From contig JAENZE010000002.1 of NCBI GenBank assembly GCA_016841425.1, forward strand, positions 62,001 to 126,000: a DNA stretch of 64,000 bases, given 5' to 3'. How positions within the stretch are numbered: the first letter of the stretch is position 1; every line of letters starts with the position of its first letter. Both the position numbers and the translations under genes were made by a program. The notes beneath the pieces are model-generated. The model saw nothing but the letters and a program-made list of their open reading frames with translations, was not told where the DNA came from and did no database searches. This DNA is from Syntrophomonas sp. (GTDB lineage Bacteria > Bacillota > Syntrophomonadia > Syntrophomonadales > Syntrophomonadaceae). Positions 1 to 64,000 of this stretch are shown piece by piece.

Positions 1-723
1 TATCATGCATTTTTCCACGCTGAATACAATGAAGATATTGTTTTGTATCCAGATATGACTTCAAAAGAATTAATTGTTACCTGGGAATTCGTAGAAGACT
101 TAGATAGTAGAGGGACTAACTGTATTAATGAAAGAGAAAACTGGAATGCAGAAATTGCTTATAATTGGTTTGTTAATGAGTTCAAGCCGAAAGCATTAGG
201 CAATGAAAGATTTACGATCAGAAAAAATAAAATTAGAGAGACAATTACAAAGAATAATCGTTTTAAAACTAAATTTAACTTAAAAAATGAAAAGATAATC
301 ACGTTCCATGATTTAGTTGAAATGGTATCTCAGTTACAAATGCATTATCATATACATCCACACAATAAATATAGAGTTTATAAAGTGGATATGGAGGGAA
401 TATACAATTCAATAGCAATATGCTTAAAAAACTCCATGAATGCGGATTTATTTTATATATGTAGTAAAATGCATCTACATCAATGTAAGACGGTGGCTGA
501 ACTTAGTGAATCTATATTGGAGCTTGCTGCAAATATTGAAGATACTACTATAAATGGATTTGGTATAGATTTTTTATTAAGAGGATTACTAGCATCGCTT
601 GAAAGCGAAAAGATTAATTTATCATTTGAGGATATTAAATCTATAAGAAATAGCATTAATTATTTCGTGGAGGTTCATGATAGGGAAGTAATATTCGATA
701 AATATGCAATCGAATTCGAGTAA
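1..723 (+). CDS. unrecognised protein, 5'-truncated by window edge
   Basis: The frame is open from base 1 and ends at TAA 721-723. A TTG at 43 is possible but has no good ribosome site, so the gene most likely begins outside the window. At least 240 residues are visible. They are rich in Lys, Asn and Ile, with no signal peptide, membrane segment or motif I recognise. The sequence is clearly more AT-rich than the genes that follow, which fits recently acquired cargo. It is followed by a good terminator and stands apart from the downstream secreted proteins. No function is proposed. Confidence 0.6.
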   Translation, partial: YHAFFHAEYNEDIVLYPDMTSKELIVTWEFVEDLDSRGTNCINERENWNAEIAYNWFVNEFKPKALGNERFTIRKNKIRETITKNNRFKTKFNLKNEKIITFHDLVEMVSQLQMHYHIHPHNKYRVYKVDMEGIYNSIAICLKNSMNADLFYICSKMHLHQCKTVAELSESILELAANIEDTTINGFGIDFLLRGLLASLESEKINLSFEDIKSIRNSINYFVEVHDREVIFDKYAIEFE

Positions 724-830
724 GGTAACTTGAGGCTCTACCGTTTAAAAAAGATACTACTGAGTTTAAGTTTTACTCTCATCAGCAGTCACATTCCTCT
801 AATCCATATAATCACATATTAAAAAAGATC

Positions 831-852
831 GCCCTCATGGAGGGCTTTTTTA
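831..852 (+). terminator. rho-independent terminator
   Basis: A GCCCTC/GAGGGC hairpin with a short ATG loop is followed by a run of six to seven T. It closes the transcript of the truncated gene at the left edge. Confidence 0.85.
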
Positions 853-955
853 ATGGGTAATATATCCTATATTTAACATAAATATGGTAAAATTAAGGAA
901 AGGAGTGAATTCGTAATTATACTCAAAAATCATTAATTCAAGGAGGGAATTATTA

Positions 956-1789
956 ATGAACGATAGAAAGTCTAAATTTTTAACCCTTATGTTATTGCTG
1001 AATTTCGTACTGGTGCTGCCGGGCATTTCAATAGCTACTCCCGACGTAACCGTGAAGATTGATGGGACAGCAGTAGCATTCCCCGACCAGAAGCCGTATA
1101 TCGACAGCAATAACCGTACTCTGGTACCTATGAGGGCACCGATGGAAGCCCTGGGGGCTACCGTTGATTGGGATAACGCTACAAGACAGGCAATCTTTGA
1201 GAAAGACGGAACCACCGTAGTATTCACTATCGGCAGTAGAAGCTACACCATTAACGGAGTAAACAAGACTATGGACACCCAGGCGGTAATCACCGGAGAT
1301 AGAACTTGTATCCCGATCCGGTACGCAGCTGAAGCGATAGGCGCAACTGTAGGTTGGGATGGGACTACCAGAACTGTACAGATTTCGACCAAGGCCAGTG
1401 TGGTAGGTAATACTCTGAGTGCCGAGAAGGTAGCCGAATTAAAGGCCATACCGTATGATAAGACTCCCGATGCAGAAATGGGAGATCCCAAGATAACTAC
1501 CTCATTAAATTGTTCCGATACCTATCAGGGTTTAATTGACCATATGGTACTGAAGCCTAACCAGAAATTCATCACCAGTAGGGAACTGCTGTACATGAGT
1601 AGCGGATCACCGGGTGGAACAGGTAATTTCCGTCTAAGAGGGGTTGTTCAGGAAACTAATGCCGATGGGAGTATTACCGAATATGATGCTGTAGCCAGTG
1701 CTTTTTACGGAGGAAGCTCAATGTATGATGGAATAGTATGGCATGAGGTAGCAGTCATTGAACTAGGGACCTGGAAAGTGCTTAACTAA
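956..1789 (+). CDS. secreted protein with copper-amine-oxidase-N-like stalk domain
   Basis: This 277-residue exported protein starts at ATG 956 behind a perfect AGGAGGG site (941-947). Residues 1-27 form a signal peptide: charged N-terminus, Leu-rich core and a likely cut after SIA. Residues about 30-145 carry two copies of the Firmicute stalk domain first annotated as copper amine oxidase N-terminal domain, visible as RTLVPMRAPMEALGATVDW and then CIPIRYAAEAIGATVGWDG. Such domains are cell-surface modules, often wall-associated. The C-terminal 100 residues are not recognised. An extended -10-like TATGGTAAAAT lies near 885-895. Its position just before the pilus cluster suggests a surface role for the element; that is inference. 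Confidence 0.75.
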   Translation: MNDRKSKFLTLMLLLNFVLVLPGISIATPDVTVKIDGTAVAFPDQKPYIDSNNRTLVPMRAPMEALGATVDWDNATRQAIFEKDGTTVVFTIGSRSYTINGVNKTMDTQAVITGDRTCIPIRYAAEAIGATVGWDGTTRTVQISTKASVVGNTLSAEKVAELKAIPYDKTPDAEMGDPKITTSLNCSDTYQGLIDHMVLKPNQKFITSRELLYMSSGSPGGTGNFRLRGVVQETNADGSITEYDAVASAFYGGSSMYDGIVWHEVAVIELGTWKVLN

Positions 1790-1806
1790 GTATTACTGAA
1801 CAGCTG

Positions 1807-1837
1807 AAAGGGGGCGTAAAGCCTCCTTTATATTTTT
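1807..1837 (+). terminator. possible weak terminator
   Basis: A purine-rich AAAGGGGG pairs with downstream CCTCCTTT across a seven-base loop and is followed by a T-rich stretch. It sits between two secreted-protein genes and may end the first one. Confidence 0.45.
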
Positions 1838-1864
1838 ATGGAAAAATTTAAGGAGGATGAAATA

Positions 1865-3289
1865 ATGCGAAAAATAATTATCTTTTTTGTTACCCTGGCT
1901 ATACTGGCGTGCATGGTTCAGCCAGCATTCGCACTCCAGCCTATATTTGAAACATTATCTGAACTAGATATTGTTGATTTAAACAGGACTGATCAATGGG
2001 ACAAAATGAGAGCAGTAGTTGATGAAGACACTGGCAAATTTAACCGAGTTGAATACTACGTCAAATCCACCGGAGCCAGCAGCGGTATAAGGTATCGGAC
2101 CAAGCAAATAACTTTTAGTGTTGGGGACTATGGCCCAGCTATTTTCGGCGCCAATGAGTTTCGTTCGCGGGTACCCGGCCCGGGCGAAACCATATACGAC
2201 AAGATAATCCTGGACAGAGATTTCTTTCGGGCATTAATCGGGAGCACATTCCCCAATGGACCCGCATTAGTGGCTGAAGCATTAGATACCGAAAGCTATC
2301 TTAATGTTGGGGCTGTGATCGAGATATACAATGCCAACACCGGGCAAGTCCTGGCAAAGATAAACTCACCGGAAGAATGTCAGAGCAAGGCTGGTGCGAT
2401 AGGTTTTGGTGCAGGCGATATAGCGGATATGAAAACCAGATGGCAGAAGGTGTTTTTAAGGGATGCACCAGCAGCTGATATTATCGCTACCGAACCGCAT
2501 GAAACGAAAGATGCCTGGACAAGTGAAAGTCACTTTAACCCGGGTAAAACACTATCTCAAAGATACAATAATGGTGATACCGTAGATTTAAAATTCATTT
2601 TTCACAACGAAGCAAAAGACATAGCCTATGGCGATACCAATTATATAATTACCCATTGGGGAACAGGAATCCAGGGTGCCTTTGAAAATCAAACCATGCC
2701 AGCCGTAAAAAAAGGCGCAGCCACAGAGGAACTATCGTATAGCTATACCATAGACCTGGATAAAGTACCAGACTCAGCCAAAATAGCTGGGTGTATAAGG
2801 TTAGTCATAATCGGTGATCCGGATAAGAAGGTAGCCAACTCTGATTCCAAGAAAAACTATATGACAGTTAACATCCCGATTAATGGGATAGATATAGGTT
2901 TGAGGGCAGGAAAAGACTATACAATCAGTATAAAAGCAGGGGAAACCGCGACTATTGATTTTTACGCAAGTATTGATCATGTATGGCACAAAGTAGGCAT
3001 AATAAGCGAGCCTGTGCAAGTGGATGTAAATATTAATTCGCCAGGAGGTAATGTGAGTGAGCGTATTACAATAGTACCGTTCACAGGTGGCAAAGTATAT
3101 CAACTGCCATATACAACTGGAACCGCAGGAAAATATACTATCACCGCATCAGCTTATCCAGTAGGGATATGGGATATAGACCCAAGCAATAATACTGATA
3201 GTTGCACGATAACCGTAATAGTCGGTCCAGCAGATGAACCGTACAAAGGTAATACAGATAAAGAAACCAGAGTCAATTTGGTTGGATAA
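1865..3289 (+). CDS. secreted protein of unknown function with Ig-like C-terminal region
   Basis: The start is ATG 1865, preceded by AGGAGGATGA at 1851; an in-frame ATG at 1838 lies upstream of that ribosome site and would spoil the signal peptide. The mature product begins after an Ala-rich cut site (PAFA, about residue 23). The 474 residues look like beta-rich extracellular domains, and the last 100 resemble an adhesion-type Ig/CARDB fold (YTISIKAGETATIDFY, then GKYTITASAYP). There is no membrane anchor or LPXTG signal. With the upstream stalk protein it forms a pair of exported proteins ahead of the pilus genes, perhaps pilus-associated or adhesive. I do not recognise the N-terminal 250 residues. 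Confidence 0.6.
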   Translation: MRKIIIFFVTLAILACMVQPAFALQPIFETLSELDIVDLNRTDQWDKMRAVVDEDTGKFNRVEYYVKSTGASSGIRYRTKQITFSVGDYGPAIFGANEFRSRVPGPGETIYDKIILDRDFFRALIGSTFPNGPALVAEALDTESYLNVGAVIEIYNANTGQVLAKINSPEECQSKAGAIGFGAGDIADMKTRWQKVFLRDAPAADIIATEPHETKDAWTSESHFNPGKTLSQRYNNGDTVDLKFIFHNEAKDIAYGDTNYIITHWGTGIQGAFENQTMPAVKKGAATEELSYSYTIDLDKVPDSAKIAGCIRLVIIGDPDKKVANSDSKKNYMTVNIPINGIDIGLRAGKDYTISIKAGETATIDFYASIDHVWHKVGIISEPVQVDVNINSPGGNVSERITIVPFTGGKVYQLPYTTGTAGKYTITASAYPVGIWDIDPSNNTDSCTITVIVGPADEPYKGNTDKETRVNLVG

Positions 3290-3371
3290 AGTGAAGATAT
3301 GGTAAAATAAGGTTTGGAGTTGCCGTTTGGCGGTTTGGTCCCTCTTTCTCTCAGGAAAGGGGGTGATGCCT

Positions 3372-3449
3372 ATGGTTTCATGGCTTGAACTCTTCAGTTT
3401 TTGCCTGTTGATCGTAGGGATTATTTCCTTATGTTCGAAACATAAATGA
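3372..3449 (+). CDS. small hydrophobic type I toxin-like peptide (TxpA/Bsr, holin-like toxin family)
   Basis: A 25-residue peptide begins at ATG 3372 behind an exceptionally strong site (GGAAAGGGGGTGATGCC). It has one hydrophobic segment (FSFCLLIVGIISLC) and a basic tail (SKHK). Size, charge pattern, ribosome site and a closely following terminator match the TxpA/BsrG/BsrE-like toxins of Firmicutes, which insert in the membrane and are silenced by an overlapping antisense RNA. A TAAAAT with an upstream TG (about 3303-3308) could be the promoter. The B. subtilis skin element also carries txpA/ratA. The family call rests on architecture, since the peptide is too short for a firm homology claim. 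Confidence 0.55.
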   Translation: MVSWLELFSFCLLIVGIISLCSKHK

Positions 3450-3522
3450 AACAAACCGCCTTTTGAATAAGGCGGTTTAACAGTTCTAGGACCTACCGCC
3501 GATGCAAAAGCGGCAACTCCTT
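3450..3522 (-). ncRNA. candidate antisense antitoxin RNA
   Basis: Read on the minus strand, TTGACG is followed after 17 bases by TACCAT with an extended TG. This would start an RNA near 3522 that runs towards the 3' end of the toxin message. A strong inverted repeat (AAACCGCC / GGCGGTTT, 3453-3478) can terminate either strand. The 5' part of the antisense (GAGTTGCCG ... GCGGT.GGTCCT) is an inverted copy of the toxin leader at 3318-3347. This is the convergent layout of txpA/ratA-like pairs. The RNA itself is inferred. Confidence 0.45.
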
Positions 3523-3569
3523 TATGATTATATGGTAGCATTATAAAAAATATACGTCAATAAGCGTCA

Positions 3570-3605
3570 AGCCCCTGAGAGTATTTACTTTTAGGGGCTT
3601 TTTTG
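3570..3605 (+). terminator. rho-independent terminator
   Basis: AGCCCCT and AGGGGCT arms flank an AT-rich loop and are followed by seven T. It insulates the toxin locus from the pilus cluster, whose first ribosome site begins right after it. Confidence 0.8.
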
Positions 3606-3618
3606 TGAGGTGATTTTA

Positions 3619-4035
3619 TTGAAAAACGAAAAAGGACAGGTGTTAATCGAATTTGTTTTGTGCTTGATTATTCTGGCTTCATTTATATTTGGAATAATCG
3701 GAGTCACGACATGGGGAGTTGCCAGCCATTTTGCTCAAGAGGTGGCACATGAATCAGCCCGAAAGTATGCGGTTACTTACGATAAGTCGGAAGCAGAGAA
3801 GTTAGGCGAAACCTATTTAAAAAGATGGGCCTATATTTTTATTGATACTTCTCAAGTTGACGTAACCGTAAAAGCTCAAGGGACAAAAGCGGTATCAAGT
3901 GTAACAGTAAGACCAAAAGAATCTATGCAAATACTATTTGTGTTTACTATGCCGGAAATCAATAAAACATCGGAGGCAACCTTCGAGCATTATATTCGGA
4001 ATCCCAATGATTATGAAGGGGGTGTTGGAATTTAA
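3619..4035 (+). CDS. TadE-like pseudopilin, cluster 1
   Basis: The likely start is TTG 3619, six bases after GAGGTGA; an upstream GTG (3610) sits inside that site. The 138-residue product has a short basic N-terminus and then GQVLIEFVLCLIILASFIFG, a type IV pilin-like segment with the Glu five residues after the presumed Gly cut site. TadE-like proteins are minor pseudopilins of Tad/Flp pili, processed by the CpaA-type peptidase and placed in the inner membrane with a periplasmic or extracellular C-terminal domain. It opens cluster 1 and overlaps the next gene, so the two are probably translationally coupled. Confidence 0.7.
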   Translation: MKNEKGQVLIEFVLCLIILASFIFGIIGVTTWGVASHFAQEVAHESARKYAVTYDKSEAEKLGETYLKRWAYIFIDTSQVDVTVKAQGTKAVSSVTVRPKESMQILFVFTMPEINKTSEATFEHYIRNPNDYEGGVGI

Positions 4036-4438
4036 CAAGTTATTACGGTCAGAAAAAGGCTCCATAATGGTCGAAACGGTAGCTACTTGCTTAATACTGA
4101 CAATTATTATGTTGGGGTGTTTTGAAACCTTCAGTTTAATTAATAGCAAGCTGAAAATTCAAAGGATTGCCAGAGAAGGCGCCCGTGAAGCGGCTATAAA
4201 CTATAACGGAAATGGGCTTAATTTAGCCAAGGTCAAAGCAAGGGATATTGCTAATCAGTATCTTCCTAACACAAACCCCGATATTACCGTATATATTAAT
4301 AAGGTCAACGGGGAGGATGCAAACGTAGTATGCAGTGTATCCCTGGATTACAAATACGTGCAATATTTCAGAAAAGAAGGGATAGGAGGTAAGAAAATAA
4401 ATGCAACAGCGATATACCCGTGGGAAGACCAGACTTAA
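4022..4438 (+). CDS. second TadE/TadF-like pseudopilin, cluster 1
   Basis: GTG 4022 or TTG 4025 follows GAAGGGGG, overlapping the end of the previous gene. The product (about 138 residues) carries the pilin-like segment KGSIMVETVATCLILTIIML near residue 12, with Glu at the expected position, then an extracellular domain of about 100 residues containing IAREGAREAAI, a stretch typical of TadE/TadF proteins. It overlaps the downstream TadG-like gene by 38 bases. Together the three genes form the pseudopilin set of cluster 1. Confidence 0.65.
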   Translation: MLEFNKLLRSEKGSIMVETVATCLILTIIMLGCFETFSLINSKLKIQRIAREGAREAAINYNGNGLNLAKVKARDIANQYLPNTNPDITVYINKVNGEDANVVCSVSLDYKYVQYFRKEGIGGKKINATAIYPWEDQT

Positions 4439-5588
4439 AAACGAAGATGGTACTGTATTAGTAATAGCTGTATTTCTGGTAATGCTATTCGCAATCCTGT
4501 TTGCTGGTATGGTGCAGTTAGGGATATATTTATTAGCCCGTGACCAGCTCCAGACAGCCACAGATGCAGCGGCCCTAGCCGGGGCAAGTAGCGGAGCTGA
4601 AAGATATGTAACTATCAAAGTAGTAACCGATAAAGGGTCCAGGAGGGTTTGTCATACGGATTGCGATACAAGTGGTAATTGTAATACTGACTGTGGGTGT
4701 ACAAACTGTGGCCAAGCCGAATATACAGTTTCCGGATCTGAAAAAATGCTATTAGACGAAGAGGGATGGAAAGATTATTGCGTGCCTACATGTAGTGGTT
4801 GTGGGGGCGACAAAGGAGAATGCTGGTATGAATTAGAAGATAGAAATATGACATATGAAATTCAAAGTATGCAGGCAGGAATGTCGGATAACACCCTGGC
4901 TAAAGTTGAAGCCGATTTAATCGCTACAACCGTGTCTGTTATAGCAGAAACCGCAACTAATTACGCAGATGTCATTCATAATATGCTAGATGATTTATCT
5001 TTAACCCAAATATATAATTTATTGAAATCTGAGGATAAATTCCTACGAGCATGGCAGAGTGCTGAAGGATATTCGCCATATTGCCAATATGAATGCCCAT
5101 CTGGAAACTGTGATGAATGTTTCCGATGGAGCACAATTGGCAAAGAAGTTTTTGATATTGCAAAAACACATAAAGACATGGTAAATGACAGCATAAAAGC
5201 TATCAGTAGTATGCGTAATAGTCAAGGAGTTCCTGAGATAGACAAAAAATACACCGAGGCTGCTGGAAAATTTTTTGAAGCAAACCTGCCCAAAAACGCC
5301 AGTGATGCGGGAATACAGAAAATAACTGTATATAGCTATAATCCAAAATATAATTCACAAAATCAAAGCCCTTATTATCCTTCGGTAGTTGTATATGCAA
5401 CCGCAAAGATAAAAACTTTATTCCCGAGTTTATTCCCCAATGATCTGCAAACAACCGTCTGTGCATCGGGCGCAACATCATTCAGGGACTCTGCCGACCA
5501 GACAAAGAACGGTAATAAATTCTACGATGCCTTAACTGGCGGCAAATGGTATAAAGTGCCTGAAGATGGCTGTTGGGTGGATTGGTAA
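4401..5588 (+). CDS. TadG-like pilus protein with cysteine-rich insertion
   Basis: ATG 4401 follows AGGAGGT. The 395-residue protein has the N-terminal Tad transmembrane segment (VLVIAVFLVMLFAILFAGM, residues about 20-40) and then ARDQLQTATDAAALAGASS, the hallmark helix of TadG-type proteins. Residues about 83-146 hold ten cysteines in CxxxC, CxC and CxxC spacings, and a further four lie in a CxxxCxxxxCxxC patch around residue 230. That is unusual for TadG. Tad minor pilins face the outside, so these cysteines probably form disulfides. A VKOR/thioredoxin-like gene lies in the same cluster (8630-9385) and could oxidise them. Confidence 0.75.
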   Translation: MQQRYTRGKTRLKNEDGTVLVIAVFLVMLFAILFAGMVQLGIYLLARDQLQTATDAAALAGASSGAERYVTIKVVTDKGSRRVCHTDCDTSGNCNTDCGCTNCGQAEYTVSGSEKMLLDEEGWKDYCVPTCSGCGGDKGECWYELEDRNMTYEIQSMQAGMSDNTLAKVEADLIATTVSVIAETATNYADVIHNMLDDLSLTQIYNLLKSEDKFLRAWQSAEGYSPYCQYECPSGNCDECFRWSTIGKEVFDIAKTHKDMVNDSIKAISSMRNSQGVPEIDKKYTEAAGKFFEANLPKNASDAGIQKITVYSYNPKYNSQNQSPYYPSVVVYATAKIKTLFPSLFPNDLQTTVCASGATSFRDSADQTKNGNKFYDALTGGKWYKVPEDGCWVDW

Positions 5589-5589
5589 G

Positions 5590-5817
5590 ATGTTAGATGC
5601 AGAAAGAATTAACGGGTATTGTAATCTCAACGTTAGCCAAGCTGAAGTTTTCAGGGCGTTTTGGTACAACTTTCGAAATGGTTGGGAACCAGCTATTATT
5701 GTCCCTTGCAGGGTGAGTTATGTTCAAGACGAAGATTATCCCTATATAAGAGTTGATTTCACGATTAATGGTAGAAAGTCCTGGCTGCATGTATTGGGTT
5801 CAGAAACATGGTATTGA
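5590..5817 (+). CDS. small protein of unknown function
   Basis: A 75-residue product if started at ATG 5590, or 83 if started at ATG 5566 inside the end of the TadG-like gene; neither start has a convincing ribosome site. It is rich in aromatics (VFRAFWYNFRNGW), has no signal peptide and resembles nothing I know. The last gene before the terminator at 5843, it closes the first transcription unit of cluster 1. It contains one copy of the recurring octamer TGCAGGGT at 5707. Confidence 0.45.
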   Translation: MLDAERINGYCNLNVSQAEVFRAFWYNFRNGWEPAIIVPCRVSYVQDEDYPYIRVDFTINGRKSWLHVLGSETWY

Positions 5818-5842
5818 CAGCGGTATTCTTTAACTCATTGTA

Positions 5843-5868
5843 AGGCCCTCGCAAGAGGGTCTTTTTCT
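5843..5868 (+). terminator. rho-independent terminator
   Basis: A CCCTC-GCAA-GAGGG hairpin is followed by CTTTTTC. It ends the pseudopilin unit of cluster 1. Confidence 0.8.
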
Positions 5869-5890
5869 ATGGGCATTTTTGTTAAATATC

Positions 5891-5904
5891 ACTGTAAAAA
5901 CAGT
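5891..5904. promoter_or_regulatory. 14-bp palindrome, possible operator
   Basis: ACTGT-AAAA-ACAGT lies about 65 bases upstream of the TadC-like gene and just after a terminator, where a promoter for that gene should be. Symmetry and position suggest a protein site; no regulator is identified. Confidence 0.3.
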
Positions 5905-5966
5905 TATTTCGGACAAAAGAAAGGTGGTGCCATATCTAAAAAATCTAAAAGAAAGGAGACGGTTTT

Positions 5967-6758
5967 TTGAATACCTTAGCTTTAGCATCCGGGCTAATCG
6001 GAGTAGCAGTTGCTTTGCCAGTAGCAACAAGAAACATCCCGCAGTTAGACAAAAAGGAAGTATTTACCCGAACCGGCGTTCGACTATTAAGTGAAGAAGA
6101 TAAAAGCCTTCTTAGTCTGCAAATTAGCCGGGCAGGGTTGGATATCCAACCAGAATACTTCATGGGTTTAAAAGCAGGATTAACCAGCTTATATCTAGTC
6201 ACGGTAGTAGCATTATCGCTTATATCATCCTGGGTCTTAGTTTCAGCAGTATTGGCCCCAGCTATATACTTCCTGCCGGGGATTTGGTTAAAAGGCAAAA
6301 TACAGGCCCGAAAAACGGAGCTCAAAAAAAGACTCGATGATTTTGCTATGTATTTGTCTACAGCCTTAAACTCAGTACCAGACCTTGTGGACGCCTTAAA
6401 TGAAGCCGGCAAAGCTACCGGGGGAATATACGAGGAAGAAATCAATACTGTTCTTAAAGAAAATTCTTCGGGCAAGAATCTCATGGACGCCTTGGTGGAT
6501 ATGTCTATACGGACCGATATTGACGAATTAAATTCCTTAATATCCTCTATCAGCCAAATATATGTTCATGGAGCCAAAGCATCGGATAAGATGCAGGAGT
6601 TCGCTGATAAAATCCGGGAAGGCAAACGGTTTGACATTATGGATCAAGCTGGCAAGGTACAAATCAAGTTAATACTGGTTGTTTTGCTGTTTATATTGGT
6701 ACCAATATTGATGGTTATTGGTTATCCAGCTGCATACTCACTAATGCAAATCATGTAA
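5967..6758 (+). CDS. TadC-like inner-membrane platform protein, cluster 1
   Basis: TTG 5967 is spaced eight bases from AAAGGAG. The 263-residue protein has an N-terminal hydrophobic segment, a middle pair (about residues 70-105) and a C-terminal pair with LILVVLLFILVPILMVI, enclosing a cytoplasmic T2SSF-type domain (MYLSTALNSVPDLVDALNEA). This is the GspF/TadB/TadC platform family, which sits under the pilus and couples to the CpaF ATPase. Its TadB partner is probably at 12123-12950. The pair is split here, by about 5.4 kb that includes the IscB element. Confidence 0.75.
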   Translation: MNTLALASGLIGVAVALPVATRNIPQLDKKEVFTRTGVRLLSEEDKSLLSLQISRAGLDIQPEYFMGLKAGLTSLYLVTVVALSLISSWVLVSAVLAPAIYFLPGIWLKGKIQARKTELKKRLDDFAMYLSTALNSVPDLVDALNEAGKATGGIYEEEINTVLKENSSGKNLMDALVDMSIRTDIDELNSLISSISQIYVHGAKASDKMQEFADKIREGKRFDIMDQAGKVQIKLILVVLLFILVPILMVIGYPAAYSLMQIM

Positions 6759-6780
6759 AAAAATAAGGAGGAAAATTATT

Positions 6781-6975
6781 ATGATAAAAAATTTCAAAGC
6801 GTTTTTGAAGGACGAAAATGGACAGGGTATGGCTGAATACGGGCTTATAATCGCATTGATTGCTGTTGTATGTATTGCGGCCATGATATTCCTGGGCGGG
6901 TCGATCTCCGATAAATTCCAGTTAGTCGGCGAGGAAATTGATAGCGCCTCTCCTGGTGATGCCGGTGGTTTTTAA
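6781..6975 (+). CDS. flp: Flp major pilin, cluster 1
   Basis: This 64-residue pilin follows AAGGAGG. It has the classic Flp signature: a basic leader, ENG then QGMAEYGLIIALIAVV, with Glu and Tyr at positions 5 and 6 after the presumed Gly cut. Flp pilins are the main subunits of Tad pili and are cut by a CpaA/TadV-type peptidase (here probably 15730-16239). The mature chain would be about 50 residues, normal for the family. The acidic tail ends in SPGDAGGF. A hairpin 80 bases downstream probably ends the message. Confidence 0.9.
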   Translation: MIKNFKAFLKDENGQGMAEYGLIIALIAVVCIAAMIFLGGSISDKFQLVGEEIDSASPGDAGGF

Positions 6976-7052
6976 CTAAGTTCTGAAAGAAGTCCACCAT
7001 CTTCAACGCCACAGGGCGTAAGTGGGTGATTGGTCACCAATTGCTGCTAATG

Positions 7053-7082
7053 GCGAAAAGAAGGTTTTTAGCCTTCTTTTCG
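7053..7082 (+). terminator. strong hairpin after the Flp pilin gene
   Basis: GCGAAAAGAAGG and CCTTCTTTTCGC form a 12-bp stem with a short T/A loop. The U-rich end lies within the 3' arm, so it may work as a terminator or as a 3' end that stabilises the pilin message. Confidence 0.6.
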
Positions 7083-7111
7083 CTTACAAAACAAACAAAG
7101 GAGGTCAATAA

Positions 7112-7347
7112 CCCCCGCTTAAATGCTACCGCATTTTGAAGTGGGGGCTTGTAAAAGCCCTGATTGACTAGCCTAAGTGTTACACTACGTTACCCGCAAA
7201 TATATAGGCACCCTGGGATGCGAGTCCAAGTTCCAGGCTCTGCGGTCAGTGATTAAACAATTCTGAGGGGTAGGAACAGTGTTGCTGGCAAAAAACTGCG
7301 GGATAACATTGGCGATGGACAACTAACTCTGAAAGGAGGTAGGCTCG
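7112..7347 (+). ncRNA. IscB omega RNA (HEARO-type)
   Basis: This 236-base non-coding stretch directly precedes iscB, the standard place of its guide RNA. It starts with the left-end hairpin and contains GGCACCCTGGGAT ... AGTCC ... CTGCGG, then a GGGGTAGGAACA segment near the 3' end. I recall comparable conserved blocks from known IscB omega RNAs (the HEARO family). The guide would be the bases just 5' of the element (about 7085-7106, in the leader of the interrupted Tad gene). The exact RNA ends cannot be read by eye. Confidence 0.75.
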
Positions 7348-8601
7348 TTGGTAGTCTACGTTATTAACAAACATGGTAAACCATTAATGCCATGTAAACC
7401 AAGAAAAGCAAGAATATTGCTCAAGCAAGGCAAAGCCAAAGTCATCAACCGTGAACCATTTACGATACAACTTCTTTACGGTTCAAGCGGCTATAAACAA
7501 CCAATCTCATTTGGGGTAGATGCAGGAAGTAAGCATATCGGCTTATCTGCTACCACCGATAAAGAGACCCTGTTTGAAGGTGAGGTTGAAGTAAGAAGCG
7601 ATATTGTAGATCTGTTATCAACCAGGAGAGGATTTCGTAAAGGTAGACGGCATCGTAAAACCAGATATCGCCCAGCAAGATTCAACAATCGGGGAAAACC
7701 GAAAGGATGGTTAGCACCATCGATCGAGAACAAGATCGAGAATCATCTTAAAGTGATTGCTATGGTACATAAATTGCTTCCTATTTCAAAAACCATTATA
7801 GAGGTAGCCAGTTTTGATATTCAGAAGATCAATAATCCCGATATATCGGGCAAGGAATACCAGGAAGGCGATCAATTAGGTTTCTGGAATATTAGGGAAT
7901 ACGTACTGTGGAGAGATGGGCACAAATGCCATGGACGTAAAGGCTGCAAAAACAAAATCCTGAACGTCCATCACATAGAAAGCCGTAAAACTGGTGGGGA
8001 TTCTCCAAAGAACCTAATTGCCCTGTGCGAGAAATGTCATGCTGATTATCATGCTGGAAGATTGAAACTGAATCTAAAGCGAGGACAATCTTTCAAAGAT
8101 GCTGCATTTATGGGGATTATGCGATGGACAGTTTATAATCGGCTTAAAACACTTTATCCAAATGTAAGTCTAACCTATGGGTATCTCACTAAGAATACCA
8201 GAATAAGAAATGGCTTAGAAAAAAAACACACAGTAGATGCCAGATGTATTAGTGGAAATCCTTTAGCTAAACCAGATGATGTTTGCTATTACTTCAGGCA
8301 AGTGCGTAAACAGAACCGTCAACTACATAAAGCCAATACACTTAAAGGTGGTATCCGTAAAGCAAACAAAGCTCCTAAATATGTGCATGGATACCAGCTG
8401 TTTGACAAGGTACTATACAAAAACAAAGAATGTTTCATATTCGGTAGGAGGTCCAGTGGTTATTTTGACCTTCGTACCTTAGATGGTGTTAAGATTCATG
8501 CTTCTGCCAACTGTAAAAAGCTAAGGTTACTCGAAAGAGCAAAATCAATAATATGTGAAAGGAGGCAGGGCAATTCCTCCCCCACTTACGCTATCGCTTA
8601 G
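7348..8601 (+). CDS. iscB: RNA-guided nuclease IscB
   Basis: TTG 7348 is seven bases after AAGGAGGT. The 417-residue protein starts with the PLMP domain (HGKPLMPCKPRKARILLKQG), then RuvC-I (GVDAGSKHIGLS), an Arg-rich bridge helix (RRGFRKGRRHRKTRYR), RuvC-II (IIEVASFDIQKI), an HNH domain with zinc-like CxxxxxC/CxxC spacing (VHHIESRKTGGDSPKNLIAL) and RuvC-III (HTVDARCISG). All expected catalytic residues look present. IscB is the ancestor-type relative of Cas9 and cuts double-stranded DNA guided by its omega RNA. The reading frame ends (SPTYAIA) inside the right-end hairpin of the element. Confidence 0.93.
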   Translation: MVVYVINKHGKPLMPCKPRKARILLKQGKAKVINREPFTIQLLYGSSGYKQPISFGVDAGSKHIGLSATTDKETLFEGEVEVRSDIVDLLSTRRGFRKGRRHRKTRYRPARFNNRGKPKGWLAPSIENKIENHLKVIAMVHKLLPISKTIIEVASFDIQKINNPDISGKEYQEGDQLGFWNIREYVLWRDGHKCHGRKGCKNKILNVHHIESRKTGGDSPKNLIALCEKCHADYHAGRLKLNLKRGQSFKDAAFMGIMRWTVYNRLKTLYPNVSLTYGYLTKNTRIRNGLEKKHTVDARCISGNPLAKPDDVCYYFRQVRKQNRQLHKANTLKGGIRKANKAPKYVHGYQLFDKVLYKNKECFIFGRRSSGYFDLRTLDGVKIHASANCKKLRLLERAKSIICERRQGNSSPTYAIA

Positions 8602-8620
8602 AAGTGGGGGTCTCCTTGCC
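8568..8620. repeat. right-end hairpin of the IscB element
   Basis: GGGCAA pairs with TTGCCC outside a CCCCCACTT/AAGTGGGGG stem, forming a long interrupted hairpin. The iscB stop codon (8599-8601) is in its loop. It mirrors the left-end hairpin at 7112-7147. Confidence 0.75.
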
Positions 8621-8629
8621 CGCGTTTTG

Positions 8630-9385
8630 ATGAATATGGATAAACCAAAAAACTTATTAAAGAAACAACCATTTCAAAAGGAAGCTGTTGTAAACTCTCT
8701 TCTTTTTGTTTTGATAATATCAATACTCCTTTATGCGGATTTTGGTATATTGACTGGCCCAGGGATAATAGCGGCTTTATTGGGAATTTATTTCAGTTTA
8801 TCTCTGAGGCATCTATTCGTAGCCATGATAGGTGTGACTGCAGCTTCTGCTAGTTTCATAGGGCAATCAATGGTGGCGTACTGTCCTTATTGCACCATGG
8901 CAGCCATGTGCTTTCTTATTGCAGGGACAATCAGCCTAATGAAAATTGCTAGAAAATATACCCTTGTATCGCTGGTTTTATGCGGGATTATTATAGCTTC
9001 GGTTAGTGTGTTTACTATAAGTTTTACGGCTTATGCAGATCCCAGGGAGCCGGTTATTCAAAATAACCAGACTGCTGTAGTTGCCCCAAAATGCGATATA
9101 AGCAAACCAAAGTTGTATTTATCTACAACCTGTCCGTCATGCAAAGATGCCATGGCGGACTTTGTAAGAAAAGACCCGAAGGGTGAAAAATGGCTGCCTG
9201 TTATAGTGCCTCACAGTCATTTAGCCCAGGGTGAAAAAATGCTACAGGAATTAGGCTATCAAGGAGAAGTGGTATCCGCTTCATATCCACCCGGGAACCG
9301 ACTGCCAACTCTGGATGTCGAAGGAGAAATACTTGTAGGAAGTAAAATTCAGTATGAAAGAATCACAAAGGAGGAAATAAAATAA
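8630..9385 (+). CDS. VKOR/DsbB-like membrane protein with C-terminal thioredoxin-like CxxC domain
   Basis: The probable start is ATG 8630 (or 8636); the open frame extends into the IscB element, but those residues are not native. The 251-residue protein has four to five membrane segments, with CPYC inside the second half of the membrane domain (SMVAYCPYCTMAAMC), then a soluble domain with LYLSTTCPSCKDAMADF. This layout, redox-active membrane Cys plus a thioredoxin-like CxxC, is that of disulfide-forming VKOR/DsbB-type proteins fused to their partner. A natural client would be the Cys-rich TadG-like protein. There is no ribosome site next to the start; a good AAAGGAGGT now lies 1.5 kb upstream, across the insertion. 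Confidence 0.65.
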   Translation: MNMDKPKNLLKKQPFQKEAVVNSLLFVLIISILLYADFGILTGPGIIAALLGIYFSLSLRHLFVAMIGVTAASASFIGQSMVAYCPYCTMAAMCFLIAGTISLMKIARKYTLVSLVLCGIIIASVSVFTISFTAYADPREPVIQNNQTAVVAPKCDISKPKLYLSTTCPSCKDAMADFVRKDPKGEKWLPVIVPHSHLAQGEKMLQELGYQGEVVSASYPPGNRLPTLDVEGEILVGSKIQYERITKEEIK

Positions 9386-10048
9386 ATGGAACTGTTAAAG
9401 AAGAATTTACCGGTGGTTATCGCATTAATTATTGCAATAGTCGCAAGTGTCCTGATATATACGATTATTAAAGCCCAAACACCCAGTGTGCCAGTAGTGT
9501 ATGCCAACCAGATACTTCGAGTAGGGTTGACGATAACGCCCGAGCATTTAAGCGTGAAATATCTGCCGGCATCAGCGGTACCCAGCAATACTTTCAGAAG
9601 TGCAGATCAGGTAGTCGGCTCCACTATATATAATGGACCAGTAGTCAAAGATAACATCATTACATCTGATCATTTGAGCACTTATGGCTCACTAATGGCC
9701 ACTCTAAACACCTTTGCGCCCGAAGGATGGACTGCCGTAGAACTTCCTGGCGGTGGTGGAGCAGGAATGATTGGAATCAAACGAGGGGATTCGGTGGATA
9801 TATACGGAGAAGTAATGGCAGGGCAAGGGACTACAATAGGCAAGATATGTGGCGGTGCTATAGTTTTGAGTATGCCAAGCGAGAACAATAGTCAATTTGT
9901 CGTGGCAGTCCCTGATAATTATGCGCCAGCAGTAGCAGAATTAATTATCCGGGATAGATCAATGACGATCACCCTGCCCAACGGCCAACCGGTAATTGAG
10001 GTAGCCGAAATAAACGAGGAAGCAATTACAGAAACGGGGGGTGAATAA
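9386..10048 (+). CDS. CpaB/RcpC-like pilus assembly protein, cluster 1
   Basis: ATG 9386 follows AAGGAGG at the very end of the previous gene. The 220-residue product has one N-terminal membrane anchor (VVIALIIAIVASVLIYTII) followed by a SAF domain (YANQILRVGLTITPEHL; NGPVVKDNIITSDHLS), the core of CpaB/RcpC. These proteins occupy the periplasm or outer face and help form the Tad secretion channel. The family average is about 250-300 residues, so this one is compact. A second CpaB occurs at 16253. Confidence 0.75.
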   Translation: MELLKKNLPVVIALIIAIVASVLIYTIIKAQTPSVPVVYANQILRVGLTITPEHLSVKYLPASAVPSNTFRSADQVVGSTIYNGPVVKDNIITSDHLSTYGSLMATLNTFAPEGWTAVELPGGGGAGMIGIKRGDSVDIYGEVMAGQGTTIGKICGGAIVLSMPSENNSQFVVAVPDNYAPAVAELIIRDRSMTITLPNGQPVIEVAEINEEAITETGGE

Positions 10049-10052
10049 ATCA

Positions 10053-10799
10053 ATGGAATTAACATTTCCAACTACACCAAGAGAGGCAGGAAGAGGGATT
10101 TTAATCTCTTTCCTGCCTTTGAGGGCAGGGGCAGGAGCAGCTACATTGGCTTGCATGACCGGGTTGATAGCCTGTAAACATTATGATACATCGATCATTG
10201 ATTTAAACCAGGACTCCAAGGTGCGTTCTTATCTGGGCTTTCAGGATTTAAGTTCATCGACCGTTTCTATACTGGATATAAACGGGGTTGCCACACCCGA
10301 AGGCATATTCTCTGCCAGTGAGCAGCACCATTCCGGCCTAAAGGTTTTCCCGGGAGTAAGTCCGAGGGTATTAGATGCTTCGCAGATAGATACACAGTTA
10401 ATGTTAAAAGCAGTGACGTATTTAAAGAAAACCAGCCCCCTTACTACAGCAGTAATAAACCCACTGTATTCATCCTGGATGGCTGCTATGTTATCAGATC
10501 TGGTATGTCTGGTAGTTAAACCTGACCGACCTAATATGGATGCCTTCAGAGAGACTACGGATTTTCTAACTCGTTTAGGTTGCTCTGACCGCTTAAAAAT
10601 CATTTTAAATCAAAACGGTTATGTAGGCAGCTTAGAAAGTAAAGGGGCTATTAATTACTTCTCACCGGATATAGTGATTGGATATGATAAGTCCATCTCA
10701 GAAATGTGTAATCGCAGGGTTTTGGATCCCAGCAAGAATATCCGGTCGGAGTTATTTTCATTAGTAAAAGAGGTGATAACGGATGCAGAATGGTCTTGA
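10053..10799 (+). CDS. CpaE/TadZ-like protein with degenerate P-loop
   Basis: ATG 10053 lies eight bases after GGGGGGTGA; a GTG at 10041 overlaps that site. The 248-residue protein has the size and order of a MinD/ParA-family ATPase: a glycine-rich loop near residue 27 (PLRAGAGAATLACMTGLI), then a switch-like IIDLNQDSKVRSYLGF. The Walker A Lys-Thr is missing. CpaE/TadZ proteins place the Tad machine in the cell. It lies between cpaB and the ATPase gene, the usual cpaE place, and overlaps the latter by 17 bases. A degenerate P-loop suggests a structural rather than ATP-hydrolysing role. Confidence 0.6.
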   Translation: MELTFPTTPREAGRGILISFLPLRAGAGAATLACMTGLIACKHYDTSIIDLNQDSKVRSYLGFQDLSSSTVSILDINGVATPEGIFSASEQHHSGLKVFPGVSPRVLDASQIDTQLMLKAVTYLKKTSPLTTAVINPLYSSWMAAMLSDLVCLVVKPDRPNMDAFRETTDFLTRLGCSDRLKIILNQNGYVGSLESKGAINYFSPDIVIGYDKSISEMCNRRVLDPSKNIRSELFSLVKEVITDAEWS

Positions 10800-12141
10800 T
10801 ATGAACCTTATAAGAGTATTAGCTGTACGAGATGGTCTTTTAGAAGAAACATATAAACTGCAGGATGAAAAGGAAGTTGAAAAGACTCTCGTACCGAGAG
10901 AATTATATAAGCAATTAAGAGATAATGTGCAATATGCAGTCCGAAAGCAATTTGCCCTGGAAGAAATAAATCCTAAAAGCGCCCGTGACCCGGTGATTAA
11001 ATCCAAGTTTAGCAATATTGTTCATTATCAGATTAAAAACCTGAAAATTGATGTGCCTGAGCCAGAAGTACCGTTATTGGCTGAGCAGTTATTCTCGGAT
11101 ATTTTGGGATATGGACCATTGGAGAAATACTTCAACGATGAAGAAGTTACCGAAATAATGGTTACTGGGTGTTCAATCTATGTGGAGAAAAAGGGGCAAA
11201 ATTTTGAGGCTCCTGAAAAGTTTGAATCCATAGACCAGGGTAAAGACCTACTTCGAAGGATGCTGGCAAAAACAGGTGAACGCGTAGACCAAGCTAAACC
11301 AGAGGTCGATGCTCGATTACATGATGGTTCCCGGTTAAATGCGCAGATAGCACCAATAACCGAAAATGAGCTGCTTATAACCATAAGACGATTCCGACAG
11401 GATATTGACATTGAGACCCTTATCCAGAATAAAGCTGTGTCCAGAAAGGTAATTGAGTTTCTTAAGAAAGCCATAGAGATGAGAATGAATATAATGGTGG
11501 CTGGCGGCACAAGTTCTGGTAAAACCACATGGCTAAACAATCTAGCCAGTTTTATCGATCCGGAATTATGGGTGATAACTATTGAAAATCCAGCAGAATT
11601 AGATTTAAAACATCCGAAGGTAAGAAGTTTGGTAGCCAGAAAAGCTAACATTGAAAACAAGGGTGAATACACCATGTCGGATGCAGTCAAAAGCGCATTA
11701 AGAATGAATCCCGATATTATCGTAGTTGGGGAAATACGCCGGGAAGAATCCCTGGATTTATTACAGGCAATGGGGACTGGCCACGAAGGATCATTAGGGA
11801 CCGCCCACGCAAACTCAGCCGAAGATCTGCTGAATTATCGTTTCCCCGATATGATAAGGTACGCTAAAGAAGCCCAACAGTTAGGCAACGATACTATATT
11901 GGACAAGATTGCTAACCCACTGGATTTAGTGTTGTTTGTAACCAACGATAGGGGCTACCGGAGATTAGACCACATAGTAGAGGTCGCCGGTACTATAAAA
12001 AACGCAGCTGGCAAAACTACAGCGGTCAAAACCAATCGACTTTGGGAATATAACGATAAAACCAGCGATTGGGATTGGGTTGCTCAGGAGTTCCAACGGA
12101 AAAAAAGGTTTGAGGGGGTTGGATGGTATTGCCCGAATTAA
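10783..12141 (+). CDS. CpaF/TadA secretion ATPase, cluster 1
   Basis: ATG 10783 follows GAGGTGA. In the 452 residues an N-terminal helical region precedes the CpaF-specific core (ILGYGPLEKYFNDEEVTEIM; ARLHDGSRLNAQIAPI). The Walker A box is VAGGTSSGKTTWLNN (near residue 245), followed by an ASP-box-like ITIENPAELDL, a Walker B-like NPDIIVVGEIRREE and a His-box GTGHEGSLGTAHANS. All motor motifs are intact. It powers pilus assembly from the cytoplasmic side, docking on the TadB/TadC pair. A paralogue is at 16941. Confidence 0.88.
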   Translation: MQNGLDMNLIRVLAVRDGLLEETYKLQDEKEVEKTLVPRELYKQLRDNVQYAVRKQFALEEINPKSARDPVIKSKFSNIVHYQIKNLKIDVPEPEVPLLAEQLFSDILGYGPLEKYFNDEEVTEIMVTGCSIYVEKKGQNFEAPEKFESIDQGKDLLRRMLAKTGERVDQAKPEVDARLHDGSRLNAQIAPITENELLITIRRFRQDIDIETLIQNKAVSRKVIEFLKKAIEMRMNIMVAGGTSSGKTTWLNNLASFIDPELWVITIENPAELDLKHPKVRSLVARKANIENKGEYTMSDAVKSALRMNPDIIVVGEIRREESLDLLQAMGTGHEGSLGTAHANSAEDLLNYRFPDMIRYAKEAQQLGNDTILDKIANPLDLVLFVTNDRGYRRLDHIVEVAGTIKNAAGKTTAVKTNRLWEYNDKTSDWDWVAQEFQRKKRFEGVGWYCPN

Positions 12142-12950
12142 TTTTTGCTTTATTTCTTCTGTCAGTAGCAATTATTCTGATAGGAGTCGCATTTAATAAG
12201 AGAAGCAGCGGGGTAGAATTACACGATGAATGGATAGAAAATAAAACCTTCATCGCTCGTACAGACCGCAAAAAATACATTTTAATAGGTTTTGTCGGAA
12301 GTTTTGTGGTAGTTTATCTTATTTCTGGAAACCTATTATTTGGTGCTCTGGCGATTCCAGCGGGTTTTATAATAGCTAATAATATGGCTAAGAAAAAGGA
12401 GTTTAAACGCAAAGCCTTGCTGGAAGAACAGTATACCCAGGTGCTAAACACTATTATTACTTCCCTGGAAGGCAGAGCAAACCCTTATCAAGCATTGGAA
12501 GAAAGCGTAGCAGCATTAAAGAATCCTGCTAAAAAGGTATTTATCGAGATTTTAAGAAGGAGCCGAACCGGTACTAACTACCATGAAGCTATCGGCTCAG
12601 TAGCCCGTGAAGTAGATTGGGAAGATTTAAAGCAGTTGGAAATGGCTTTCAAGTTATATGACAGTACCGGTAGTAACTTGGTGGAAGTCTGTAAATACCT
12701 GCTGAAAAATGCTTATGACCGTAGAAGTAATAAGAAATATGTAGGATCGGTAACAGCACAAACGAAGGTCACAGCTATTACATTGAGCGTTATACCATTT
12801 GGTTTAATGATAGTGATGCGGCTTTTAGCCCCTGATTTCATATTTCCGTTATTTCATACTACAGGCGGCATAATTGTTACTTTAATTATTATAGGAATGG
12901 TCTACTCAGGTAATCAGCTGGTCAATAGAATGGTTCAGAAAATCGGTTAA
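12123..12950 (+). CDS. TadB-like platform protein, cluster 1
   Basis: ATG 12123 lies within the last codons of the ATPase gene, behind GAGGGGGTT. The 275-residue protein has an N-terminal membrane segment, another pair around residues 55-85, a T2SSF-type cytoplasmic domain (LNTIITSLEGRANPYQALEESVAAL) and C-terminal membrane segments. It is the natural partner of the TadC-like protein at 5967 and the immediate docking site of the cpaF product. Overlap with the ATPase gene indicates tight coupling. Confidence 0.75.
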   Translation: MVLPELIFALFLLSVAIILIGVAFNKRSSGVELHDEWIENKTFIARTDRKKYILIGFVGSFVVVYLISGNLLFGALAIPAGFIIANNMAKKKEFKRKALLEEQYTQVLNTIITSLEGRANPYQALEESVAALKNPAKKVFIEILRRSRTGTNYHEAIGSVAREVDWEDLKQLEMAFKLYDSTGSNLVEVCKYLLKNAYDRRSNKKYVGSVTAQTKVTAITLSVIPFGLMIVMRLLAPDFIFPLFHTTGGIIVTLIIIGMVYSGNQLVNRMVQKIG

Positions 12951-12962
12951 GGAGGAATTTAT

Positions 12963-14045
12963 TTGAAAATATTAATGAATACCAAAGAAGGAAATCTAAA
13001 AAGGTTTTCTAAAATAACTGGCATTCAGTTTGAAAGATTGGATGCCGGAGAAACCAATGATGCTGTTGCGGTGGTACTGCAGGATGATAATTTCCAATTC
13101 AACTTGGATAAAGCATTGGGATTGGATATACCTATAGTAGCCATAGCTGGATATGAGAACTCCGAAAATCATCAATATGCGATTGAAGCAGGTGTGCCAG
13201 ATGAAGCCATATTGATAATCCGTGACGATGTGTTGACCAACCAGGGTGAATTTCAACTTCACACAAAGAAAGGGCTTAAACTCAATGACCTGATGAAGTT
13301 ATGTAAATATGTGCATAAGAAGAACATTCTGCCCGAAATCTATGTATGGTTGATTCCTGAACCAGATCCGGAAGATAAAGAAATATGGAGTTATAAGGAT
13401 AGCGTAGCAGAAGTAGAGCCAGTAGAAGTAAAACCAGTAGCAAAACCGGCTATTAACCCAGCAGATATAGACCCAGAATTTAGAATAACCAACAGGCAGC
13501 AACCGGTTCAGGCCAATAAAGATGGTAACCCCAAAGGTAAGCAGATAAACCAGATGCCGATAGAAGATTTTACTAAACAGTATAAAAAGGTTATCGCTAT
13601 TTTTAAGACCGATCCGAAAATTAACGGTGGAGCGATAATTAAAAAGATAGCCGTTGGCCTTAATGCTTTTCATCTGGAAATGACCGAGAATCCAAGTTCA
13701 TATAGATGTTACGCAGAGCCTATTAATAAAGCAGTTCAAGCGTCTAATTACGGCTACCTCACAGACCAGGAAATCGCGTATAATGTTTCCAGCAATACCC
13801 TTGACACATTGGTAATTGAAGTGGATACCTCGCAAAACATACTGGCTCTAACGGAAAGTATAATGCCATACATTACGCATATCATTCACTTAACCGGAAG
13901 TTATGACAAAAACAAAAAAGATATTGACGACTGGTTATCCATGGAGTTGCCGATACATGGTATATTACCTACAATGGATGAAGATAGATACCGTAAACAA
14001 TATGCAGGTTTAGTTAAAACCATAAAAGACATACAAGATATGTAG
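12963..14045 (+). CDS. CpaE-related two-domain protein without P-loop
   Basis: TTG 12963 follows AAGGAGGAATT. Residues 1-125 resemble a receiver-like fold (MKILMNTKEGN ... LGLDIPIVAIAGYEN). A Pro/Val-rich linker (VEPVEVKPVAKPA) leads to a C-terminal 165-residue domain lacking a Walker A box. The N-terminal part parallels that of the CpaE-like protein at 14237 (both begin MKIL), hinting at an atypical-receiver domain as in TadZ. It ends cluster 1. Function is unknown; a role in positioning or regulating the pilus is inferred. Confidence 0.5.
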   Translation: MKILMNTKEGNLKRFSKITGIQFERLDAGETNDAVAVVLQDDNFQFNLDKALGLDIPIVAIAGYENSENHQYAIEAGVPDEAILIIRDDVLTNQGEFQLHTKKGLKLNDLMKLCKYVHKKNILPEIYVWLIPEPDPEDKEIWSYKDSVAEVEPVEVKPVAKPAINPADIDPEFRITNRQQPVQANKDGNPKGKQINQMPIEDFTKQYKKVIAIFKTDPKINGGAIIKKIAVGLNAFHLEMTENPSSYRCYAEPINKAVQASNYGYLTDQEIAYNVSSNTLDTLVIEVDTSQNILALTESIMPYITHIIHLTGSYDKNKKDIDDWLSMELPIHGILPTMDEDRYRKQYAGLVKTIKDIQDM

Positions 14046-14053
14046 GATAATAG

Positions 14054-14082
14054 TTGCAAATTGTATCTGAAAAAGTTATTAT
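14054..14082 (+). promoter_or_regulatory. sigma-A-type promoter for cluster 2
   Basis: TTGCAA, a 17-base spacer, then TATTAT. It lies just after the last cluster 1 gene and about 150 bases before the first cluster 2 gene; a terminator falls in between. Confidence 0.5.
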
Positions 14083-14179
14083 TATATAAGAGTTATAAAT
14101 CCTAAACAGAATACAGTGAAAAACGACAACAGATTTGTCCCAAATCCGTTATCAGATTTTTACGCCCATAAGGAACAAA

Positions 14180-14205
14180 AGCCGCTTGAAAGAGCGGCTT
14201 TTTTT
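14180..14205 (+). terminator. terminator or attenuator ahead of cluster 2
   Basis: AGCCGCTTGAAAGAGCGGCT is followed by seven T. It can end cluster 1 or, given the promoter at 14054, act as an attenuator in the leader of cluster 2. Confidence 0.8.
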
Positions 14206-14236
14206 ATGTGATTTTTTAAAAAGGAGTGTTTGAGAT

Positions 14237-15298
14237 ATGAAAATCCTAGTTATAGGGAATGACGAGTTAACCCTATTGTTTAAAAGAGAGGGTTTTATTA
14301 CTACTAATGATCCTGGCGATGAAATATATGCCGTTGTAACCGTCAGCAATAATTATGAAATAATTCCGGAAGATTATCCAGTTTTTATTATGTGTTCAGG
14401 TGGCATAAGTGATTGGGCAGCCAAGAAAGCTAAGCCGGATGCTGTATTTTTCAACACAATTGATGAGATCAAACTTTTATTGAAGCAGCCCGAGCCAGAA
14501 GCAATACCAGAGAAAAGCACTAAGAGTAGTTTAGTTATAGCTACCTATGCTAATAAGGGTGGGGTAGGTAAGACCACAGTAGCTAACTCTCTGGCTCTTA
14601 CTTTAGCCAAGCAAGGGATAAGTACCGTAATCTGTGACTTTGATTTTGGTGGCGCGAATCTAGCTGGATTCTATAACCTTAAAGGTAATTTCCGAGATTA
14701 TTTTAGCGGAAATGCCATGGAGTGTTTGATTAAAGCCCAAAACGGTCTGTATGTGCTGCCAGCCCCGGCCAATGTAATTCCAACTCAAGTAAAAGGGGAG
14801 CATTTAGAGAATGTCCTGGATCAATTAAAGAAATGTTTCTCGGTAGTCTTATGTGACACTTGCCCATCACCCTGGGAAAAACCCTACATGGGAAGTATCT
14901 TCAGCAAAACAGATCTGGTATATGCGGTGGTCAACCAATCCAAATTTTCTATAGAAGAAACTAAGATTTATGGACCACAATTGCTTTATATGGGGGCCGA
15001 AATGAATAATGTACGCATTATATTAAACCAGTACGATCCTAAGTTAGTGAGCATTAAAGAGGTAGAAAAATGTTTTAATTCTGGTTTTAAGAAAGGAGTT
15101 AAAAAGCTACCCTCAATTGTTGCGGTAATTCCCCATGATTGGCAGGAAGCCAATAAAGCCACTTATAAAGGTAATGTAACAAATGCCGATGTTTGGGAAA
15201 ATGTATGCCAGGAGATTGCATTTAAACTTAACATAACTTTGACGATAGAAACGGATCAACCCAAGAAAAATTTCCTGGGCTTTCTTAAAAGGAGGTAG
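14237..15298 (+). CDS. CpaE/TadZ-type ParA/MinD ATPase, cluster 2
   Basis: ATG 14237 follows AAAGGAGTG. The 353-residue protein has a roughly 85-residue N-terminal domain similar in start to that of 12963, a linker, then a canonical deviant Walker A (YANKGGVGKTTVANSLALTL), a switch motif (VICDFDFGGANLAGFY) and a Walker B region (CFSVVLCDTCPS). This is the intact ATPase version of CpaE/TadZ, which localises Tad machinery at the pole or septum. It opens cluster 2 and is followed immediately by an AAAGGAGGT site for the next gene. Confidence 0.75.
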   Translation: MKILVIGNDELTLLFKREGFITTNDPGDEIYAVVTVSNNYEIIPEDYPVFIMCSGGISDWAAKKAKPDAVFFNTIDEIKLLLKQPEPEAIPEKSTKSSLVIATYANKGGVGKTTVANSLALTLAKQGISTVICDFDFGGANLAGFYNLKGNFRDYFSGNAMECLIKAQNGLYVLPAPANVIPTQVKGEHLENVLDQLKKCFSVVLCDTCPSPWEKPYMGSIFSKTDLVYAVVNQSKFSIEETKIYGPQLLYMGAEMNNVRIILNQYDPKLVSIKEVEKCFNSGFKKGVKKLPSIVAVIPHDWQEANKATYKGNVTNADVWENVCQEIAFKLNITLTIETDQPKKNFLGFLKRR

Positions 15299-15302
15299 GT
15301 TT

Positions 15303-15713
15303 TTGGAAGCACATAAGATACAAAAAATGGCAGAGTATTGCGAAATCGAAGACATCGCCCACGCATTGCAGGTGCCAATAAACATCGTAGAAGGAGTATT
15401 AAACAACACTCTGGAGCCTGAGTTATTAGAAGATCGTAAAGCCGAGATAAAAATCATTACCGAAGAAGGGTATGAAGTGTCGGCTATGGATGCCGAAAAA
15501 CTCAAGGTCAATAGACGCAAAGAATACGTCACCCAAAAAATTGAAAATGAGATGCAATCATCTAAAAATCTTTTTTCAAGAATTGGGTTAATATTGTCCA
15601 TTGGTATTTATGTTTTAATTACCGTGATTTTACTGTGTTTCATCACGGATGCAATGGGTTATGAGAATATCTATGCCGGTTATTTGGTTAGCACCGTTAA
15701 GGGACTATTTTAA
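15303..15713 (+). CDS. small HTH-like membrane-anchored protein, cluster 2
   Basis: TTG 15303 follows AAAGGAGGTAGG within the end of the previous gene. The first 30 residues (CEIEDIAHALQVPINIVEGVL) look like a helix-turn-helix. The middle is charged, and a membrane segment (IGLILSIGIYVLITVILLCF) lies near the C-terminus, giving 136 residues in all. I do not recognise a family. Position between cpaE and the prepilin peptidase gene suggests a part in assembly or control of the cluster 2 pilus. Confidence 0.5.
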   Translation: MEAHKIQKMAEYCEIEDIAHALQVPINIVEGVLNNTLEPELLEDRKAEIKIITEEGYEVSAMDAEKLKVNRRKEYVTQKIENEMQSSKNLFSRIGLILSIGIYVLITVILLCFITDAMGYENIYAGYLVSTVKGLF

Positions 15714-15729
15714 TATAAGGGGGTAAAGC

Positions 15730-16239
15730 ATGGAAGCAGTATTTATAGGTTGCTTATTGCCGAGTTTATCCGTAATATATACCGATTTAAGGTATCGAAA
15801 GATATATAACTGGCTGACTTATCCGTTATTCCTAACAGGAATAGGGTACGCGCTTTACACTAATACAATTATGGATGCTTTGGCCGGATCAGCATTTGCC
15901 TTTGTAGTTTTTATGGTATGCGGCTTAATGGCTGGTATTGGTGGTGGGGATATTAAGCTCGCAACCGGCCTGGGTGCTTGGTTTGGTTTTAATATCTTAT
16001 ATGTAACATTGATTGGATGTTTACTAGGTGCGGTCTGGGGGATGTATAACCTTTATCAGTTAGGAACATTAAAACCTCGTTTGAAGCTATTGCTAACCGG
16101 AATATGGGTGCGAGTAGTTTATGGAGCTAAAGGGGCAATAGTTTTACCAAAACTTCCGGAAGATGACACAATTCCCCCAGAAGCAGTGCCTTTTGGGGTG
16201 CCATTAGTAATAGCGGCATGGGTGGTTGCAATTATGTGA
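15730..16239 (+). CDS. CpaA/TadV-type prepilin peptidase
   Basis: This 169-residue membrane protein has both catalytic aspartate motifs of the prepilin peptidase family: YTDLRYRKIYN near residue 20, and GIGGGDIKLA (the GxGD motif) near residue 76, in a multi-helix frame. It lacks the N-terminal methylase/zinc domain of PilD, as usual for CpaA/TadV. It is the only such peptidase seen in the element, so it probably processes the Flp pilins and pseudopilins of both clusters. Confidence 0.85.
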   Translation: MEAVFIGCLLPSLSVIYTDLRYRKIYNWLTYPLFLTGIGYALYTNTIMDALAGSAFAFVVFMVCGLMAGIGGGDIKLATGLGAWFGFNILYVTLIGCLLGAVWGMYNLYQLGTLKPRLKLLLTGIWVRVVYGAKGAIVLPKLPEDDTIPPEAVPFGVPLVIAAWVVAIM

Positions 16240-16252
16240 AAGGAGAATATAA

Positions 16253-16948
16253 ATGGATAAAAAGAAAACCATTATAACAATAGCTGCAATTATATTAGGG
16301 CTCTTGGTAGCCCTTTTTGCATGGGTTAATATAGATAAGCCGCAGGATGCAGAAGTCAATGTAAACATACTGGTCCCAACGAAAGATATAAGTCCTTATA
16401 ACAAATTACAGGCTGACGATTTTAAAACCAAAACCGTCAAAGAAAGCGAAATTGATTCCTACACGGTGATGGAATCAGCTCAGTTGCAGGATATGATAAC
16501 CACAGTTACATTATATGCAAACAAGCCGATTGACAAACGAAATCTAAATTTAGTATCCGACACCAGTAATAAACGGATTATAGGAGTGCTTATCGACTCA
16601 ACTCGATTGAGCAATGCCACTGCCGGTGACTATGTGGATGTGTACTGGGTAGGCGATAAAACAGAGACAACTGTAGCTGTGCCGCCAGCTATTCCCTTAT
16701 CTTATAAAGCACAGATAATTGCAATTGATGGTGTGGGTGGTAGTACTTCCAGTTTAAGCGTTCAAAAAGTAGCATCCGAATCCAAAATCAATTCAGTATA
16801 TTTACTGGTTAACCCGGAAGAAGCTCCATATATAATTCAGGGATCAATGAAGAACAATATTGCACTTTCTAAGGTATTAAATCCTCAATCAGCATTAGAA
16901 AAACCTTCAGTAGAAAATATAGTCGAGAAGGAGGAAGCTGATGTTTAA
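16253..16948 (+). CDS. CpaB/RcpC-like protein, cluster 2
   Basis: ATG 16253 follows AAAGGAGAA. A membrane anchor (IITIAAIILGLLVALFAWV) precedes a SAF domain (LVPTKDISPYNKLQADDF; ANKPIDKRNLN) and a C-terminal RcpC-like domain (GDYVDVYWVGD), 231 residues in all. Its last eight bases overlap the next gene, the cpaF-like ATPase, matching the usual cpaB-to-cpaF order. It is a paralogue of 9386 rather than a close copy. Confidence 0.75.
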   Translation: MDKKKTIITIAAIILGLLVALFAWVNIDKPQDAEVNVNILVPTKDISPYNKLQADDFKTKTVKESEIDSYTVMESAQLQDMITTVTLYANKPIDKRNLNLVSDTSNKRIIGVLIDSTRLSNATAGDYVDVYWVGDKTETTVAVPPAIPLSYKAQIIAIDGVGGSTSSLSVQKVASESKINSVYLLVNPEEAPYIIQGSMKNNIALSKVLNPQSALEKPSVENIVEKEEADV

Positions 16949-18272
16949 TAAAACCAAACCAATAGAAATAGCTCCTGAAATCGAAAAATATATGAGTATA
17001 CAACAGGCATCCGATTATATTCATCGTTCAGTTATTGAACAAAGCAATGATGAAAAAAATCTTGTCTTATTTCAAGAAGCCTCCGCTGGCAATCCCGAGT
17101 GTATAGCCCAGGTAAAGCAAATTATATGCGGTATATTGAATCAGCATCGAATATTCGTTAAAGACATGAATACAGCCGAAGTAGCAGAAGAAATCTATTG
17201 TTCCCAATGGGGATTAGGTAAGATTCAAAAACTGTATTATGATAACGAGATTGATGAAATAAGGGTTAATCCAAACGGCAGGGTGTTCATTTCCAGAAGA
17301 GGTAAAAACGTGCCAACAACCATAAGGATGACCAAAGAGGAAATCAAAAATCTGATTGAGCGGTTAATACCTTATACTGATCGGGGCAGCAGTTTAAACG
17401 AAAGCTCACCTAAACTTGAGTTGGTTAGACCTGACGGGATGCGAGTAACCGCCTTGTGCAGTCCGATAGTCAATGGATATGGGCTTGCCATAAGGAAACA
17501 TGGGAACATAATATTATCCGCAGAATCACTGAAAGAATTAAAGACTATGGATGATACGATCTGGAATTTACTCAGGCTTCTTATTAAGGGCCGTAGAAAT
17601 GTCCTGATAAGCGGAGGGGTTAATACCGGGAAATCTACCCTGCTAAAACTTCTTATCGGTGAATTTGCATCCAATCTATCAATACGCATACTGGATTTGG
17701 ATAACGAATTATACGCCTCCAAGATATATCCAGACCGTGATATATGGGAGCTTGAAGCACACCCGGAAATAGATGTGGATATGAACAGCCTATTCATGTC
17801 TATCTTGCGGTTAACGCCTGATGTGATCATTGTTGGGGAGTTTAGGGGGGTTGGAGAAGCAAGGGAAGCTATTAGGGCTTGTACCAGAGGTCATACCGGC
17901 TTAGCTACTGCCCATTTCTCGGAACCGGAAGAAGCAATACAGGGAACCGCTTTGATGATGCTTGAAGAAGGGATGTCGCTGGATATAGATAACGCTCAAT
18001 TACGAGTTGCTCAGGCGTTTCAGTTTGTCGTTCAAATGATTTCGGATACCAGCCAGGGTATTAAAAAGATAGTCGGCATAACCGAAGTAATAGTAACCGA
18101 TGACCGGGAAATCCAATATAATACGATTGCTAAATGGCAAGCTACCGGCAAAGATTTTATGAATGACGGGGAATGGGTACTGGTTAATCCAATATCCGAA
18201 AAGTGCATTAAAAACATGGAGATCTACAATGTGACTAAAGAAGAGTTGCAAACAATATTCGCAAAGGGGTAA
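16941..18272 (+). CDS. CpaF/TadA secretion ATPase, cluster 2
   Basis: ATG 16941 follows GGAGGAAG, overlapping cpaB. The 443 residues carry the CpaF core: YDNEIDEIRVNPNGRVFI, then LVRPDGMRVTALCSP, Walker A ISGGVNTGKSTLLKLL near residue 220, Walker B-like TPDVIIVGEFRG, and CTRGHTGLATAHF as His box. It is complete and diverged from the cluster 1 ATPase, suggesting two separate machines rather than a recent duplication. Confidence 0.88.
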   Translation: MFNKTKPIEIAPEIEKYMSIQQASDYIHRSVIEQSNDEKNLVLFQEASAGNPECIAQVKQIICGILNQHRIFVKDMNTAEVAEEIYCSQWGLGKIQKLYYDNEIDEIRVNPNGRVFISRRGKNVPTTIRMTKEEIKNLIERLIPYTDRGSSLNESSPKLELVRPDGMRVTALCSPIVNGYGLAIRKHGNIILSAESLKELKTMDDTIWNLLRLLIKGRRNVLISGGVNTGKSTLLKLLIGEFASNLSIRILDLDNELYASKIYPDRDIWELEAHPEIDVDMNSLFMSILRLTPDVIIVGEFRGVGEAREAIRACTRGHTGLATAHFSEPEEAIQGTALMMLEEGMSLDIDNAQLRVAQAFQFVVQMISDTSQGIKKIVGITEVIVTDDREIQYNTIAKWQATGKDFMNDGEWVLVNPISEKCIKNMEIYNVTKEELQTIFAKG

Positions 18273-18276
18273 TAAT

Positions 18277-19116
18277 ATGTGGAATATCATATTTGTAGCT
18301 GCCGTATTTGTTACGGCAGCTCTTTTAGCATGGGGAATTATAAACTTAATATTCCAGGCCAAAACCCTTATTAAATCCACGGTATCAGAAAATACCATGC
18401 TTGATACAATCAAAGACCATATTGGTCAATACCAATACCTCAATAATGTATGGGTTATGGTTGGTTTGGTAGCTATTTTCCTGCTTGGAATGTATCTACT
18501 TGGAAACCCTATACCGGCTTTAGTAGCTTGCATTATGTTGGGAGTTATACCATCACAGATCATGTTTTCGAGAGATAGGAAACAAAAAGAGAAAAATCTG
18601 GAACAATTTGCAGTAGCATTGCGAATATTTACCGGTGAGTATACGGCCACCAAACAAATAAGCCACGGGTTGAAACGAGTGGGAGAAAAAGTGCCTGATC
18701 CAGTAGGTAAAATATTCAGAGAAGCCCATTCATTGATCGTTTACGGGGAAAGCCCAGACAAGGTTTACAAACAGATGGCAAAAAAACTCAATATATCTCA
18801 TGCTCAAGTTTTTGCCAGCATTTTGGCACAAGCAGGGCAGCAGGGTGCAGGCATTATACCCGTTTTGGAAGATATAACAAAGAAGGTGAGGTCTGCACAA
18901 AAAATAAGTAAAGATAACAGTAGTGAGATTAATGGAGACAGATTTATAGGGTTATGTTTATCACTTATGCCATTGCCTGTTTTTTTTGTATTACAGAAAG
19001 CTTTCCCAGAAACATCTTTGTTTTTAACCAATACTCCAACAGGCCGGATAATAATAACCATATCCTTTCTGTCGGTAATTGTGTGGTTTCTTTTAGATCG
19101 GTTATTAACAGAGTAG
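18277..19116 (+). CDS. TadB-like platform protein, cluster 2
   Basis: ATG 18277, five bases after the ATPase stop, behind AAAGGGGTAA. The product is 279 residues with an N-terminal helix, a pair around residues 50-85 (VMVGLVAIFLLGMYLLG), a T2SSF-type domain (FAVALRIFTGEYTATKQISHGL) and two C-terminal membrane segments. It forms the platform together with the adjacent TadC-like protein. The order ATPase-TadB-TadC is the standard Tad arrangement. Confidence 0.75.
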   Translation: MWNIIFVAAVFVTAALLAWGIINLIFQAKTLIKSTVSENTMLDTIKDHIGQYQYLNNVWVMVGLVAIFLLGMYLLGNPIPALVACIMLGVIPSQIMFSRDRKQKEKNLEQFAVALRIFTGEYTATKQISHGLKRVGEKVPDPVGKIFREAHSLIVYGESPDKVYKQMAKKLNISHAQVFASILAQAGQQGAGIIPVLEDITKKVRSAQKISKDNSSEINGDRFIGLCLSLMPLPVFFVLQKAFPETSLFLTNTPTGRIIITISFLSVIVWFLLDRLLTE

Positions 19117-19125
19117 GAGGGCATT

Positions 19126-19905
19126 ATGTCATATAAAATTTTATGGATAGCTGGCATTCTAACAGCCACAATACCGGTTTTTTATTTGCTTATAAATACT
19201 ACGATAAGTTTTGCTGCAGACAAATATGCCAATTTTACACTTTATCGGTCCTTTGGTAGAAGGGACACCAAATTAGAATTTAACCGTTCAATAATAGATA
19301 AAACGGTAATAACCTGGGCAATAATAGGGGCATTATTAGGAGTCATCTTAACATGGGGTTCAAATAGTCTGGTTTTGGGTGCACTTATATGCGGGTTCTG
19401 GGCAGGAGTAAGTGTTATTGGATTCAGAGAATATCACCGGAGAAAAACTAAAAGTATTCGGTATCAGGAATGTCTGGAATTGTTTAGGCTGGTTGAAAAC
19501 TATATGCAGTTAGGTATGCCTTTGCAACTTGCCTTAACCGAAGCAAAAGAAATACTGGTGGTCTTAAAACCAGCCGTAAATAAGGCATTGGCGTATTGGG
19601 GCATGGGGTCTGAAACCGCGTTAAGGGTACTACGGGTAGAAATTGATCTGCCCGAAGCTGAATCGCTTGTCATGTTATTGAGCCAAGTTAATAACAGTGG
19701 GATTAAGAACTTCGACAACATCATTAAAATGGAGGCGGATAGGCTTGAAGATATTCGAGAAGCCGCCGAACAGATGCAAATATCGATAAAGCCTTTGATA
19801 TTAATCTTGTATCGTGTTCTTCCGCTTTTAGCAATATTAGGAATGGTGGCTGGTGTAATGTTTACCAGGACCATGACAATAATCAAAGACGCAGGACTTA
19901 TGTAA
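19126..19905 (+). CDS. TadC-like platform protein, cluster 2
   Basis: ATG 19126 follows AGGAGGGC. In 259 residues there is an N-terminal helix (IAGILTATIPVFYLLIN), a middle hydrophobic pair, the T2SSF-like domain (CLELFRLVENYMQLGMPLQLAL; LLSQVNNSGIKNFDNII) and a final membrane pair. It completes the cluster 2 platform. The 127 bases downstream, before the first pilin, hold the pilin leader with a strong AGGAGGT; no terminator is obvious there. Confidence 0.72.
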   Translation: MSYKILWIAGILTATIPVFYLLINTTISFAADKYANFTLYRSFGRRDTKLEFNRSIIDKTVITWAIIGALLGVILTWGSNSLVLGALICGFWAGVSVIGFREYHRRKTKSIRYQECLELFRLVENYMQLGMPLQLALTEAKEILVVLKPAVNKALAYWGMGSETALRVLRVEIDLPEAESLVMLLSQVNNSGIKNFDNIIKMEADRLEDIREAAEQMQISIKPLILILYRVLPLLAILGMVAGVMFTRTMTIIKDAGLM

Positions 19906-20032
19906 GAGAGGGGAGGGTAGAATTACACAAAACAAAATTTCTAATACAAACCGTAGACTACCTTTGCTAATAGAGGAGAAATCATAGTTATCATAGCGAT
20001 CAGTTAAAAAATAAAACAGGAGGTAAAATTTC

Positions 20033-20248
20033 ATGAATCTATTTCGAAAGGCAAAAAAGGTACTCAACAATGAACGTGGAGCATACGGGGCAGTAGAACT
20101 AATGGCAATTGTAGCAGTAGTAATTGTAGTTTCATTGGCCGTAACCGGCAAACTATCTGATAGCGATAGCGGGTTGCCAAACGCAGCGGATACAGCAGTT
20201 GGTACTATTAACGCTCAGATATTGGATGCCACCGGCGCATCAGATTAA
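20033..20248 (+). CDS. Flp-like pilin, cluster 2
   Basis: ATG 20033 follows AGGAGGT. The 71-residue protein has a basic leader ending NERGA, then YGAVELMAIVAVVIVVSLAV. If the peptidase cuts after Ala, the Glu falls at position 5 as in Flp pilins; cutting after Gly would put it at 6. The tail is short and acidic. It is followed by a strong terminator, fitting a highly expressed major pilin. It differs from the cluster 1 pilin in lacking the Glu-Tyr pair. Confidence 0.65.
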   Translation: MNLFRKAKKVLNNERGAYGAVELMAIVAVVIVVSLAVTGKLSDSDSGLPNAADTAVGTINAQILDATGASD

Positions 20249-20262
20249 ATAACACTGAGTAA

Positions 20263-20297
20263 AAGCCAGGCCATTCATAAGTGGTCTGGCTTTTTTT
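20263..20297 (+). terminator. rho-independent terminator after pilin
   Basis: AGCCAGGCCA and TGGTCTGGCT arms are followed by seven T. Partial readthrough would allow a high pilin to minor-pilin ratio. Confidence 0.85.
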
Positions 20298-20312
20298 GTG
20301 GAGGTGAATAAA

Positions 20313-20489
20313 ATGTTTCACATATTAAAAAACGAGACCGGGGCTGCTATGAGTGTTGAATTACTAGTAGTTGTAGCTTGCGTTGTAACACTCGGAATCG
20401 TCATTGCGGCTAAACTTACCGATATTCTGCAGGGTTTCCATGGCAATATAAAAGAGAATATAACTGAAGTGACGGGGAGTGGTTATTAA
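20313..20489 (+). CDS. Flp-like pilin with TGAAMSVELL motif
   Basis: ATG 20313 is spaced from GAGGTGA; the in-frame GTG at 20298 precedes that site. The 58-residue product is HILKNETGAAMSVELLVVVA near its start, followed by a hydrophobic helix and a short tail. It shares the exact TGAAMSVELL stretch with the next gene. The length is that of a Flp pilin, so it may be an alternative or minor major-type pilin of cluster 2. Confidence 0.65.
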   Translation: MFHILKNETGAAMSVELLVVVACVVTLGIVIAAKLTDILQGFHGNIKENITEVTGSGY

Positions 20490-20978
20490 ATGCGTAAAAT
20501 ACATACACAAACTGGGGCTGCTATGAGCGTTGAATTGTTGATAGTAATGGCTATAATTTGCTTTCTAATCTTTGGTGGTCAGGATTACTGGTTGGCGCAA
20601 ATAAAGATACAACAAACTGAGCACATCAAGAATTATTACTTGGATCGTATGCGTTTAGAGGGATGTTTAACCCAAGATGATGCTCAAAACATGGTCGATG
20701 CCTTATACAACAATAAAATGATTTTAACTAAACTTGAAGCCCCGTTGGAAAATTCTTTTTCAATTAGTGAGGTTGATATGTCGGGATGTCTGGTCGGCAG
20801 AGTGGTTAGGAACACTAATATCCCAGAATTAGAGGATATTACTCAATCAGAAGTCTACTTGCGTATTGAGGTGGAAACGGAAGGATACGGATTCCCTTTT
20901 ATTGCATTAATTGGGTATGACAATTCAGAAAAACTGACAATACAATCATCGGGGAGGGCTTTAAGTGAAAAGGTTTAA
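20490..20978 (+). CDS. TadE-like pseudopilin, cluster 2
   Basis: ATG 20490 directly follows the stop of the previous pilin. The 162-residue protein begins with the same QTGAAMSVELLIVMA processing segment, but continues with an extracellular domain of about 130 residues containing two Cys (GCLTQ; SGCLVG) that could pair. It overlaps the next gene by 14 bases. The shared N-terminus indicates processing by the same peptidase. Confidence 0.6.
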   Translation: MRKIHTQTGAAMSVELLIVMAIICFLIFGGQDYWLAQIKIQQTEHIKNYYLDRMRLEGCLTQDDAQNMVDALYNNKMILTKLEAPLENSFSISEVDMSGCLVGRVVRNTNIPELEDITQSEVYLRIEVETEGYGFPFIALIGYDNSEKLTIQSSGRALSEKV

Positions 20979-21567
20979 GAACGAAAGGGGTTCTATTGTC
21001 TCCGTTTTAATATTACTCACTATTCCGGTGTTTATATGGGCAATTCTAATCAATCTGGATCATTCCAGTGCAATAGGTAGCTCCGATATTAATTTGCAAC
21101 AAGCAGTAACCCAGGGTGTAAGAGCAGGGACTATGTGTGTAAATAAAACCTCACAGGCTTATAACGAACCCTTAGTAGAAGCAGATACAGCGCATATGGT
21201 CTTTAGACAAATAATAGCACGAAATCTAGGGCTGGATTTAATAACTCTGGAACCGCTCGAAAAGTCGGGTATAGAAACTACACCAGAGTATACGTTTATT
21301 GTGTATAACGGTACAGACAATTCATATGGAGCAATACCGGCAATTAAGTACAGTAATTATGATCAAGACGGTACGCTGATTGCATATAACGGATTCCCAC
21401 AAGACTTTGCTATTTATACTGATGATATAGTTTTGGGCAGCAGCGACTTAACAACTACCCTGGATAGCCCCGGGTGCGTTGCTGTAGTAAAAGTCACGGT
21501 ACCTAATATTGGACCGGGTGAAGCTGAAACCGTAAGGTGGGCAGCAGCGAAAATATTTGATAAGTAA
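20965..21567 (+). CDS. TadG/pseudopilin-like protein, cluster 2
   Basis: GTG 20965 follows GGGAGGGC. A short basic leader (KRFKNERG) and a membrane segment (SIVSVLILLTIPVFIWAILI) precede an extracellular domain of about 165 residues. NLQQAVTQGVRAGTMCV resembles the helix after the membrane segment in TadE/TadG proteins, but there is no Glu at position 5, so it is either uncut or atypical. It belongs to the pilin block by position and overlap. Confidence 0.5.
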   Translation: MKRFKNERGSIVSVLILLTIPVFIWAILINLDHSSAIGSSDINLQQAVTQGVRAGTMCVNKTSQAYNEPLVEADTAHMVFRQIIARNLGLDLITLEPLEKSGIETTPEYTFIVYNGTDNSYGAIPAIKYSNYDQDGTLIAYNGFPQDFAIYTDDIVLGSSDLTTTLDSPGCVAVVKVTVPNIGPGEAETVRWAAAKIFDK

Positions 21568-21579
21568 GGGGGACTTAAC

Positions 21580-22269
21580 ATCAAAAAACAAAAGTATTTA
21601 CTAATCTTCATTATATTGATGGTCGGTGCTATGTTGTATATCGGAATCGGCTTCACTTATGACAAAAATGGGATCCAAAACTGCGCCAATAAATACTTCA
21701 TGGCATTATGCTCTAATGACATTAAACAAGCCAAAGAACAAGTGACTGGGCAAGCACTCTGGTCACTTAGTAATATCCAAGAACTACCCCAAGCTACTAT
21801 CGAAAAAACAAGCATAACAATTTCAGCCGGAAATAAAAAATGGGCCAGGGTGAATGCTGTAATCGAAATAAGATTGAATGATGGAACTATTGATGTTGGC
21901 TGGTACGATATTGATTTAATCAATACTGAACAAGGCTGGAAGATATTTAACATCAGAACTCAAGTGCCTGAAGCTGACCACAGCTTGATTTCAAACAACG
22001 ATATAGAAGAACCTAGAAAGGTTTTTGAAGAATATTTAAAAACCACATCGGTAGAATGTTTGGTGGGATCTGCACGAACCGCCCAGGAGCAAAACCAAGT
22101 TAAATTAGTACCTATAGAATACAAAGATTTAGAAATGGCGCCACTGGGCGGTAATAAGAAATACAAGGTTTTAAAGGCATCGTATTTTACTGATCGAGCA
22201 GTTAATCTGTGTGTTGTTTTCTATAAAAGTGTGGACGGTTGGAAAATCATAAATATCCAGCAAATTTAA
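21580..22269 (+). CDS. membrane-anchored extracytoplasmic protein, apparent ATC start
   Basis: The first ATG (21616) falls inside a hydrophobic segment and lacks a ribosome site. Twelve codons upstream, AAGGGGGA is followed at normal spacing by ATC 21580, giving a sensible signal anchor: KKQKYLLIFIILMVGAMLYIG. About 229 residues result. The outer part contains two similar NTF2/DUF-like repeats ending GWKIFNIRTQ and GWKIINIQQ. Likely a cell-surface component of cluster 2. The AUC start is inferred; a sequencing error at ATG is possible. Confidence 0.55.
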   Translation: MKKQKYLLIFIILMVGAMLYIGIGFTYDKNGIQNCANKYFMALCSNDIKQAKEQVTGQALWSLSNIQELPQATIEKTSITISAGNKKWARVNAVIEIRLNDGTIDVGWYDIDLINTEQGWKIFNIRTQVPEADHSLISNNDIEEPRKVFEEYLKTTSVECLVGSARTAQEQNQVKLVPIEYKDLEMAPLGGNKKYKVLKASYFTDRAVNLCVVFYKSVDGWKIINIQQI

Positions 22270-22281
22270 GGGGGGTTGGCA

Positions 22282-24432
22282 TTGAGGAAAGGGTTAATAG
22301 CCCTGGGGGTATTATTTTTTATAATCATACTGGCACGAAACGCCTATGCCGATGATTATAAACATTATATAACCCCAGCGGATACACCAATTTATATAGA
22401 TACAGCGAGTACGACTGCTAAAGTGGATACCGATATTCATGAGATAACCTTGCCGGAGTATTACCCTGGCAAGGCTATAGCTTTTACCGGAATGGGTTAT
22501 GACTATATAGTTATGACCCCCTCAGAGGTAAAACATTTTTCGTTTGATGGTACTGAAATGATTGAAAACTCCTTTTTATCAGTATCTGGTATAAGCAACC
22601 CGGTTGCAATCGCTGCATCAACTTACCCAGATGTGGTTGTTGCTGACAGTGAAACAGTAACACATTATTCTTATGCTACGGAAATGGTTGCCAACCCCTT
22701 CCTTACTATTAATGGGCTGAACAATATTATAAGCATAGGCACCAGAGATTATGGTAAGGCTGTATTGTCCGGAGAAACACTTAATTACTATATATATGAT
22801 GGCTCTGAAATGATGCAAATACCGGCTTTATCATTGAACGGGTTTTCTAATCCGTTAGATTTGGCATTAAATAGCGATAATTATGATTGTATAGTGCTGG
22901 AACCTGACCAAGCCAAATACTATGGTTTTACCGGCTCGGAGCTTATTGCAAACCCGATATTAAGTATTACTGGATTAAGTGACCCGAAATCGGTAGCAAC
23001 CGATGATGGGAACATTACTATTATCGAAGGTACGGAACTTAAACGGTATGTATTAGATAGTGGCGACTTAACTTATACTAGCGCATTATCAGTAACTTCA
23101 GGGTTAAATAATCCCACTTCTGTTGCTATGCGGGCCGGAACACACGATTTACTGATCGCTGATGGCCAGGATATTAAATATTATATGTTCGATGGAACGG
23201 AAATGATTTATAACGAGGCTTTATCGGTACAAGTAGCAGAAATGGTTACGACAGGTTTATACAGAAAGAGTGCGGTGGTACAGTCATTAACAATCGACCC
23301 GGGGGAACCGGTAAGTTTTCTCCGATTAAGAGCTTATCACATATTACCGCCACAAACTAAGGTCACATGGTATGTGACAGCAAACGGTATAGATTGGACA
23401 GCTTGTTGGCGGGTCAGTGGAACGATGGCTGGCTCAGTTGCTGAGATAACCGAAGATAATGGGGCTACCTGGACCGTATTAGGTGATGCTGGGGAAGTTA
23501 ATCCTTTATCCAATAACCCTAGTTTATGGGTAGAAGTTGAAGAAGGCGAAGAAGTTAAATGGCGAGCTGAACTGGAAACAGAGGACCCTAACGTAACACC
23601 GAAAATAAAAGCACCTAACCCGGGTATAGACCCTGCGATAGTGTTGAATGTAAATCACAAGCCAGAGCCGCCAATTTTGGATATACCGATAGGCTGTTAT
23701 TTAACTACAACGCCACGGTTTGAATGGAAATATGTTGATGTTGATGATGACGCTCAGAGTGCTTATCAGGTTGTGATCAAAAAGCTGGATGGCACAGTGA
23801 TACATGATACCGGCAAAATATTATCAAATAATGAGTATTACGATATGGTTACGAGCGAAGACCCGGTACAACCTGGACCTTTTTGGGAGTCGGGAGTAAG
23901 CGACTTTATTTTAGAAGTTAAGGTGTGGGATGCTTGCGGTTTAGAATCTGATTGGGCATCGGGAGAGTTTTGCATTTTAGCGATGGAACGTTTACGGGTA
24001 AAAGAGATTGTATCCGCACCCGATGAACAGGTTTTACCCGATCCTGACGATCCAGCGACTCATATTATGATTAATCCAGGGGCAACAATTAATAATTTGC
24101 CCGTGGCTAAAGCTGGAACCAAAATAACTGTTTTAGTGGATATCGTAAGTAATGGTTGGAGTTTAAATGCTGTATTTCCGTATCTCGAAACAACAGCCAC
24201 ATTAGAAGGGCCTCCAACCTGTGTATCTACAGCTGGTACTAATAGAAGATACGAGGTTACGTTCTGGACCGAAGCATCGACCGAAGAAGTGCCAGATGGT
24301 ACGGTAGTAAAAACAAATTTAGTCGATAGTGCAGGTGCAACCCTAGCAACGCCGCCATATGCTGATGGCGTGGTAATAATATCAGATACAATGTACAGCG
24401 AGTGGATCGTAGTGTTGCAAGGTAGATCATAA
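22282..24432 (+). CDS. large secreted repeat/Ig-like protein, candidate pilus tip adhesin
   Basis: TTG 22282 lies six bases after GGGGGG and gives RKGLIALGVLFFIIILARNA as a signal peptide ending near AYAD; the TTG at 22276 is less likely. The 716 residues contain at least five repeats of about 47 residues (residues about 65-310), each with a Y..FDGTEMI.NP.LS..GL.NP pattern, suggesting a beta-propeller. The C-terminal 350 residues look like Ig/fibronectin-type domains (PPILDIPIGCYLTTTPRFEW). There is no sortase signal. Its position after the pilin genes suggests a pilus-associated adhesin; that is inference. Confidence 0.6.
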   Translation: MRKGLIALGVLFFIIILARNAYADDYKHYITPADTPIYIDTASTTAKVDTDIHEITLPEYYPGKAIAFTGMGYDYIVMTPSEVKHFSFDGTEMIENSFLSVSGISNPVAIAASTYPDVVVADSETVTHYSYATEMVANPFLTINGLNNIISIGTRDYGKAVLSGETLNYYIYDGSEMMQIPALSLNGFSNPLDLALNSDNYDCIVLEPDQAKYYGFTGSELIANPILSITGLSDPKSVATDDGNITIIEGTELKRYVLDSGDLTYTSALSVTSGLNNPTSVAMRAGTHDLLIADGQDIKYYMFDGTEMIYNEALSVQVAEMVTTGLYRKSAVVQSLTIDPGEPVSFLRLRAYHILPPQTKVTWYVTANGIDWTACWRVSGTMAGSVAEITEDNGATWTVLGDAGEVNPLSNNPSLWVEVEEGEEVKWRAELETEDPNVTPKIKAPNPGIDPAIVLNVNHKPEPPILDIPIGCYLTTTPRFEWKYVDVDDDAQSAYQVVIKKLDGTVIHDTGKILSNNEYYDMVTSEDPVQPGPFWESGVSDFILEVKVWDACGLESDWASGEFCILAMERLRVKEIVSAPDEQVLPDPDDPATHIMINPGATINNLPVAKAGTKITVLVDIVSNGWSLNAVFPYLETTATLEGPPTCVSTAGTNRRYEVTFWTEASTEEVPDGTVVKTNLVDSAGATLATPPYADGVVIISDTMYSEWIVVLQGRS

Positions 24433-24485
24433 TAAACAATTTAAAGGGAGTCTTTATGAAAAAGAGAATTAAGGAGGGTCTTTCA

Positions 24486-27338
24486 ATGGATAGTTATAAT
24501 ATTAAGTCAACATTAAAAGAAGTTTTTGCAAAAAGTTTTATTATTTTATGTATTAGCATAGTGTTCATCCTGGGTTTTAATATCTCTAAAGCTAATGCAA
24601 TAACTTACTTATCTAAACCAGATTGGCCTAATATGGGAAATGATATTTATGCTGCAGTTATCGATGTAGATGGCAATGTATGGGCAGGTGGAGAAGGAGG
24701 ATATGTAGCATATTGGAATGGAACCACATGGACAAATGACAGTAATCCTACATCAAGTCATATAAGAGATATGAGTTTAGGTTCAGACGGTAAAGTTTGG
24801 TTTGCAGGATATTATGATGGGGAATATGTCCAGAGTTCATATACAGGATATTGGGATGGTTCATCTTGGATTACACAAAGTCACGGCAGTAATTTTGTAT
24901 ATTCTATCACAACTGGAATAGACGGTAAAATATGGATAGCAGGCAAAAACGGTTTAATAAAATATTGGAATGGCAGTAGTTGGGTATCGTTTACTTCCCC
25001 AACTACAAGTACCATAACACGTATAACAACAAGTCCCGATGGCAGATTGTGGATAGGTGACTCAGATGGTTATGTTTATTATTATAATGGCTCAAATTGG
25101 ACTGCAACGGGAAGGGTATTTGGTTCCATTTATTATGATATAGAAAAAATGGTAGCAGATAGTAATAATAATATATGGGTAATCACCTCTACTAATAGCA
25201 CTATGTCTTATTGGAACGGGAATGAATGGACAAACTATGGTAGATTTAGTAAAGGCGATATAACTATAGGTAATGAAGGTAAAATATGGAATTATCATAG
25301 TGACGGGGCTGATTATTTTAATGGAGAAGAATGGATAGAAACAGATTTTGCATGGCCTTACAGTAGTAATTCTCTAAATACTGCCGTTACTTTAGATAAT
25401 GGTAGAATATTTGTATTGGGTGAAAATGGTAAATGTGCTTATGTTAGAACAAATAATTCATTAAATCTAGTAGAAAGTAACAATGGAGCAACAGGAGAAT
25501 TTATAATTAATCCGGTAATATCATCCTTATCAGGGTTGTTATATCCATTGCAGTATTCTACTAATGGCACCGATTTTAGTGATTTAGGGATACCTAATAA
25601 TGGCACCATAAGTTTAAGTCCGACTACTAATACAGCTTATATAAGAGCAACTTTAAAACGTGAACTAAGAAAGGGAGTATTTGAAGAGTTCTATTCTAGT
25701 GTAGTAACTATAAATCCTATATTAAATTTTGATACTAATATTCAATCAGAAGCAGTAACTTGGAGCAATACTCAAGGTAAATCCAATATTACTATATCAT
25801 GGGATGCAGTAACAAACGCAGACGGATATAGATTATGGATATTTGATGGAAATGAATATAAAAGTTGCGACTTAGGCAATGTATTATCTTGGAATAGCAG
25901 TGATGCTATGATATTTCCATTTCCAGGAGAATTACCTGAAGATAATAGTATATCTACCGATTTATTTAGGTGGGATGGCTCAGGTGTAGAATTTGATGAT
26001 AAACCGAGTTCCCTTTTTAAGTCAACTATTGGCACCAGTTATGATAGTGATACTAAATATAGGTTTAAAGTTACGGCCTATAATGATTGGATGGAGACAA
26101 AACATTTATATCAAACTAGTAGAGTAGAATTAGCGCAAGCCACAGATAAAACTAATCCCTCAGCTATTTTAGATATAATAACGGCCGAGGGTTTAGAAAA
26201 GACAGCATCAAGAGATGTGATTTTATCGCTAGAAGTAACGGATGCAGGTTCGGGTGTAAAAAATGTTGGAGTATCCAATGACGGAGTTTCTTATTCAAAT
26301 GTATATGAAGAAGGACTATTGCCTGACAATTCAACTGGAGTATATTCGTATATAGACAATGTAGATTGGACACTAACAGCGGGGGCAGGCACCAAAACAG
26401 TTTATATAAAAGTTATTGATGCAGTAGAAAATGAAATTATAATATCAAAACAGGTAGCATTAGCTGATGATATTGTACCACCAGACGTTACTATAACCAT
26501 AAATAATGGGGCAGAATCAACCACAAATGCATTAGTAGATTTATATATTGATGCTTTTGATAGCAGTTCAACCGAAGATAAACTTAAAATGAGGTTCAGT
26601 AACGATGGAAGTCTATGGTCAGTATGGGAATCTTATTCCATAGACAAAGTTTGGGATATAAATAATGTTGCTTATGGAGGAAATTCTGATGTAGGTATAA
26701 AAACAGTCTATATACAAATAGCAGATGCAGCCCAAAATATTAGTTTTGCCAGAGATACAATAGGTTATAACGATACACTACCTGCAGGCAATATAACTAT
26801 TATTGGTGGTAATATAGGTACTTTTAATGGAATAGATGCCTTATATTGCAAAACTAATAGTCCTACTTTATTACTAGATTATCCAACAGCAACGTCAATA
26901 AGAATAGACAAAGGATTAGGAATATGGGGTGAATGGGAAACATATAGTGCCAATTATCCTGTGTACCTGTTATCTAGTAGCGGAGGTTGTTTAATAAGAG
27001 TACAGGTTAAAGATGTCTATGGGGTAGCTGGCGACGCTGATCATTATGTACTAGTAATAGATACCCAAAGCCCAGTAATAACATCATTAAAAGGCCAAAA
27101 CGGAGCAACAGTTACGTCTTCAAGTACCATGAATCTTAGTATAGAATACTCTGACAATATGGCTGATTTAACCTATAGTTATAATGTTAATGAAGGAGAT
27201 TGGAGCGTAGCAGAAACGCTGAGCGGTAACACAATTACTGTTTCGGGCCTATCCGCAGGAGCAAATACTATTAATGTTAAAGCGATTGATAAAGCGGGAA
27301 ATACCACTGAGAAATCGTTAGTCATTTTTATGCTTTAA
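24486..27338 (+). CDS. large secreted propeller protein with Ig-like domains
   Basis: ATG 24486 follows AAGGAGGGTC; a second ATG at 24456 with its own AAAGGGAG would add ten residues. Residues 1-38 are a signal peptide (SFIILCISIVFILGFNISKANA). Residues about 45-330 hold repeats of YWNG..W with (D/E)GK.W(I/F)AG, a Reg_prop-like beta-propeller. From about 340 follow Ig/bacterial adhesion domains with repeated DTQSPVIT-, DKTNPSA- and VYIKV-type strands. The gene is visibly more AT-rich than its neighbours, suggesting separate acquisition. It is probably the second surface adhesin of cluster 2. Confidence 0.6.
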   Translation: MDSYNIKSTLKEVFAKSFIILCISIVFILGFNISKANAITYLSKPDWPNMGNDIYAAVIDVDGNVWAGGEGGYVAYWNGTTWTNDSNPTSSHIRDMSLGSDGKVWFAGYYDGEYVQSSYTGYWDGSSWITQSHGSNFVYSITTGIDGKIWIAGKNGLIKYWNGSSWVSFTSPTTSTITRITTSPDGRLWIGDSDGYVYYYNGSNWTATGRVFGSIYYDIEKMVADSNNNIWVITSTNSTMSYWNGNEWTNYGRFSKGDITIGNEGKIWNYHSDGADYFNGEEWIETDFAWPYSSNSLNTAVTLDNGRIFVLGENGKCAYVRTNNSLNLVESNNGATGEFIINPVISSLSGLLYPLQYSTNGTDFSDLGIPNNGTISLSPTTNTAYIRATLKRELRKGVFEEFYSSVVTINPILNFDTNIQSEAVTWSNTQGKSNITISWDAVTNADGYRLWIFDGNEYKSCDLGNVLSWNSSDAMIFPFPGELPEDNSISTDLFRWDGSGVEFDDKPSSLFKSTIGTSYDSDTKYRFKVTAYNDWMETKHLYQTSRVELAQATDKTNPSAILDIITAEGLEKTASRDVILSLEVTDAGSGVKNVGVSNDGVSYSNVYEEGLLPDNSTGVYSYIDNVDWTLTAGAGTKTVYIKVIDAVENEIIISKQVALADDIVPPDVTITINNGAESTTNALVDLYIDAFDSSSTEDKLKMRFSNDGSLWSVWESYSIDKVWDINNVAYGGNSDVGIKTVYIQIADAAQNISFARDTIGYNDTLPAGNITIIGGNIGTFNGIDALYCKTNSPTLLLDYPTATSIRIDKGLGIWGEWETYSANYPVYLLSSSGGCLIRVQVKDVYGVAGDADHYVLVIDTQSPVITSLKGQNGATVTSSSTMNLSIEYSDNMADLTYSYNVNEGDWSVAETLSGNTITVSGLSAGANTINVKAIDKAGNTTEKSLVIFML

Positions 27339-27368
27339 AACGGCATGATCAGATACAGACTATTAAAG

Positions 27369-27398
27369 GCCCTGGGTTAAATACCCGGGGCTTTTTTT
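27369..27398 (+). terminator. rho-independent terminator, end of cluster 2
   Basis: GCCCTGGGT-TAAAT-ACCCGGGGC is followed by seven T. Confidence 0.88.
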
Positions 27399-27430
27399 AT
27401 GGACAGAATTACAACGAAAGGAGTTAATGT

Positions 27431-27601
27431 ATGGCAAAAAAACCTACTAGAAAGCAAAGTATTCTGATAGGTAAAAGCGGGTTGAAACCTGAAAACTGGC
27501 TGGTTATCAAGAATCCGGTTGGAATGCTGTATATAAGACATCGCAAAACCGGGACCTTGAAGGTGATCAAAAAACCAGTGTCTTATAACAAGGAAGGGTG
27601 A
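27431..27601 (+). CDS. small basic protein (DUF6906-like)
   Basis: ATG 27431 is seven bases after AAAGGAG. The 56-residue product reads TRKQSILIGKSGLKPENWLV near its start, then MLYIRHRKTGTLKVI. This pattern (TRKQK.L...GL.P.NWLV ... HR.TG) recurs in a small Firmicute phage/mobile-element protein family that I remember as DUF6906; function unknown. It precedes and almost abuts the HD-GYP gene and is probably co-transcribed with it. Confidence 0.6.
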   Translation: MAKKPTRKQSILIGKSGLKPENWLVIKNPVGMLYIRHRKTGTLKVIKKPVSYNKEG

Positions 27602-27604
27602 AAG

Positions 27605-28192
27605 ATGGCCAGTATGTCGCAACCAATAGTTAATCAAAGTGAACAACAGATGGGTTTACATTTTTTAAGTCGGCTCAAACATTATGATTTGGATACGTAT
27701 CTGCACAGCTGCAGGGTAGCCAAACTATCACTCATGATTGGAAAAAGCATCGTCTTTAATGAGTTAATTATCAAGAATATTTATTATTCGGCACTTTTCC
27801 ATGACATAGGGAAAATAAAAATACCTAAACGCATTTTACATAAAACTACCCGGCTAAGTAATGATGAATGGGCTGAAATCCAAAAACACTCCCAATATGG
27901 GGTAGGACTTCTCAGGGGGTATCCATCGGAATTAATGACGGAGGATTTATTAAATTGCGTTTATCACCACCATGAGCATTATAGTGGCACAGGTTATCCT
28001 GATGGACTTCGGGGAGAGGATATTCCTGTTCCTGCCCGTGTAATAAGCGTAGCCGATGCCTTAGATGCGATGATTAACCCCCGTCCATACCGACAAATTC
28101 CCTTGTCGTATTATGAAGCTATTGGAGAGTTACAAATACACGCCGGTTCGCAATTTGACCCTTATATTATCAAGAAGATCAGTTGCTTATAA
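27605..28192 (+). CDS. stand-alone HD-GYP domain protein
   Basis: ATG 27605 follows GGAAGGGTGA. The 195 residues are almost entirely one HD-GYP domain: YSALFHDIGKIKIPKRIL (HD metal site), then YHHHEHYSGTGYPDGLRGEDIP (GYP motif) and ISVADALDAMINPRPYR. Conserved metal ligands appear intact. Such enzymes typically break down cyclic di-GMP. There is no sensor domain. Sitting at the end of a pilus/adhesin region, it could tune pilus or adhesin activity through c-di-GMP; that is inference. Confidence 0.85.
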   Translation: MASMSQPIVNQSEQQMGLHFLSRLKHYDLDTYLHSCRVAKLSLMIGKSIVFNELIIKNIYYSALFHDIGKIKIPKRILHKTTRLSNDEWAEIQKHSQYGVGLLRGYPSELMTEDLLNCVYHHHEHYSGTGYPDGLRGEDIPVPARVISVADALDAMINPRPYRQIPLSYYEAIGELQIHAGSQFDPYIIKKISCL

Positions 28193-28216
28193 AATCTCAA
28201 AAGGAGGAACGAAATT

Positions 28217-29206
28217 ATGTTTAAAGTTGGATTGGATATTGGTTATGGCCACACCAAGGTGGTCACAGAAGATGGGAAAAGAATCATATTCCCATCAATC
28301 GCAAAGAAAGGCGAAGCCATTGAGTTAGATAACCTGTTAGGTGCGAAAGAGGATTATATCATAAATATTAATGGCACCACATGGTATGTCGGGGAAATGG
28401 CTCAAAAAGAAAGCTCATTCGCCACCAGAGCATTTGAACAGACTGACAGGTATAACGATGAGGCTTTCCAGACAATGCTCTCCACCGCTCTGTCATTAGC
28501 CACACAGGGAGCAAACCAAGACGTAATGCTGGTCACTGGTCTGCCGTTGTCGATTTACGAAACTTCGCAAAAAGAGTTTTGTGGTTTCCTAAAGGGCTTT
28601 TCGGCACATACAGAATTAGGTGGAATCAGCCAAGAAGTGAAGGTGAAAGAAGCGATTGTATTTCCCCAGGCCGGCGGCATATTCTTCAGCCCTTCCTGTG
28701 TGAACATTAAGAAGGATCTGCCCGAAAATAGCCTTGTTACGGTAATTGATATAGGTTATCGGACAACTGACTGTGCTAGTTTTAATTTTTCCAAAGGGTC
28801 ATTTCATTTCCTGATTGAAAATAGTTTTACCCTGGATATTGGTATGTCAAGCGTCTTTAGACCGCTGAGCCGGGCTATTGCAAAAAAGATTGGTAGTATT
28901 GATATAAGCCTTGAGGAAAGCGAAAACGTATACCAGAAGGGTGTTTGTTTCAAGAACAATAAACCCGTAGATATGTCCGATGAAATCAATATGCTTAAAA
29001 ATTCTATAGCGGCCAACATCAACGAAGGATACCGCAGTAATGCCGGGCAAGGGGCAAAGATAAACAACATCATCCTGGCTGGTGGAGGCAGCATAGCTTT
29101 AAGAGATGAGCTGCTTAACATCTTCCCGGAAGCGATCTCGGTTGCCGACACCCAGATGGCTAATGCTTTAGGTTTCTTATCTATAGCAAACAGATTTGAC
29201 TTATAG
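28217..29206 (+). CDS. parM: actin-like ParM-family partition ATPase
   Basis: ATG 28217 follows AAAGGAGG. The 329-residue protein shows the actin-superfamily motifs: phosphate 1 (VGLDIGYGHTKVV), phosphate 2 (VTVIDIGYRTTDCASF) and the adenosine loop (NIILAGGGSIALRDEL). Length and layout match plasmid ParM/StbA/Alp-type proteins that push DNA copies apart. A block of short repeats follows immediately and then a small DNA-binding-like gene, completing a type II partition locus. Finding it on an integrated element suggests the element has, or had, an episomal phase. Confidence 0.8.
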   Translation: MFKVGLDIGYGHTKVVTEDGKRIIFPSIAKKGEAIELDNLLGAKEDYIININGTTWYVGEMAQKESSFATRAFEQTDRYNDEAFQTMLSTALSLATQGANQDVMLVTGLPLSIYETSQKEFCGFLKGFSAHTELGGISQEVKVKEAIVFPQAGGIFFSPSCVNIKKDLPENSLVTVIDIGYRTTDCASFNFSKGSFHFLIENSFTLDIGMSSVFRPLSRAIAKKIGSIDISLEESENVYQKGVCFKNNKPVDMSDEINMLKNSIAANINEGYRSNAGQGAKINNIILAGGGSIALRDELLNIFPEAISVADTQMANALGFLSIANRFDL

Positions 29207-29212
29207 CATTAA

Positions 29213-29473
29213 TGCAGCACACGCTCAAGCCTTGATATCAGGGTATTTGCGGGGTATTGCAGCACACAACAAAATACGGCACTTAAATTATCATACTAAA
29301 TGCAGCACACAGAGCCGTATTTTAATATTGGTGCAGCACACGCTCACGCCTTGGTATATGGGCATTTAAAAGGTGTTGCAGCACACATTTTTTTGCAGCA
29401 CACAGCAAAAAGGTAAATGCAGCACACAATGCCCCGTGAATCCCCTTACATCGAGGGCTTGCTGTGTGCTGCA
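29213..29473. repeat. parC: TGCAGCACAC repeat block, putative parC centromere
   Basis: TGCAGCACAC occurs seven times in direct orientation (29213, 29258, 29301, 29332, 29377, 29394, 29418) and once inverted (29464-29473). Two longer copies of about 55 bp share a GCTCA-GCCTTG-TAT core (29213-29267 and 29332-29386). AAAATACGGC at 29271 is inverted at 29314. No gene fits here. Position between parM and a ParR-like gene marks this as the probable ParR-binding centromere. Confidence 0.75.
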
Positions 29474-29523
29474 GGGTGTTTTAAAGCGCATTGCCATAGT
29501 AAACACAGGAGGGTGAGGGCATT

Positions 29524-29805
29524 ATGGAAAGAAGTACCGTTCGCGTGGTTCTATACTTTTCTAAGGATCATCCTATCGCACAATACCGAAGTAAAGAGCG
29601 TAATAGGGTGGTAAAAGATTGGATAGAACAGGCATTGGCTTTAGAAAAGTCAATAAAAGAAATACAGACCGATGTTAAATCCATTAAAGAGATCTTAAAT
29701 GGGGGGGAAAACCAAACATTAATACCCACCCCGAAACATACCGCAAACACCGAGTTATCGGATGCAGACATTAATTTAATAGATCAGATGTTGGGTTTTA
29801 AGTAA
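29524..29805 (+). CDS. parR: ParR-like small DNA-binding adaptor
   Basis: ATG 29524 follows AGGAGGGTGAGGG. The 93-residue protein begins RSTVRVVLYFSKDHPIAQYR, consistent with a ribbon-helix-helix DNA-binding N-terminus, followed by a charged coiled-coil-like helix (LEKSIKEIQTDVKSIKEIL) and an acidic C-terminal motif (DADINLIDQMLGFK), the type of tail that ParR uses to contact ParM filaments. Partnering with the upstream repeats and ParM is inferred from size and position. Confidence 0.65.
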   Translation: MERSTVRVVLYFSKDHPIAQYRSKERNRVVKDWIEQALALEKSIKEIQTDVKSIKEILNGGENQTLIPTPKHTANTELSDADINLIDQMLGFK

Positions 29806-29821
29806 GGAGGATATTTTTTAT

Positions 29822-30094
29822 ATGAACAAAAACGAACTTATCAATGTCGTTGCCACACAGTTAAGTAAGAGTAGGCAAGAAGCTGAGGCTTTTATAAATA
29901 CTTTTATTGATGTGGTCAGTGGGGAAATCGCCCGGGGCAACCGAGTCCAAGTAACCGGTTTTGGGACATTCGAGAGAAAACTAAAGCCTTCCAGAGAGGG
30001 ACGAAACCCCAAAACTGGTGAGTCACTGCAAATACCCGCTAAATATCACCCTGTTTTTAAGGCGGGCAAGGTTTTTAAGGAACTATGTAACTAA
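29822..30094 (+). CDS. HU-family DNA-binding protein
   Basis: ATG 29822 follows AAGGAGG. The 90-residue protein is a full HU: MNKNELINVVA, then GTFERKLKPSREGRNPKTGE and a closing VFKAGKVFKELCN. The DNA-bending arm and its Arg/Pro residues (RNPKTGESLQIPA) are intact. It lies directly after parR in the same orientation, and may assist partition, replication or recombination of the element. Confidence 0.92.
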   Translation: MNKNELINVVATQLSKSRQEAEAFINTFIDVVSGEIARGNRVQVTGFGTFERKLKPSREGRNPKTGESLQIPAKYHPVFKAGKVFKELCN

Positions 30095-30192
30095 ATATCT
30101 TTATTCACTTGAAGAAGGGGGTGAATATTACAACTTAATCAGAAGTGATGTAAACTATATATAAATCTCGAATTTAAGGAGGAAAGAACCAC

Positions 30193-30927
30193 ATGAATAA
30201 CACAATTGGAGAAATTGTTAAAGGAAGAGTAATTGCAATTACACCGGAACCAGAACAGATAGTATTGACAGTCCGTTTATCGGAGAAAGAAAACGCCTTA
30301 TTGCCGGCATCTGAAGTCGGGATAGAGAATATACAAAGCAGTAATAACTTACGGGCAACCGCTCGCAGATTGATAGGCCGTCCGATTGTAGGGAAAGTAA
30401 TAGATACTAACCCCTTAACTATATCGAACAAACAGGCGATTGAAGAGCTTGAGCAATCAAGCAGCCTTGAAGTTGGGCAGGTATTCGATGGCATCGTAAT
30501 TAGCGTAAATGAAACCGAAGCCCAAATAGAATACAATTCATACTTAATGACCGTATTACCCCAAGAAGAGATGGGCATTATGCCGGGTACCAACTTGAAA
30601 ATGATCTTGAAATACGGCCAGAGGTTGCGGGTTGAGGTTATTGACGTGAAGGATGGTAAGTATATCGTTTCTCATAAGAAATTCTTACAGGACAAGGATG
30701 AATGGGAGGAACGCATTAACAAATATCAGGTTAAAGGCCAGTATTTAGGTATGGTAACAAACTTTATTAAAAACGGAGTATTTATTAACCTGGAACCTGG
30801 GATAGATGTACTTTGTTCGCCACAACCGGAATGGTTTGAACTCCAACGCGGAGACGAAGTGATTATTGAAATCACCGATAAAAATTCAAAGATCAAAGGG
30901 ATTGTCACCGGGAAAGCTTTTCTTTAA
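30193..30927 (+). CDS. S1-domain RNA-binding protein
   Basis: ATG 30193 follows AAGGAGG. The 244 residues hold three S1-type OB folds: residues 1-75 (GEIVKGRVIAITPEPEQIVL), 92-160 (GQVFDGIVISVNETEAQIEY) and 178-243 (GQYLGMVTNFIKNGVFINLEPG). S1 domains bind single-stranded RNA, as in ribosomal protein S1. The third is the best match. Its role on a mobile element is unknown. An inverted repeat just downstream probably ends this transcript. Confidence 0.75.
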   Translation: MNNTIGEIVKGRVIAITPEPEQIVLTVRLSEKENALLPASEVGIENIQSSNNLRATARRLIGRPIVGKVIDTNPLTISNKQAIEELEQSSSLEVGQVFDGIVISVNETEAQIEYNSYLMTVLPQEEMGIMPGTNLKMILKYGQRLRVEVIDVKDGKYIVSHKKFLQDKDEWEERINKYQVKGQYLGMVTNFIKNGVFINLEPGIDVLCSPQPEWFELQRGDEVIIEITDKNSKIKGIVTGKAFL

Positions 30928-30946
30928 AACCTTTTTCGCAACCTAC

Positions 30947-30970
30947 ACAAGCCGCCATTTGGCGGCTTGT
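30947..30970 (+). terminator. hairpin, probable terminator
   Basis: ACAAGCCGCC-ATTT-GGCGGCTTGT is a perfect 10-bp stem, followed only by TCTATTTAT, so termination may be leaky. Confidence 0.6.
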
Positions 30971-30991
30971 TCTATTTATGAGGTGATAAAT

Positions 30992-31627
30992 ATGGAGTTA
31001 AAAGATATTACAGTATTAGACAAAGACATTATCAAGGAGTTTGAAACTCTTAACATTGAGCAAAAAGAGTACCTATTCAGTATGGCTGAGCAAATGTACC
31101 AAAGCTTTGGGCAACTACTTGTTTACAGCTACCTGGACAGCCCCGAGTATATTGCGCAAAACTGGGCTATGGCAGACGATGAAAACCCAGGTATAGTGGA
31201 AACGAAGATACTCGATGATCCGTACCGGATACATATATTCATCAATCAAATACCAGAGCATCTAAGGGCATATAAACGGTCTAAATTCTCCAAGGAAATT
31301 GGGTTTTCTAAAGAACGGCAACGGTGGTTTTTATTAATGAAAACCGCTTTTCGAGAACTCAAAAAACAGGGCTTAAAACCCTTTGGTGAAGAAAAAGTGG
31401 TAGCCATGTATAAATTCCATTTTCTAAAAAAGACGGATTCTGATAACTACACGATCAGCCAGATAAACAATACCTTTCGTGATGTAGGTTTAATAAAAGA
31501 CGACAATATAAATTATCTAGCAACCTTCTGTGATGGGAAAGTAAATCCTAAAAAACCCGGCGTAGAAATTACCCTTTTAAAAGAGGTCGATTTTGGCATT
31601 TATTGCCATTATTTAACTCAAAAATAG
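30992..31627 (+). CDS. RusA-like endonuclease candidate
   Basis: ATG 30992 follows GAGGTGATA. The 211-residue protein is unremarkable at its N-terminus. Its C-terminal half has TDSDNYTISQINNTFRDVGL, then IKDDNINYL and GVEITLL, following the RusA Holliday-junction resolvase pattern (D.DN ... D ... GL..DD..I ... GV.I.I) with its catalytic Asp residues. The order and spacing fit, but the first 100 residues are longer than in typical RusA (about 120). It would act in DNA recombination or replication of the element. Confidence 0.5.
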   Translation: MELKDITVLDKDIIKEFETLNIEQKEYLFSMAEQMYQSFGQLLVYSYLDSPEYIAQNWAMADDENPGIVETKILDDPYRIHIFINQIPEHLRAYKRSKFSKEIGFSKERQRWFLLMKTAFRELKKQGLKPFGEEKVVAMYKFHFLKKTDSDNYTISQINNTFRDVGLIKDDNINYLATFCDGKVNPKKPGVEITLLKEVDFGIYCHYLTQK

Positions 31628-32051
31628 GGGGTCAATAATTCAAAAACAGGTAGCGACACCTTTATTGATTTAAAACCCTTATAAACTAAGGGCTTTTCTT
31701 AAAAAATCATTTAACAAATCAGAAAAAATCCAATATTCAAAATCAGTAAATTGGGTATAAAGCTATATGTAGTCGCACTTTGAGTGCAAAAAAGTAGGGG
31801 TATTACATGATTTGGGATTATAAAACCCTTCAAATCAGAGGGTAACTGTTTTATTTTCACTGTTTTTAGCACCCGCTAAATCCTTGGTATACCTAGAATA
31901 GCAGCAGATATTACGTAAATAAAACAAGCACTGTGGGCTTGTTCTGTAGTTGCGGGCACATGGCAGGCTCCACACGCACGAGATGCCTTCGCACAATAAC
32001 AAAAAAACCGAATCTTAATTAACAATAATTTAGCAGAATGAAAGGAGAAAT
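31628..32051. other. AT-rich non-coding region, possible origin of transfer or replication
   Basis: About 420 bases without a credible gene. Visible structures are a weak terminator (ACCCTTATAAACTAAGGGCTTTT, about 31675-31697), a GCACTTTGAGTGC hairpin near 31777, a TAAAACCC/GGGT pairing near 31822, and AACAAGC-ACTGTG-GGCTTGTT near 31922. It stands immediately upstream of a replication-relaxation-like gene and the coupling ATPase. This is where an oriT or replication origin might be; no known sequence type was recognised. Confidence 0.35.
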
Positions 32052-33113
32052 ATGATGGCAAGAACATGGTCAAGACAAGAGGGCGATTTAAAAATATTAG
32101 AGGCATTACATAAGTATAAATACTTGAGAGGGAAAGTGCTAACGAAGATATCGGGTTACACACAAGCAAAAGGTCATGACCGAATATCTGCATTAAAAAG
32201 ACAGGGGTTAATAATTGGTGAAGCATATGTTAAACAGGAAAAAGCGGCCACCAGGGTAGTTAATAAAAAAGTTGCTGCAATATATTATTTAACAACCAAG
32301 GGGTTAGTAACTATCAAAACCATTTTAGGAGAAGAAGTAAACGGAGAAGAAAGGGGAAGGAAACCTAGCGAGGAAGAAAAAGAACGAGCATATCGAGCAA
32401 GCCTGCTTCTTGAAGGTTTAAGCGACATATATGATACCTTTTCAGCCCCTGCAGGGTATAAAATCAAACAAGATATACCGAACTTTGTCCCAATCGGCTT
32501 AGTAAACAGAAACACTCTTATATTTTTTGATAAACCTGAAAAAAGCCGAAATATGATCTCCAAGATAGTTACTGAATGTCACCGATTACAGGAACGCTTT
32601 CAGAGCCATGAGACGCTGATCCTAACAACAGATGAACGAAAGCGTAACAATTTTGTCAGTTATAGCATCGAACACTATGGTCAAACCGAGCGTATACTCG
32701 CCCAGGATGATTATACCGGCATACGATACCTATTAGCCCCCGACCAGGAGTTTAAGAACTACTTTATAAGCAGCGGAATCGAAATAGAAGAATTAGATAA
32801 GCCGTATGATGGCTGTTCTTATATCATAGATAGAGAAATGGCAAACATATTCGATGTAGTAGGACTGCCGGCAAAAACCCTCCGCAGGGTAAAACGAACC
32901 AATGGGAAAATCTATTTATTGGTGAGCAACGACAGGGAGAGAAAAACGCTTTACAAACACTACCCCGAGTACCAAGACAACGAAGATACCGTAGTAATTG
33001 AATTAGGCAGGCAAATATTACTTAACCATGAGGCATTTACCATTAAAGAAGAACCCCTGCAGGGTGAAGATAAATGGGCCAAAGCGCTTCAAGGTTACGC
33101 ATCGCAAAACTAA
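32052..33113 (+). CDS. replication-relaxation-like winged-helix protein
   Basis: AAAGGAG precedes ATG 32052, with ATG 32055 equally possible. The 353-residue protein begins WSRQEGDLKILEALHKYKYL, then a winged-helix pattern (QAKGHDRISALKRQGLI ... YYLTTKGL), as in the replication-relaxation family of Gram-positive plasmids and conjugative elements. The remaining 230 residues are not recognised; they may be a nuclease-like domain (HETLILTTDERKR). It is followed at once by the coupling ATPase gene, so a transfer or replication role is likely. Confidence 0.55.
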   Translation: MMARTWSRQEGDLKILEALHKYKYLRGKVLTKISGYTQAKGHDRISALKRQGLIIGEAYVKQEKAATRVVNKKVAAIYYLTTKGLVTIKTILGEEVNGEERGRKPSEEEKERAYRASLLLEGLSDIYDTFSAPAGYKIKQDIPNFVPIGLVNRNTLIFFDKPEKSRNMISKIVTECHRLQERFQSHETLILTTDERKRNNFVSYSIEHYGQTERILAQDDYTGIRYLLAPDQEFKNYFISSGIEIEELDKPYDGCSYIIDREMANIFDVVGLPAKTLRRVKRTNGKIYLLVSNDRERKTLYKHYPEYQDNEDTVVIELGRQILLNHEAFTIKEEPLQGEDKWAKALQGYASQN

Positions 33114-33130
33114 GGAGGGAGGGAGGACTT

Positions 33131-34888
33131 ATCGCTTTAAAACTCAATTTAGGGCAAATGTTAAATCTGATGCTGTTATTGACAGCTGCCGTACTGTTTA
33201 CAGTAACCATAATAGCCCTAACCCCCGTTTCAACTATATGGCTATTTATACTTCTACTGGGAGCTATAATAAGCACAATAGTATTAAGACAGATACGAAC
33301 ATTGGGAACCGTGGGAATAATAGTAATTGCCCTATATACAGCACCAATGCTAGTTGCAGGGTATACAAGCCTATCCCCCGACCTGCAATCATCCGGGGAA
33401 TTAGTTGCTCGTATTTACTGCGCAGCCTTACTATTAGGAGCCATAGTATTCAATGTATATCACAAGGACCAGGATGAAACGGCATTAAGCGGACTAAACA
33501 TCACGATGCCGCAGATAACAAAAAGCAAAATAGACAGCGATGCAATACTCCATCCCTCGGTAGAGATATGCCGTAAAGCTAACAATCCAATGCAAAGGAT
33601 AGAGATAAGCGGCAAAGACCGGTATTTACATACACTGTTAATAGGCTCAACCGGCACAGGTAAAACATCAGCCGTATTACAGCCATCCGTCTGGCAGGAT
33701 CTATTGAGCTACAAAAACGGTCAACAGTTAGGGATAACCGTAGTAGCCCCAGACGCAGAGTTTTGTCATACAGTACGGGACTGGTGCAAGGCATTAGGAA
33801 TACCCTATGCGATAATCGACCTAGACGATCCTAACACCAGCAGATTTAATCCGTTGGAAGGCGATCCAATCATCGTATCGGAAATAATGAGAACAGTATT
33901 AAGGGCAACTTTTGGGGAGCAGGAAGCATTTTTTGCCCAGGCACAGGAATTACATGCCAAGAACACCATGATGCTGTTAAAACGATTAAAAGGGAATAAC
34001 CTTACCCTACTAGATGTTTACAATTCCTTAATGGACATAGAAGGAGTGCAGAATGATGTCGACGAATACATCAGATTATTTGGTACCGACATAGTAACCA
34101 CCTATTTCCAGAAAGAAGCATTTGGTAAGAACAGGGACAAGCTGCATCAATTTGCTATGGGTCTTCGGATGCAAATATCAGACTTACTGGCCAATGATAC
34201 CGTATATAACGTACTGGTAGGGAAATCCGACATAGATCTGGACCAGCACATGAACGAAGGCGGCGTGTTATTGGTTAACACAGCATTAGGTAAAATGGGA
34301 CATATGAGCAGAACCTTCGGGCAATTTCTAATCATGCACATCCAGAATGCAGTATTCAGGAGGCCGGGAACCGAGTTTACGCGCATACCCCATTACCTAT
34401 ACATAGACGAACTGCCGGTGTATTTCAATCCGGAGCTGGAAAATCTTTTGAACATGGGGAGGAAATACCGTTGTGCCTGTACCTTTACCATCCAGGGTCC
34501 ATCACAGTTAGAGAAAGGCAAGCAGGGGCAAGCCATGCGAGAGATAATTATCAACGGCTGCCGTAACAAGATAGTAATCGGCATCGAATCATCGAAAGAC
34601 GCCAAATTGGTATCAGAGTTATTGGGTGAGAATAAAGACAAAGAAGTAAGAGTAACCAAGAAACGATTTAACCTACTACCGGAATCTTATTCTGAAACCG
34701 ATAAAGACATTAAGAGATTTACTTATACTGATGTATTAGAGATACCGCCGTGGCATGGATTAGTCAAAGTTGTGCATGACGGCCGGAACACCGAACCGAC
34801 ACTTGGTAAATTTACAGAACCGTGGCTATTCCAGGAACAAGTGAACAAAGAGTTAAGAAAACTTCAACGGCATCAATTAATATCCTAG
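33131..34888 (+). CDS. VirD4/TraG-type coupling ATPase
   Basis: The open frame begins at ATG 33074, inside the previous gene, behind GGGTGA; but a much stronger AAGGAGGGAGGGAGG (33114-33126) precedes ATC 33131, which I prefer. Two N-terminal membrane segments (MLNLMLLLTAAVLFTVTIIA; LFILLLGAIISTIVL) are followed by Walker A LLIGSTGTGKTSAVLQ, Walker B PHYLYIDELPVYF and a TraG-C-like region (YRCACTFTIQGPSQLEKGKQ). About 585 residues. Such proteins feed DNA-protein complexes into a type IV secretion channel. No relaxase or VirB set is in the window. Confidence 0.8.
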   Translation: MALKLNLGQMLNLMLLLTAAVLFTVTIIALTPVSTIWLFILLLGAIISTIVLRQIRTLGTVGIIVIALYTAPMLVAGYTSLSPDLQSSGELVARIYCAALLLGAIVFNVYHKDQDETALSGLNITMPQITKSKIDSDAILHPSVEICRKANNPMQRIEISGKDRYLHTLLIGSTGTGKTSAVLQPSVWQDLLSYKNGQQLGITVVAPDAEFCHTVRDWCKALGIPYAIIDLDDPNTSRFNPLEGDPIIVSEIMRTVLRATFGEQEAFFAQAQELHAKNTMMLLKRLKGNNLTLLDVYNSLMDIEGVQNDVDEYIRLFGTDIVTTYFQKEAFGKNRDKLHQFAMGLRMQISDLLANDTVYNVLVGKSDIDLDQHMNEGGVLLVNTALGKMGHMSRTFGQFLIMHIQNAVFRRPGTEFTRIPHYLYIDELPVYFNPELENLLNMGRKYRCACTFTIQGPSQLEKGKQGQAMREIIINGCRNKIVIGIESSKDAKLVSELLGENKDKEVRVTKKRFNLLPESYSETDKDIKRFTYTDVLEIPPWHGLVKVVHDGRNTEPTLGKFTEPWLFQEQVNKELRKLQRHQLIS

Positions 34889-34949
34889 CGGGATATTCCC
34901 TTGCAGGGTGTAAATAATTATAATTACAAAAGAGGAAGTGATAAATAAA

Positions 34950-35627
34950 ATGCTCAATGATTATAAAGCAATAGAAATAATAAAAAGAAAACCCGAACCA
35001 TATACCAGTGATCTGCCAAAATGGGGTCGTCCGATACTGGAATTAGTAGGCAAGCACTACTTTCTTGAAGCCGAACAAATAACAGACAACTTATTCGGCA
35101 GCGGCAATCGTACCGGCAAAAAGAAACTATTTGAGTTATCTCAAAAAGATTTTTTGACCCGTTACGAAATATACTGCAAAGACAAAGAAGTCCCCATCAT
35201 AGGTTATACATTAAGCGAAAACGGAGCCAGAGTGACCAGATATATCCCACCCAGGATAAGCCTCAACCGAGCACTGGAATACATCATAGCCAACGAGTTT
35301 TTCTTCATGCGTGGGCATTTACTGGATGGCTGGAAACTTTTAAGCGGGTCGCAGCTGCTAATAGGTGAATTGCTGATAGATGGACAGAAGTTTGGTTTAT
35401 GGGCCCCCCGTGAAGAGGACACTAGGATTAAGTCATTGCTAACGGAAACCATGGGCTTGCAGGGTTTAATAGTAATAGCGCCCAGCGAATTAACCTTGAC
35501 CATAATCTCAACCCGGCTAGAAGCGTTGAATCTCAATAAGCCTATATACTACACTATAGACAGTGAGTTAGAGTTGTTAAGGTACATGGACGAGGGTAAT
35601 TTGAAAATATTGACCGATGTAGAATAA
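34950..35627 (+). CDS. winged-helix protein related to the replication-relaxation family
   Basis: ATG 34950 follows GAGGAAGTGA; an in-frame GTG at 34938 overlaps that site. The 225-residue product begins DYKAIEIIKRKPEPYTSDLP and carries ILELVGKHYFLEAEQITDNL, then LFELSQKDFLTRYEIY and GYTLSENGARVTR, which read as a winged helix like that at 32052. The C-terminal half is unknown. It may be a smaller partner of the 32052 protein. It contains one TGCAGGGT octamer at 35458. Confidence 0.45.
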   Translation: MLNDYKAIEIIKRKPEPYTSDLPKWGRPILELVGKHYFLEAEQITDNLFGSGNRTGKKKLFELSQKDFLTRYEIYCKDKEVPIIGYTLSENGARVTRYIPPRISLNRALEYIIANEFFFMRGHLLDGWKLLSGSQLLIGELLIDGQKFGLWAPREEDTRIKSLLTETMGLQGLIVIAPSELTLTIISTRLEALNLNKPIYYTIDSELELLRYMDEGNLKILTDVE

Positions 35628-35679
35628 CATCATAAGCAACTATACAATAAAATCAAAAAACAATATAATATGCTTATAG

Positions 35680-35720
35680 AGCCTTACTTTAAAAATTGAT
35701 TTTAGAGTGAGGCTTTTTTT
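35680..35720 (+). terminator. rho-independent terminator
   Basis: AGCCTTACTTTAAAA and TTTTAGAGTGAGGCT form a long stem, followed by a T run. It ends the coupling-ATPase unit. Confidence 0.8.
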
Positions 35721-35734
35721 ATGAACAAAAATTA

Positions 35735-35808
35735 GGGCTCGAGTTTTCGAGACGAAAAAAATCCGGCGAATTTTCGCTGGGAACGATCTCCCTTCGGGGA
35801 GATTTTTA
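35735..35808 (+). ncRNA. tandem hairpins, possible small RNA
   Basis: Three small hairpins follow each other: CTCG-AGTTTT-CGAG, GGCGAA-TT-TTCGCT and ATCTCCC-TT-CGGGGAGAT, the last with a T run (terminator-like). No gene is present. This could be a short structured RNA or a processed leader or trailer. Promoter not identified. Confidence 0.3.
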
Positions 35809-35913
35809 TATGTCCAAAAATACATATCCCGTCCTTAATGGGGCTGCACACGGGAGAATTACCACACTAAATTATAGGAGGTGATATCCCGCTGGTGCAG
35901 AGCGGGGAAAACT

Positions 35914-36360
35914 ATGTACAGAAAACAAATAACTAATCTATTGGCCGCAATAATGCAGTCCAACGACCCTCATCAAGAGAGGCTGTTAAATCAAGTTCAA
36001 AACATGATTGACCAAGCAGGTGCTTACGTTGAAGCAGTAATGGCGATGGAATCACGCATAGAAGTATTGCGTTTCCGAATGGAGCCAGAGGATTACCGAA
36101 TCGCTGTAGCACAGCTGGACAGTCGCAGAAAATCCATGCACGATGCACTAATAAGTCTCGTAAACATTGTTAATCGCATCTGTGAGAAATTCTCGCAGGA
36201 AAAGATCTACCAGGGTGATAACGACCGTATCTCAATCGCGCAATTTGCATTTGATTTAGCAAAAGAGTTCAAACCCGTTGATCCTCTCGCATTAAGGCAA
36301 AAGTTAGTGGATCAAAGAGGAGTCAGCGAAACTATCCTACGTAATAAGCTAAGACGGTAA
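35914..36360 (+). CDS. unrecognised helical protein; hairpin between ribosome site and start
   Basis: The likely start is ATG 35914, but AGGAGGTGA is 29 bases upstream, separated by a hairpin (CCCGCT-GGTGCAG-AGCGGG) that would bring the two together. The 148-residue product is almost entirely helical (LLNQVQNMIDQAGAYVEAVMA; MESRIEVLRFRME), with repeated RIEVLRFR and DSRRKSMHDALI segments and no membrane region. I recall similar short proteins on clostridial elements but cannot name the family. Confidence 0.5.
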   Translation: MYRKQITNLLAAIMQSNDPHQERLLNQVQNMIDQAGAYVEAVMAMESRIEVLRFRMEPEDYRIAVAQLDSRRKSMHDALISLVNIVNRICEKFSQEKIYQGDNDRISIAQFAFDLAKEFKPVDPLALRQKLVDQRGVSETILRNKLRR

Positions 36361-36377
36361 GTGTTTCACCTACAGAG

Positions 36378-36418
36378 TTGAAAAGGTTTTCGGGGTAACC
36401 CCCGGGAACCTCTTTTCT
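36378..36418 (+). terminator. rho-independent terminator
   Basis: AAAAGGTTTTCGGGG and CCCCGGGAACCTCTTTT form a long, slightly imperfect stem ending in CTTTTCT. Confidence 0.75.
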
Positions 36419-36540
36419 ATTCATGGGAAAGATTCTTGCAGGGTGTTACTCTGCCAAAACATCATAACTTGTTAACCCTTTTTATTAGGCTTAGGCCGGC
36501 GAAATATCCGGCATTAGCCGGGTAGAAAGGAGCAAAAAAG

Positions 36541-38088
36541 ATGGAAGAAACATTATTTGATCTCAGCGGAATTGAGCAAATCATCAAAGATACCCGCAGA
36601 GGAATATTATCACTTCGGGCAATGGCGCCCATTTTTACGCAAGAGGAATGGGATGCCCAGACTCAAGAAATCAAAAAGGGCATTTTGCCGACCCAGATGC
36701 AATGTGATAACACAATATATCTTCAGGGCAAAAATGATCATGATATCGGTGTCTTGGGAATAGTGGAACTCCGTGAACGAATAAGCTATCTTTTTGAACT
36801 GGTATTATGGTGTGACCCGAGAGACATAGAGGATCAAGACTGGTCTTTATATGATGAGCAGCTCAAATGGTGTTTAAGTTTAGCAGCTGGCACAAAAGAA
36901 CCTTTGCCGGCAGTAGCCACCGTACATAATATTGCTGAGTTGGATGGAGTAATCAAAGATATTATAGATACTTATCTAGATCCAGCGATGGAAGGGACAC
37001 CCTGGAAGCTAGCAGTTTCATGGGGAAAAGACTCGACCTGTATGGTAAAAGCCATTTTAGAAGCACTAAGCCAGTTAAACTCAAATCAATGGCAGCGGCC
37101 CATTCATCTGGTGACTTCGGATACTAGTATCGAGATACCTTTAATGTTAAACATCATGCGAAAAAACATGAAGGACATGGCAGGGTATATTGAATCAACC
37201 GGTTTGCCAGTATTTTTGCATATGGTCCAGCCCACAATGCCGGAACGATTTTTCGTTAATCTAATCGGTAAGGGTTATACGCCACCGATGGGAGGCCCTG
37301 TGAAACGCTGGTGTACCAGTAGGTTGAAACTCAAACCCATGCAGCGGCTGGAAAAAGAGTTAGCTTATAACGGACAGATGATCAATGTAATTGGAACCCG
37401 TTATGATGAAAGCGCCAGCCGGGAAACATCTATAAAGAAATTTGAAAGTAATACCAGATACGGTTATACAACAAGCCCGGGCATATATTCATACGCACCC
37501 ATAGTCCAATTAACCACCGAAAAAGTATGGGATTACCTGAGAGAAGGATTGCCCTGGGGGAATAACTATCAAATACTAGAAGAACTCTACCGAGCAAGTT
37601 CGCTCGATGATAGTTTGATAAACGGAGGCAGGATGGGATGTATAACCTGTTTTGCGGTAAGCAAAGACAAATCTCTGGCTAATCTAATTGCGAACGGTTA
37701 TGAATGGCTGCAGCCACTACTGGAATACCGGCAGATCATTCTTGATACCGTAGCCAATCCGATATATCGGGAACCAGTACCGATTGATCGGAGAACAGCG
37801 CTACCGACTACAAGGAAGGCTCGTAATCCCGCCAAAGTAACCATGGGCGGGATCAACCAACTGGGTAGACAATATCTTCTACATAGACTATTGGAAACCC
37901 AGGATAAAGTATTGGCCGGGATGAAGCAAGCAGGATTTGAGGTAGAAGGCGGGTACCAGATAATATCCACCGAGGAAATCCGCTACATCAAGTCTTGGTG
38001 GAACTGGCTATCGAGTTATACCGAGCCAGGCCTTATTCCAGTAGAGGTAATCAAAAAACCCGATAATCGGCAAATGGCACTATTCTAA
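36541..38088 (+). CDS. orphan DndC/PAPS-reductase-like enzyme
   Basis: ATG 36541 follows AAAGGAGC. Residues 1-150 are unknown. From about 155 the protein has a PP-loop (LAVSWGKDSTCMVKAIL), then TSDTSIEIPL, FFVNLIGKGYTPP and RWCTSRLKLKPMQRLE, a sequence of motifs very close to DndC of DNA phosphorothioate systems and its PAPS-reductase relatives. Cys residues at RWC and at MGCITC could hold an iron-sulfur cluster. No dndB, dndD or dndE lies nearby. It may act alone on an unknown sulfur chemistry or in partnership with host genes. Confidence 0.7.
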   Translation: MEETLFDLSGIEQIIKDTRRGILSLRAMAPIFTQEEWDAQTQEIKKGILPTQMQCDNTIYLQGKNDHDIGVLGIVELRERISYLFELVLWCDPRDIEDQDWSLYDEQLKWCLSLAAGTKEPLPAVATVHNIAELDGVIKDIIDTYLDPAMEGTPWKLAVSWGKDSTCMVKAILEALSQLNSNQWQRPIHLVTSDTSIEIPLMLNIMRKNMKDMAGYIESTGLPVFLHMVQPTMPERFFVNLIGKGYTPPMGGPVKRWCTSRLKLKPMQRLEKELAYNGQMINVIGTRYDESASRETSIKKFESNTRYGYTTSPGIYSYAPIVQLTTEKVWDYLREGLPWGNNYQILEELYRASSLDDSLINGGRMGCITCFAVSKDKSLANLIANGYEWLQPLLEYRQIILDTVANPIYREPVPIDRRTALPTTRKARNPAKVTMGGINQLGRQYLLHRLLETQDKVLAGMKQAGFEVEGGYQIISTEEIRYIKSWWNWLSSYTEPGLIPVEVIKKPDNRQMALF

Positions 38089-38120
38089 AATTCTTTTAGA
38101 CAAAGAATAGGAGGTTGAGG

Positions 38121-38243
38121 ATGAACAAATTAATCCAAGTTCCGGAAGCGGAACAAAATAAACTCTTAAATATCTACCGGGATGCTCCGGAAGAAAATCT
38201 GGACCAGCTGGATGCTAAATCACAAGGCTGGGCCAGGAAATAA
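38121..38243 (+). CDS. small acidic protein of unknown function
   Basis: ATG 38121 follows AGGAGGTTGAGG. Forty residues: MNKLIQVPEAEQNKLLNIYR, then an acidic stretch (DAPEENLDQLD) ending WARK. The ribosome site is strong and the gene lies 32 bases after the DndC-like gene, in the same unit, before a terminator. No family recognised. Confidence 0.5.
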   Translation: MNKLIQVPEAEQNKLLNIYRDAPEENLDQLDAKSQGWARK

Positions 38244-38278
38244 AAACACTGAAGAAAAAGTAACTTATCATTCACTAT

Positions 38279-38305
38279 AAAGACCGTCTTTAGGGCGGTC
38301 TTTAT
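38279..38305. terminator. bidirectional terminator
   Basis: AAAGACCG and CGGTCTTT enclose a short loop. It lies between two converging genes, with a T run on the plus side. Confidence 0.75.
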
Positions 38306-38760
38306 TTCTTCCCAGGCCTGTATTCATCAACCAATTCAAAGGCTAATATCTCAACTGGTTTGTAGGGCAGGGGAGTAATCGAATGCAGCCCGCAGAAATC
38401 ATTGATTCTATTCCGGTTAAAATCAATTTTGGATATAATATCACTTGTGTCATGCTCAATGCCGGTTGATTCTGATTTTATGGTCAATTTAACCAGTTCG
38501 CCGCATCCATCCGATACGGCCAGTAGAGAATCCAAAAGTACATGCCTTTCATCCGAGCCTTCTTCAGTCCCAGAGATGATTCCATGCAGGATGTCGTTAT
38601 ATAATTCACGCACATTCTTAGTATGGTTTTCCTTCAACCAGTCCACCACGATTTGTCGGGCAAACTTTCTTTTTGAAAGCCCTGCTTTGGCAGCTTCTAC
38701 TCTTAAAGCATTATCCTCATTTTCAGATAACTCAATCCCCACTATTACTTGATCGCTCAT
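38302..38760 (-). CDS. ribbon-helix-helix-like repressor
   Basis: On the minus strand the start is ATG at 38760-38758, preceded by AAAGGGTAAAAT; the longer open frame upstream consists of the AT-rich repeats and is not real. The 152-residue product starts SDQVIVGIELSENEDNALRV, then KAGLSKRKFARQIVVDWL, resembling a ribbon-helix-helix domain. The C-terminal 100 residues are unknown. It is the only minus-strand gene of the element, standing behind an operator-like array, so a self-regulated repressor is likely. Confidence 0.5.
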   Translation of the reverse strand: MSDQVIVGIELSENEDNALRVEAAKAGLSKRKFARQIVVDWLKENHTKNVRELYNDILHGIISGTEEGSDERHVLLDSLLAVSDGCGELVKLTIKSESTGIEHDTSDIISKIDFNRNRINDFCGLHSITPLPYKPVEILAFELVDEYRPGKK

Positions 38761-38774
38761 TATTTTACCCTTTC

Positions 38775-38828
38775 TTATATAAGTTATATAATATATATAA
38801 GTTATATAAATTATATAACTTATATAAC
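38775..38828. promoter_or_regulatory. AT-rich operator-like array
   Basis: Three copies of TTATATAAGTTATATAA (about 38775, 38794 and, inverted, 38811) stand immediately upstream of the minus-strand repressor gene and ahead of the plus-strand integrase unit. Spacing is about 18-19 bases. Probably the binding sites of the 38302 protein. Confidence 0.6.
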
Positions 38829-38982
38829 AATAAAACAAGTGTTTTGTATCAAAAATCAAAAACCGAATTTTTGGTACATTATTTTTCATGCTTACGGTGT
38901 TAGCCAACTCAGTGACGTGATTAAAGGCTCCTGGTGGAAAATAGGGGTTAATTACTTTAATTCAATAAGAGGGTCAACTTAT

Positions 38983-39007
38983 ACCCGGCATAGGCCGGGT
39001 TTTTTAA
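38983..39007 (+). terminator. rho-independent terminator without an annotated gene
   Basis: ACCCGGCATAGGCCGGGT is followed by six T. The 150 bases upstream hold no convincing gene, so it may end a short RNA started in the AT-rich array. The region 38829-38982 otherwise shows nothing I recognise. Confidence 0.7.
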
Positions 39008-39091
39008 TGGGTATCGACTAATATCGGGAAAACATTCCAGCTTAAAAATAATTGTAAATTAATAAATATTTATAACGAAGGAGGGTTTATA

Positions 39092-39256
39092 TTGGAAAAA
39101 ACTAAGCGCAAAAACAAAGCAAATATAACTGTGGAATACAATGGTGGTGATGGGCTTCAGAACGCCTATAGAATATTAGGGAAATTAGTCGTCCAAAAAT
39201 ATTTAGAGAAAAGGGAGCAAGAAGCTATCAAACAACGGATCCCATCGACAGTGTAA
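39092..39256 (+). CDS. small basic protein next to the integrase, candidate directionality factor
   Basis: TTG 39092 follows GAAGGAGGG. The 54-residue product is strongly charged (EKTKRKNKANITVEYNGGDG; VVQKYLEKREQEAIKQR). It lies 72 bases before the serine recombinase gene, in the same direction. Small basic proteins in this place act as recombination directionality factors on some serine-integrase elements; no homology supports that here. Confidence 0.5.
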   Translation: MEKTKRKNKANITVEYNGGDGLQNAYRILGKLVVQKYLEKREQEAIKQRIPSTV

Positions 39257-39328
39257 ATAGACAAGGTGGGGCAAGGTATCTCGATATTCACTAGATCCCA
39301 TAATAATAGACAAGTTAGGTGAGTTAAA

Positions 39329-40840
39329 ATGAGAGCAGCAATTTATATAAGAGTTAGCACTGAAGAACAGGCATTACATGGGTATAGTCTGGCAGACCAA
39401 GCTGAAGCTTGCAGGGCAAGGGCCAAAGAACTGGGAGCCACTATTATTACCGAGTATTTCGATGAAGGAATTACAGGGAGTACATTAGATCGCCCAGGAT
39501 TAGAAAAACTTAGAAATAATATAAAACAAGGACTAATAGATTATGTAATCATCCTTGATCCAGACCGTTTTAGTAGGAAATTATCACATCAGCTTTTACT
39601 TACAGAAGAATTTGAAAAAGCCGGTGCAACATTAGTTTTTATTAATTTTGAATGGGTAGACTCACCGGAAGGTAGGATGTTTTATTCAATCAAAGGTGCT
39701 GTATCTGAGTATGAAAGAGAAAAAATTAAAGAACGAATGATTAGAGGAAAAAATCAAAAGGCTAAACAGGGCGGCATGCCGATAAATTTTACTTTATTTG
39801 GATATGACTATGATGCCGAGAATGGGGTTCAGATTAATCAGAATGAAGCTGAAGTTGTAAAAAACATTTATGATGCTCTTACTAAAGATAACATGAGCCC
39901 TGCTGCCATAGCGATACATCTTACAGAATCCGGTATCCCGACAAAGAAAGGAAAAACATTTTGGTTTCGACAAACAGTAAGACAGATTTTACTTAACCCG
40001 GCATATTACGGCGAATGGCCTTATAAAAGAAATACAGATAAACCAATAATCATACCGGTACCACCTATAATTGATAAGGAAACATGGGATAAAGCTCAAG
40101 AAATATTAAAAGAATCTAAAAGATTATGGGCAAAAAGAGGAAAGCAAGACTACCTGTTATCGGGCATTGTTACATGTTTGGATTGCGGTACACCGATGGG
40201 AGGGGCATTCAAAAACAATTGGGGTAAAAAAGTCCGATACTATACTTGCGCAAAGTCGCCATCTACTAATCGTATTTCTGGTTGTTCCCCTATTAAATCC
40301 ATTAACGCAGATAGCCTGGAGTATAATGTATGGGAAAAAGTAAAGAAATTTTTGCAAAATCCTGACGAGATTCTGATAGAAGCCAGGAACAACCTACCTG
40401 TGCAAGAAGGATTGACTGATGAATTAGAAAATATCACTGGGCGACTGCAGAACATAGATAAAGGCCGCAAATCCTTAATTGATGCACTCGCCAGTGGTTC
40501 CTTGGATCTTGATGAAGATATAAATGAAAAATTACAATATATAAAAAAGCAAAGGCTATTTTTAATCAACCGCAAAATTGAAATAGAGAAAACTCTACAG
40601 GTATCAAATAATTCAGGTCAGATTTTTTCGGAATTATATCAGGTGTCAAAAAGCATTGCAGATGGGTTGGATAATATTGACTTTGATACAAAGCAATCAA
40701 TCATAAGAAGTCTTGTTTTGCAAGTTTTGGTTACAGGTAGAATAAGTACAACGAATCATAAGATAGACGAATTGCCGGGAGTAAACGTTAAACTTAGTTT
40801 AAACCTAAATCCACAATCCTTACCGGCAATTTCGGATTAA
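39329..40840 (+). CDS. large serine recombinase (SpoIVCA-like)
   Basis: ATG 39329 follows TTAGGTGAG. The 503-residue protein has the resolvase domain with catalytic Ser in YIRVSTEEQ, then GSTLDRPGLEKL, ILDPDRFSRKLS and SEYEREKIKERM; a recombinase domain (FTLFGYDYDAENGVQINQNE; IPTKKGKTFW); a zinc ribbon (CLDCGTPMGG ... YYTCAKS) and a coiled-coil region. All are features of large serine integrases. It ends with TAATG, overlapping the ATG of the sigma-K fragment. By analogy with SpoIVCA it should excise the element in the mother cell and rejoin sigK. Confidence 0.9.
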   Translation: MRAAIYIRVSTEEQALHGYSLADQAEACRARAKELGATIITEYFDEGITGSTLDRPGLEKLRNNIKQGLIDYVIILDPDRFSRKLSHQLLLTEEFEKAGATLVFINFEWVDSPEGRMFYSIKGAVSEYEREKIKERMIRGKNQKAKQGGMPINFTLFGYDYDAENGVQINQNEAEVVKNIYDALTKDNMSPAAIAIHLTESGIPTKKGKTFWFRQTVRQILLNPAYYGEWPYKRNTDKPIIIPVPPIIDKETWDKAQEILKESKRLWAKRGKQDYLLSGIVTCLDCGTPMGGAFKNNWGKKVRYYTCAKSPSTNRISGCSPIKSINADSLEYNVWEKVKKFLQNPDEILIEARNNLPVQEGLTDELENITGRLQNIDKGRKSLIDALASGSLDLDEDINEKLQYIKKQRLFLINRKIEIEKTLQVSNNSGQIFSELYQVSKSIADGLDNIDFDTKQSIIRSLVLQVLVTGRISTTNHKIDELPGVNVKLSLNLNPQSLPAISD

Positions 40841-41238
40841 TGGGCCACTTTAAAGATTACGCATATCAAGGAATTGACATTGAAGTTCTCATGCATTTAC
40901 GGAACCTGAAAAAGAAACGAACTGAGGTTTCCATATACGACCCTATTGGTTATGATAAGGAAGGCAATGAAATAGCCTTAATTGATATTTTAGCTGAAGA
41001 TAATGAAATAATAGATATGGTAGATATGAAACTGCAAGGAGAAAAAATCCTTTCCAAGATTGATGTGCTCAGTGAAAGAGAACGTCAAATTATCGAGATG
41101 CGTTATGGGGTCTTTAATGGCTTGAAAGAACCACAGCGTGAGATAGCTCGTAAGATGGGGATATCCAGATCATATGTCTCCCGCATCGAAAAACGGGCTT
41201 TAAAAAAGCTGATTAGGGAGCTGAGTACAGAATCCTAA
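40840..41238 (+). CDS. sigK: 3' half of sporulation sigma factor K (SpoIIIC-like)
   Basis: The 132-residue frame reads, from residue 14, IEVLMHLRNLKKKRTEVSI, then YDPIGYDKEGNEIALIDIL. It compares well with B. subtilis SigK as I recall it (ILMHLRALKKTKKDVSLHDP). It ends with the region 4 helix-turn-helix (QREIARKMGISRSYVSRIEK). Regions 1-2 and the pro-sequence are missing, which is the state of spoIIIC beside skin. The first 11 or so residues come from the element. On its own it cannot be an active sigma factor; excision would fuse it to the 5' half outside the window. A terminator follows. Confidence 0.85.
   Translation: MGHFKDYAYQGIDIEVLMHLRNLKKKRTEVSIYDPIGYDKEGNEIALIDILAEDNEIIDMVDMKLQGEKILSKIDVLSERERQIIEMRYGVFNGLKEPQREIARKMGISRSYVSRIEKRALKKLIRELSTES
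40858..40900. other. probable recombination (att) site of the element
   Basis: Similarity to SigK begins around ATTGACATTGAAGTTCTCAT (IDIEVLMH), so the strand exchange must lie close to here. The exact core cannot be placed without the left end. Confidence 0.55.
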
Positions 41239-41267
41239 TGGATAGACTTAACAAAATGGTATAGAAT

Positions 41268-41293
41268 AGCCGGAAACGGCTTTTTTATTTTTT
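41268..41293 (+). terminator. rho-independent terminator after sigK
   Basis: AGCCGGAAACGGCT followed by a T-rich tract of about 11 bases. Confidence 0.85.
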
Positions 41294-41445
41294 GAATACA
41301 CTATTGGGAAAGATAGTGATACAGAAAAATAATTAATCGTTTTTACACCGGGGGGAGAAATGTTATTCTATATATGAGTATTAAACTCATGGGACCAGAG
41401 AGGATAATATTAGGACTAACATCCAAAAGAAATACGAATAATTCT

Positions 41446-41473
41446 TTGAAATCTAATCAATTAAGTTTATAAT
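41446..41473 (+). promoter_or_regulatory. sigma-A-type promoter
   Basis: TTGAAA, 16-base spacer, TATAAT, 52 bases upstream of the PAS-GGDEF-HD-GYP gene. Confidence 0.65.
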
Positions 41474-41525
41474 GATAAATAAGTCCCTAAAAATAGATCG
41501 GGGTAAAACATTTTGAGGTGCAAAC

Positions 41526-43922
41526 ATGGATAGCAGAAACCATATAAAAGAAGAGTTGAAATCAGGTATATTGCAAATGCGGCAGCAGGTAAGCGAGCTT
41601 CAACTTGCCCATGAGGACAGGCAGGGGCTGGTAGAAACTTTGGAGCAGATGGAAAAAAAGTATCGCCTTCTGGCCGATAATGCCTGTGATATTATTTCTT
41701 TGCATAGTATAGATGGCAGTCAATGCTTATATGTTAATCCTGCCATTTCAAATATTCTGGACTATCGAGAAGAAGATATTGTCGGCAGTAATAACCTTAA
41801 AATTACTGATATGGTTTATCCGGACGATAAAGAGGAGTTATTGAGAATATTTAACAGTACTTTGGAGATGAGTGAAGCATCAGGCAAACTCAGATATAAG
41901 AAAAAAGATGGTGGATCGGTATGGTTTGAAGTAGTAGGGAGATTAATCCATGATGATGATATCCCGGTAGTTCTATTAAGAGCAAGAGATATCAATGATC
42001 AGAAGATGGTTGAGAGCCAGATGGAAAAGCATTATGAGGAACTGCATCGCGGCTATGAGAAAATAGAGGAGTTAAATACCCAGCTTAATGAATACCAGGA
42101 AACCTTGTTGGAAACTAATGCCCAATTAAAACATAGTGAGGAACAGCTGCAATTAGCACTCTGGGGAGCTAGCGAATGCATGTGGGAATGGAACATGATG
42201 GCGGGAAAATTCTTTATGTATGATAAATGGGCCAATGTTCTCGGATATGAATGGGAAGAGAAGGAATTATCTGCTTCCTGGTGGGAGGATTATATTCATC
42301 ATGATGATATCCTGCCGTTGAGTGAAGCACTGCAAACTTATTTGGAAGGAAAAGCGCCTCATTTTTCGGTGGAAGCGCGGGTGAAGAATGGACGAGGTGT
42401 TTATGTCTGGCTGTTTATCACCGGCAAACTGGTTTTTCAGGATAATCAGGGCAGAACTTTGAGAATGATAGGCCTGGGACAGGATATTAGCGCCCAAAAA
42501 CAGGCCCGTCAGAAATTAGAAGATAGTGAAACTAAATATAGAAACTTATTTGAAAAAAATCCTATTGGATTGTGCAAATTTGATCGGGAAGGTAATGTTA
42601 CTGATGTTAATTCGGCCATGGTGGATATTTTAGGTGCTGATTCTCAGGAAGAAATTCAGGAATTGAACATATTTTCTAAAGACAATCAAGAAATACTCCC
42701 GATACTTGATGACCTGATGGAGTTATGTGCTGCTGGAGATAGTGCCGCCGGGGAATTGCAGATAATTACAAGATGGGGAAAGGACGTATGGATCTATTAT
42801 CGCATTGATCCTCTGATGGATGAAGCAGGAAACTTCCTGGAGGCTATGCTGGTATGTGAAGAGATAACCGACCGTAAAAAGGCCGAGGATAAGATAAAAT
42901 ATTTAAGTTTTAATGATAGTCTAACAGGGTTGTACAACCGTGCCTTTTATGAAGAAGAGCTGAAGAGACTGGATACCAAGAGACAGTTGCCGCTTACAAT
43001 AGTCATGGGGGATTTAAATGGGCTGAAGCTGATAAATGATGCTTTTGGACATAAACAGGGTGATTTAGCCCTGCAGAAAGTATCGGAAGTTCTTCGGGTC
43101 TCCTGTCGTCAGGAAGATATTATCGCCCGGGTAGGGGGAGATGAGTTTATAGCCCTGCTGCCAAAAACTAGTTCTGAAGTTGCGCGAAATATCTGCCGTC
43201 GTATCAAGGAGAACTGCCAGAAAGTAGAAACAGCTAACATGAGGTTGAGCATTGCTCTGGGGATGGCCACCAAGGAGAGTGTCGAGCAGGACATTTACGA
43301 AATAGAGCATGAAGCGGAAGAACGTATGTACCGGAATAAACTGCTGGAAAACAGGAGTACCAGAAATTCGTTTATTAATTCTTTAGAAGAAACCCTTTGG
43401 AGCAGGGGACATGAAACGAAGGAACATACTGATCGTCTGCATCAAATATTGGAGGCAGTAAGCTACAAAGTTGGATTAACCAACAGCGAGATAGCCAACT
43501 TAAAATTACTGGCGTCCCTCCACGATATTGGTAAGATAGCCATACCGCCTAGTATATTGGAAAAGGAAACTGGGCTGTCAGAGGAAGAATGGGATACGGT
43601 TAGAAAACATCCGGAAATAGGTTATCGGATTGCCCTTTCGGCACCTGAATTAGCGCCTATAGCAGAGGCTATACTCACGCACCATGAAAACTGGGATGGA
43701 AGTGGTTATCCGCTGATGATAAAGGGTGATAGTATACCTTTGCTGGCTAGAATATTAGCCATTGCTGATACCTATGACGTGGTTCGCAACGGTCGCCCTT
43801 ACCAGCAAGCACTAACAAAAGAGAAGACTCTTCAGGAGATACAGGCTTGTGCTGGGACTCGTTTTGATCCCCGGCTGGTAAAAGTTTTTATTAGTGAAAT
43901 ATCTGCTAGAGAAGATTTATAA
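41526..43922 (+). CDS. PAS-PAS-PAS-GGDEF-HD-GYP cyclic-di-GMP signalling protein
   Basis: ATG 41526 follows TTTTGAGGTG. The 798 residues hold a short coiled coil, PAS1 (about 40-165), a coiled coil, PAS2 (205-320), PAS3 (340-450), GGDEF (455-610) with intact RVGGDEFIALLP, and HD-GYP (620-790) with LHDIGKIAIPPSIL and ENWDGSGYPLMIKGDSIP. Both catalytic signatures are present. It may therefore make and break c-di-GMP in response to a cytoplasmic signal; there is no membrane segment. It is chromosomal, next to the sigK 3' half. Confidence 0.9.
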   Translation: MDSRNHIKEELKSGILQMRQQVSELQLAHEDRQGLVETLEQMEKKYRLLADNACDIISLHSIDGSQCLYVNPAISNILDYREEDIVGSNNLKITDMVYPDDKEELLRIFNSTLEMSEASGKLRYKKKDGGSVWFEVVGRLIHDDDIPVVLLRARDINDQKMVESQMEKHYEELHRGYEKIEELNTQLNEYQETLLETNAQLKHSEEQLQLALWGASECMWEWNMMAGKFFMYDKWANVLGYEWEEKELSASWWEDYIHHDDILPLSEALQTYLEGKAPHFSVEARVKNGRGVYVWLFITGKLVFQDNQGRTLRMIGLGQDISAQKQARQKLEDSETKYRNLFEKNPIGLCKFDREGNVTDVNSAMVDILGADSQEEIQELNIFSKDNQEILPILDDLMELCAAGDSAAGELQIITRWGKDVWIYYRIDPLMDEAGNFLEAMLVCEEITDRKKAEDKIKYLSFNDSLTGLYNRAFYEEELKRLDTKRQLPLTIVMGDLNGLKLINDAFGHKQGDLALQKVSEVLRVSCRQEDIIARVGGDEFIALLPKTSSEVARNICRRIKENCQKVETANMRLSIALGMATKESVEQDIYEIEHEAEERMYRNKLLENRSTRNSFINSLEETLWSRGHETKEHTDRLHQILEAVSYKVGLTNSEIANLKLLASLHDIGKIAIPPSILEKETGLSEEEWDTVRKHPEIGYRIALSAPELAPIAEAILTHHENWDGSGYPLMIKGDSIPLLARILAIADTYDVVRNGRPYQQALTKEKTLQEIQACAGTRFDPRLVKVFISEISAREDL

Positions 43923-43933
43923 TTATAAATCTA

Positions 43934-43994
43934 TGTCACGGGGACGGTTTCTTCTGATACACGTTATGTATCAGAAGAAACCGTCCCCGTGGCA
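43934..43994. repeat. long inverted repeat (REP-like hairpin)
   Basis: Two 27-base arms with a single mismatch (TGTCACGGGGACGG ... CCGTCCCCGTGGCA) flank a seven-base loop. The CACGGGGACGGTTT core is, as I recall, a common interspersed repeat in clostridial genomes. It lies between converging genes and may also serve as a bidirectional terminator. Confidence 0.7.
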
Positions 43995-43996
43995 TA

Positions 43997-44620
43997 TTAA
44001 GCTTTTTTAAGCAGATCTATAAAATGGTGCAGGATAGAGGCGGTAAGGCCCCAAATTGTTTCGCCTTCCCAGATATAGAAATACTGGGGTATGCAGCCGG
44101 TTCGAAAAGGATAATTCCTGCCGTTGGGAATAAGATGAAAGGGAAAGTCATCGGGTACCTGGGCTGAAGTCTTGATGTAATGAACTTCTGGATCATTTTC
44201 CAGGAAAAAGTCCAGTGGTATTAATAGAACATTCTCTACCTCATCCTTATTTATTCTTAACATGCTTGGATCCTGTATTTTTATTTGGGCCAGGTATGGA
44301 ATTATTATGGAGTTGAACGAACTTACCATAATGTCCAGGGGAGCTATTACTTCAAAACAATCCGTTGGGATTCCTAATTCTTCACTGCTCTCCCTTATAG
44401 CCGTATATTGGCTGTAGTCATCAGTTGGTTCTTTAGCCCCGCCGGGAAAACATATTTCTCCTGGTTGGCGGTTCATAGAAAAGGCTCTCTTCTCAAAAAG
44501 CACAAAGTATTTTTCATCTGCAACCATTAAAGGCAGTAGAACAGCGGATTTGAATGTATTTTCGTGTCCTAAAATTTTAGCGTTGCGTCCAGCAAACGAG
44601 CTTATCTTATCTCCTAACAT
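43997..44620 (-). CDS. Nudix hydrolase, CoA-diphosphatase-like
   Basis: The best start is ATG at 44620-44618 behind GGAGGAAAG (minus strand); a GTG ten codons upstream is open but lacks a site. The 207 residues contain the Nudix box GGAKEPTDDYSQYTAIRESSEELGI, preceded by QPGEICFP. In the CoA-type subfamily the UPF0035 motif (LLPLM..EK..VLFEKRA...R..GEICFPGG) precedes the box, as seen here. It would hydrolyse CoA or similar pyrophosphates in the cytoplasm. Confidence 0.85.
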   Translation of the reverse strand: MLGDKISSFAGRNAKILGHENTFKSAVLLPLMVADEKYFVLFEKRAFSMNRQPGEICFPGGAKEPTDDYSQYTAIRESSEELGIPTDCFEVIAPLDIMVSSFNSIIIPYLAQIKIQDPSMLRINKDEVENVLLIPLDFFLENDPEVHYIKTSAQVPDDFPFHLIPNGRNYPFRTGCIPQYFYIWEGETIWGLTASILHHFIDLLKKA

Positions 44621-44822
44621 ACTTCTTTCCTCCAGAGTTTCAACGATCACTACCTATATTTAACCATCCAAGATATTATGGAAGGTGAGATTATCGCTGA
44701 ATATTTTCTATAAGGACTATAAATAACCAGGTTACAACTTTCATGGTAAAATATTTTAAATGCATTAACAAGTTTTATGTTTAAATACTCTTAAACTAAT
44801 TGGAATCGGGTGGAGCTAACTT

Positions 44823-46757
44823 ATGAATAATTACGACCATCTGTTAAAACCCTTAAAGATAAAGTCTATGGATTTAAGCAACCGGGTAGTAATGCCGCCA
44901 ATAACCACTATGCTGGCCAACCAGGATAACAGCGTTAGTGAGGCCAACCTGGCCTACATAAGACGGGTAGCAGGAAGTGGAGCTGGTTTAATCATTACTG
45001 AAGTTGCTGCGGTTCATCCGGATGGTATTGAAGGACCTGGAATGCTGGGTATATATGATGACCGCTTTATAAGCGGGCTGAGCAGGCTGGCCACAGAAAT
45101 ACATAACAAGGAACAGAAGGCTATGGTGCAGATTTATCATGTGGGACGGGAGAGCTTATTCCAGTTACAGAGAGGGAAGGCGGTTGCTCCGTCCGCTTTG
45201 CCCGGAGTATTTAAAATAGTCCCCCGGGAAATGAGTCAAGAGGATATCAGAGAAGTTATTCGTTGTTTTGGTCAGGCCGCAGTTAGGGTCAGGTTGGCAG
45301 GATTTGATGGATTGGAGTTGCATGCGGCCCACGGCTACCTGTTAATGCAATTCCTGTCAGGCCTCACCAACCACCGGTTGGACGAGTATGGTGGTAATTT
45401 CACCGAAAGGTCACGGTTCATTCTTGAGGTGATTAGGGAGGTCAGGCAGCAGGTGGGCCAGGACTTTCCAATATCCATAAGGATTTCAGCAGAAGAATAT
45501 GCAAAGGGCGGATATACCATAGATGATATGCTGGGGATAGTGCATCTGCTGGTCGAAGCCGGAATTGATATGATTCATACTTCTTTTGGAACTCAGGATA
45601 GCCCGGGGGGGATAGTATGTCCAAGCATAGAATATCAACCAGGGTTTAATGCTCAACTGGCAGCTAAAATCAAATCTGTTGTTGATATACCAGTTATAGC
45701 GGTGGGAAGGTATACTAACTTATCCGCTGCGGAAAAGACGCTCTCCCGGGGGGATGTTGATTTGGTAGCTATAGGCAGACAGCACCTGGCCGATCCTAAC
45801 TTTTTCAAAAATGCACTGGAAGATAAAGAAGAAGCTACGGTGGAATGTTTGGCTTGCAATCAAGGCTGCATAGATCGGCTATATAGTGGAAAGGGAATAC
45901 GTTGTGCAATTAACCCGGTTACTGGGCAGGAATTAGACTATCCGGAAAGAGCAGCAGGTAAATTACGGAAGGTTTTGGTGGTAGGGGCTGGCCCCGCAGG
46001 ACTAACGGCTGCATTTCAAGCAGCCCGCCTGGGACATGAGGTGGTTCTGGTAGAAAACTCGGCAAATACAGGTGGACAGGTAACTTTGGCAGCACGAGTG
46101 CCATTTAAGGATGTATACGGCCAATGGATTAAAAAGCTGACCGAAAGTGTTGTAAGAGCAGGGGTAGACATTAAGTTGGGTCAAACAGCTGACATTAATT
46201 TTATTAAACAACAGGCAGTGGATGTGGTAATCATAGCAACTGGCGCCAGAAACATGAAGCCGGCTATTCCGGGGGTAAATCATCCCCATGTTAAAGAAGC
46301 CTGGCAGGTACTGCAGGGAAAAGCTGAACTTACCGAACATACGCTTATTATTGGCGGCGGCCTGGTGGGAATGGAGACTGCTGATTATTTGAGAGCAAAC
46401 GGGGTAGCCGATGTGATGGTGGTCGAAGCTCAATCACGTTCACCGGTTAAAAAGTCGAATGGACATGGATACATGCTGCACCGGCGTTTGAATGAAGCCG
46501 GATACCAGTTGTGTTTGGAAACACGGGTTGTAAAAATAGAAGCAGATAGGGTAATAGTTGAAAAAGCAGGACAAGAAAAGCTGCTGAGCCCAGTCAAACT
46601 AGTTATCATTGCAGCAGGCAGCAGTTCATGTGATGCTCTGGCCCATGCTCTGGAGCAGGAAAATATATCCTGCCATTTAATAGGAGATGCATTGCGGCCC
46701 AGGGGTATACTGGAGGCGGTAGAAGAGGGCGCACATGCGGCCTGGAGCATTTTATAA
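44823..46757 (+). CDS. old-yellow-enzyme family FMN/FeS/FAD reductase (2,4-dienoyl-CoA/enoate reductase-like)
   Basis: Start ATG 44823. The 644-residue protein has an N-terminal FMN TIM barrel (LKIKSMDLSNRVVMPPITT; HAAHGYLLMQFLSGLTN), a 4Fe-4S cluster motif (CLACNQGCIDRLYSGKGIRC, near 344-362) and a C-terminal dinucleotide-binding half (VLVVGAGPAGLTAAFQAARL; LIIGGGLVGMETADYL). Size and order match 2,4-dienoyl-CoA reductase, enoate reductase and BaiCD-type enzymes. The substrate cannot be told from sequence. A monocistronic gene on a regular chromosomal background. Confidence 0.88.
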   Translation: MNNYDHLLKPLKIKSMDLSNRVVMPPITTMLANQDNSVSEANLAYIRRVAGSGAGLIITEVAAVHPDGIEGPGMLGIYDDRFISGLSRLATEIHNKEQKAMVQIYHVGRESLFQLQRGKAVAPSALPGVFKIVPREMSQEDIREVIRCFGQAAVRVRLAGFDGLELHAAHGYLLMQFLSGLTNHRLDEYGGNFTERSRFILEVIREVRQQVGQDFPISIRISAEEYAKGGYTIDDMLGIVHLLVEAGIDMIHTSFGTQDSPGGIVCPSIEYQPGFNAQLAAKIKSVVDIPVIAVGRYTNLSAAEKTLSRGDVDLVAIGRQHLADPNFFKNALEDKEEATVECLACNQGCIDRLYSGKGIRCAINPVTGQELDYPERAAGKLRKVLVVGAGPAGLTAAFQAARLGHEVVLVENSANTGGQVTLAARVPFKDVYGQWIKKLTESVVRAGVDIKLGQTADINFIKQQAVDVVIIATGARNMKPAIPGVNHPHVKEAWQVLQGKAELTEHTLIIGGGLVGMETADYLRANGVADVMVVEAQSRSPVKKSNGHGYMLHRRLNEAGYQLCLETRVVKIEADRVIVEKAGQEKLLSPVKLVIIAAGSSSCDALAHALEQENISCHLIGDALRPRGILEAVEEGAHAAWSIL

Positions 46758-47184
46758 GAGTTTGGAATCAGAAAGAAGCTGCTACGAAAATAGCTTCTTG
46801 GGGATGAAGGCTTAAGGTAGCGCCGGGGGATAAAGGCGATTAGTTGAGCGGGAAATAACTGGTTTCAGCCCGTCAATCTAAAGTATCACCGGCTGACTTA
46901 TAAGGAAAAAATAAGACCGGACCCAAGCGGTCTTAAGCATTCGTCCGTGTAATTTCGTCTGCACTTGTGCCACACAGATATGTTCGGTTGGCTGGAAAAA
47001 GCTTAGAGGATATAAAGGCTGAGTATAGTATTTTTATTTATGATAGAAATATCTCCAGGTATAATCCGAGGCTAATTTTCATTATAATACACAGAGGATT
47101 AAAATGTCCTTTTAGTCAGGATCAGGATTGCATGTATCAGGGATGACAGCAGTGCAGTTGTGCTATTATGCAGGGGGGGTAGTG
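46758..47184. other. intergenic region with hairpins
   Basis: About 430 bases with no gene. AAGAAGCT-(loop)-AGCTTCTT (about 46774-46799) probably ends the reductase gene. TAAGACCG ... CGGTCTTA (about 46911-46934) is a second hairpin. A TATAAT at 47083 lacks a good -35. Nothing else was recognised. Confidence 0.45.
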
Positions 47185-48192
47185 ATGACTGAGCTCCGTA
47201 GAGACATGGTTAGAGATAGCTGGGTTTTAATTGCTAATGGAAAAGCCTTAAAGCCGTCAGATTTTCCTATTTATAAGAGCATGATATGTTCCCGGTTAGG
47301 TGAAGAAATCTGCCCTTTTTGCGAGGGCAACGAAGCACTCACCACCGGGGAATTGGATGCCTTTCGTACCCCGGGATCTTTGGCTAACCAGGAGGGATGG
47401 CTGGTCAGGGCTATACCCAACAAGTTTGCCATGTTTAAAATGAATAAAGAAATATTGGAATACCACTCTTCCGGCATATACAGTCGCTGTAATGGTTTGG
47501 GTCAGCATGAAGTAGTTATTGAAACACCGCAGCATGGGATTCAGCTTCATGAGCTGCCTGCCGATCAGATAATACTGCTGATTAAAATGCTGCAGAAGAG
47601 ATTTAAAGTTCTGGCTTCCGATACACGTATTAAATATATTCAAATATACAAAAACAAAGGATTATTTGCAGGTGCTTCCCAGGATCACAGCCACAGTCAA
47701 ATTCTGGCTTATCCTATGGTGCCGGACCGAAACAAGGGGGTACCGAAATACTTTGAAGAGCATCGGCGGTGTCTGATGTGCCAAATCATAGAAGAAGAGA
47801 GCGGGAAGGATAGGATTATTTATGAAAGCGATCATTTTATTATCCTGAGCCCTTATGCACCCAGGTTTTCCTATGAAGCCTGGATTATACCTAAAGAGCA
47901 CCAGAGATATTTTGCAGATATTAACGATGAAGAGATAAAGGACTTGCAGGCTGTACTGAAAGGATATCTGGCATCCATGCTTGCATGTCTGGATAATCCT
48001 TCATATAATATTATGATAAACAGTGCCCCGGTTAATTTGCATAAGCAGGATGGGTATCACTGGTATATAGAGATAATCCCCCGACTGGTAATTTCTAATG
48101 CAGTTGAAATAGCCAGTGGCTATTTTATTAACCCGGTGGACCCCGAAACAGCAGCCGAAATAATTCGCAATGAACTTCTTATCGAGTTTTAG
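47185..48192 (+). CDS. GalT-like nucleotidyltransferase (HIT superfamily)
   Basis: ATG 47185 follows GGGGGGGTAGTG; the upstream open frame is not needed. The 335 residues start MTELRRDMVRDSWVLIANGK, contain a zinc-binding CPFCEGNE, and have AGASQDHSHSQILAYP in place of the usual GAS..HPHSQ active site of galactose-1-phosphate uridylyltransferase. The His-x-His-x-Gln core is intact, with Ser in the middle where the family usually has Pro. It transfers a nucleotide between sugar phosphates, though the true substrate is unsure. Confidence 0.75.
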   Translation: MTELRRDMVRDSWVLIANGKALKPSDFPIYKSMICSRLGEEICPFCEGNEALTTGELDAFRTPGSLANQEGWLVRAIPNKFAMFKMNKEILEYHSSGIYSRCNGLGQHEVVIETPQHGIQLHELPADQIILLIKMLQKRFKVLASDTRIKYIQIYKNKGLFAGASQDHSHSQILAYPMVPDRNKGVPKYFEEHRRCLMCQIIEEESGKDRIIYESDHFIILSPYAPRFSYEAWIIPKEHQRYFADINDEEIKDLQAVLKGYLASMLACLDNPSYNIMINSAPVNLHKQDGYHWYIEIIPRLVISNAVEIASGYFINPVDPETAAEIIRNELLIEF

Positions 48193-48243
48193 GGCGGCTG
48201 TTTATGGTTAACATACAATTTATATAGACTTGAGGATTTAAAT

Positions 48244-48759
48244 ATGATGAAATTACTCTACCCGGATATTTTTGTGGAATCCTTACTGGATGTTTCCCTG
48301 GAAGAATTAAGAAATAAGAAAATAAAGGGTTTCATATTAGATCTGGATAATACTATTACTCTTTGGAACAGTAATGACATCAGCATTCATGTTGATGATT
48401 GGTTTAAATTGGTAAAAGAGGGCGGTTTTAAAGCCTGCATTCTATCCAATAATGGTGAAAAACGTATTCTGACTGTGGCTCAAAGATTGGATATCCCATA
48501 CATTCATAGAGCAGCCAAACCTAATCCACGCTCTTTTCTTCGGGCGGTAGATTTAATGGGCATTAAGCCAGAAGAGACAGCTGTCATTGGGGACCAGGTA
48601 TTTACCGATGTACTGGGAGGTAATCGAGCTGGGCTCTATACTATTCTGGTAGTACCCCTGGATAACAGAGAGTTTATTGGGACCAAGATTTCCAGGATGA
48701 TGGAGGCCCTTATAATGCACAAAATCAAAGCGTTAAAGCTGCAAAGCAAAAGCGAATAA
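48244..48759 (+). CDS. yqeG: YqeG-family HAD phosphatase
   Basis: ATG 48244. The 171 residues begin LLYPDIFVESLLDVSLEELR, then the HAD nucleophile motif GFILDLDNTITLW, a second motif (ACILSNNGE) and the acid motif (AVIGDQVFTDVLGGNRAG). This is the YqeG/GEP4-like family found in most Firmicutes. It is thought to dephosphorylate a phosphatidylglycerophosphate-like or other substrate. It stands before aroE, separated by a structured repeat. Confidence 0.85.
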   Translation: MMKLLYPDIFVESLLDVSLEELRNKKIKGFILDLDNTITLWNSNDISIHVDDWFKLVKEGGFKACILSNNGEKRILTVAQRLDIPYIHRAAKPNPRSFLRAVDLMGIKPEETAVIGDQVFTDVLGGNRAGLYTILVVPLDNREFIGTKISRMMEALIMHKIKALKLQSKSE

Positions 48760-48795
48760 TGTAAATAAATGGTATTATAATATAATTACCGGGTT

Positions 48796-48991
48796 AAGCG
48801 AATGATTAACATTCGCTTCAGGTTGTCGACAAAGTCGGCAAGATGCCAGACCGATGACGGAAGCGAAGATCAAGGCATAAGAAAGGCCCGCGATTGAGGC
48901 GTACGCGGGTACGTTGATTGAGCGGGTTTTTTGAAATAACGCAGATATTCGCTTTCGTCATCGGTCTGAAGCGAATGATTAACATTCGCTT
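48796..48991. repeat. 196-bp nested palindromic element (MITE-like)
   Basis: A 23-base palindrome (AAGCGAATG ... CATTCGCTT) occurs identically at 48796-48818 and 48969-48991. Inside, a 21-base arm (CAGACCGATGACG..AAGCGAA, 48847-48867) is inverted at 48948-48968 with one mismatch, and a CCCGCG/CGCGGG hairpin lies in the centre. No gene fits. The design suggests a small non-autonomous repeat or a structured leader of aroE. Confidence 0.65.
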
Positions 48992-49019
48992 AAATATTAC
49001 CCCGAAGGAGATGAAACTT

Positions 49020-49877
49020 ATGGAAATTAACTGTAAGACCAGGTATCTGGCGATTATTGGCAACCCGCTTGGACACAGCCTGTCGCCGTTTATGTACAAC
49101 CGACTCTTTCGTAACCGGAAGTTAAATTGTATCTATATGCCATTTGAAGTGCAGGACCTGGATCTGGAGAAGGTTCTGAAGAGTCTCCAGATCCTTAATT
49201 TTACAGGATTTAATGTCACTATCCCTTTTAAACAGATGGTGATTCCTTTTTTAGATGAATTGTCGGATGAGGCCAGAGCCTGCCAGGCGGTAAACCTGAT
49301 AAAAAACGAAGGCGGCCTTTTAAAAGGCTATAATACGGATGGACAAGGTTTTGTAAGAGGTTTGGTTCAGGCTGGAATCATCCCCCGGGGCCGGGTAGTA
49401 TTTATTGGTGCTGGTGGAGCAGCCAGGTCCATTGCCTATGAAATGGCCCGAGCTGGTATGCTGCGGGTTGATTTTTTGGACATTGATCATCTTCAAGCAG
49501 AGAATATGGCTGAATTTATCTCTTCCCAAACCGGCATCCCGGCTTCTGCAGCTGTAATGAATCAGACTGCTTTTGAGCGGCTGGCACCGGATACCGATAT
49601 AGTGATTAATTGTTCCCCTGTAGGTATGTCACCAGGAGTCGATGCTTCTCCGGTGGAAAGCCTGGCCATGATAAAGAATGATGCTGTAATATGCGACATT
49701 ATATATAATCCGCGTCGAACCAAACTTCTTAAAATGGCAGAATCTAATGGATTACAAATCATAAACGGTTTGCCCATGTTTATTAATCAGGCTTTGCTTA
49801 CCCTGGAAATACTTCTGAACGAAAGTTTTGCTGCGGCAGAATTGGAGGAGGTAGTTGCTCCTCATGTTAAACAATAA
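49020..49877 (+). CDS. aroE: shikimate dehydrogenase
   Basis: ATG 49020 follows AAGGAGATG. The longer open frame (48918) reaches into the repeat and is not native. The 285 residues have IIGNPLGHSLSPFMYNRLF, FNVTIPFK, GYNTDGQGFVRGL, the NADP loop VFIGAGGAARSIAYEM and GLPMFINQA, all standard for AroE. It reduces 3-dehydroshikimate in aromatic amino-acid synthesis. First gene of an aro operon; its 3' end overlaps a pseudopilin gene. Confidence 0.92.
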   Translation: MEINCKTRYLAIIGNPLGHSLSPFMYNRLFRNRKLNCIYMPFEVQDLDLEKVLKSLQILNFTGFNVTIPFKQMVIPFLDELSDEARACQAVNLIKNEGGLLKGYNTDGQGFVRGLVQAGIIPRGRVVFIGAGGAARSIAYEMARAGMLRVDFLDIDHLQAENMAEFISSQTGIPASAAVMNQTAFERLAPDTDIVINCSPVGMSPGVDASPVESLAMIKNDAVICDIIYNPRRTKLLKMAESNGLQIINGLPMFINQALLTLEILLNESFAAAELEEVVAPHVKQ

Positions 49878-50319
49878 AGGCTTCACCCTAATTGAACTGC
49901 TGCTAGTCTTCCTTATATCAGCCTTGTGCTTGTCCCTATCATGGCCTGCACTCGACAGAGTATATCAGCATTATGCTTTGGAATCGACATCATCCCAACT
50001 AGCCTGGACACTGCGTTACGCTCGCAGCGAAGCAATGCTGCTGGGCCAACCTTGTAATATTAGATTTTATGTTCCTGTAAACCGATACCGCAGTGAAACG
50101 GATAGCTATTCTCTGGCTGAAGGGGTGGAATTCGCAGGGATACCTACCTTCCCCAGCAGGATAGGAAGTATTCCAGTATGCAGTTTCAATGCTACTGGAG
50201 CCCCTGCCGGTGGAGGAACAGTAGTTCTTAAGAATCGTCTTAACGATAAAAAATATATAATAGTGAATCCAGTGGCGGGAAAAGTAAGAATATCTGATAA
50301 CCCGCCTGAGAATTGGTAA
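49864..50319 (+). CDS. GspH/FimT-like pseudopilin inside the aro operon
   Basis: ATG 49864 (or TTG 49855, closer to GGAGGAGGT). The 151-residue protein starts MLNNKGFTLIELLLVFLISA, a class IV prepilin signal with Gly at -1 and Glu at +5. The rest fits GspH/FimT (ALDRVYQHYALESTSSQLAW; LRYARSEAMLLGQPC). It overlaps aroE by 14 bases. It is a minor pilin, presumably for the type IVa pilus encoded 7-14 kb downstream. Confidence 0.8.
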   Translation: MLNNKGFTLIELLLVFLISALCLSLSWPALDRVYQHYALESTSSQLAWTLRYARSEAMLLGQPCNIRFYVPVNRYRSETDSYSLAEGVEFAGIPTFPSRIGSIPVCSFNATGAPAGGGTVVLKNRLNDKKYIIVNPVAGKVRISDNPPENW

Positions 50320-50340
50320 TATCCGGAGAGGGGAGATAGA

Positions 50341-50847
50341 ATGATCTACCAGCTGTTATTCATATTCTTTGCAAGAATTATCGATGTATCATTGGGTACA
50401 GTGCGTATGATACTGGTTATCCGGGGGGATAGATTATTAGCGTCAATAATAGGGTTTTTCGAGATACTTGTCTATACAGTTGCCCTGGGTATGGTAGTGG
50501 GGTCTCTTGATGACCCGGTCAAATTGACAGTATTCTGCCTTGGTTTTGCTCTGGGAATTTTTTGCGGAAGTATTCTGGAGGAGAGATTAGCTCTGGGCTA
50601 CAGGTTGGTACAGGTAACAATACGTCGGGAGTGCTCGGATGTAGCTGACGAACTTCGTGAAGAAGGTTATCCGGTTACTACCTGGGAAGCTGTAGGCCGG
50701 GCCGGGCCCAAACTTGTTTTGAATATTATTATTAAGCGCAACCTGGCGAAAAAAGTGGCTGATATGATACATGAGAAAGTGCCGGAGGCATTTATTGTAG
50801 TAATGGAACCCAAACAATTCACTGGAGGCTATATTATCAAAAAATAG
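50341..50847 (+). CDS. UPF0316/DUF2179-type membrane protein
   Basis: ATG 50341 follows GGAGAGGGGAG. The first 90 residues are three membrane helices ([43 protein letters not shown]) and the rest is a small soluble domain ([36 protein letters not shown]). This is the UPF0316 family (YebE-like) of Firmicutes. Function unknown; the C-terminal fold resembles that of DUF2179 signalling domains. Confidence 0.8.
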
Positions 50848-50859
50848 GGGGTAAGTGTT

Positions 50860-52047
50860 TTGCTTAAATTTTACACTGCCGGAGAATCTCATGGGAGAGG
50901 ATTGGTAGGGATAATCGAAGGTATACCAGCTGGTCTGTTGATCAACGAAGAATATATTAATGGAGAATTGAGCAGGAGACAGATGGGACATGGCCGGGGG
51001 GGCAGAATGAAAATTGAGAGCGACCAGATTGAAATATTTTCGGGAGTCAGAAACTGTTTGACTTTGGGAAGCCCCATTTCCTTTGTAATCCCTAACCAGG
51101 ATCACAAGAATTGGCAGGATATAATGGGCTCCGGGGAATGCCAGAAAGTAGATGATAGAGCTGTGAAAAGACCAAGGCCTGGTCATGCCGATCTGCCTGG
51201 TGCTATGAAATATAATCATTCCGATATGAGGAATGTGCTGGAACGGGCCAGTGCTCGAGAGACTGCTGCCCGGGTTGCCGCCGGCGCATTTTTTAAGCAA
51301 TTATTAGCGGCCTTTAACATATATATTTATAGCGAGGTTATTGCTATAGGTACAGTAAATTATCCGGGGTACGATATTAATGCTGGAAACCTATCTGAAT
51401 TTCAAGCAATGGTTGAAGCCTCGTCAGTACGCTGCTGCAGCAAAGAAATTGAAGGCAGTATGATAGAGGCAATAAATCTGGCCATAGAAGCCGGTGAGTC
51501 GCTGGGAGGATGTTTTATTGTAGGGGCAGTAGGAGTACCGCCTGGGCTAGGCAGCCATGTGAGCTGGGAACGCAAATTAGACGGCCGAATTGCTGGTATC
51601 TTGATGAGTATCCCGGCTATAAAAGGAGTAGAGATCGGAGATGGTATTAGAAGTTCCATCAGCCCTGGATCTCAGGTTCATGATCAGATTTATTTTCATC
51701 AGGAGGAGGGTCTATATAGACAGAGCAATCGGGCTGGCGGCATCGAAGGCGGCATAAGCAATGGTGAATTCTTATGGGCCCGGGCTTATATGAAGCCTAT
51801 ACCCACATTAATGAAACCATTGAACAGTGTTAATACTGAGACATGGAGCAGCGAGAAGGCAGTGATTGAACGAAGTGATGTGTGTGCTGTACCTGCGGCC
51901 TCTATAGTCGGAGAATCTATGATGGCTTATATTTTGGCTGAAGCATTCCTGGAGAAGTTTGGTGGAGACAGTCTTGGAGAAATCGAGCAGTCGTTACGTA
52001 GTTACCGGACTTATTTAGAAAAGGTGTGGAAATGGGAAAAAATATAG
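50860..52047 (+). CDS. aroC: chorismate synthase
   Basis: TTG 50860 follows AGGGGGTAAG. The 395 residues contain FYTAGESHGRGLVGIIEG, RRQMGHGRGGRMKIE, KRPRPGHADLPGA and RASARETAARVAAGA, the FMN and substrate motifs of AroC. Full length. It forms chorismate from EPSP. Its end overlaps aroK by 16 bases. Unlike many Firmicute operons, an EPSP synthase (aroA) is not next to it here. Confidence 0.95.
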   Translation: MLKFYTAGESHGRGLVGIIEGIPAGLLINEEYINGELSRRQMGHGRGGRMKIESDQIEIFSGVRNCLTLGSPISFVIPNQDHKNWQDIMGSGECQKVDDRAVKRPRPGHADLPGAMKYNHSDMRNVLERASARETAARVAAGAFFKQLLAAFNIYIYSEVIAIGTVNYPGYDINAGNLSEFQAMVEASSVRCCSKEIEGSMIEAINLAIEAGESLGGCFIVGAVGVPPGLGSHVSWERKLDGRIAGILMSIPAIKGVEIGDGIRSSISPGSQVHDQIYFHQEEGLYRQSNRAGGIEGGISNGEFLWARAYMKPIPTLMKPLNSVNTETWSSEKAVIERSDVCAVPAASIVGESMMAYILAEAFLEKFGGDSLGEIEQSLRSYRTYLEKVWKWEKI

Positions 52048-52562
52048 TATTAATTGGGTTTATGGGTACAGGCAAGAGTACCATAGGTATCAAGCTGGCT
52101 GAAAGACTCAAAATGCAGTTTATAGATATGGACCGGGAGATAGAGAAATTGACCGGAATGAGCATCCCTATGCTGTTCAAGAAACATGGGGAGATTAGAT
52201 TTCGTTCGGAGGAACAATTAATGTCGCAAAAACTGGGCAGGAGGAACAACCTGGTTATTGCCACCGGTGGAGGAGTAGTTCTCAATAAAGAGAATGTTGA
52301 GTCTTTGAAAAGAAGCGGTATACTTATTTGTCTCGATGCTGACCCCAGAGTTATATTAGCCAGGGTAAACCGGAAGAAAGGCACCCGTCCCTTGTTGAAA
52401 AAAAACCTGGCTATAGATGATATTGAAAAAATGTTAAATGATCGTGAGGAGTATTATTCTCTGGCAGATTATCGAGTAGATACCAGCGCTAAGGAAATGG
52501 ATAAGATTGTTCAGGAAATAATTCAAATTATCAAGAAGCCAATTGATCGGCGAGTTGGCTGA
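52032..52562 (+). CDS. aroK: shikimate kinase
   Basis: ATG 52032 follows AAGGTGTG inside the aroC end. The 176 residues have NIVLIGFMGTGKSTIGIKLA (Walker A), the DMDREIEKLTGMSIP shikimate-binding region, FRSEEQ, and ATGGGVVLN. These are complete AroK features. Phosphorylates shikimate in the cytoplasm. Confidence 0.93.
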   Translation: MGKNIVLIGFMGTGKSTIGIKLAERLKMQFIDMDREIEKLTGMSIPMLFKKHGEIRFRSEEQLMSQKLGRRNNLVIATGGGVVLNKENVESLKRSGILICLDADPRVILARVNRKKGTRPLLKKNLAIDDIEKMLNDREEYYSLADYRVDTSAKEMDKIVQEIIQIIKKPIDRRVG

Positions 52563-52600
52563 GCAGCAGAAGCCTTATTTCTATACAGAAAGGATGAACC

Positions 52601-53695
52601 ATGGTGCGTGAAATCTGTGTTGATCTGGGAGGGGACAGGTCTTATAAAGTAATAATTGCTGCTGGAATTCTGGATGAAACTGGCAGGCTGCTTGGAGCAG
52701 AAACCGGCCAGCCCCGGGTAATGCTTATCAGCAACCCGCTGGTTTTTTCCTTGTACGGACAACAGGTGGTTGAAGCATTGCAGTCTGCTGGTCTAAGAGT
52801 CAGCACCGCACTTATGCCCGATGGTGAAGAATACAAAAATATGCAGCAGGTTAACCATATGCTGGATGAAGCCATGGCAGCTAATCTGGAACGTTCTAGT
52901 TTAATACTGGCACTGGGTGGAGGGGTGGTTGGCGATCTAGCTGGATTTACTGCTTCCATATTCCAGAGGGGAATAAGATACATTCAAGTACCAACTACAC
53001 TTTTAGCCCAGGTAGATAGCAGTGTAGGGGGGAAAACCGCTGTAAATCATCCCCAGGGTAAAAACATGATTGGCACTTTTCATCAACCTGACCTGGTAAT
53101 AATAGATACCCTTACTCTGAATACCCTGACCGAAAGAGAATATCTGGCTGGACTGGGGGAAGTGGTCAAATATGGAATCATATATGATAGCGATTTTTTT
53201 CAGCTGCTGGAGGACAAGGCAGCACTGCTGAAAGATAGGGAACAGGAGACGGTTCAGGAAGTAGTTTGCCGCTGTATAAAAATAAAGAGTGAAATAGTTG
53301 CCGAAGATGAAAGGGAGTCCGGGCTAAGAATGATTTTAAATCTAGGCCACACTTTCGGCCATTCTATTGAGAAACTTGGTAATTATAAGAGCAGCAAACA
53401 TGGAGAGGCAGTTGCAGTAGGAACCATGCTGGCATCGCTGCTGGCTCAGGAAATGGGTTTGCTGGATAAGCCCTCGGTGGATAGAATAGCCTCATTGTTC
53501 GATAAACTTGGCATATCAGCCAGCTTACCAGCTTACAATCCCGATGATATTTACGAAGGAATGCTTAATGACAAGAAAGTGAAGAACGATAAGTTGAGAA
53601 TCGTGGTACCCAGAGAAATAGGAGGATACAAAATAATAGAAAACCCGGACCGGAGTATGTTAATAAAAATTATAAAGAGGGCAGCCTCTTTATAA
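52601..53695 (+). CDS. aroB: 3-dehydroquinate synthase
   Basis: ATG 52601 follows AAAGGATGA. The 364 residues carry PDGEEYKNMQQVNHML, LGGGVVGDLAGFTAS, PTTLLAQVDSSVGGKTAVNH and NLGHTFGHSIEKL, matching the NAD and metal sites of AroB. It converts DAHP to 3-dehydroquinate. It ends the aro operon; the genes beyond run the other way. Confidence 0.95.
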   Translation: MVREICVDLGGDRSYKVIIAAGILDETGRLLGAETGQPRVMLISNPLVFSLYGQQVVEALQSAGLRVSTALMPDGEEYKNMQQVNHMLDEAMAANLERSSLILALGGGVVGDLAGFTASIFQRGIRYIQVPTTLLAQVDSSVGGKTAVNHPQGKNMIGTFHQPDLVIIDTLTLNTLTEREYLAGLGEVVKYGIIYDSDFFQLLEDKAALLKDREQETVQEVVCRCIKIKSEIVAEDERESGLRMILNLGHTFGHSIEKLGNYKSSKHGEAVAVGTMLASLLAQEMGLLDKPSVDRIASLFDKLGISASLPAYNPDDIYEGMLNDKKVKNDKLRIVVPREIGGYKIIENPDRSMLIKIIKRAASL

Positions 53696-53717
53696 TCAAA
53701 ATGATTCCTGGCGACAC

Positions 53718-54065
53718 TCAGTTATTAAGGTTATGCCAGTGTTCCATAGCTTCATTCAATTCAACGGAAGCCCCATTTTTGTCTCGTAAGGTAATATAAG
53801 CTCCGATTCTTGACATATTAACGTTAATGGCGTTAATTTCACCTTTCTCAACACTAAATTGTATGCGAGGCACCACCTTCTGCCAGGCTAAATTCAAACT
53901 GTGGTAGCTTTTTGCTGACTGCTCCCAGTCCTCCACCTGCAGGTCCTGCCTTAGAGTCATAAAACTATCTGACATAGACCGGGCGAAAAAGTTGCCGCTA
54001 TTCATCAAGCATATAAAAATAATTAATATACCGGCAACCAAGAAATAATAAAGTAGTTTTTTCAT
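53718..54065 (-). CDS. DUF4363-family membrane-anchored protein
   Basis: On the minus strand, ATG at 54065 opens a 115-residue product with an N-terminal helix (LLYYFLVAGILIIFICLM) and a small extracellular domain (VEDWEQSAKSYHSLNLAWQK; GAYITLRDKNGASVELNEA). I recall this as DUF4363, which occurs in pairs with DUF421 as here. Function not known; likely an extracytoplasmic partner of the DUF421 protein. Confidence 0.7.
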   Translation of the reverse strand: MKKLLYYFLVAGILIIFICLMNSGNFFARSMSDSFMTLRQDLQVEDWEQSAKSYHSLNLAWQKVVPRIQFSVEKGEINAINVNMSRIGAYITLRDKNGASVELNEAMEHWHNLNN

Positions 54066-54093
54066 ATTACCACCTTCATGCTATTTTTATAGT

Positions 54094-54798
54094 CTAATCA
54101 ATAAACTTGTCTACGTATAAACTGCCCGATGCCGGGTTAAAAGTTGCCACAAATACTTCCGAGGGGTTGTTAATGCCCTGTAATTTTAATTGGGTATCTA
54201 ACCACAGGCGGTCCAAGCTGGCTGCAGCCAAATTACTCTCTACAACCACCCCGCTGTAGATAAGTTCGGTACTAACTCCACTGGCGGGTGGGGTTATGTT
54301 GATATCGCCGGGAGTGGTGCACTGGTACTCGGGTTTAAGCAAAACTGACAGCTGACCATTAGTCTCCAGGATAGCAAAATCTACCCGGCTGATATCAAAA
54401 ACATCTTTGCTCCTGAGCTGTTTTAAGAGATCAGCTATGGTATATCTCAATTTATGCATACTATCTTCCATTACCTGGCCATTTTTTATTAATATGGTGG
54501 GCTCACCTACCAAATACTTATTGACCTTTTTGGACCTGAAAGTAATTAACTGCAGGGCAAAGACGGTTACGGTCCAGGTAAATAGCCCAACCCAGTGAGG
54601 CCAGGCGCGGCTGCTTAGGTCTACCGAGAGAGAACCAGCTATAGAACCAATAGTGATACCCAGGACATAATCGAAAAAGCTTAACTGACTGATTTCCTGC
54701 TTGCCCAGCAAACGAGCAAAAACAAATAGAGTGAAAAAACCGATTAAACTTCTAACCAGTACTACCAGAGCTTCATTCAGTGTTAACACCTCAATCAA
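54094..54798 (-). CDS. DUF421 (YetF-like) membrane protein
   Basis: The 234-residue protein starts at ATG 54798 (minus strand). Three membrane helices (residues 8-85, with FARLLGKQEISQLSFFDYVLGITIGS, a family hallmark) precede a cytoplasmic domain with LVGEPTILIKNGQVMEDSMHK and the DVFDISRVDFAILETNGQLSVLLKP motif of YetF. The role is still poorly known; YetF-type proteins have been linked with sporulation and germination. The genes form a short operon with 53718. Confidence 0.82.
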   Translation of the reverse strand: MIEVLTLNEALVVLVRSLIGFFTLFVFARLLGKQEISQLSFFDYVLGITIGSIAGSLSVDLSSRAWPHWVGLFTWTVTVFALQLITFRSKKVNKYLVGEPTILIKNGQVMEDSMHKLRYTIADLLKQLRSKDVFDISRVDFAILETNGQLSVLLKPEYQCTTPGDINITPPASGVSTELIYSGVVVESNLAAASLDRLWLDTQLKLQGINNPSEVFVATFNPASGSLYVDKFID

Positions 54799-55052
54799 AA
54801 ATAATTAACTATATTATGTGCCCCCGAAGCAGTTGTGATTCAAAGCTCCAAATGGTCATGCAGAGCCGTCAAAATAATTATGGCTGCTGAAGAATTGACG
54901 GGAATGCTTTTTATTAGTATTTTATTAATATTAACCAGGGGATCACAGGCCCTGAGGCCCCGGTGAACTGGTTGGATTTTACATTAGCTAATTGACTTAA
55001 AAGTATCTTCAGGTGAATTAAAGAACATATTTAAAACATCAGGAGGGAAATC

Positions 55053-55241
55053 ATGGATATTAAAGAAGCATTGGATATTGCCATACAGGAGGAACTTAAG
55101 GCGGCTGCGAGGTACCGGCAGATGGCCGGAGAAGCTGAAGATGCTGAAACCAGGCTGCTGCTGGAACAGCTGGCCCGGGAAGAAGATATGCATTATCGTA
55201 AGCTAAGTGATAGGCTCAAGGCCATCAGATTAATGGGCTGA
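55053..55241 (+). CDS. mini ferritin/rubrerythrin-like protein
   Basis: ATG 55053 follows CAGGAGGG. Only 62 residues: EALDIAIQEELKAAARYRQM, then LLLEQLAREEDMHYRKL. This is the two-helix E..Y/EE..H half of a ferritin-like domain, about half of a normal rubrerythrin domain, so it would need to dimerise to build a di-iron site. Present alone between converging units. Confidence 0.65.
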   Translation: MDIKEALDIAIQEELKAAARYRQMAGEAEDAETRLLLEQLAREEDMHYRKLSDRLKAIRLMG

Positions 55242-55252
55242 TATGCAGTACA

Positions 55253-56578
55253 TTAATGTGCATGGCCACCACCCAGCAGGATGGTTCCTATAAAAATCAC
55301 CAGGAGCACCAAAAGCAGAGGGATTCCAGCCAGGAGTATTTTTTTCTTCAGGTGGGTATCTCCCTGCACATATTCAGCCACAATATGGGTAAGGTAAGTA
55401 GTTAAACCAGAAAATAGAATTACCATGATTAATTGGACCAGGGGAGGTATATTACTATAGGCGTTATAAGCCAGATTTTTCCAGAGGGAATGACTGTAAT
55501 AGGCCAGCACGATAAATTCGATCAGACCCGCAGCAAACTGGAAAGCCAGGCTCTGTTTCTGCATGGAAGTATTAAGCTCCATCAAGTTGCGGATCTTCTC
55601 CTGGGTAGAAATATTGGCGCGGCTGTTCATAATGTCTATTCTGCTCCGTACTACATCAATTGCTGCCTGATGGCTGTCCCGGGAGTTTTTCAGCATTTCG
55701 TTCAGGTCCGCCATTGACTCCAGCCGGTTCAAGAGGGGGCGGCTGATAATATCTGCTGTATCCTGATCAAGTTTCAGGGCCGGTTCTGTTCTAAGCAGAC
55801 TCATAAAACTCTTGAGGGACCCTTCCAGGCGATGGCGTCCTTCTCCTACTATACCAATGTTTCCGGCTATCATTCCATAAGCCAGGGACAGCTCCTGTAT
55901 CTGTTCTTCCAGTTCTTCAACCTGTTTTAAACCGCTTTGGGCACTAACCAGATGAGAGTGAAGGATTCGCGACAACTTCCGGTCCAGTTCAGCTCGCTCC
56001 TGCTCGATTAAACTGCTGCGATCACGCATCAGGTTAGAAATCATTCTTGTCTCTATATATCGGGCTTCTATCAAGGGAAGACCAAATTCTATCAAGCGTC
56101 TGGCACTTCTGTCATAGGTTTCGAGTTGACAGGCATAATACACATGATGGGAAGCGGGAACAAATCTAGCCATTTGCCCGGCCTGCAAAGGAATATGATA
56201 CTCTACACGACGATTCGAAAGGGACTTTATGTTATCAATAAGATCCGGCCAGGTAAGTACTGTGCTGAGCAATACGGTAGTCTGTCCCAATAAATCGTCC
56301 TGGTTCAGGAAACTGGTTTCCAATTCGGCTAACCTTCCCAGGCTCTCTAATATTGACAATCCTTTACCCACCATCTGTATCACCAGGATTCTGCTTTTTT
56401 CCTGTTCCAGATCGCAGCAAAAATTACCCTCCGGGATTTCGTCTTGGTCCCTGATTGTTGTCTCGGGAGCTAGATATTGGAATCCAGCTGAATTAAATCT
56501 ATCCCGTACCTGCTGTAATTTATCTGTATCTTCAGATAGATAGAAATAGTATCTGAATAAGCCTGTTATTTCTGGCAT
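55253..56578 (-). CDS. unrecognised coiled-coil membrane protein
   Basis: The frame opens at 56746, but the first good start is ATG at 56578 after GGGGGT (minus strand), giving 441 residues. The N-terminus (ITGLFRYYFYLSEDTDKLQQ) begins a soluble region, followed by a long helical/coiled-coil part (residues about 190-345: QERAELDRKLSRILHSHLV; QVEELEEQIQELSLAY) and two or three C-terminal membrane helices ending GGGHAH. No family recognised. It is divergent from pilB and shares its upstream region. Confidence 0.55.
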   Translation of the reverse strand: MPEITGLFRYYFYLSEDTDKLQQVRDRFNSAGFQYLAPETTIRDQDEIPEGNFCCDLEQEKSRILVIQMVGKGLSILESLGRLAELETSFLNQDDLLGQTTVLLSTVLTWPDLIDNIKSLSNRRVEYHIPLQAGQMARFVPASHHVYYACQLETYDRSARRLIEFGLPLIEARYIETRMISNLMRDRSSLIEQERAELDRKLSRILHSHLVSAQSGLKQVEELEEQIQELSLAYGMIAGNIGIVGEGRHRLEGSLKSFMSLLRTEPALKLDQDTADIISRPLLNRLESMADLNEMLKNSRDSHQAAIDVVRSRIDIMNSRANISTQEKIRNLMELNTSMQKQSLAFQFAAGLIEFIVLAYYSHSLWKNLAYNAYSNIPPLVQLIMVILFSGLTTYLTHIVAEYVQGDTHLKKKILLAGIPLLLVLLVIFIGTILLGGGHAH

Positions 56579-56907
56579 AATTAAAACCCCCATTCTATCT
56601 GGAATACTCCCCAACGGTATCATCTTTTTACAAGATAGCAAAAGGGATAGGTAATGTCCAGTAACTTCCATCATGCATTGAGTGAGAGGCATATGCAAAG
56701 CAGGTCCAATTGAGATGGATGATACAGAATCAGGTATGGACTGCAAGAAGGTAGCATAATTGACCTCTAAGGTTGGATCCCTTTTCTAAAGTCCTGTTAA
56801 TAATAACCGATAATTACATAGAAGCAGGCGGCCCAGCCTTTATCAATACAATAAAATGTAAAATAAGGTAAGATAATGGAGGTTAATAAAAAATATATTA
56901 AAGAGGG

Positions 56908-56936
56908 TTGAAGAAAAACCAATATAAATGTATAAT
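56908..56936 (+). promoter_or_regulatory. sigma-A promoter of the pil operon
   Basis: TTGAAG, 17-base spacer, TATAAT, 47 bases ahead of the pilB start. The rest of the 400-base gap between the divergent genes shows no other feature. Confidence 0.75.
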
Positions 56937-56982
56937 AATGTAAATTATGGAAATAAATCGGAGATATTTTGGGGAGAAGGTT

Positions 56983-58716
56983 ATGGCAGGTCAAGGCATG
57001 ATGCTGGGTCAAATGCTGATTAATATGGACTTGATTTCGAATCAAGAGTTGGATGCAGCACTCTCTGAGCAGATTCAGAGCGGTAAAAAATTGGGTCAGA
57101 TATTGGTTCAACAGGGTATTATGAGCGAAGCACAGCTTATGGAGACTCTGGAATGTATGCTTGATATACCTCGGGTTAAAATCAGTAATATTGATATAGA
57201 CATAGAAGCAATAAAGCTGGTATCACCCGCCATTATAAAACAATACAAAATCATGCCTATATGCCGGTGCAATGGAAGTATTACAGTGGCTATGGCGGAT
57301 CCCTTAAACCTGCAGGCTATAGACGATATTCGCATGTCAAGCGGACTGGAGGTAACACCATTAATTGCCAGTGTTCAGGAGCTCGATATGGCCATACAAC
57401 AGTATATGGCATTTAAAACGGATCCGAACCTGGAAAAATTAATTGGGGAATTTACTGATGATCAATCCAGTAGGGATAAGCAGAAAAGAGATTTGCAGCT
57501 GGTTAAAATTGATTATGATGCTCCGATAATACGTATGGTTAATACCATTTTGGCTCAGGCTGTTCATGGCAGCTGCAGCGATATACATATAGAACCACAG
57601 AAAACCAATACCAGGGTAAGGTTTCGGTTGGACGGTGAACTAAATGAGGTAATGACTCTGCCCCACAGCACGGAGGCAGCAATTATTTCTCGCATTAAAA
57701 TCATGTCGGGAATGGACATAGCAGAAAAACGTATGCCCCAGGACGGTAGATTTCGCATGGAATTTGACAGTCGGGAGGTTGATTTCAGGGTTTCGACTCT
57801 TCCAGCGTTTTATGGTGAGAAGATGGTGCTTAGAATTCTGGACCGTAATCATGTCATCACTCAAATAGAGCGGTTGGGATTATCTCAAGAAAATCGAAGA
57901 AAAATGCTTTTTTTGAGCCGACGCTGGTTTGGCATGATACTAATCACTGGCCCAACGGGCTCAGGAAAGACAACTACGCTTTATTCAATGCTCTCGGAAA
58001 TTAATTCCATAAAGAAAAACATTATTACCCTGGAAGATCCGGTGGAATATTCGCTAGCAGGAATTAACCAGGTTCAGTTAAATCCCAAAGCAGGCTTAAG
58101 CTTTGCTAACGGGCTTCGCTCTGTTTTGCGTCAGGACCCAGATGTAATCATGGTGGGGGAGATAAGGGACCAGGAAACTGCTAGAATGGCAGTGCAGGCA
58201 GCATTAACTGGACATCTTATGATTTCTACTCTGCATACCAATAGTGCCGGTGGGGCACTGGCTCGGCTAGGTGATATGGGCATAGAAAATTTTCTAATAT
58301 CTTCCGCTTTATCCGGGGTAGTTGCTCAGCGTCTGGTTCGTAAATTATGCCCCGAATGCCGCATTGAGTATATCCTGGATAAGGAAACTGCTATCAGACT
58401 TGGACAGCCCGAGTTGGCCGGCCATGTTTTCTACCGGGCCGGGGGCTGCAATATGTGCCGTCAGTCAGGGTACTCTGGCCGTCTGGCTTTGCATGAGATT
58501 CTGCTGGTAGGTTCAAGAATTAAAACATTGATATACAGAGGAATAACTGAAGAAAATACTCTGCAGGATATAGCCGTCGAAGAAGGTATGAAAACCATAA
58601 AGGAAGACGGGATAAGTAAAGCCAGGGAAGGTCTAACCTCACTGGAAGAAGTTATAAGATCAGTATTGCTGGAAGGAGAAGACGATGGGAATAAATATCA
58701 TGGACATTCTAAGTAA
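56983..58716 (+). CDS. pilB: type IVa pilus extension ATPase PilB
   Basis: ATG 56983 follows GGGGAGAAGG; ATG 56947 is less likely. The 577 residues start with an MshEN/GspE N-terminal domain (LGQMLINMDLISNQELDAAL), then NAD-like R-rich region, Walker A TGPTGSGKTTTLYSML, Asp box TLEDPVEYSLAGINQ, Walker B RQDPDVIMVGEIRD, His box AALTGHLMISTLHTN and a zinc site (CPEC ... CNMC). All motor residues intact. Overlaps pilT by 32 bases. Confidence 0.93.
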   Translation: MAGQGMMLGQMLINMDLISNQELDAALSEQIQSGKKLGQILVQQGIMSEAQLMETLECMLDIPRVKISNIDIDIEAIKLVSPAIIKQYKIMPICRCNGSITVAMADPLNLQAIDDIRMSSGLEVTPLIASVQELDMAIQQYMAFKTDPNLEKLIGEFTDDQSSRDKQKRDLQLVKIDYDAPIIRMVNTILAQAVHGSCSDIHIEPQKTNTRVRFRLDGELNEVMTLPHSTEAAIISRIKIMSGMDIAEKRMPQDGRFRMEFDSREVDFRVSTLPAFYGEKMVLRILDRNHVITQIERLGLSQENRRKMLFLSRRWFGMILITGPTGSGKTTTLYSMLSEINSIKKNIITLEDPVEYSLAGINQVQLNPKAGLSFANGLRSVLRQDPDVIMVGEIRDQETARMAVQAALTGHLMISTLHTNSAGGALARLGDMGIENFLISSALSGVVAQRLVRKLCPECRIEYILDKETAIRLGQPELAGHVFYRAGGCNMCRQSGYSGRLALHEILLVGSRIKTLIYRGITEENTLQDIAVEEGMKTIKEDGISKAREGLTSLEEVIRSVLLEGEDDGNKYHGHSK

Positions 58717-59734
58717 AGGAATAGAATTTAGAGCATCAGATATACATTTGACTGTATCAAGGCCTCCTCTTTACAGGGTAGATGGGGAACTAATGTCAGA
58801 TCCCGGAAGTTCTGACTTAAGCCCTGCAGATAGCGAAAAACTGGCCCAGCAGCTGATGCCCGGAGAATCTATTAGGCAGGAATTCGATATTAATGGGCAG
58901 GTGGATTTTTCTAATTCTTTTGCGGGTATAGGGCGTTTTCGAGCCAATATATACCGTCAAAGAGGCTCCTGTGCTGCAGCCGTCCGTCTTATCCCGATGG
59001 AAATTCCTACTATTAATCAATTAAACCTGCCTCCAATGGTATCCAACCTGGCCTTGAGAGACCGGGGACTCATATTGGTGACCGGAGTAACTGGCAGTGG
59101 GAAATCTACTACTCTGGCCGCCATGATTAATCACATTAACGAGAACCGAAGAAGACATATTATAACCCTGGAAGATCCAATAGAATATCTGCATAAACAC
59201 AAAAACTCAATAATCAATCAACGGGAAATTGGGACCGATACCACATCATTTAATCAAGCACTCAAAGCTAGTTTGAGACAAGATCCGGACGTCATATTAA
59301 TAGGAGAGATGAGAGACCTGGAGACCATTTCCACGGTTCTGACCGCGGCGGAAACCGGTCATCTGGTCATGGCTACTCTCCACTCCGGAAGTGCGGCCAG
59401 TTCCATAGAACGCATCGTTGATGTTTTCCCCACTGATCAGCAAAGACAGATTAGGATACAGCTAGCATCATGTCTGCAGGGGATAATTACCCAGCAATTG
59501 TTAATGAGGCATGATATATCGGGGCGTACAGTAGCTGCCGAAATTCTAGTTGCTACCCCGGCCATTAGAAATATGATTCGAGAGAACAAAGTGCACCAGA
59601 TTTATTCGGCCATGCAAACCGGGCAGGCAGTCGGTATGATTACCATGGAAAGATCAATAAAAAACTTGTTTGCTGAAGGCATTATAAGCAGGGAGGAATA
59701 TGAACGCTTGCTTGGCAGTATAGAAATCAAATAA
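58685..59734 (+). CDS. pilT: type IVa pilus retraction ATPase PilT
   Basis: ATG 58685 follows AAGGAGAAG. The 349 residues read ILSKGIEFRASDIHLTVSRP, Walker A TGVTGSGKSTTLAAM, EDPIEYLHKHKNSII, DPDVILIGEMRDLET and TAAETGHLVMATLHS, with the C-terminal helix bundle (AEILVATPAIRNMIRENK) of PilT. It disassembles the pilus and powers twitching or DNA uptake. Its presence tells this system apart from the retraction-less Tad clusters in the element. Confidence 0.94.
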   Translation: MGINIMDILSKGIEFRASDIHLTVSRPPLYRVDGELMSDPGSSDLSPADSEKLAQQLMPGESIRQEFDINGQVDFSNSFAGIGRFRANIYRQRGSCAAAVRLIPMEIPTINQLNLPPMVSNLALRDRGLILVTGVTGSGKSTTLAAMINHINENRRRHIITLEDPIEYLHKHKNSIINQREIGTDTTSFNQALKASLRQDPDVILIGEMRDLETISTVLTAAETGHLVMATLHSGSAASSIERIVDVFPTDQQRQIRIQLASCLQGIITQQLLMRHDISGRTVAAEILVATPAIRNMIRENKVHQIYSAMQTGQAVGMITMERSIKNLFAEGIISREEYERLLGSIEIK

Positions 59735-59963
59735 AGCAATATTTATTAATACGGGGTTTGCTATCTTCTTTAATACCAGCCTGGATTAAGTAATACTCAG
59801 TATATGCTTACCATATTTAGCAATTCATTTCTCAATCCATCCTTTTTAGAGCTTTTCGTTATCTGGATTCAAGCGGCAACAATTATGCTTCTTTTGCAGG
59901 ACGGGACTGCCTTATAGCAGGCAGTTTATCTTCTCAGCCTTTAATTATAAGGAGGGTTTACAC

Positions 59964-61169
59964 CTGCAGTTCGTATATCGGGTAAGAGATCAAGATGGGA
60001 GTATGATTACCGGTCAGGTAGACGCAGTAAATGAGAACGCGGTGATCATGGGTTTGCTGAAAGAAAATTTCTGTATCCTTGAAATTAAAGAAATTAAAAG
60101 CAGTCCGGTCATCGATAATAGTCTTTTCCAATCAGTAGGTTCGCGGGATCTGCTGCTTATGACCAGGATGCTTGCAACCATGCTGGATGCTGGTCTTCCG
60201 ATTATAGGAGCCCTCAATATTTTATATCAACAGACCCAGAATAAAGTCCTTAAAAAGATGCTTATTGACATCAAGAATTACATCGAAAAAGGTTTGGCGC
60301 TGCATCAAGCACTGGCTCATTATCCGAAAACTTTCAGCCCGGTTTATATTAATATGGTCAAAGCTGGTGAGATGGGGGGGGTTCTGGAACAGGTATTAAG
60401 CCGATTGGCTATACATCTGGAGCGGGAAATAGAAATAAAAAATAAAGTAATAACAGCTTCTATTTACCCGGCCTTGTTAACGGTATTTACCATTCTGACT
60501 GTTATATTCATTCTAGTTTTTGTCATGCCCACCTTTACAGGGTTATTTGCATCAGTAGGAGCCGACTTACCACTCCCGACTAAGATACTAATAGTATTTT
60601 CCGGATTCTTAAAAGACCACCTGCTGGGGCTGATTACGGCTGCCGCAGGGTTAGTTTACATAAGCAAAAAGATAGGTCAAATGCCCGCCGGAAGGTACCA
60701 TTTAGATCGTCTGTATGTAAAAATGCCTTTTTGGGGAAGGCTTAATTCACGGATCGCAGAAGCCCGGTTTGCGCGTACTATAGGCACTTTGATTAGTGCC
60801 GGCATACCAATCTTGCAGGCTATGGAAATTGTGGAAGGTGTATCAGGCAACGCATATGTATCTAAAGCTTTGGTACAAGCTAGAGAGAACATTAGCGAAG
60901 GCCAATCTATTGCTGTGCCGCTTCAGGCCTCCGGGGTTTTCGAACCAATGTTAATTCAGATGATATCTGTGGGGGAGGAAACCGGGACTTTAGATGAAAT
61001 GCTAAAGAAAATGTCCGACTACTATGAGCAGGAGGTTATGAACAGTATTGAGCAACGCATGGCAGCCATTGAACCACTGCTTATACTGGGTACTGCCATG
61101 ATCATTGGGGGGGTAGTCCTGGCCACTTTATTACCGGTATTTGAACTGGTTGGTACAGCTTCCATCTAA
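59964..61169 (+). CDS. pilC: type IVa pilus platform protein PilC, apparent CTG start
   Basis: The first ATG is 60003, but AAGGAGGG (59949-59956) is followed after seven bases by CTG 59964, and the added residues (QFVYRVRDQDGSMITGQV) are the standard PilC/GspF start. Full length is then 401 residues: two T2SSF domains (LLLMTRMLATMLDAGLPIIG; ARFARTIGTLISAGIPILQA) and three membrane helices. It anchors the PilB/PilT motors in the membrane. Initiation at CUG is inferred. Confidence 0.9.
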   Translation: MQFVYRVRDQDGSMITGQVDAVNENAVIMGLLKENFCILEIKEIKSSPVIDNSLFQSVGSRDLLLMTRMLATMLDAGLPIIGALNILYQQTQNKVLKKMLIDIKNYIEKGLALHQALAHYPKTFSPVYINMVKAGEMGGVLEQVLSRLAIHLEREIEIKNKVITASIYPALLTVFTILTVIFILVFVMPTFTGLFASVGADLPLPTKILIVFSGFLKDHLLGLITAAAGLVYISKKIGQMPAGRYHLDRLYVKMPFWGRLNSRIAEARFARTIGTLISAGIPILQAMEIVEGVSGNAYVSKALVQARENISEGQSIAVPLQASGVFEPMLIQMISVGEETGTLDEMLKKMSDYYEQEVMNSIEQRMAAIEPLLILGTAMIIGGVVLATLLPVFELVGTASI

Positions 61170-61262
61170 TCATCAATATAGAGAAACAGAGGAAAGGAGG
61201 GGTGAGATCGTTTTCTTATAGATTAAAGAGGATTCATTATACTAAATTGAGGAGGATATTAG

Positions 61263-61616
61263 ATGATAGAGAATATTAGAAAGACGCTGACGGATGGAAG
61301 GGAAAGGGGTTTTACCCTGGTTGAGCTGGTGGTGGTAATGGCTATATTGGTATTGTTAGCAGCCCTGGCAGTTCCCAAATTCGTTGGTGTGTTAGCTAAT
61401 GCCCGGAGTGATGCCAATGATACTAATCTAAAGATGCTGCAGGAAGCGGTGGATCTTTATATAAGCAGTGAAAATGTGGCCAGCGAGGATGTAGATGATC
61501 TTAGCATTCTGGTCGATGAATACCTGAAAGAACTGCCAGCTGCGCCAGCTGGATTTACGGCGTATTCTGTCACCGATGGTGAAGTTGGCGGCGGACAAGC
61601 AGAGGAAAACCCTTAA
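61263..61616 (+). CDS. pilA: major type IV pilin (GspG/PilA-like)
   Basis: ATG 61263 follows GAGGAGGA. The 117 residues have a leader ending GRERG, then FTLVELVVVMAILVLLAALA, the classic class IVa signal with Phe at +1 and Glu at +5. The tail is short, acidic and Gly-rich (DGEVGGGQAEENP) without the Cys pair of many pilins. By position the main subunit of the pilus built by pilBTC. A 195-base gap to pilD holds no clear feature. Confidence 0.88.
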   Translation: MIENIRKTLTDGRERGFTLVELVVVMAILVLLAALAVPKFVGVLANARSDANDTNLKMLQEAVDLYISSENVASEDVDDLSILVDEYLKELPAAPAGFTAYSVTDGEVGGGQAEENP

Positions 61617-61811
61617 AAGATATCAGCATCTTTACGTTGGGCAGCATTAACCTGGTCGGAGCAGGAAGCAAATAACATGATCCGTTTTGGGTTCTTGAAA
61701 GCTATCGTCTGGCGTTATTTGCAGCGCAGTTATGTTAGGCAGGACTGACTCGGGCTAAACAGGAACTGGGAAAGTTGTGATATCTAATAAATAGAAAAGA
61801 GACAGAGAAAT

Positions 61812-62558
61812 ATGTTCAACAACCTGTTGGTATTTGTATGGGGGTTAATAATCGGTTCATTTATAAATGTTGTTATATACCGGGTTCCCTTGGGAAAATC
61901 AATAATCGGCCCGAGCAGTCATTGCCCGGTCTGCAGCGAGACAATTATGGTCCGGGATTTAGTGCCAGTTATTGGCTATGTACTGCTGAAAGGAAAATGC
62001 CGCTGCTGCAGAGAGAAGATTAGTCTGCGTTACCCTATGGTAGAGGTGTTAACTGGTGTCAGCTTCTTATTGGTATACTTGAACACTGGCAGCACTATCA
62101 GAGCCGTAGTCGGTGGTTATTTGAGCGTGCTGGTAATCGCCAGTGCATTTATAGATATGGAGCATGGAATAATCCCTGATAAGCTTACGAGCATTGGCAT
62201 TATGGCTGGGTTTTTGCTATCGCCATTTACCGTTACATTGGTATCTGCAGCAGCTGGATCTATATTCTTTGGCGGTATATTATGGAGTGCCGGGGTATTG
62301 AGCGGTGGGGGGATGGGTGGAGGGGATATTAAGTTGGCCCTTGCCGTTGGAGCACTGTGCGGTATGCCCCATGCAATTTTGGCCTTTATTATCTCTGCTC
62401 TGGCCGGTGGGGTTTGGGGGGGGTTTTTCTTATTGACCCATCGTGTCAAGAGAAAGAGTTTTATAAAATTTGGGCCATTCTTAGCGGTTGGCAGTTATCT
62501 GGCCTATGTCTACGGAAGCCAGATAATACATGCTTATTTTAGAGTGCTGGGAATTTAA
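61812..62558 (+). CDS. pilD: prepilin peptidase/methylase PilD
   Basis: ATG 61812. The 248 residues include the zinc-binding methylase domain (CPVCSE ... CRCCREKI), then IDMEHGIIPDKLT and GGGMGGGDIKLALAVG, the two aspartate sites of prepilin peptidase, in a multi-helix membrane frame. Processes and N-methylates the pilins of this operon. The zinc domain separates it from the CpaA-type enzyme of the element. Confidence 0.93.
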   Translation: MFNNLLVFVWGLIIGSFINVVIYRVPLGKSIIGPSSHCPVCSETIMVRDLVPVIGYVLLKGKCRCCREKISLRYPMVEVLTGVSFLLVYLNTGSTIRAVVGGYLSVLVIASAFIDMEHGIIPDKLTSIGIMAGFLLSPFTVTLVSAAAGSIFFGGILWSAGVLSGGGMGGGDIKLALAVGALCGMPHAILAFIISALAGGVWGGFFLLTHRVKRKSFIKFGPFLAVGSYLAYVYGSQIIHAYFRVLGI

Positions 62559-62626
62559 TAAAAGAATATATGGATATACCGAATGGACTCGTTTTTAGAT
62601 GCCATAAAAGGATAAGGAATGTGGTA

Positions 62627-63163
62627 ATGCCTGGTACAGATAAGATGGAAAGAGATTTTCAAAATGAAAAGGGCCTGAGCCTGATTGAGATAGTTGCTGC
62701 ACTTAATATTGTGGCATTGATAGTTATGGTTGTAATCAGTACATCTGCTAGTTCTGCACTATGGATTAACGGTGCCCGGGATGAAACTCTTGTCTCTGCC
62801 TATGCTGCTTCTATAGCAGATATCCTTAGGCACAATTCTCTGCAGCTGCATAATCAGATGCAGACTGCTGGTGCCTGGACAGCTGTTGATGAAAACCCTG
62901 CGGATGCAGTATTTGCTTTTGCTATCAAAGATGAGCTTATATCCATAGAAGCCCCAAAAGGGATAAACACGACTATTATGGTCAGTTATTTTGATGATAG
63001 CAGTTATTACGATGGGATTTCACAGGACGGTATTTGTGAAATAGGAGGCGATGATGCAGAAGCCATACTGTTTCACGGCAGCCTAATCAAGGTAAGTATT
63101 GAAATGCAGTGGGACAACGGTTCAGCGAATTATTTACTTTCGACTATTTTGGGAGCAAGGTAG
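62627..63163 (+). CDS. type IV minor pilin
   Basis: ATG 62627 is the best placed start after GGATAAGGA; ATG 62645 and an upstream 62570 are alternatives. The product, about 178 residues, has NEKG then LSLIEIVAALNIVALIVMVV, a class IV prepilin signal with Glu at +5. The remainder is typical of PilV/PilW-like minor pilins. Overlaps nothing; next gene begins five bases after its end. Confidence 0.75.
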   Translation: MPGTDKMERDFQNEKGLSLIEIVAALNIVALIVMVVISTSASSALWINGARDETLVSAYAASIADILRHNSLQLHNQMQTAGAWTAVDENPADAVFAFAIKDELISIEAPKGINTTIMVSYFDDSSYYDGISQDGICEIGGDDAEAILFHGSLIKVSIEMQWDNGSANYLLSTILGAR

Positions 63164-63168
63164 ATGGG

Positions 63169-63729
63169 ATGAAATGCTTGAATAATCAAATCGGCAGTAC
63201 TCTGATAGAAACCATGGTGGTCCTGGTACTGATAGCCCTGTTTACCAGCAGCCTGATGGCTGTGTACTGGGCATCCGCTAATTCCTTTAATCGAACGATA
63301 AGCATGAGTGAAATGCAGTACACAACGCGAGAAGCTCGCCAACTGATACTTAAAGATATGTATTGCTGTGAAAGAGCAGAAGTATTGGGATTAGATGGCG
63401 GACCGACAGATATGGGCGGAGCTGGCAGCTGTTTAAGGGTGACAATTCCGATTATGCAGGAAGCTGATGTTGAATATATGGCAATATACTATTATGTTGA
63501 AAATGGGAAATTGTACCGAAATAGATTTATGCTGCATGACAAGTACAACATCGGAGATGATGAATTTCTGGATAAAATACCGATAGCGGATCATATGGGT
63601 GTGTTGAGCTTTTCCAGCTCTGCGGCAGGTGTTTTGGAGTATGAATTGATATGCAGCTGCAATAAGGCCACCTTTGAAGTACAGGGTACAGCAAGCAGCC
63701 GGATGCACTACAGCATAAACGGTATATAG
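63169..63729 (+). CDS. type IV minor pilin (PilW/PulJ-like)
   Basis: ATG 63169 follows AAGGTAG; the upstream open frame overlaps the preceding gene. The 186 residues start MKCLNNQIGSTLIETMVVLV, a prepilin segment with Gly and Glu at the right spacing. SMSEMQYTTREARQLIL resembles the PulJ/PilW helix. It contains a Cys pair (MYCCERAE), and CSC near the end. Confidence 0.75.
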   Translation: MKCLNNQIGSTLIETMVVLVLIALFTSSLMAVYWASANSFNRTISMSEMQYTTREARQLILKDMYCCERAEVLGLDGGPTDMGGAGSCLRVTIPIMQEADVEYMAIYYYVENGKLYRNRFMLHDKYNIGDDEFLDKIPIADHMGVLSFSSSAAGVLEYELICSCNKATFEVQGTASSRMHYSINGI

Positions 63730-63745
63730 GGAGGAGCATTCCTGG

Positions 63746-64000
63746 ATGGCTGAGAAGATTGGAGCAGTCAAAGACCATCAGAAAGGCAGCGCTTTGATGG
63801 TCACCCTATTAGTGCTTATGCTAGTATGCCTGACGGGTGCTGCTGTTTTAACTGCTGCAGCGGTAGAGAGGAAAGTAGTGGTATCGCAAAATAGAGTGGA
63901 ACTGCTCAGGCAGGCTGCTGATGGTGGGGTACAGGTTGCCCGGAATATAATAATGAATTATATGGCAGCCGGGCAAGCTATCCCAGCTATGGATGACATC
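63746..64000 (+). CDS. PilX-like pilus assembly protein, truncated by window edge
   Basis: ATG 63746 follows GGGAGGAGC. At least 85 residues are visible: a leader (KIGAVKDHQKGSALMVTLLV) with GSALMVTLLVLMLVCLTGAA as membrane helix, then VELLRQAADGGVQVARNII. PilX/GspK-type minor pilins start this way (QKGSALM). The gene continues beyond base 64000. Confidence 0.7.
   Translation, partial: MAEKIGAVKDHQKGSALMVTLLVLMLVCLTGAAVLTAAAVERKVVVSQNRVELLRQAADGGVQVARNIIMNYMAAGQAIPAMDDI

Follow-up and report, generated by a model that had tools for sequence, protein, structure and literature searches.

Twin Tad pilus systems at positions 3619-27338 of the analysed window, a stretch of 64,000 nucleotides from a Syntrophomonas sp., appear from their sequences and gene order to belong, as a module, to the backbone of conjugation-type elements; one such element now resides in sigK. 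It is rather probable, on gene content, that the block supplies the surface pili of a large element of conjugation type, either an integrated plasmid or ICE-like, that was placed in sigK by a serine recombinase, and that its pili would aid mating. All features of the window described below lie on the plus strand.

Two Tad systems in one gene block

The twin block, recognized by Pfam matches and synteny with every gene on one strand, recurs with identical gene order in S. palmitatica (G043), Syntrophomonas sp. DTU019 (G014), the distant Bacillota G230 and the MAG contig L055, whose WWE3 label is doubted and may be a binning error. It is headed by a secreted protein with a copper-amine-oxidase N-terminal domain (956-1789; PF07833, 3.9e-36) and a large secreted protein (1865-3289). 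Counterparts lie ahead of the Tad genes in L055 (49%) and are also present in G014 (74% over 155 aa).

Set A opens with two TadE proteins (3619-4035 and 4007-4438) and a TadG-like protein (4401-5588), a trio above the PF07811/PF13400 cut-offs whose order is identical in G043, G014, L055, G230 and G191. A TadC-like platform protein (5967-6758; T2SSF, 6.4e-11) and an Flp pilin (6781-6975; Flp_Fap, 6.8e-11) follow. Beyond an insertion described in the last section lie a membrane protein (8630-9385) and CpaB (9386-10048; SAF above cut-off), both in an order conserved in other elements, a CpaE-like protein (10053-10799; conserved, with no Pfam match), the CpaF ATPase (CpaF-A, 10783-12141; PF00437, 9.5e-41, 140 bits), which is 60-62% identical in G014 and G043, and TadB (12123-12950; PF00482, 8.4e-07). 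The Tad/Flp (type IVc) parts of set A and the shared peptidase (CpaF/TadA, TadB/TadC, Flp, A24) thus all exceed their Pfam cut-offs.

Between the sets stand two CpaE/receiver/ParA-like proteins (12963-14045, conserved with no Pfam match; 14237-15298, AAA_31/CbiA above cut-off), both kept in G014, G043, L055 and G230. They are followed by a CpaA/TadV A24 prepilin peptidase (15730-16239; PF01478, 2e-19), the sole such gene in the block. By sequence, the two assembly systems have this peptidase in common, together with two big secreted proteins.

Set B comprises CpaB (16253-16948; RcpC below cut-off), CpaF (CpaF-B, 16941-18272; T2SSE, 2.1e-21, 76 bits), TadB (18277-19116; T2SSF just below cut-off) and TadC (19126-19905; no Pfam match, with same-place counterparts 34-44% identical in other elements), these four having syntenic homologues at 27-49%. 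Two small pilins come next, one assigned from position and sequence only (20033-20248) and the other a weak Flp1_like match (from 20298 or 20313 to 20489). The TadE-like (20490-20978) and TadG-like (20965-21567) proteins and a further conserved protein (21619-22269) are identified through syntenic homologues in G043, G014 and G230. In this set only CpaF passes its Pfam cut-off, and TadC, Flp and TadE/G are assigned from synteny and homologues only; NCBIfam gave no names to the small set B proteins. Two large surface proteins close the block, one with propeller and Ig-like parts (22276-24432) and one propeller/PKD-like (24486-27338), the pair matching Ig_Rha78A_N/Reg_prop in Pfam. The structure predicted for the former is confident at residues 66-323, where it forms an all-beta propeller; a fold search with this protein returned generic propeller matches only. 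Its homologues occur in G043, G014 and G230, and those of the second in G230.

A preliminary description of this DNA had listed two Tad/Flp clusters with two CpaF ATPases, two TadB/TadC pairs, two CpaB proteins, several CpaE-like proteins, three Flp-like pilins, five TadE/TadG-like proteins, one CpaA peptidase and two big adhesin-like proteins. This inventory is borne out by Pfam matches together with, mainly in set B, syntenic homologues, conservation or position. The two sets appear to be complete, anciently diverged Tad systems. CpaF-A and CpaF-B are only about 27% alike (CpaF-B as query, at the CpaF-A place of G278); this rules out that one Tad set arose from the other by recent tandem duplication.

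An element within sigK

The right end of the element lies at about 40894, where a large serine recombinase (39329-40840; PF00239, PF07508 and PF13408, i.e. Resolvase, Recombinase and Zn ribbon) adjoins the C-terminal half of sigK (40840-41238, equal to C3:102840-103238; Sigma70_r4). The N-terminal half is found on another contig (C22:89168-89536). Joined as a query, the halves match uninterrupted SigK at 93-94% in G020 and G021. Two hallmarks of a skin element are thus present in the sequence, namely a sigK split into N and C halves that make one SigK and a serine recombinase at the end. The sigK-intervening element of the preliminary description is confirmed in its split gene and recombinase and corrected in its extent, since the window holds the C-half only. 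With the N-half on the other contig, the element must measure at least about 150 kb, far beyond the view of the window; it spans two contigs, the joint between which is unsequenced.

Because the sigK halves sit on two contigs, an assembly or binning artefact that joined unrelated DNA to sigK could be envisaged. This is very improbable: the recombinase and the sigK C-half are contiguous with the pilus block on a 358 kb contig, and in S. palmitatica sigK is independently split, the recombinase at the same place is an orthologue (55% identical), and the replication genes are of like kind. An ancestral chromosomal origin, with the block upstream of sigK by chance, could also be argued for, given that CpaF genes of Tad type are frequent in the chromosomes of the order (E <= 1e-60 in 25 of 63 genomes). 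Element-type CpaF, however, occurs in only 3 of the 63, and sigK is uninterrupted in at least 32 of them, among them genomes of the same genus in which the flanks agree with C22:85-89k on the left and C3:103k onward on the right. The intact gene in relatives and the rarity of element-type CpaF contradict an ancestral locus, the refuting case named in the preliminary description, which is thereby reduced to an extremely slight chance. Location of the block on a mobile element within sigK, as proposed earlier, is supported by these comparisons.

Transfer and replication genes

A Gram-positive type IV secretion system (T4SS) is encoded upstream on the same contig, outside the window (C3:36390-44445), with a T4SS pilin, PrgI, VirB4, a VirB6-like protein assigned by membrane topology and position, and an SLT/M23 wall hydrolase. 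Downstream of the block, an HD-domain protein and a ParM-like actin for plasmid partition (27605-29206; PF13487, PF17989) are followed by a protein whose likeness to replication-relaxation proteins (32052-33113; hhalign 91% probability, 140 columns) is limited to its N-terminal, winged-helix-like part. Its predicted structure is of low confidence except for a helix-strand region near residues 8-92, and NCBIfam gave it no name. It overlaps the start of a TraG/VirD4-type coupling ATPase (33074-34888; PF02534, PF12696, PF10412). In G043 and G014, too, the ParM-like gene (45%) comes after the Tad genes. The element thereby combines an integrase, a T4SS and a coupling protein, as ICEs do, and carries its own replication enzymes; no known relaxase family was recognized among the proteins scanned, which represent part of its genes.

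The prophage reading is rejected: in a PHROGs search of 52 element proteins, the best 25 of 62 matched families contain no phage structural genes and are of replication, metabolism or unknown function, and no head, tail or packaging genes were recognized in other scans of the element either. Viral contigs held no relative of CpaF-A.

Twin pili on other elements and plasmids

Search for the same block elsewhere, as had been suggested, found the four occurrences introduced above, with gene order retained in several elements (identity about 23-62%), and looser versions on Bacillota plasmids. The G014 element is integrated away from sigK and has its own VirB4/VirB6/M23 genes; G191 carries two CpaFs and T4SS genes on a single contig. 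The block had been viewed as unusual cargo private to this skin element, which is not supported: its order is conserved on other elements, including that of G014 away from sigK, and it is therefore backbone rather than skin-specific cargo.

Co-occurrence of the pilus block with the TraG-like gene, suggested earlier as a check, is seen on plasmids. Matches to TraG and VirB4 share 43 plasmid records among the 60 listed for each. A CpaF-type ATPase above the Pfam cut-off is encoded by 14 of 17 plasmids that were chosen by a TraG relative alone, versus one (pLS20) of seven control plasmids, which are few and on average smaller than the TraG plasmids (one-sided Fisher p of about 0.004, calculated by hand). 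T2SSF beside CpaF, or an annotated CpaB, accompanies this in 11 of the TraG-selected plasmids, and two CpaF sets are also present on pMU3262, pB6464, an Aneurinibacillus plasmid and a Priestia plasmid. A gene similar to those that lead the block adjoins the Tad genes on plasmids as well. The linkage of Tad and TraG is strong and not strict: a clear CpaF is missing in three of the 17, and this TraG is absent from some Bacillota plasmids that carry Tad genes.

Possible roles of the pili

The twin set travels with T4SS genes on other elements and plasmids, so that a contribution of the pili to movement of the element from cell to cell is probable. Their likeliest role would be to bring donor and recipient together. 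Each CpaF motor may drive its own kind of Flp pilus, with the propeller/Ig adhesins at the tip or alongside; such pili would catch a recipient and hold it while DNA passes through the T4SS and coupling ATPase. During sporulation, the recombinase would excise the element in the mother cell and restore sigK, while the spore would retain the element. The earlier suggestion that the pili are tied to a DNA-transfer apparatus gains from the upstream T4SS and from the plasmid linkage of TraG, VirB4 and Tad; the transfer role itself is one that we infer. More tentatively, and with a chance somewhat short of even, the elements may belong to a family, widespread in Bacillota, of giant conjugative elements and plasmids that use dedicated twin Tad pili as a mating apparatus beside the T4SS. 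Some members would reside in sigK, so that pili and transfer genes are cut from the mother cell and inherited via the spore only.

Tad pili are known chiefly for adhesion, and the block might encode ordinary attachment or aggregation pili, a cargo that aids adhesion of the host to surfaces or syntrophic partners, and thereby the element, and is dispensable for transfer. The beta-propeller and Ig-like surface proteins that close the block agree with this, and the host has a chromosomal CpaF-type gene (C10:3147-4208), hence Tad pili are normal in this family. The Flp pili of Cutibacterium acnes plasmids have likewise been interpreted as colonisation factors (PMC5696575). Cargo usually varies among relatives, however, whereas the order of this block is kept in several elements; the block recurs on plasmids with TraG/VirB4, and two further Tad sets are less needed by a host that already has one. 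Attachment as the sole role is therefore a serious but unlikely alternative. Filaments for DNA binding or uptake, by which the host of the element would acquire DNA, have a precedent in Micrococcus luteus, in which flp pili are reported to be required for competence and transformation (PMC6370729, PMC5696575). No comEA/comEC-like genes were noticed within the block, and a T4SS with a coupling ATPase suggests export rather than uptake, making such filaments improbable. A mating role thus remains the preferred reading of the pili.

Relation to known elements

Accounts of conjugation in Gram-positive bacteria usually include no long mating pili. If the proposed role is true, a conserved twin Tad module with T4SS and TraG would be a testable contact-making organ for such conjugation, and transfer by large plasmids typed as non-mobilizable could be explained. 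The element would also add a conjugation type, beside phage remnants and small islands, to the elements that split sporulation genes, and link gene transfer to a developmental switch.

Like the skin elements of Bacillus and Clostridia, gin in gerE (PMC5595907) and yin in yabG (PMC10747680), it splits a sporulation gene that is intact in relatives and has a serine recombinase at one end. Known elements of this kind are described as prophage-like or as small islands, such as the 28.6 kb gin, which has no phage genes (PMC5595907), whereas the present one measures at least 150 kb and carries twin Tad pili, a T4SS with a coupling ATPase, and replication genes. The literature searched, outside subscription papers, contained no conjugation-type element in sigK. 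Gram-positive ICEs with a PrgI/VirB4/VirB6/NlpC-type T4SS are similar in T4SS gene content and coupling ATPase, but the element here is much larger and differs in its own replication set, its Tad pili and the lack of a recognized relaxase among the proteins scanned.

The large TraG/VirB4/Tad plasmid pMU3262 of Thermoanaerobacterium resembles it in its two Tad sets, Cu-amine-oxidase-N, S1 and HD proteins, ParM, HU, dnaN, ssb, TraM-recognition ATPase, replication-relaxation proteins and VirB4. In contrast, pMU3262 is a free circular plasmid with a different module order and a coupling ATPase only 28% identical. A linear C. acnes plasmid, proposed to be conjugative, likewise has a tad locus beside VirB4-, FtsK- and TcpC-like genes (PMC5696575), but is actinobacterial, about 53 kb long and outside any sporulation gene, with one tad locus described.

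An IscB insertion in set A

A HEARO omega-RNA (7104-7327; Rfam RF02033, 143 bits) and an IscB nuclease (7348-8601; Pfam RRXRR and HNH) break up set A at 7104-8601, separating flp from the gene that follows it. Both this insertion and the upstream T4SS had been overlooked in the preliminary description. The insertion is absent at the equivalent place in L055, G043 and G014; in L055, flp runs to 7911 and its neighbour begins at 7931. By this comparison, it appears to be private to the copy of the sigK element in the window.

Borders and gene content of the element

The sigK gene is found in two halves in this genome, which is assembled into 27 contigs. The C-terminal half (40840-41238; coordinates without a contig name are window positions, the window being C3:62001-126000) lies on contig C3 immediately downstream of a large serine recombinase, and the N-terminal half, on contig C22 (C22:89168-89536), ends at the corresponding codons. 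By reading, mobile-element DNA occupies C22 from ~89.5k up to its end (136,628) and the first ~102.9k of C3. The element would measure about 150 kb if C22 and C3 abut, and further contigs could intervene. Right of sigK, ordinary chromosome is read (galT, aro genes, type IV pilus genes, efp and spoIIIA).

In at least 32 of 63 genomes of the order sigK is uninterrupted, and the intact genes of two same-genus genomes (G020 and G021) share 93-94% identity with the joined halves. The flanks match as well: the C3:103.5k orthologue adjoins intact sigK in G021, while in G018, where sigK breaks off at a contig end, orthologues of C22:85-89k lie to its left and those of C3:106k onward to the right of the remaining part. 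Because relatives display intact sigK with matching flanks, the DNA between the halves is an insertion, and the possibility raised in the preliminary description, that the pilus block is ancestral chromosome, fails. G040 and G042, of the same order, carry intact sigK plus a second N-terminal half (~24 kb apart in G042), possibly from a past insertion or a duplication.

At C3:36390-44445 lie genes for a type IV secretion system (T4SS) pilin, PrgI, an ATPase of the VirB4 type, a VirB6-like membrane protein and an SLT + M23 wall hydrolase, together with one for a TrbC-like protein that scores below cut-off. A TraG/VirD4-type ATPase (33074-34888) and a ParM-like actin with HU are also found in the window, and the C22 part contributes NAD ligase, thymidine kinase, a DNA polymerase beta clamp, SSB, anaerobic RNR and a DnaD-like replication protein. 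No phage head, tail or packaging proteins occur among the best 25 of the 62 PHROGs families matched by 52 element proteins. No relaxase was identified among the element proteins scanned; the product of the gene upstream of TraG aligns, across 140 N-terminal columns, with replication-relaxation proteins from related plasmids. Judged by its T4SS, TraG, ParM and replication genes and the lack of phage structural families among those best matches, the element has the make-up of an integrated conjugative plasmid or ICE, and a prophage reading was rejected. Known elements that split sporulation genes are prophage-like or, as with gin, islands without phage genes (PMC5595907, PMC10747680), whereas this sigK element has conjugation-type content; no report of such an element in sigK was found in the non-subscription literature searched.

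The element also bears the Druantia-type defence genes DruB, DruC, DruD and DruE with a PD-(D/E)XK nuclease (C3:10430-21723; stretches L001:10430-20000 and L002:1-1723) and a Gabija defence pair, GajA/GajB (C3:51569-55493; L003:11569-15493). By reading of translations, an agr-like cluster of an AgrB-like protein, a sensor kinase and a LytTR-type regulator lies close to the end of C22 (C22:133678-136198; L008:13678-16198).

Twin Tad sets and their proposed working

A gene-by-gene Pfam scan of 3619-27338 bears out the two Tad clusters described there. Set A (3619-12950) comprises, in order, TadE, TadE, TadG-like, TadC, Flp, a membrane protein, CpaB, CpaE-like, CpaF and TadB, and its defining parts reach Pfam cut-offs. 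Two further CpaE/ParA-like genes and the block's single A24 peptidase separate it from set B (16253-21567: CpaB, CpaF, TadB, TadC, two small pilin-like proteins, TadE-like and TadG-like), several parts of which fall below cut-offs and are assigned from syntenic homologues. Two large surface proteins follow, the first with a confidently predicted beta-propeller. A HEARO omega-RNA with an IscB gene (7104-8601) interrupts set A after flp, ahead of the Tad gene that follows, a place where the other twin-block copies examined have no such insertion; C22:101564-102883 holds another IscB-like gene.

The sequence shows which genes are present, how they are ordered and linked, and that the twin block is conserved; from this we infer how it may work. 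Two CpaF motors would build two Flp filaments, whose pilins one shared peptidase would mature, with the propeller/Ig proteins serving as putative adhesins. The filaments may draw cells together, after which the T4SS and coupling ATPase would transport DNA. By analogy with known sigK elements, the element would be excised in the mother cell during sporulation. The main rival explanation is that the pili serve attachment, benefiting the host.

Occurrence in other genomes and on plasmids

Across the order, element-type CpaF-A, the set A ATPase (~60% identity), occurs in 3 of 63 genomes. Syntrophomonas palmitatica JCM 14374 (G043) and a Syntrophomonas sp. MAG (G014), in the same family as the window's genome, hold the twin block in conserved order at ~23-62% identity. 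S. palmitatica sigK is likewise split, the recombinase before its C-half being 55% identical. In G014 sigK is intact and the twin-block element, roughly 120 kb, lies elsewhere, by reading between chromosomal genes that include a spoIIR-like one and, on the other side, patatin-like, then veg-like and ksgA-like genes; since it is near the spoIIR-like gene, it may use another sporulation-linked site. That element also carries a DnaE-like PHP-domain polymerase (L036-L044, G014:C1:520001-700000). A fourth copy is on L055, a contig binned as WWE3. Among 398 genomes sampled from the phylum, five more have CpaF-A relatives at 45-50%; G230 has the full twin block including both adhesins, and one G191 contig has two CpaF genes with VirB4-, VirB6- and M23-like genes. 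The search for the block beyond this element returned same-order copies in G043, G014, L055 and G230.

The TraG protein matches 63 plasmids, nearly all large and from Bacillota (60 typed non-mobilizable), and VirB4 at least 60, with 43 in common among the matches listed (60 each). The suggested co-occurrence of Tad with TraG gained support: CpaF-type T2SSE passes the Pfam cut-off in 14 of 17 plasmids chosen by TraG alone, against one of seven Bacillota controls (pLS20), the control count being of T2SSE alone; 11 of the 14 also have T2SSF beside T2SSE, or annotated CpaB. A C. acnes plasmid offers a likeness in its tad locus adjoining conjugation genes (PMC5696575); for Bacillota, the non-subscription literature searched yielded no description of a T4SS accompanied by twin Tad sets. 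Two Tad sets occur on pMU3262, pB6464 (chosen by CpaF), a Priestia koreensis plasmid and Aneurinibacillus plasmid NZ_CP116888.1, where near-identical sets 20 kb apart (346-370 kb) with the same T2SSF scores are likely a recent duplication. On Clostridioides plasmid pESS17301a (L075, 136 kb), Tad genes lie ~10 kb from VirB4 and PrgI, with VirB6 and ParM close by.

What the first reader, a model, noticed from the sequence alone, without database searches (positions are those of the whole stretch)
28217..30094. parM-parC-parR order with centromere between the two genes, plus HU
An actin-like ParM is followed by eight copies of TGCAGCACAC and then a ParR-like protein and HU. In plasmid R1 the centromere precedes parM; here it lies between. 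A partition locus on an element integrated in sigK suggests an episomal phase or plasmid ancestry.
Basis: partly seen in the sequence, partly recalled or inferred. Interest (0 to 1): 0.68.

Follow-up and report, generated by a model that had tools for sequence, protein, structure and literature searches.

The report
Actin-type partition locus, centromere mid-operon
A large mobile element sitting inside the sporulation gene sigK carries a plasmid-style DNA segregation system (actin-like ParM, adaptor ParR) whose DNA attachment site lies between the two genes, and relatives across the Clostridia and one free plasmid share this unusual layout, which suggests the element spends time as a segregating circle.

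Summary
parM (28217-29206) is followed by eight perfect TGCAGCACAC boxes, seven direct and one inverted (29213-29473; 0.05 expected in the window), then a ParR-like gene (29524-29805) and HU (29822-30094). Most likely this is a type II (ParMRC) partition locus on an integrative conjugative element of at least about 150 kb that splits sigK; the split is shown by complementary sigK halves and an intact sigK in a sibling species. The element also carries T4SS, coupling and replication genes. The centromere position is not a local oddity. Among 22 related loci, repeat arrays lie downstream of parM, mostly directly before parR, and never convincingly upstream. Box sequences differ between loci, as do the ParR N-termini. 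Where inserted genes push parR 2.6 kb away, the array has moved with parR. A free conjugative plasmid, pY0017, has the same layout. SXT/R391 SrpMRC is the closest functional precedent. HU is not part of the conserved unit. ParR binding, filament formation and an episomal phase are inferred, not shown. New variant of a known kind.

The parts
27605..28192 (+). HD-domain (HD_5) gene directly upstream of parM, probably co-transcribed (24 nt gap); HD-like genes also lie near parM in several relatives
   Evidence: Pfam HD_5 3.1e-33; synteny
28217..29206 (+). parM: actin-like ATPase
29213..29473 (+). putative centromere (parC): eight perfect TGCAGCACAC, seven direct and one inverted, start-to-start spacing 45, 43, 31, 45, 17, 24, 46
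29524..29805 (+). parR-like adaptor: extended N-terminus + helices (RHH-like topology), low-confidence linker, C-terminal helix
29822..30094 (+). HU/IHF-family protein of the element (42% identical to a second HU-like gene on C19); not conserved beside parM-parR, possible accessory
30193..30927 (+). S1-domain protein; similar-looking genes occur near parM-parR in relatives
30992..31627 (+). RusA-like protein (weak PHROG match 2e-5); similar-looking gene follows parR in several relatives
32052..33113 (+). winged-helix-like protein of the conserved module (by eye), no family match
33074..34888 (+). conjugative coupling protein (VirD4/TraG type)
   Evidence: Pfam T4SS-DNA_transf 8e-13; 66% identical relative 3 kb from parM in G032
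39329..40840 (+). large serine recombinase, presumed integrase/excisionase at sigK
   Evidence: Pfam Resolvase 6e-37, Recombinase 8e-21
40873..41238 (+). 3' half of sigK, right end of the element

Best explanation
This is a type II (actin-type, ParMRC-like) partition locus on a sigK-integrated integrative conjugative element of at least about 150 kb. When the serine recombinase excises the element and its own replication proteins copy it, ParR dimers bind the eight TGCAGCACAC boxes between parM and parR. They present their C-terminal helices to growing ParM filaments, and filament growth pushes sister circles apart so that neither daughter cell loses the element before it reintegrates. The centromere belongs to the parR unit: it lies just 5' of parR, moves with parR, and its box differs from locus to locus as the ParR N-terminus does. 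ParR binding is therefore expected to control parR rather than parM, which seems to be read from upstream. Shown: gene and array anatomy, integration in sigK, transfer and replication genes, conserved layout. Inferred: ParR binding, filament formation, circle segregation, regulation.
For: ParM family and nearest solved relative, pCBH ParM. Array far above chance and confined to this gap. Arrays downstream of parM in relatives with different repeat words: TGTTAACA x14, TGTTTACA x6-7, TGTATTACA, TGTCCGACA x5, TGGTGCCA x5, GGTAGTAA x6. Of 22 loci, 12 exceed all 200 shuffles downstream and none upstream. In G039 the array (GTTAACA x6, 0/500 shuffles) sits directly before a parR displaced 2.6 kb from parM, while its close ParM sibling G041 has array and parR next to parM. 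Conjugative plasmid pY0017 has the same order with TGACGGCA x4. ParR-like proteins share a C-terminal hydrophobic helix after a variable linker. sigK split exactly, with an intact sigK in a sibling. T4SS and coupling genes. Replication genes: DnaD/RepO-like protein, beta clamp, ligase, primase-like, NRDD. Functional precedent in SXT/R391 ICEs: SrpMRC stabilises the ICE and SrpR binds repeats in srpC (PMC4489591).
Against: No binding, polymerisation or stability data. The ParR-like protein matches no known ParR family by sequence, and structure comparison is weak: pB171 ParR was the only Foldseek match, E 4.5; VIA Z 2.4. RHH membership rests on topology and position. Some parM loci lack a clear array (G023, G044, G046, G048). 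The two arms of the element lie on different contigs. No excised circle was seen.
Confidence: 0.8

Rival explanations
1. The boxes are mainly an operator: the small RHH-like protein binds them to repress its own gene and the genes after it, and segregation is secondary or lost.
For: The array lies directly 5' of parR in most loci and moved with it in G039, as an autoregulatory operator would.
Against: Eight to fourteen dispersed boxes exceed what a simple operator needs. The same unit sits beside an intact parM on ICEs and on a plasmid. In R1-type systems one array serves as both centromere and operator (own knowledge), so the two roles do not exclude each other.
Confidence: 0.1
2. The boxes are replication-origin iterons bound by an initiator of the element.
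For: Repeat arrays of this size occur in plasmid origins (own knowledge), and the element has replication genes.
Against: No initiator gene is beside the array; the candidate DnaD/RepO-like gene is on the other arm. The array travels with parR, and its sequence differs between loci as ParR does.
Confidence: 0.05
3. A chromosomal ParM system with a role other than segregation of mobile DNA, as suggested for cParM loci of Desulfitobacterium and C. botulinum, or a vestigial plasmid remnant.
For: Genome-encoded ParMs are described and their role is open (PMC12270681). The locus is currently chromosomal.
Against: It lies inside a mobile element with transfer, recombination and replication genes, and many relatives lie near T4SS or coupling genes. 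All ORFs and all eight boxes are intact, which argues against decay.
Confidence: 0.05

Closest known systems
SrpMRC of SXT/R391 ICEs (PMC4489591)
   Same: Actin-like ATPase plus small basic DNA-binding protein plus repeats, on an ICE; shown there to stabilise the ICE
   Different: srpC lies upstream of srpM with four 13-bp repeats; here eight 10-bp boxes lie between the genes. Different element family (Clostridia, sigK, serine recombinase)
ParMRC of plasmids R1, pB171, pSK41, pCW3
   Same: ParM fold, small adaptor, direct repeats of 10-20 bp
   Different: parC usually upstream of parM in those systems (PMC9426499); here it precedes parR
pCBH ParMRC (PMC6599009)
   Same: Nearest ParM with a solved structure (5e-30). 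By the published coordinates ParM and ParR are 474 nt apart
   Different: The authors placed parC upstream of ParM. The gap was not inspected here (see referred steps)
Genome-encoded cParMR of Desulfitobacterium and C. botulinum (PMC12270681)
   Same: ParM-ParR pair on a chromosome of a Clostridia member
   Different: C. botulinum cparC follows cParR; no conserved cparC was identified for the Desulfitobacterium system. The word 'mobile' does not occur in that paper, so the mobile-element context appears not to have been examined there
Sulfobacillus plasmid pY0017 parM locus (NC_016040)
   Same: parM, array (TGACGGCA), small ParR-like gene in the same order, on a circular conjugative plasmid
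   Different: Autonomous plasmid, distant ParM (27%), different box

Membership tests
Type II (ParMRC) partition system | Actin-like ParM ATPase | tested here: met
   ALP_N and MreB-like_C Pfam domains, pCBH ParM 5e-30, PHROG partition protein, nucleotide motifs DIGYGHTK, DIGYRTTD and AGGGS conserved
Type II (ParMRC) partition system | Adjacent small RHH-type adaptor ParR | tested here: inconclusive
   Adjacent 93-aa gene with RHH-like topology and C-terminal helix; no family match, weak fold matches to pB171 ParR and, for a relative's model, other RHH proteins
Type II (ParMRC) partition system | cis-acting array of repeats next to the genes | tested here: met
   Eight perfect boxes; arrays in relatives. 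That they act in cis is not tested
Type II (ParMRC) partition system | ParR binds parC; ParM polymerises; locus stabilises a replicon | not testable with these tools
   Needs EMSA, polymerisation and plasmid-loss assays
R1-like parCMR order | Centromere upstream of parM | tested here: not met
   No repeat cluster in 600-800 nt upstream of parM in the window; none above all shuffles upstream in any of 22 loci
Integrative conjugative element | Integration by a site-specific recombinase at a defined site | tested here: met
   sigK split into complementary halves, serine recombinase abutting the 3' half, intact sigK in a sibling
Integrative conjugative element | Conjugation genes | tested here: met
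   Coupling protein, TraG/VirB4-type ATPase, PrgI, M23/SLT peptidase. A relaxase was not identified
Integrative conjugative element | Excision as a circle and transfer | not testable with these tools
   No reads; arms on two contigs

The most novel reading that the evidence does not exclude
In a broad lineage of Clostridia mobile elements the centromere is genetically part of a parC-parR cassette that evolves and moves as a unit independently of parM, and this ICE uses it to segregate an excised, self-replicating circle of at least about 150 kb that leaves sigK during sporulation, so that the element's inheritance is tied to spore formation.
Probability: 0.2. Interest if true: 0.65.

Novelty: new variant of a known kind. 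Interest (0 to 1): 0.45.

Why it matters
Partition loci on ICEs are rarely documented; in SXT/R391 one was shown to matter. Here a conserved centromere position before parR, rather than before parM, gives a simple rule for finding ParR genes and centromeres, which are otherwise hard to recognise because they diverge so fast. It also ties a large sigK-resident element with its own replication genes to plasmid-like inheritance, which can be tested in culture.

Tried and rejected
Viral contigs: no relative of the ParM found. Close ParM relatives in plasmid or phage collections: none at 60% identity or more; the listed rows are 24-28%. Profile search for ParR in PDB: no meaningful match; the relatives' ParR-like genes also gave no curated Pfam match, only weak RHH_1 and Plasmid_stab_B hits in two. 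A ParR search across 397 genomes found one other similar gene with no parM seen in the 3 kb fetched. Promoter and terminator scans gave nothing above chance in 27300-30300, so an own promoter for parR could not be named. HU as a conserved part was rejected by synteny. A replication-iteron reading was considered and ranked low. The label 'array between genes' shows no significant clustering on the ParM tree. G307's best 8-mer (AAATAAAG) is AT-rich and not counted as good evidence though it is one of the 12; G307 and G432 are near copies.

Full report
Observation. parM (28217-29206) is an intact 329-residue ORF of the actin-like ALP family. Its nearest solved relative is pCBH ParM, 5e-30. Six nucleotides after its stop begins an array of eight perfect TGCAGCACAC boxes, seven direct and the last inverted (29213-29473). 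Chance predicts 0.05 in the window. The rest of the 3.58 Mb genome has five isolated copies, and the reversed control pattern has none. No imperfect copies sit in the array. An 84-nt direct repeat (75% identity, 119 nt apart) suggests that part of the array grew by duplication. The ParR-like ORF 29524-29805 and HU 29822-30094 follow.

The element. sigK is cut in two. Nucleotides 1-342 of the compared stretch lie at G000:C22:89180-89521. Nucleotides 322-687 lie at G000:C3:102873-103238, which is window 40873-41238. A species of the same genus has the gene intact. A large serine recombinase abuts the 3' half. The arms run 47 kb to the end of contig C22 and 103 kb from the start of C3, so the element is at least about 150 kb if they belong together. 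The complementary sigK halves argue that they do, but the join is not assembled. The element carries a coupling protein, a TraG/VirB4-type ATPase and other T4SS-type genes. Its left arm has a DnaD/RepO-like protein, beta clamp, NAD ligase, 5'-3' exonuclease, thymidine kinase, anaerobic ribonucleotide reductase and a primase-like protein. Autonomous replication is therefore plausible, though not shown.

Relatives. Two ParMs at 46% identity lie in Syntrophomonas, in the same family as the window's genome. Twenty-two loci were compared. Using the best 8-mer in 800 nt on either side of parM against 200 dinucleotide shuffles, 12 loci exceed every shuffle downstream and none upstream. Two more are marginal, and G028 is significant only within its short gap. 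The words differ: TGTTAACA (14 copies in G429), TGTTTACA (G284, G411, G041), TGTATTACA (G038, G432), TGTCCGACA (G022 and L065), TGGTGCCA (G032), GGTAGTAA (G180), and GGAGTACA placed after parR in G355. ParR-like proteins whose first strand reads F/I-R-x mostly go with TGT-N-ACA type boxes. The window's and its nearest relatives' strands differ, and so do their boxes; this pairing was judged by eye and is confounded by kinship.

A natural test. G039 and G041 have nearly identical ParMs. In G041 array and parR follow parM directly. In G039 other genes stand between, and parR lies 2.6 kb downstream; six GTTAAC sites, 0/500 shuffles for the best 7-mer, lie directly before that parR and none near parM. 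The array thus belongs to parR. The layout also occurs on a circular conjugative plasmid, pY0017, which fits exchange between plasmids and ICEs.

Surroundings in relatives. T4SS or coupling genes lie on the same contig within about 3-50 kb of parM in G032, G028, G284, G307, G432, G411, G180 and G355 (with parM places). So residence on conjugative elements is common in this group.

ParR. The protein has no significant family match. The model (mean pLDDT 77) shows an extended N-terminus, helices, a low-confidence linker and a C-terminal helix; a relative's model has the same order with a clearer first helix. The only Foldseek match was ParR of pB171, at E 4.5, and VIA gave Z 2.4. For the relative's model the weak matches include the RHH proteins Reg576 and ParD2. 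These are hints, not proof. The C-terminal hydrophobic helix (window INLIDQMLGFK; relatives DILGM, DILNL, DILSL and similar) recurs across otherwise divergent proteins. In R1 the ParR C-terminus contacts ParM (own knowledge).

Mechanism. ParR on the boxes would seed ParM filaments that separate excised sister copies. SrpMRC does this job for SXT/R391. Since parM follows the HD gene by 24 nt and no promoter-like site was found between parM and parR, ParR feedback would act on parR and later genes rather than on parM; this is inference.

Literature. The usual position of parC is upstream of parM (PMC9426499). The genome-encoded C. botulinum system has cparC after cParR (PMC12270681). A full-text search for the phrase 'between parM and parR' found one paper, on C. 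perfringens plasmids; the parC of pCW3 described there is upstream of parM. The library lacks most subscription papers, so absence of a description is not proof of novelty.

Noticed in passing
G000:C3:51569-55493 (left of the window): Gabija pair GajA/GajB on the element (PADLOC 7e-227 and 4e-172).
   Followed up: partly
G000:C3:47865-49786 (left of the window): DarG/DarT-like toxin-antitoxin pair on the element (PADLOC 5e-59 and 6e-19).
   Followed up: no
window 36541-38088: DndC-like/PAPS reductase-family protein; no other Dnd genes were looked for (PADLOC 3e-69).
   Followed up: no
window 5967-18272: Run of Tad/type II-secretion-like genes (T2SSE twice, T2SSF, SAF, AAA) inside the element.
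   Followed up: no
G002 and G004 (same genus): sigK is also split in two other species of the genus, with the 3' part starting at a contig end near residue 114, so sigK may be a hot spot for insertions.
   Followed up: no
L062 (G393:C42): ParR-like gene preceded by GGTGTGAC-type repeats (by eye), with no parM seen in the 3 kb fetched.
   Followed up: no
window 7348-8601 and G000:C22:101564-102883: RRXRR/HNH-type protein in the window (Pfam RRXRR 1e-67) and an ORF that looks similar on the left arm (by eye).
   Followed up: no

Follow-up and report, generated by a model that had tools for sequence, protein, structure and literature searches.

A putative large plasmid-type element integrated in the sporulation gene sigK of a Syntrophomonas genome

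The sigK-splitting elements that we found described are phages or prophage-like elements, as far as the available text of the reports goes (PMC5025042, PMC13141910). Both the 48-kb skin element of B. subtilis and skinCd of C. difficile are called prophage-like there (PMC5025042, PMC13141910), and in the available account of both systems a recombinase together with a directionality factor excises the element in the mother cell (PMC5025042). Phage MMB025 (record PV686781) is likewise described as integrating in sigK (PMC13141910). A different gene, gerE of Bacillus cereus ATCC10987, harbours gin, an element of 28.6 kb with three recombinases which, in the accessible part of its authors' report, is said to be without structural genes for conjugation (PMC5595907). 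The recombination units of SPbeta, skin and ICEBs1 have been swapped by engineering and are described in the available text as moving between phage and ICE (PMC6957869). A literature search that took in few subscription journals returned no report of a plasmid- or conjugative-type sigK element, or of a sigK element in Syntrophomonas.

Here we describe a sigK locus from a Syntrophomonas genome of 3.58 Mb in 27 contigs (called G000 below; other genomes are numbered in the same way). The window, that is, the whole stretch analysed, comprises 64,000 nucleotides (C3:62001-126000, where C3 is the contig). We put the probability at roughly three in four that a circular, large-plasmid-like element of about 150 kb or more is integrated in sigK and that its excision during sporulation rejoins the gene.

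The two halves of sigK and the attachment site

The initial annotation of the window had described a serine recombinase gene that ends in TAATG and so overlaps a frame for the C-terminal half of SigK. It also placed the recombinase on the side of the 3' half, in the same direction as sigK. Coordinates and domains agree with both statements. The features at this end are as follows (window positions).

39092 to 39256, plus strand: 54-aa ORF preceding the recombinase gene; a candidate for the directionality factor
39329 to 40840, plus strand: ORF of a large serine recombinase, 503 aa, with Resolvase, Recombinase and Zn_ribbon_recom domains
40840 to 41238, plus strand: frame of the sigK 3' half, 132 aa; native sigK from 40882 (EVLMHLR..., region 4)
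40852 to 40881, plus strand: P arm of the att site, the 30 nt preceding the predicted crossover
40855 to 40867, plus strand: outer arm of the attP inverted repeat, 13 bp (GATTACGCATATC), with its reverse complement just inside the 5' half on contig C22
40882 to 40883, plus strand: predicted crossover dinucleotide GA, within the sigK codon GAA (Glu), at the centre of the attP dyad
41526 to 43922, plus strand: right-hand neighbour of sigK on the chromosome; G017 has matching sequence beside its sigK too

The 132-aa frame matches the SigK model TIGR02846 (227 positions) at positions 103-226 only (2.7e-49). A 5' half with a matching core had been predicted from the window, and a whole-genome profile search with this model (E up to 1) located it at C22:89195-89536, where model positions 6-120 are matched. 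Its hydrophobic N terminus resembles a pro-sequence. A complete sigK elsewhere, with no 5' half, had been named as the result that would speak against the prediction; the same search found no complete sigK in the 3.58-Mb genome. Its 15 matches consisted of one 3' half, one 5' half and other sigma factors, the best of which we read as SigE and SigG. Two genomes of the same genus, G016 and G017, have an uninterrupted sigK, in which the flanks of both G000 halves meet at one point, the empty site. The claim that an element splits sigK is thus upheld by two halves, no intact copy and an empty site in two same-genus genomes. The overlap between the TAA stop of the recombinase and the ATG of the 132-aa frame is probably incidental, since it is not conserved in S. 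palmitatica JCM 14374 (G039) and G043, where no in-frame start of the sigK 3' half precedes the methionine of MYLR/MHLR.

Joining the inner ends of the element in silico gives a predicted attP whose 30-nt arms form inverted repeats around the GA with 23 of 30 matches, GA being the best of 29 centres. When the outer ends were joined in silico, the result was ATYVARCIDNEVLMHLRNLK, a canonical in-frame sigK (...DNEVLMHLR...), and precise excision would restore the intact frame. Split sigK genes with both junctions read were found in G000, G039, G043, G034 and G051, and the same GA is the best dyad centre in all five. Arm matches are 23 of 30 in G000, G039 and G051, 21 in G043 and 14 in G034; these values were reached by none of 2000 shuffles in the first four genomes and by 21 of 2000 in G034. 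Paired with its own P' arm, the G000 P arm gives 23 of 30 matches and with that of G015, from the same genus, 20, compared with 9-13 for seven element arms from outside the genus and 10 for two native sigK arms. The arms of G039 and G051 form one type with leftover arms of G038 and G036 (21-24 matches among them), and the G034 P arm pairs better with six foreign arms (15-18) than with its own (14/30). The empty site in the two same-genus genomes, the attP dyad and the related splits elsewhere support site-specific insertion.

Extent and gene content of the element

From the window alone, the cargo had been given as at least 40.8 kb. That the element is large was borne out; the figure itself is replaced by a minimum of about 150 kb, made up of 47.1 kb on C22 and 102.9 kb on C3. 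This is a minimum because the two contigs are not joined in the assembly. The G+C content is 0.40 and 0.38 inside the element versus 0.42 and 0.43 in the flanks. Its parts, and the genes of the window discussed below, are listed here.

1 to 40881, no strand: right-hand part of the sigK-intervening element (C3:62001-102881)
C3:1-62000 and C22:89512-136628: remaining parts of the element, plus any unassembled gap
10783 to 12141, plus strand: T2SSE-family ATPase of a Tad/type IV pilus cluster
16941 to 18272, plus strand: second T2SSE-family ATPase of the same pilus cluster
28217 to 29206, plus strand: ParM-like actin of the plasmid segregation type (ALP_N, MreB-like_C)
30193 to 30927, plus strand: S1-domain protein with a relative on a Brevibacillus marinus plasmid
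33074 to 34888, plus strand: VirD4/TraG-type coupling protein (T4SS-DNA_transf, TraG-D_C)
34938 to 35627, plus strand: Replic_Relax-like protein (sub-threshold), the sole relaxase candidate
36541 to 38088, plus strand: PAPS-reductase-like protein, cargo

Evidence on the unity of the two parts comes from S. palmitatica, where sigK is also split and a 55%-identical recombinase lies directly before the 3' half. The contig that carries both (C2 of that assembly) has homologues of C22-side genes, namely those for an AAA ATPase, an HD protein, a PD-(D/E)XK protein, a DNA ligase and a protein that we presume to be thymidine-kinase-like, as well as homologues of the C3-side genes at C3:96950 and C3:97914. 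Since both sides are represented on one contig, we regard the C22 and C3 parts as one element. Another S. palmitatica contig (C22 of its own assembly) holds 28 genes collinear with C3:63865-96888 (Kendall tau 0.99); for the ten C22-side genes shared with S. palmitatica C2, collinearity was not significant (tau 0.38, p 0.16). The homologues of C3:97914 and C22:91186 are separated on S. palmitatica C2 by about 0.7 kb, which holds a single ORF. In G000 these two genes sit towards the two ends of the integrated element and would be neighbours only in the circle, where the recombinase would lie between them together with the att site and a replication-type gene. Therefore, the recombinase-att module occupies different points of a shared backbone, either by relocation or by rearrangement. 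The gene that follows the sigK 5' half is DnaD-like in G000 and a 333-aa ORF in S. palmitatica, and no similarity between the two was detected at 1e-6.

Gene content was assessed with Pfam on 56 element proteins and PHROGs on 20, which together cover 66 of the 167 called ORFs and 49 of the 50 ORFs of at least 300 aa. Domain matches revealed type IV secretion genes and a coupling protein. The conjugation-type set consists of a TraG/VirB4-type ATPase (P-loop_TraG), T4SS_pilin, an SLT + M23 protein (VirB1-type) and the VirD4-type coupling protein. Further genes, some of replication type, encode a beta clamp, a primase-like protein, an NAD-dependent ligase, SSB, a DnaD-like protein, a ParA/MinD-type ATPase, an anaerobic ribonucleotide reductase, DUF6094 and DUF6744. 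Defence genes called by PADLOC are a Druantia-like set (DruB, DruC, DruD, DruE), Gabija (GajA, GajB) and DarTG. A profile search of the genome for a PF03432 relaxase was negative. The sole candidate is matched by PF13814 (Replic_Relax) at C3:97037-97243, below threshold (E 0.03-0.04), and its predicted structure is poor (pLDDT 51).

Relatives of the coupling protein occur in 76 of 72,556 plasmid records, 73 of which PLSDB types as non-mobilizable; those of the VirB4-type protein occur in 1222 records, 697 of them typed as conjugative. For both proteins the best plasmid matches are large Bacillota plasmids, several of which are common to the two. Pieces of three Bacillota plasmids (the B. marinus plasmid in whole, 100 kb of pGspE55-1 and 50 kb of pMU3262) are matched by 27 of 171 element queries, a count that includes the sigK frames, which match a plasmid sigma factor, and a transposase. 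Among viral contigs, no relatives of the recombinase, the coupling protein or the AAA protein were found. The evidence from gene content points to an element of the large-plasmid type that is not phage-like. It may perhaps be conjugative; the negative PF03432 search, the sub-threshold Replic_Relax match and the 73 plasmids typed as non-mobilizable count against this, the 697 typed as conjugative pointing the other way.

Relatives, distribution and recombinase lineage

TIGR02846 scored above its cut-off in 31 of 54 genomes of the family, which we took to mean that sigK is whole or almost so. Close relatives of the recombinase (E <= 1e-60) are present in five of the 54, namely G000, G039, G043, G034 and, in partial form, G054. 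In the first four of these the gene lies directly before the sigK 3' half, and the G051 contig carries only the last codons of a recombinase, as judged by eye. Coupling-protein relatives (E <= 1e-10) are confined to G000 and G039 among the 54 genomes. In G043 and G034 the contig with the 5' half carries distantly related VirB4- and ParM-like genes (22-28%), which suggests that more than one chassis may use the sigK site. A scan of a collection of genome contigs yielded one locus, that of S. palmitatica. In G057, from another family of the same order, a recombinase with 58% identity lies tail to tail with the sigK 5' half, and TC stands in place of GA at the same distance from the P arm (aligned by eye), a change that would turn the insertion round. 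A search for the sigK 3' half of G057 did not find it.

Contig ends in several relatives fall at or near the predicted crossover. The 3'-half contig starts at the first base of the crossover GAA codon in G014 and G015 and one base before it in G006, the split form of G015 being on its 5' contig; in G013 it is the 5' contig that ends, four bases after this codon. Contig pairs overlap exactly by 127 bases in G014, 141 in G006 and 127 in G013, as expected from a branch of the assembly graph at the crossover. A rough estimate puts the chance of such ends at 9.6e-6, taking contig ends as uniformly distributed over a gene of 690 nt and counting 10 genomes in which a contig ends within sigK. Apparently, joined and split forms of sigK were present in one sample, by excision or through a mixture of strains. 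No recombinase relative (E <= 1e-60) was found in G006, G013, G014 or G015, and a search with the 3' sequence gave no third, element-side contig in G014 or G006. Other contig ends lie inside sigK in G012, G020, G021 and G047. G023 and G044, considered as possible splits, were rejected, their contig ends lying within an intact gene, and G002 was not counted because its 5' part diverges before the GA, without this crossover. G038 is a decayed case with a leftover 5' half plus a second, intact sigK; the ORFs listed between the two include no serine recombinase.

The best of 679 phage records that match the recombinase is Alicyclobacillus phage MMB025, at 38% identity. The best dyad of the MMB025 attP is centred on GA (19/28, ranked within 300 nt and without a shuffle control), as is that of an Alkalihalophilus circular plasmid record with phage genes (18/28, within 260 nt, also without a shuffle control). 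Based on the MMB025 match and the GA-centred dyads, the plasmid-type element and phages seem to draw on one recombinase lineage that targets sigK. Among 11 recombinases placed in a tree, those of G000 and S. palmitatica are sisters (support 99/98), and the seven of the putative sigK-targeting lineage join at 91/91 only, with long outgroup branches.

Excision, alternative explanations and known systems

With regard to the use of sigK, dN/dS of its halves was 0.017-0.054 in the 16 of 26 comparisons that were unsaturated, the other 10 being saturated. Each G000 half gave 0.02-0.04 against G016 and G017, as between intact genes. These low values fit a sigK that is still in use, and a recent insertion would show the same. 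We also scanned for sigma-E promoters with a sigma-E matrix, taking plain shuffles as the control. In each of the eight genomes tested, G000 among them, the sigK 5' part is preceded by a similarly spaced sigma-E-like site, whose shuffle p is 0.32 in G039 and between 0.010 and 0.057 in the other seven. In G000 none stands out before the recombinase (p 0.08) or the 54-aa ORF (p 0.52), and G039, G043 and G034 have no convincing site in front of the recombinase or its small ORF; G057 alone has a good match there (0 of 300 shuffles). The recombinases of G039, G043 and G057 are preceded by small ORFs that resemble the 54-aa ORF (24-40% identity), with a weak match in G034, and for this reason we consider the 54-aa ORF a candidate directionality factor.

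We propose the following mechanism. The circular element would integrate in sigK of a host belonging to the family that includes S. palmitatica, with the large serine recombinase exchanging strands between attP and sigK at the GA of the GAA codon. During sporulation, by analogy with known systems, the recombinase and a directionality factor, perhaps the 54-aa ORF, would excise the element. Excision would rejoin sigK in frame (...DNEVLMHLR...) and so permit sigma-K synthesis in the mother cell; the forespore would keep the element in its chromosome and hand it on. Integration would in this way let a plasmid enter the spore with the chromosome. We infer the excision and its timing in the mother cell from skin and skinCd. 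More tentatively, and less likely than not, the element belongs to a conjugative megaplasmid lineage for which sporulation has become a stage of the life cycle: seated in sigK, it would enter every spore and, when the mother cell rejoins sigK, be released as a circle of at least 150 kb that could replicate and perhaps transfer, its sigK-phage-related recombinase module lying at different backbone points across genera.

The element might instead be a dead insertion, never excised, that has broken sigK in a host that no longer sporulates or needs no sigma-K. The lack of an outstanding sigma-E-like promoter before the G000 recombinase speaks for such a reading, and the decayed case of G038 offers a precedent; however, both halves show low dN/dS against G016 and G017, the recombinase is open with its three domains, the att arms are symmetric, and joined and split forms apparently occur together in assemblies of relatives. 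We consider a dead insertion unlikely. An ordinary prophage-type skin element, either a phage or its remnant, is very improbable. The recombinase has a sigK phage, MMB025, as its best phage match (38%), there are phage-like replication genes, one protein weakly matches a minor-tail family (24 bits), and the 54-aa ORF has a sub-threshold hit to a terminase small subunit (E 0.017). Set against this, no terminase large subunit, portal, capsid or convincing tail protein was found among the 56 proteins scanned with Pfam and the 20 scanned with PHROGs, including 49 of the 50 ORFs of at least 300 aa, and genes of VirB4, VirD4, pilin, SLT/M23, ParM and Tad type are present instead.

We give almost no credence to a chromosomal rearrangement or misassembly that parted the halves without any element. 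The halves do lie on different contigs with a gap between them, but a symmetric attP sits exactly at the break, mobile-type genes occupy both inner sides, and S. palmitatica, G043 and G034 have a similar layout, with empty sites in relatives.

In its site and architecture the locus appears to be a skin-type element, and that part of the likeness drawn by the initial annotation holds. The annotation named no type for the element; its genes point to a plasmid type, unlike the prophage-like skin elements, and the plasmid-type chassis would be new. A plasmid-type sigK element of 150 kb or more with relatives in several genera of one family would suggest that excision from sporulation genes is a wider niche for mobile DNA, and it would make the entry of large plasmids into spores, and their fate in the mother cell, testable.

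Like skin and skinCd, the G000 element interrupts the sigK coding region and has a large serine recombinase, and its excision would rejoin sigK in frame. They differ in that skin and skinCd are prophage-like with developmental excision shown, whereas the present element, of about 150 kb or more, is of plasmid type and its excision is inferred. The gin element, as far as its available description goes, is also a non-phage element that splits a late mother-cell gene and is excised by a serine recombinase plus a helper; in contrast, it lies in gerE, is smaller and has three recombinases, and the G000 element lies in sigK and carries type IV secretion genes. MMB025 shares the sigK site and the GA-centred attP dyad and has the closest phage relative of the recombinase, but it is a 105-kb infectious phage with structural genes. 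With regard to the chassis, the large Bacillota plasmids Brevibacillus marinus NZ_CP034542 (101 kb), Geobacillus pGspE55-1 (127 kb) and Thermoanaerobacterium pMU3262 (111 kb) have between them relatives of VirB4-, VirD4-, DUF6094-, DnaN-, SSB-, primase- and Tad-type genes. These three differ from the G000 element in being recorded as circular and typed by PLSDB as non-mobilizable, and identities are mostly 22-42%. Finally, the swaps among SPbeta, skin and ICEBs1 are laboratory constructs, whereas in the G000 element the same modularity seems to have been at work in nature, making it what looks like a natural case of recombination units exchanged between phages and plasmids.

Divergence of the two sigK halves

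Synonymous divergence in sigK was compared among the genome under study (G000) and two congeners with an intact gene, G016 (L062) and G017 (L058). Between G000 and G016 it was 0.48 in the 5′ half versus 1.68 in the 3′ half, and between G016 and G017 it was 0.90 versus 0.20. This inequality between halves suggests mosaic sigK genes, with a break lying close to the att site.

Extra and variant sigK 5′ halves

Two other genomes of the family, G038 and G036, carry an extra sigK 5′ half that ends at the same crossover as the element's.

C1:589147-589500 and C1:613841-614575 (L091, L092), extra sigK 5′ half and intact sigK, G038
C9 (L093), extra sigK 5′ half, G036

In G038, intact sigK follows the extra 5′ half by about 24 kb, and a 432-bp segment common to both copies is 97.7% identical. 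The ORFs listed between the copies include type I restriction-like genes and a helicase 25% related to the element's DruE-like protein; no serine recombinase is among them. The locus looks like a fossil element in which sigK was made complete again via a duplicated 5′ part.

Elsewhere in the order, a sigK 5′ half of G057 (C78; L095, L106) is adjoined by a related recombinase in the opposite orientation, and its core dinucleotide, relative to the P arm (the 30 nt before the crossover), is TC, not GA. The sigK 5′ part of G002 (C39; L105) departs just ahead of the usual crossover and ends shortly after, which may reflect either a different element or decay.

Element cargo and a related circular record

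Defence genes carried by the element comprise a Druantia-like set, DarTG and Gabija. RRXRR and HNH domains are present in two further proteins, which we take to be IscB-like.

L006 11063-20000, L007 1-1720 and L008 7943-15490, defence genes (contig C3, left of the window)
Window 7348-8601 and L025 1564-2883, RRXRR and HNH proteins (inside the element)

A 37-kb circular Alkalihalophilus ‘plasmid’, NZ_CP144225.1, has phage genes in its annotation.

NZ_CP144225.1 14397-16040 (L123), locus with a related recombinase

Its attP is GA-centred and sigK-like (...GAAATCCTAATG...), and the record is perhaps a sigK phage in excised form.
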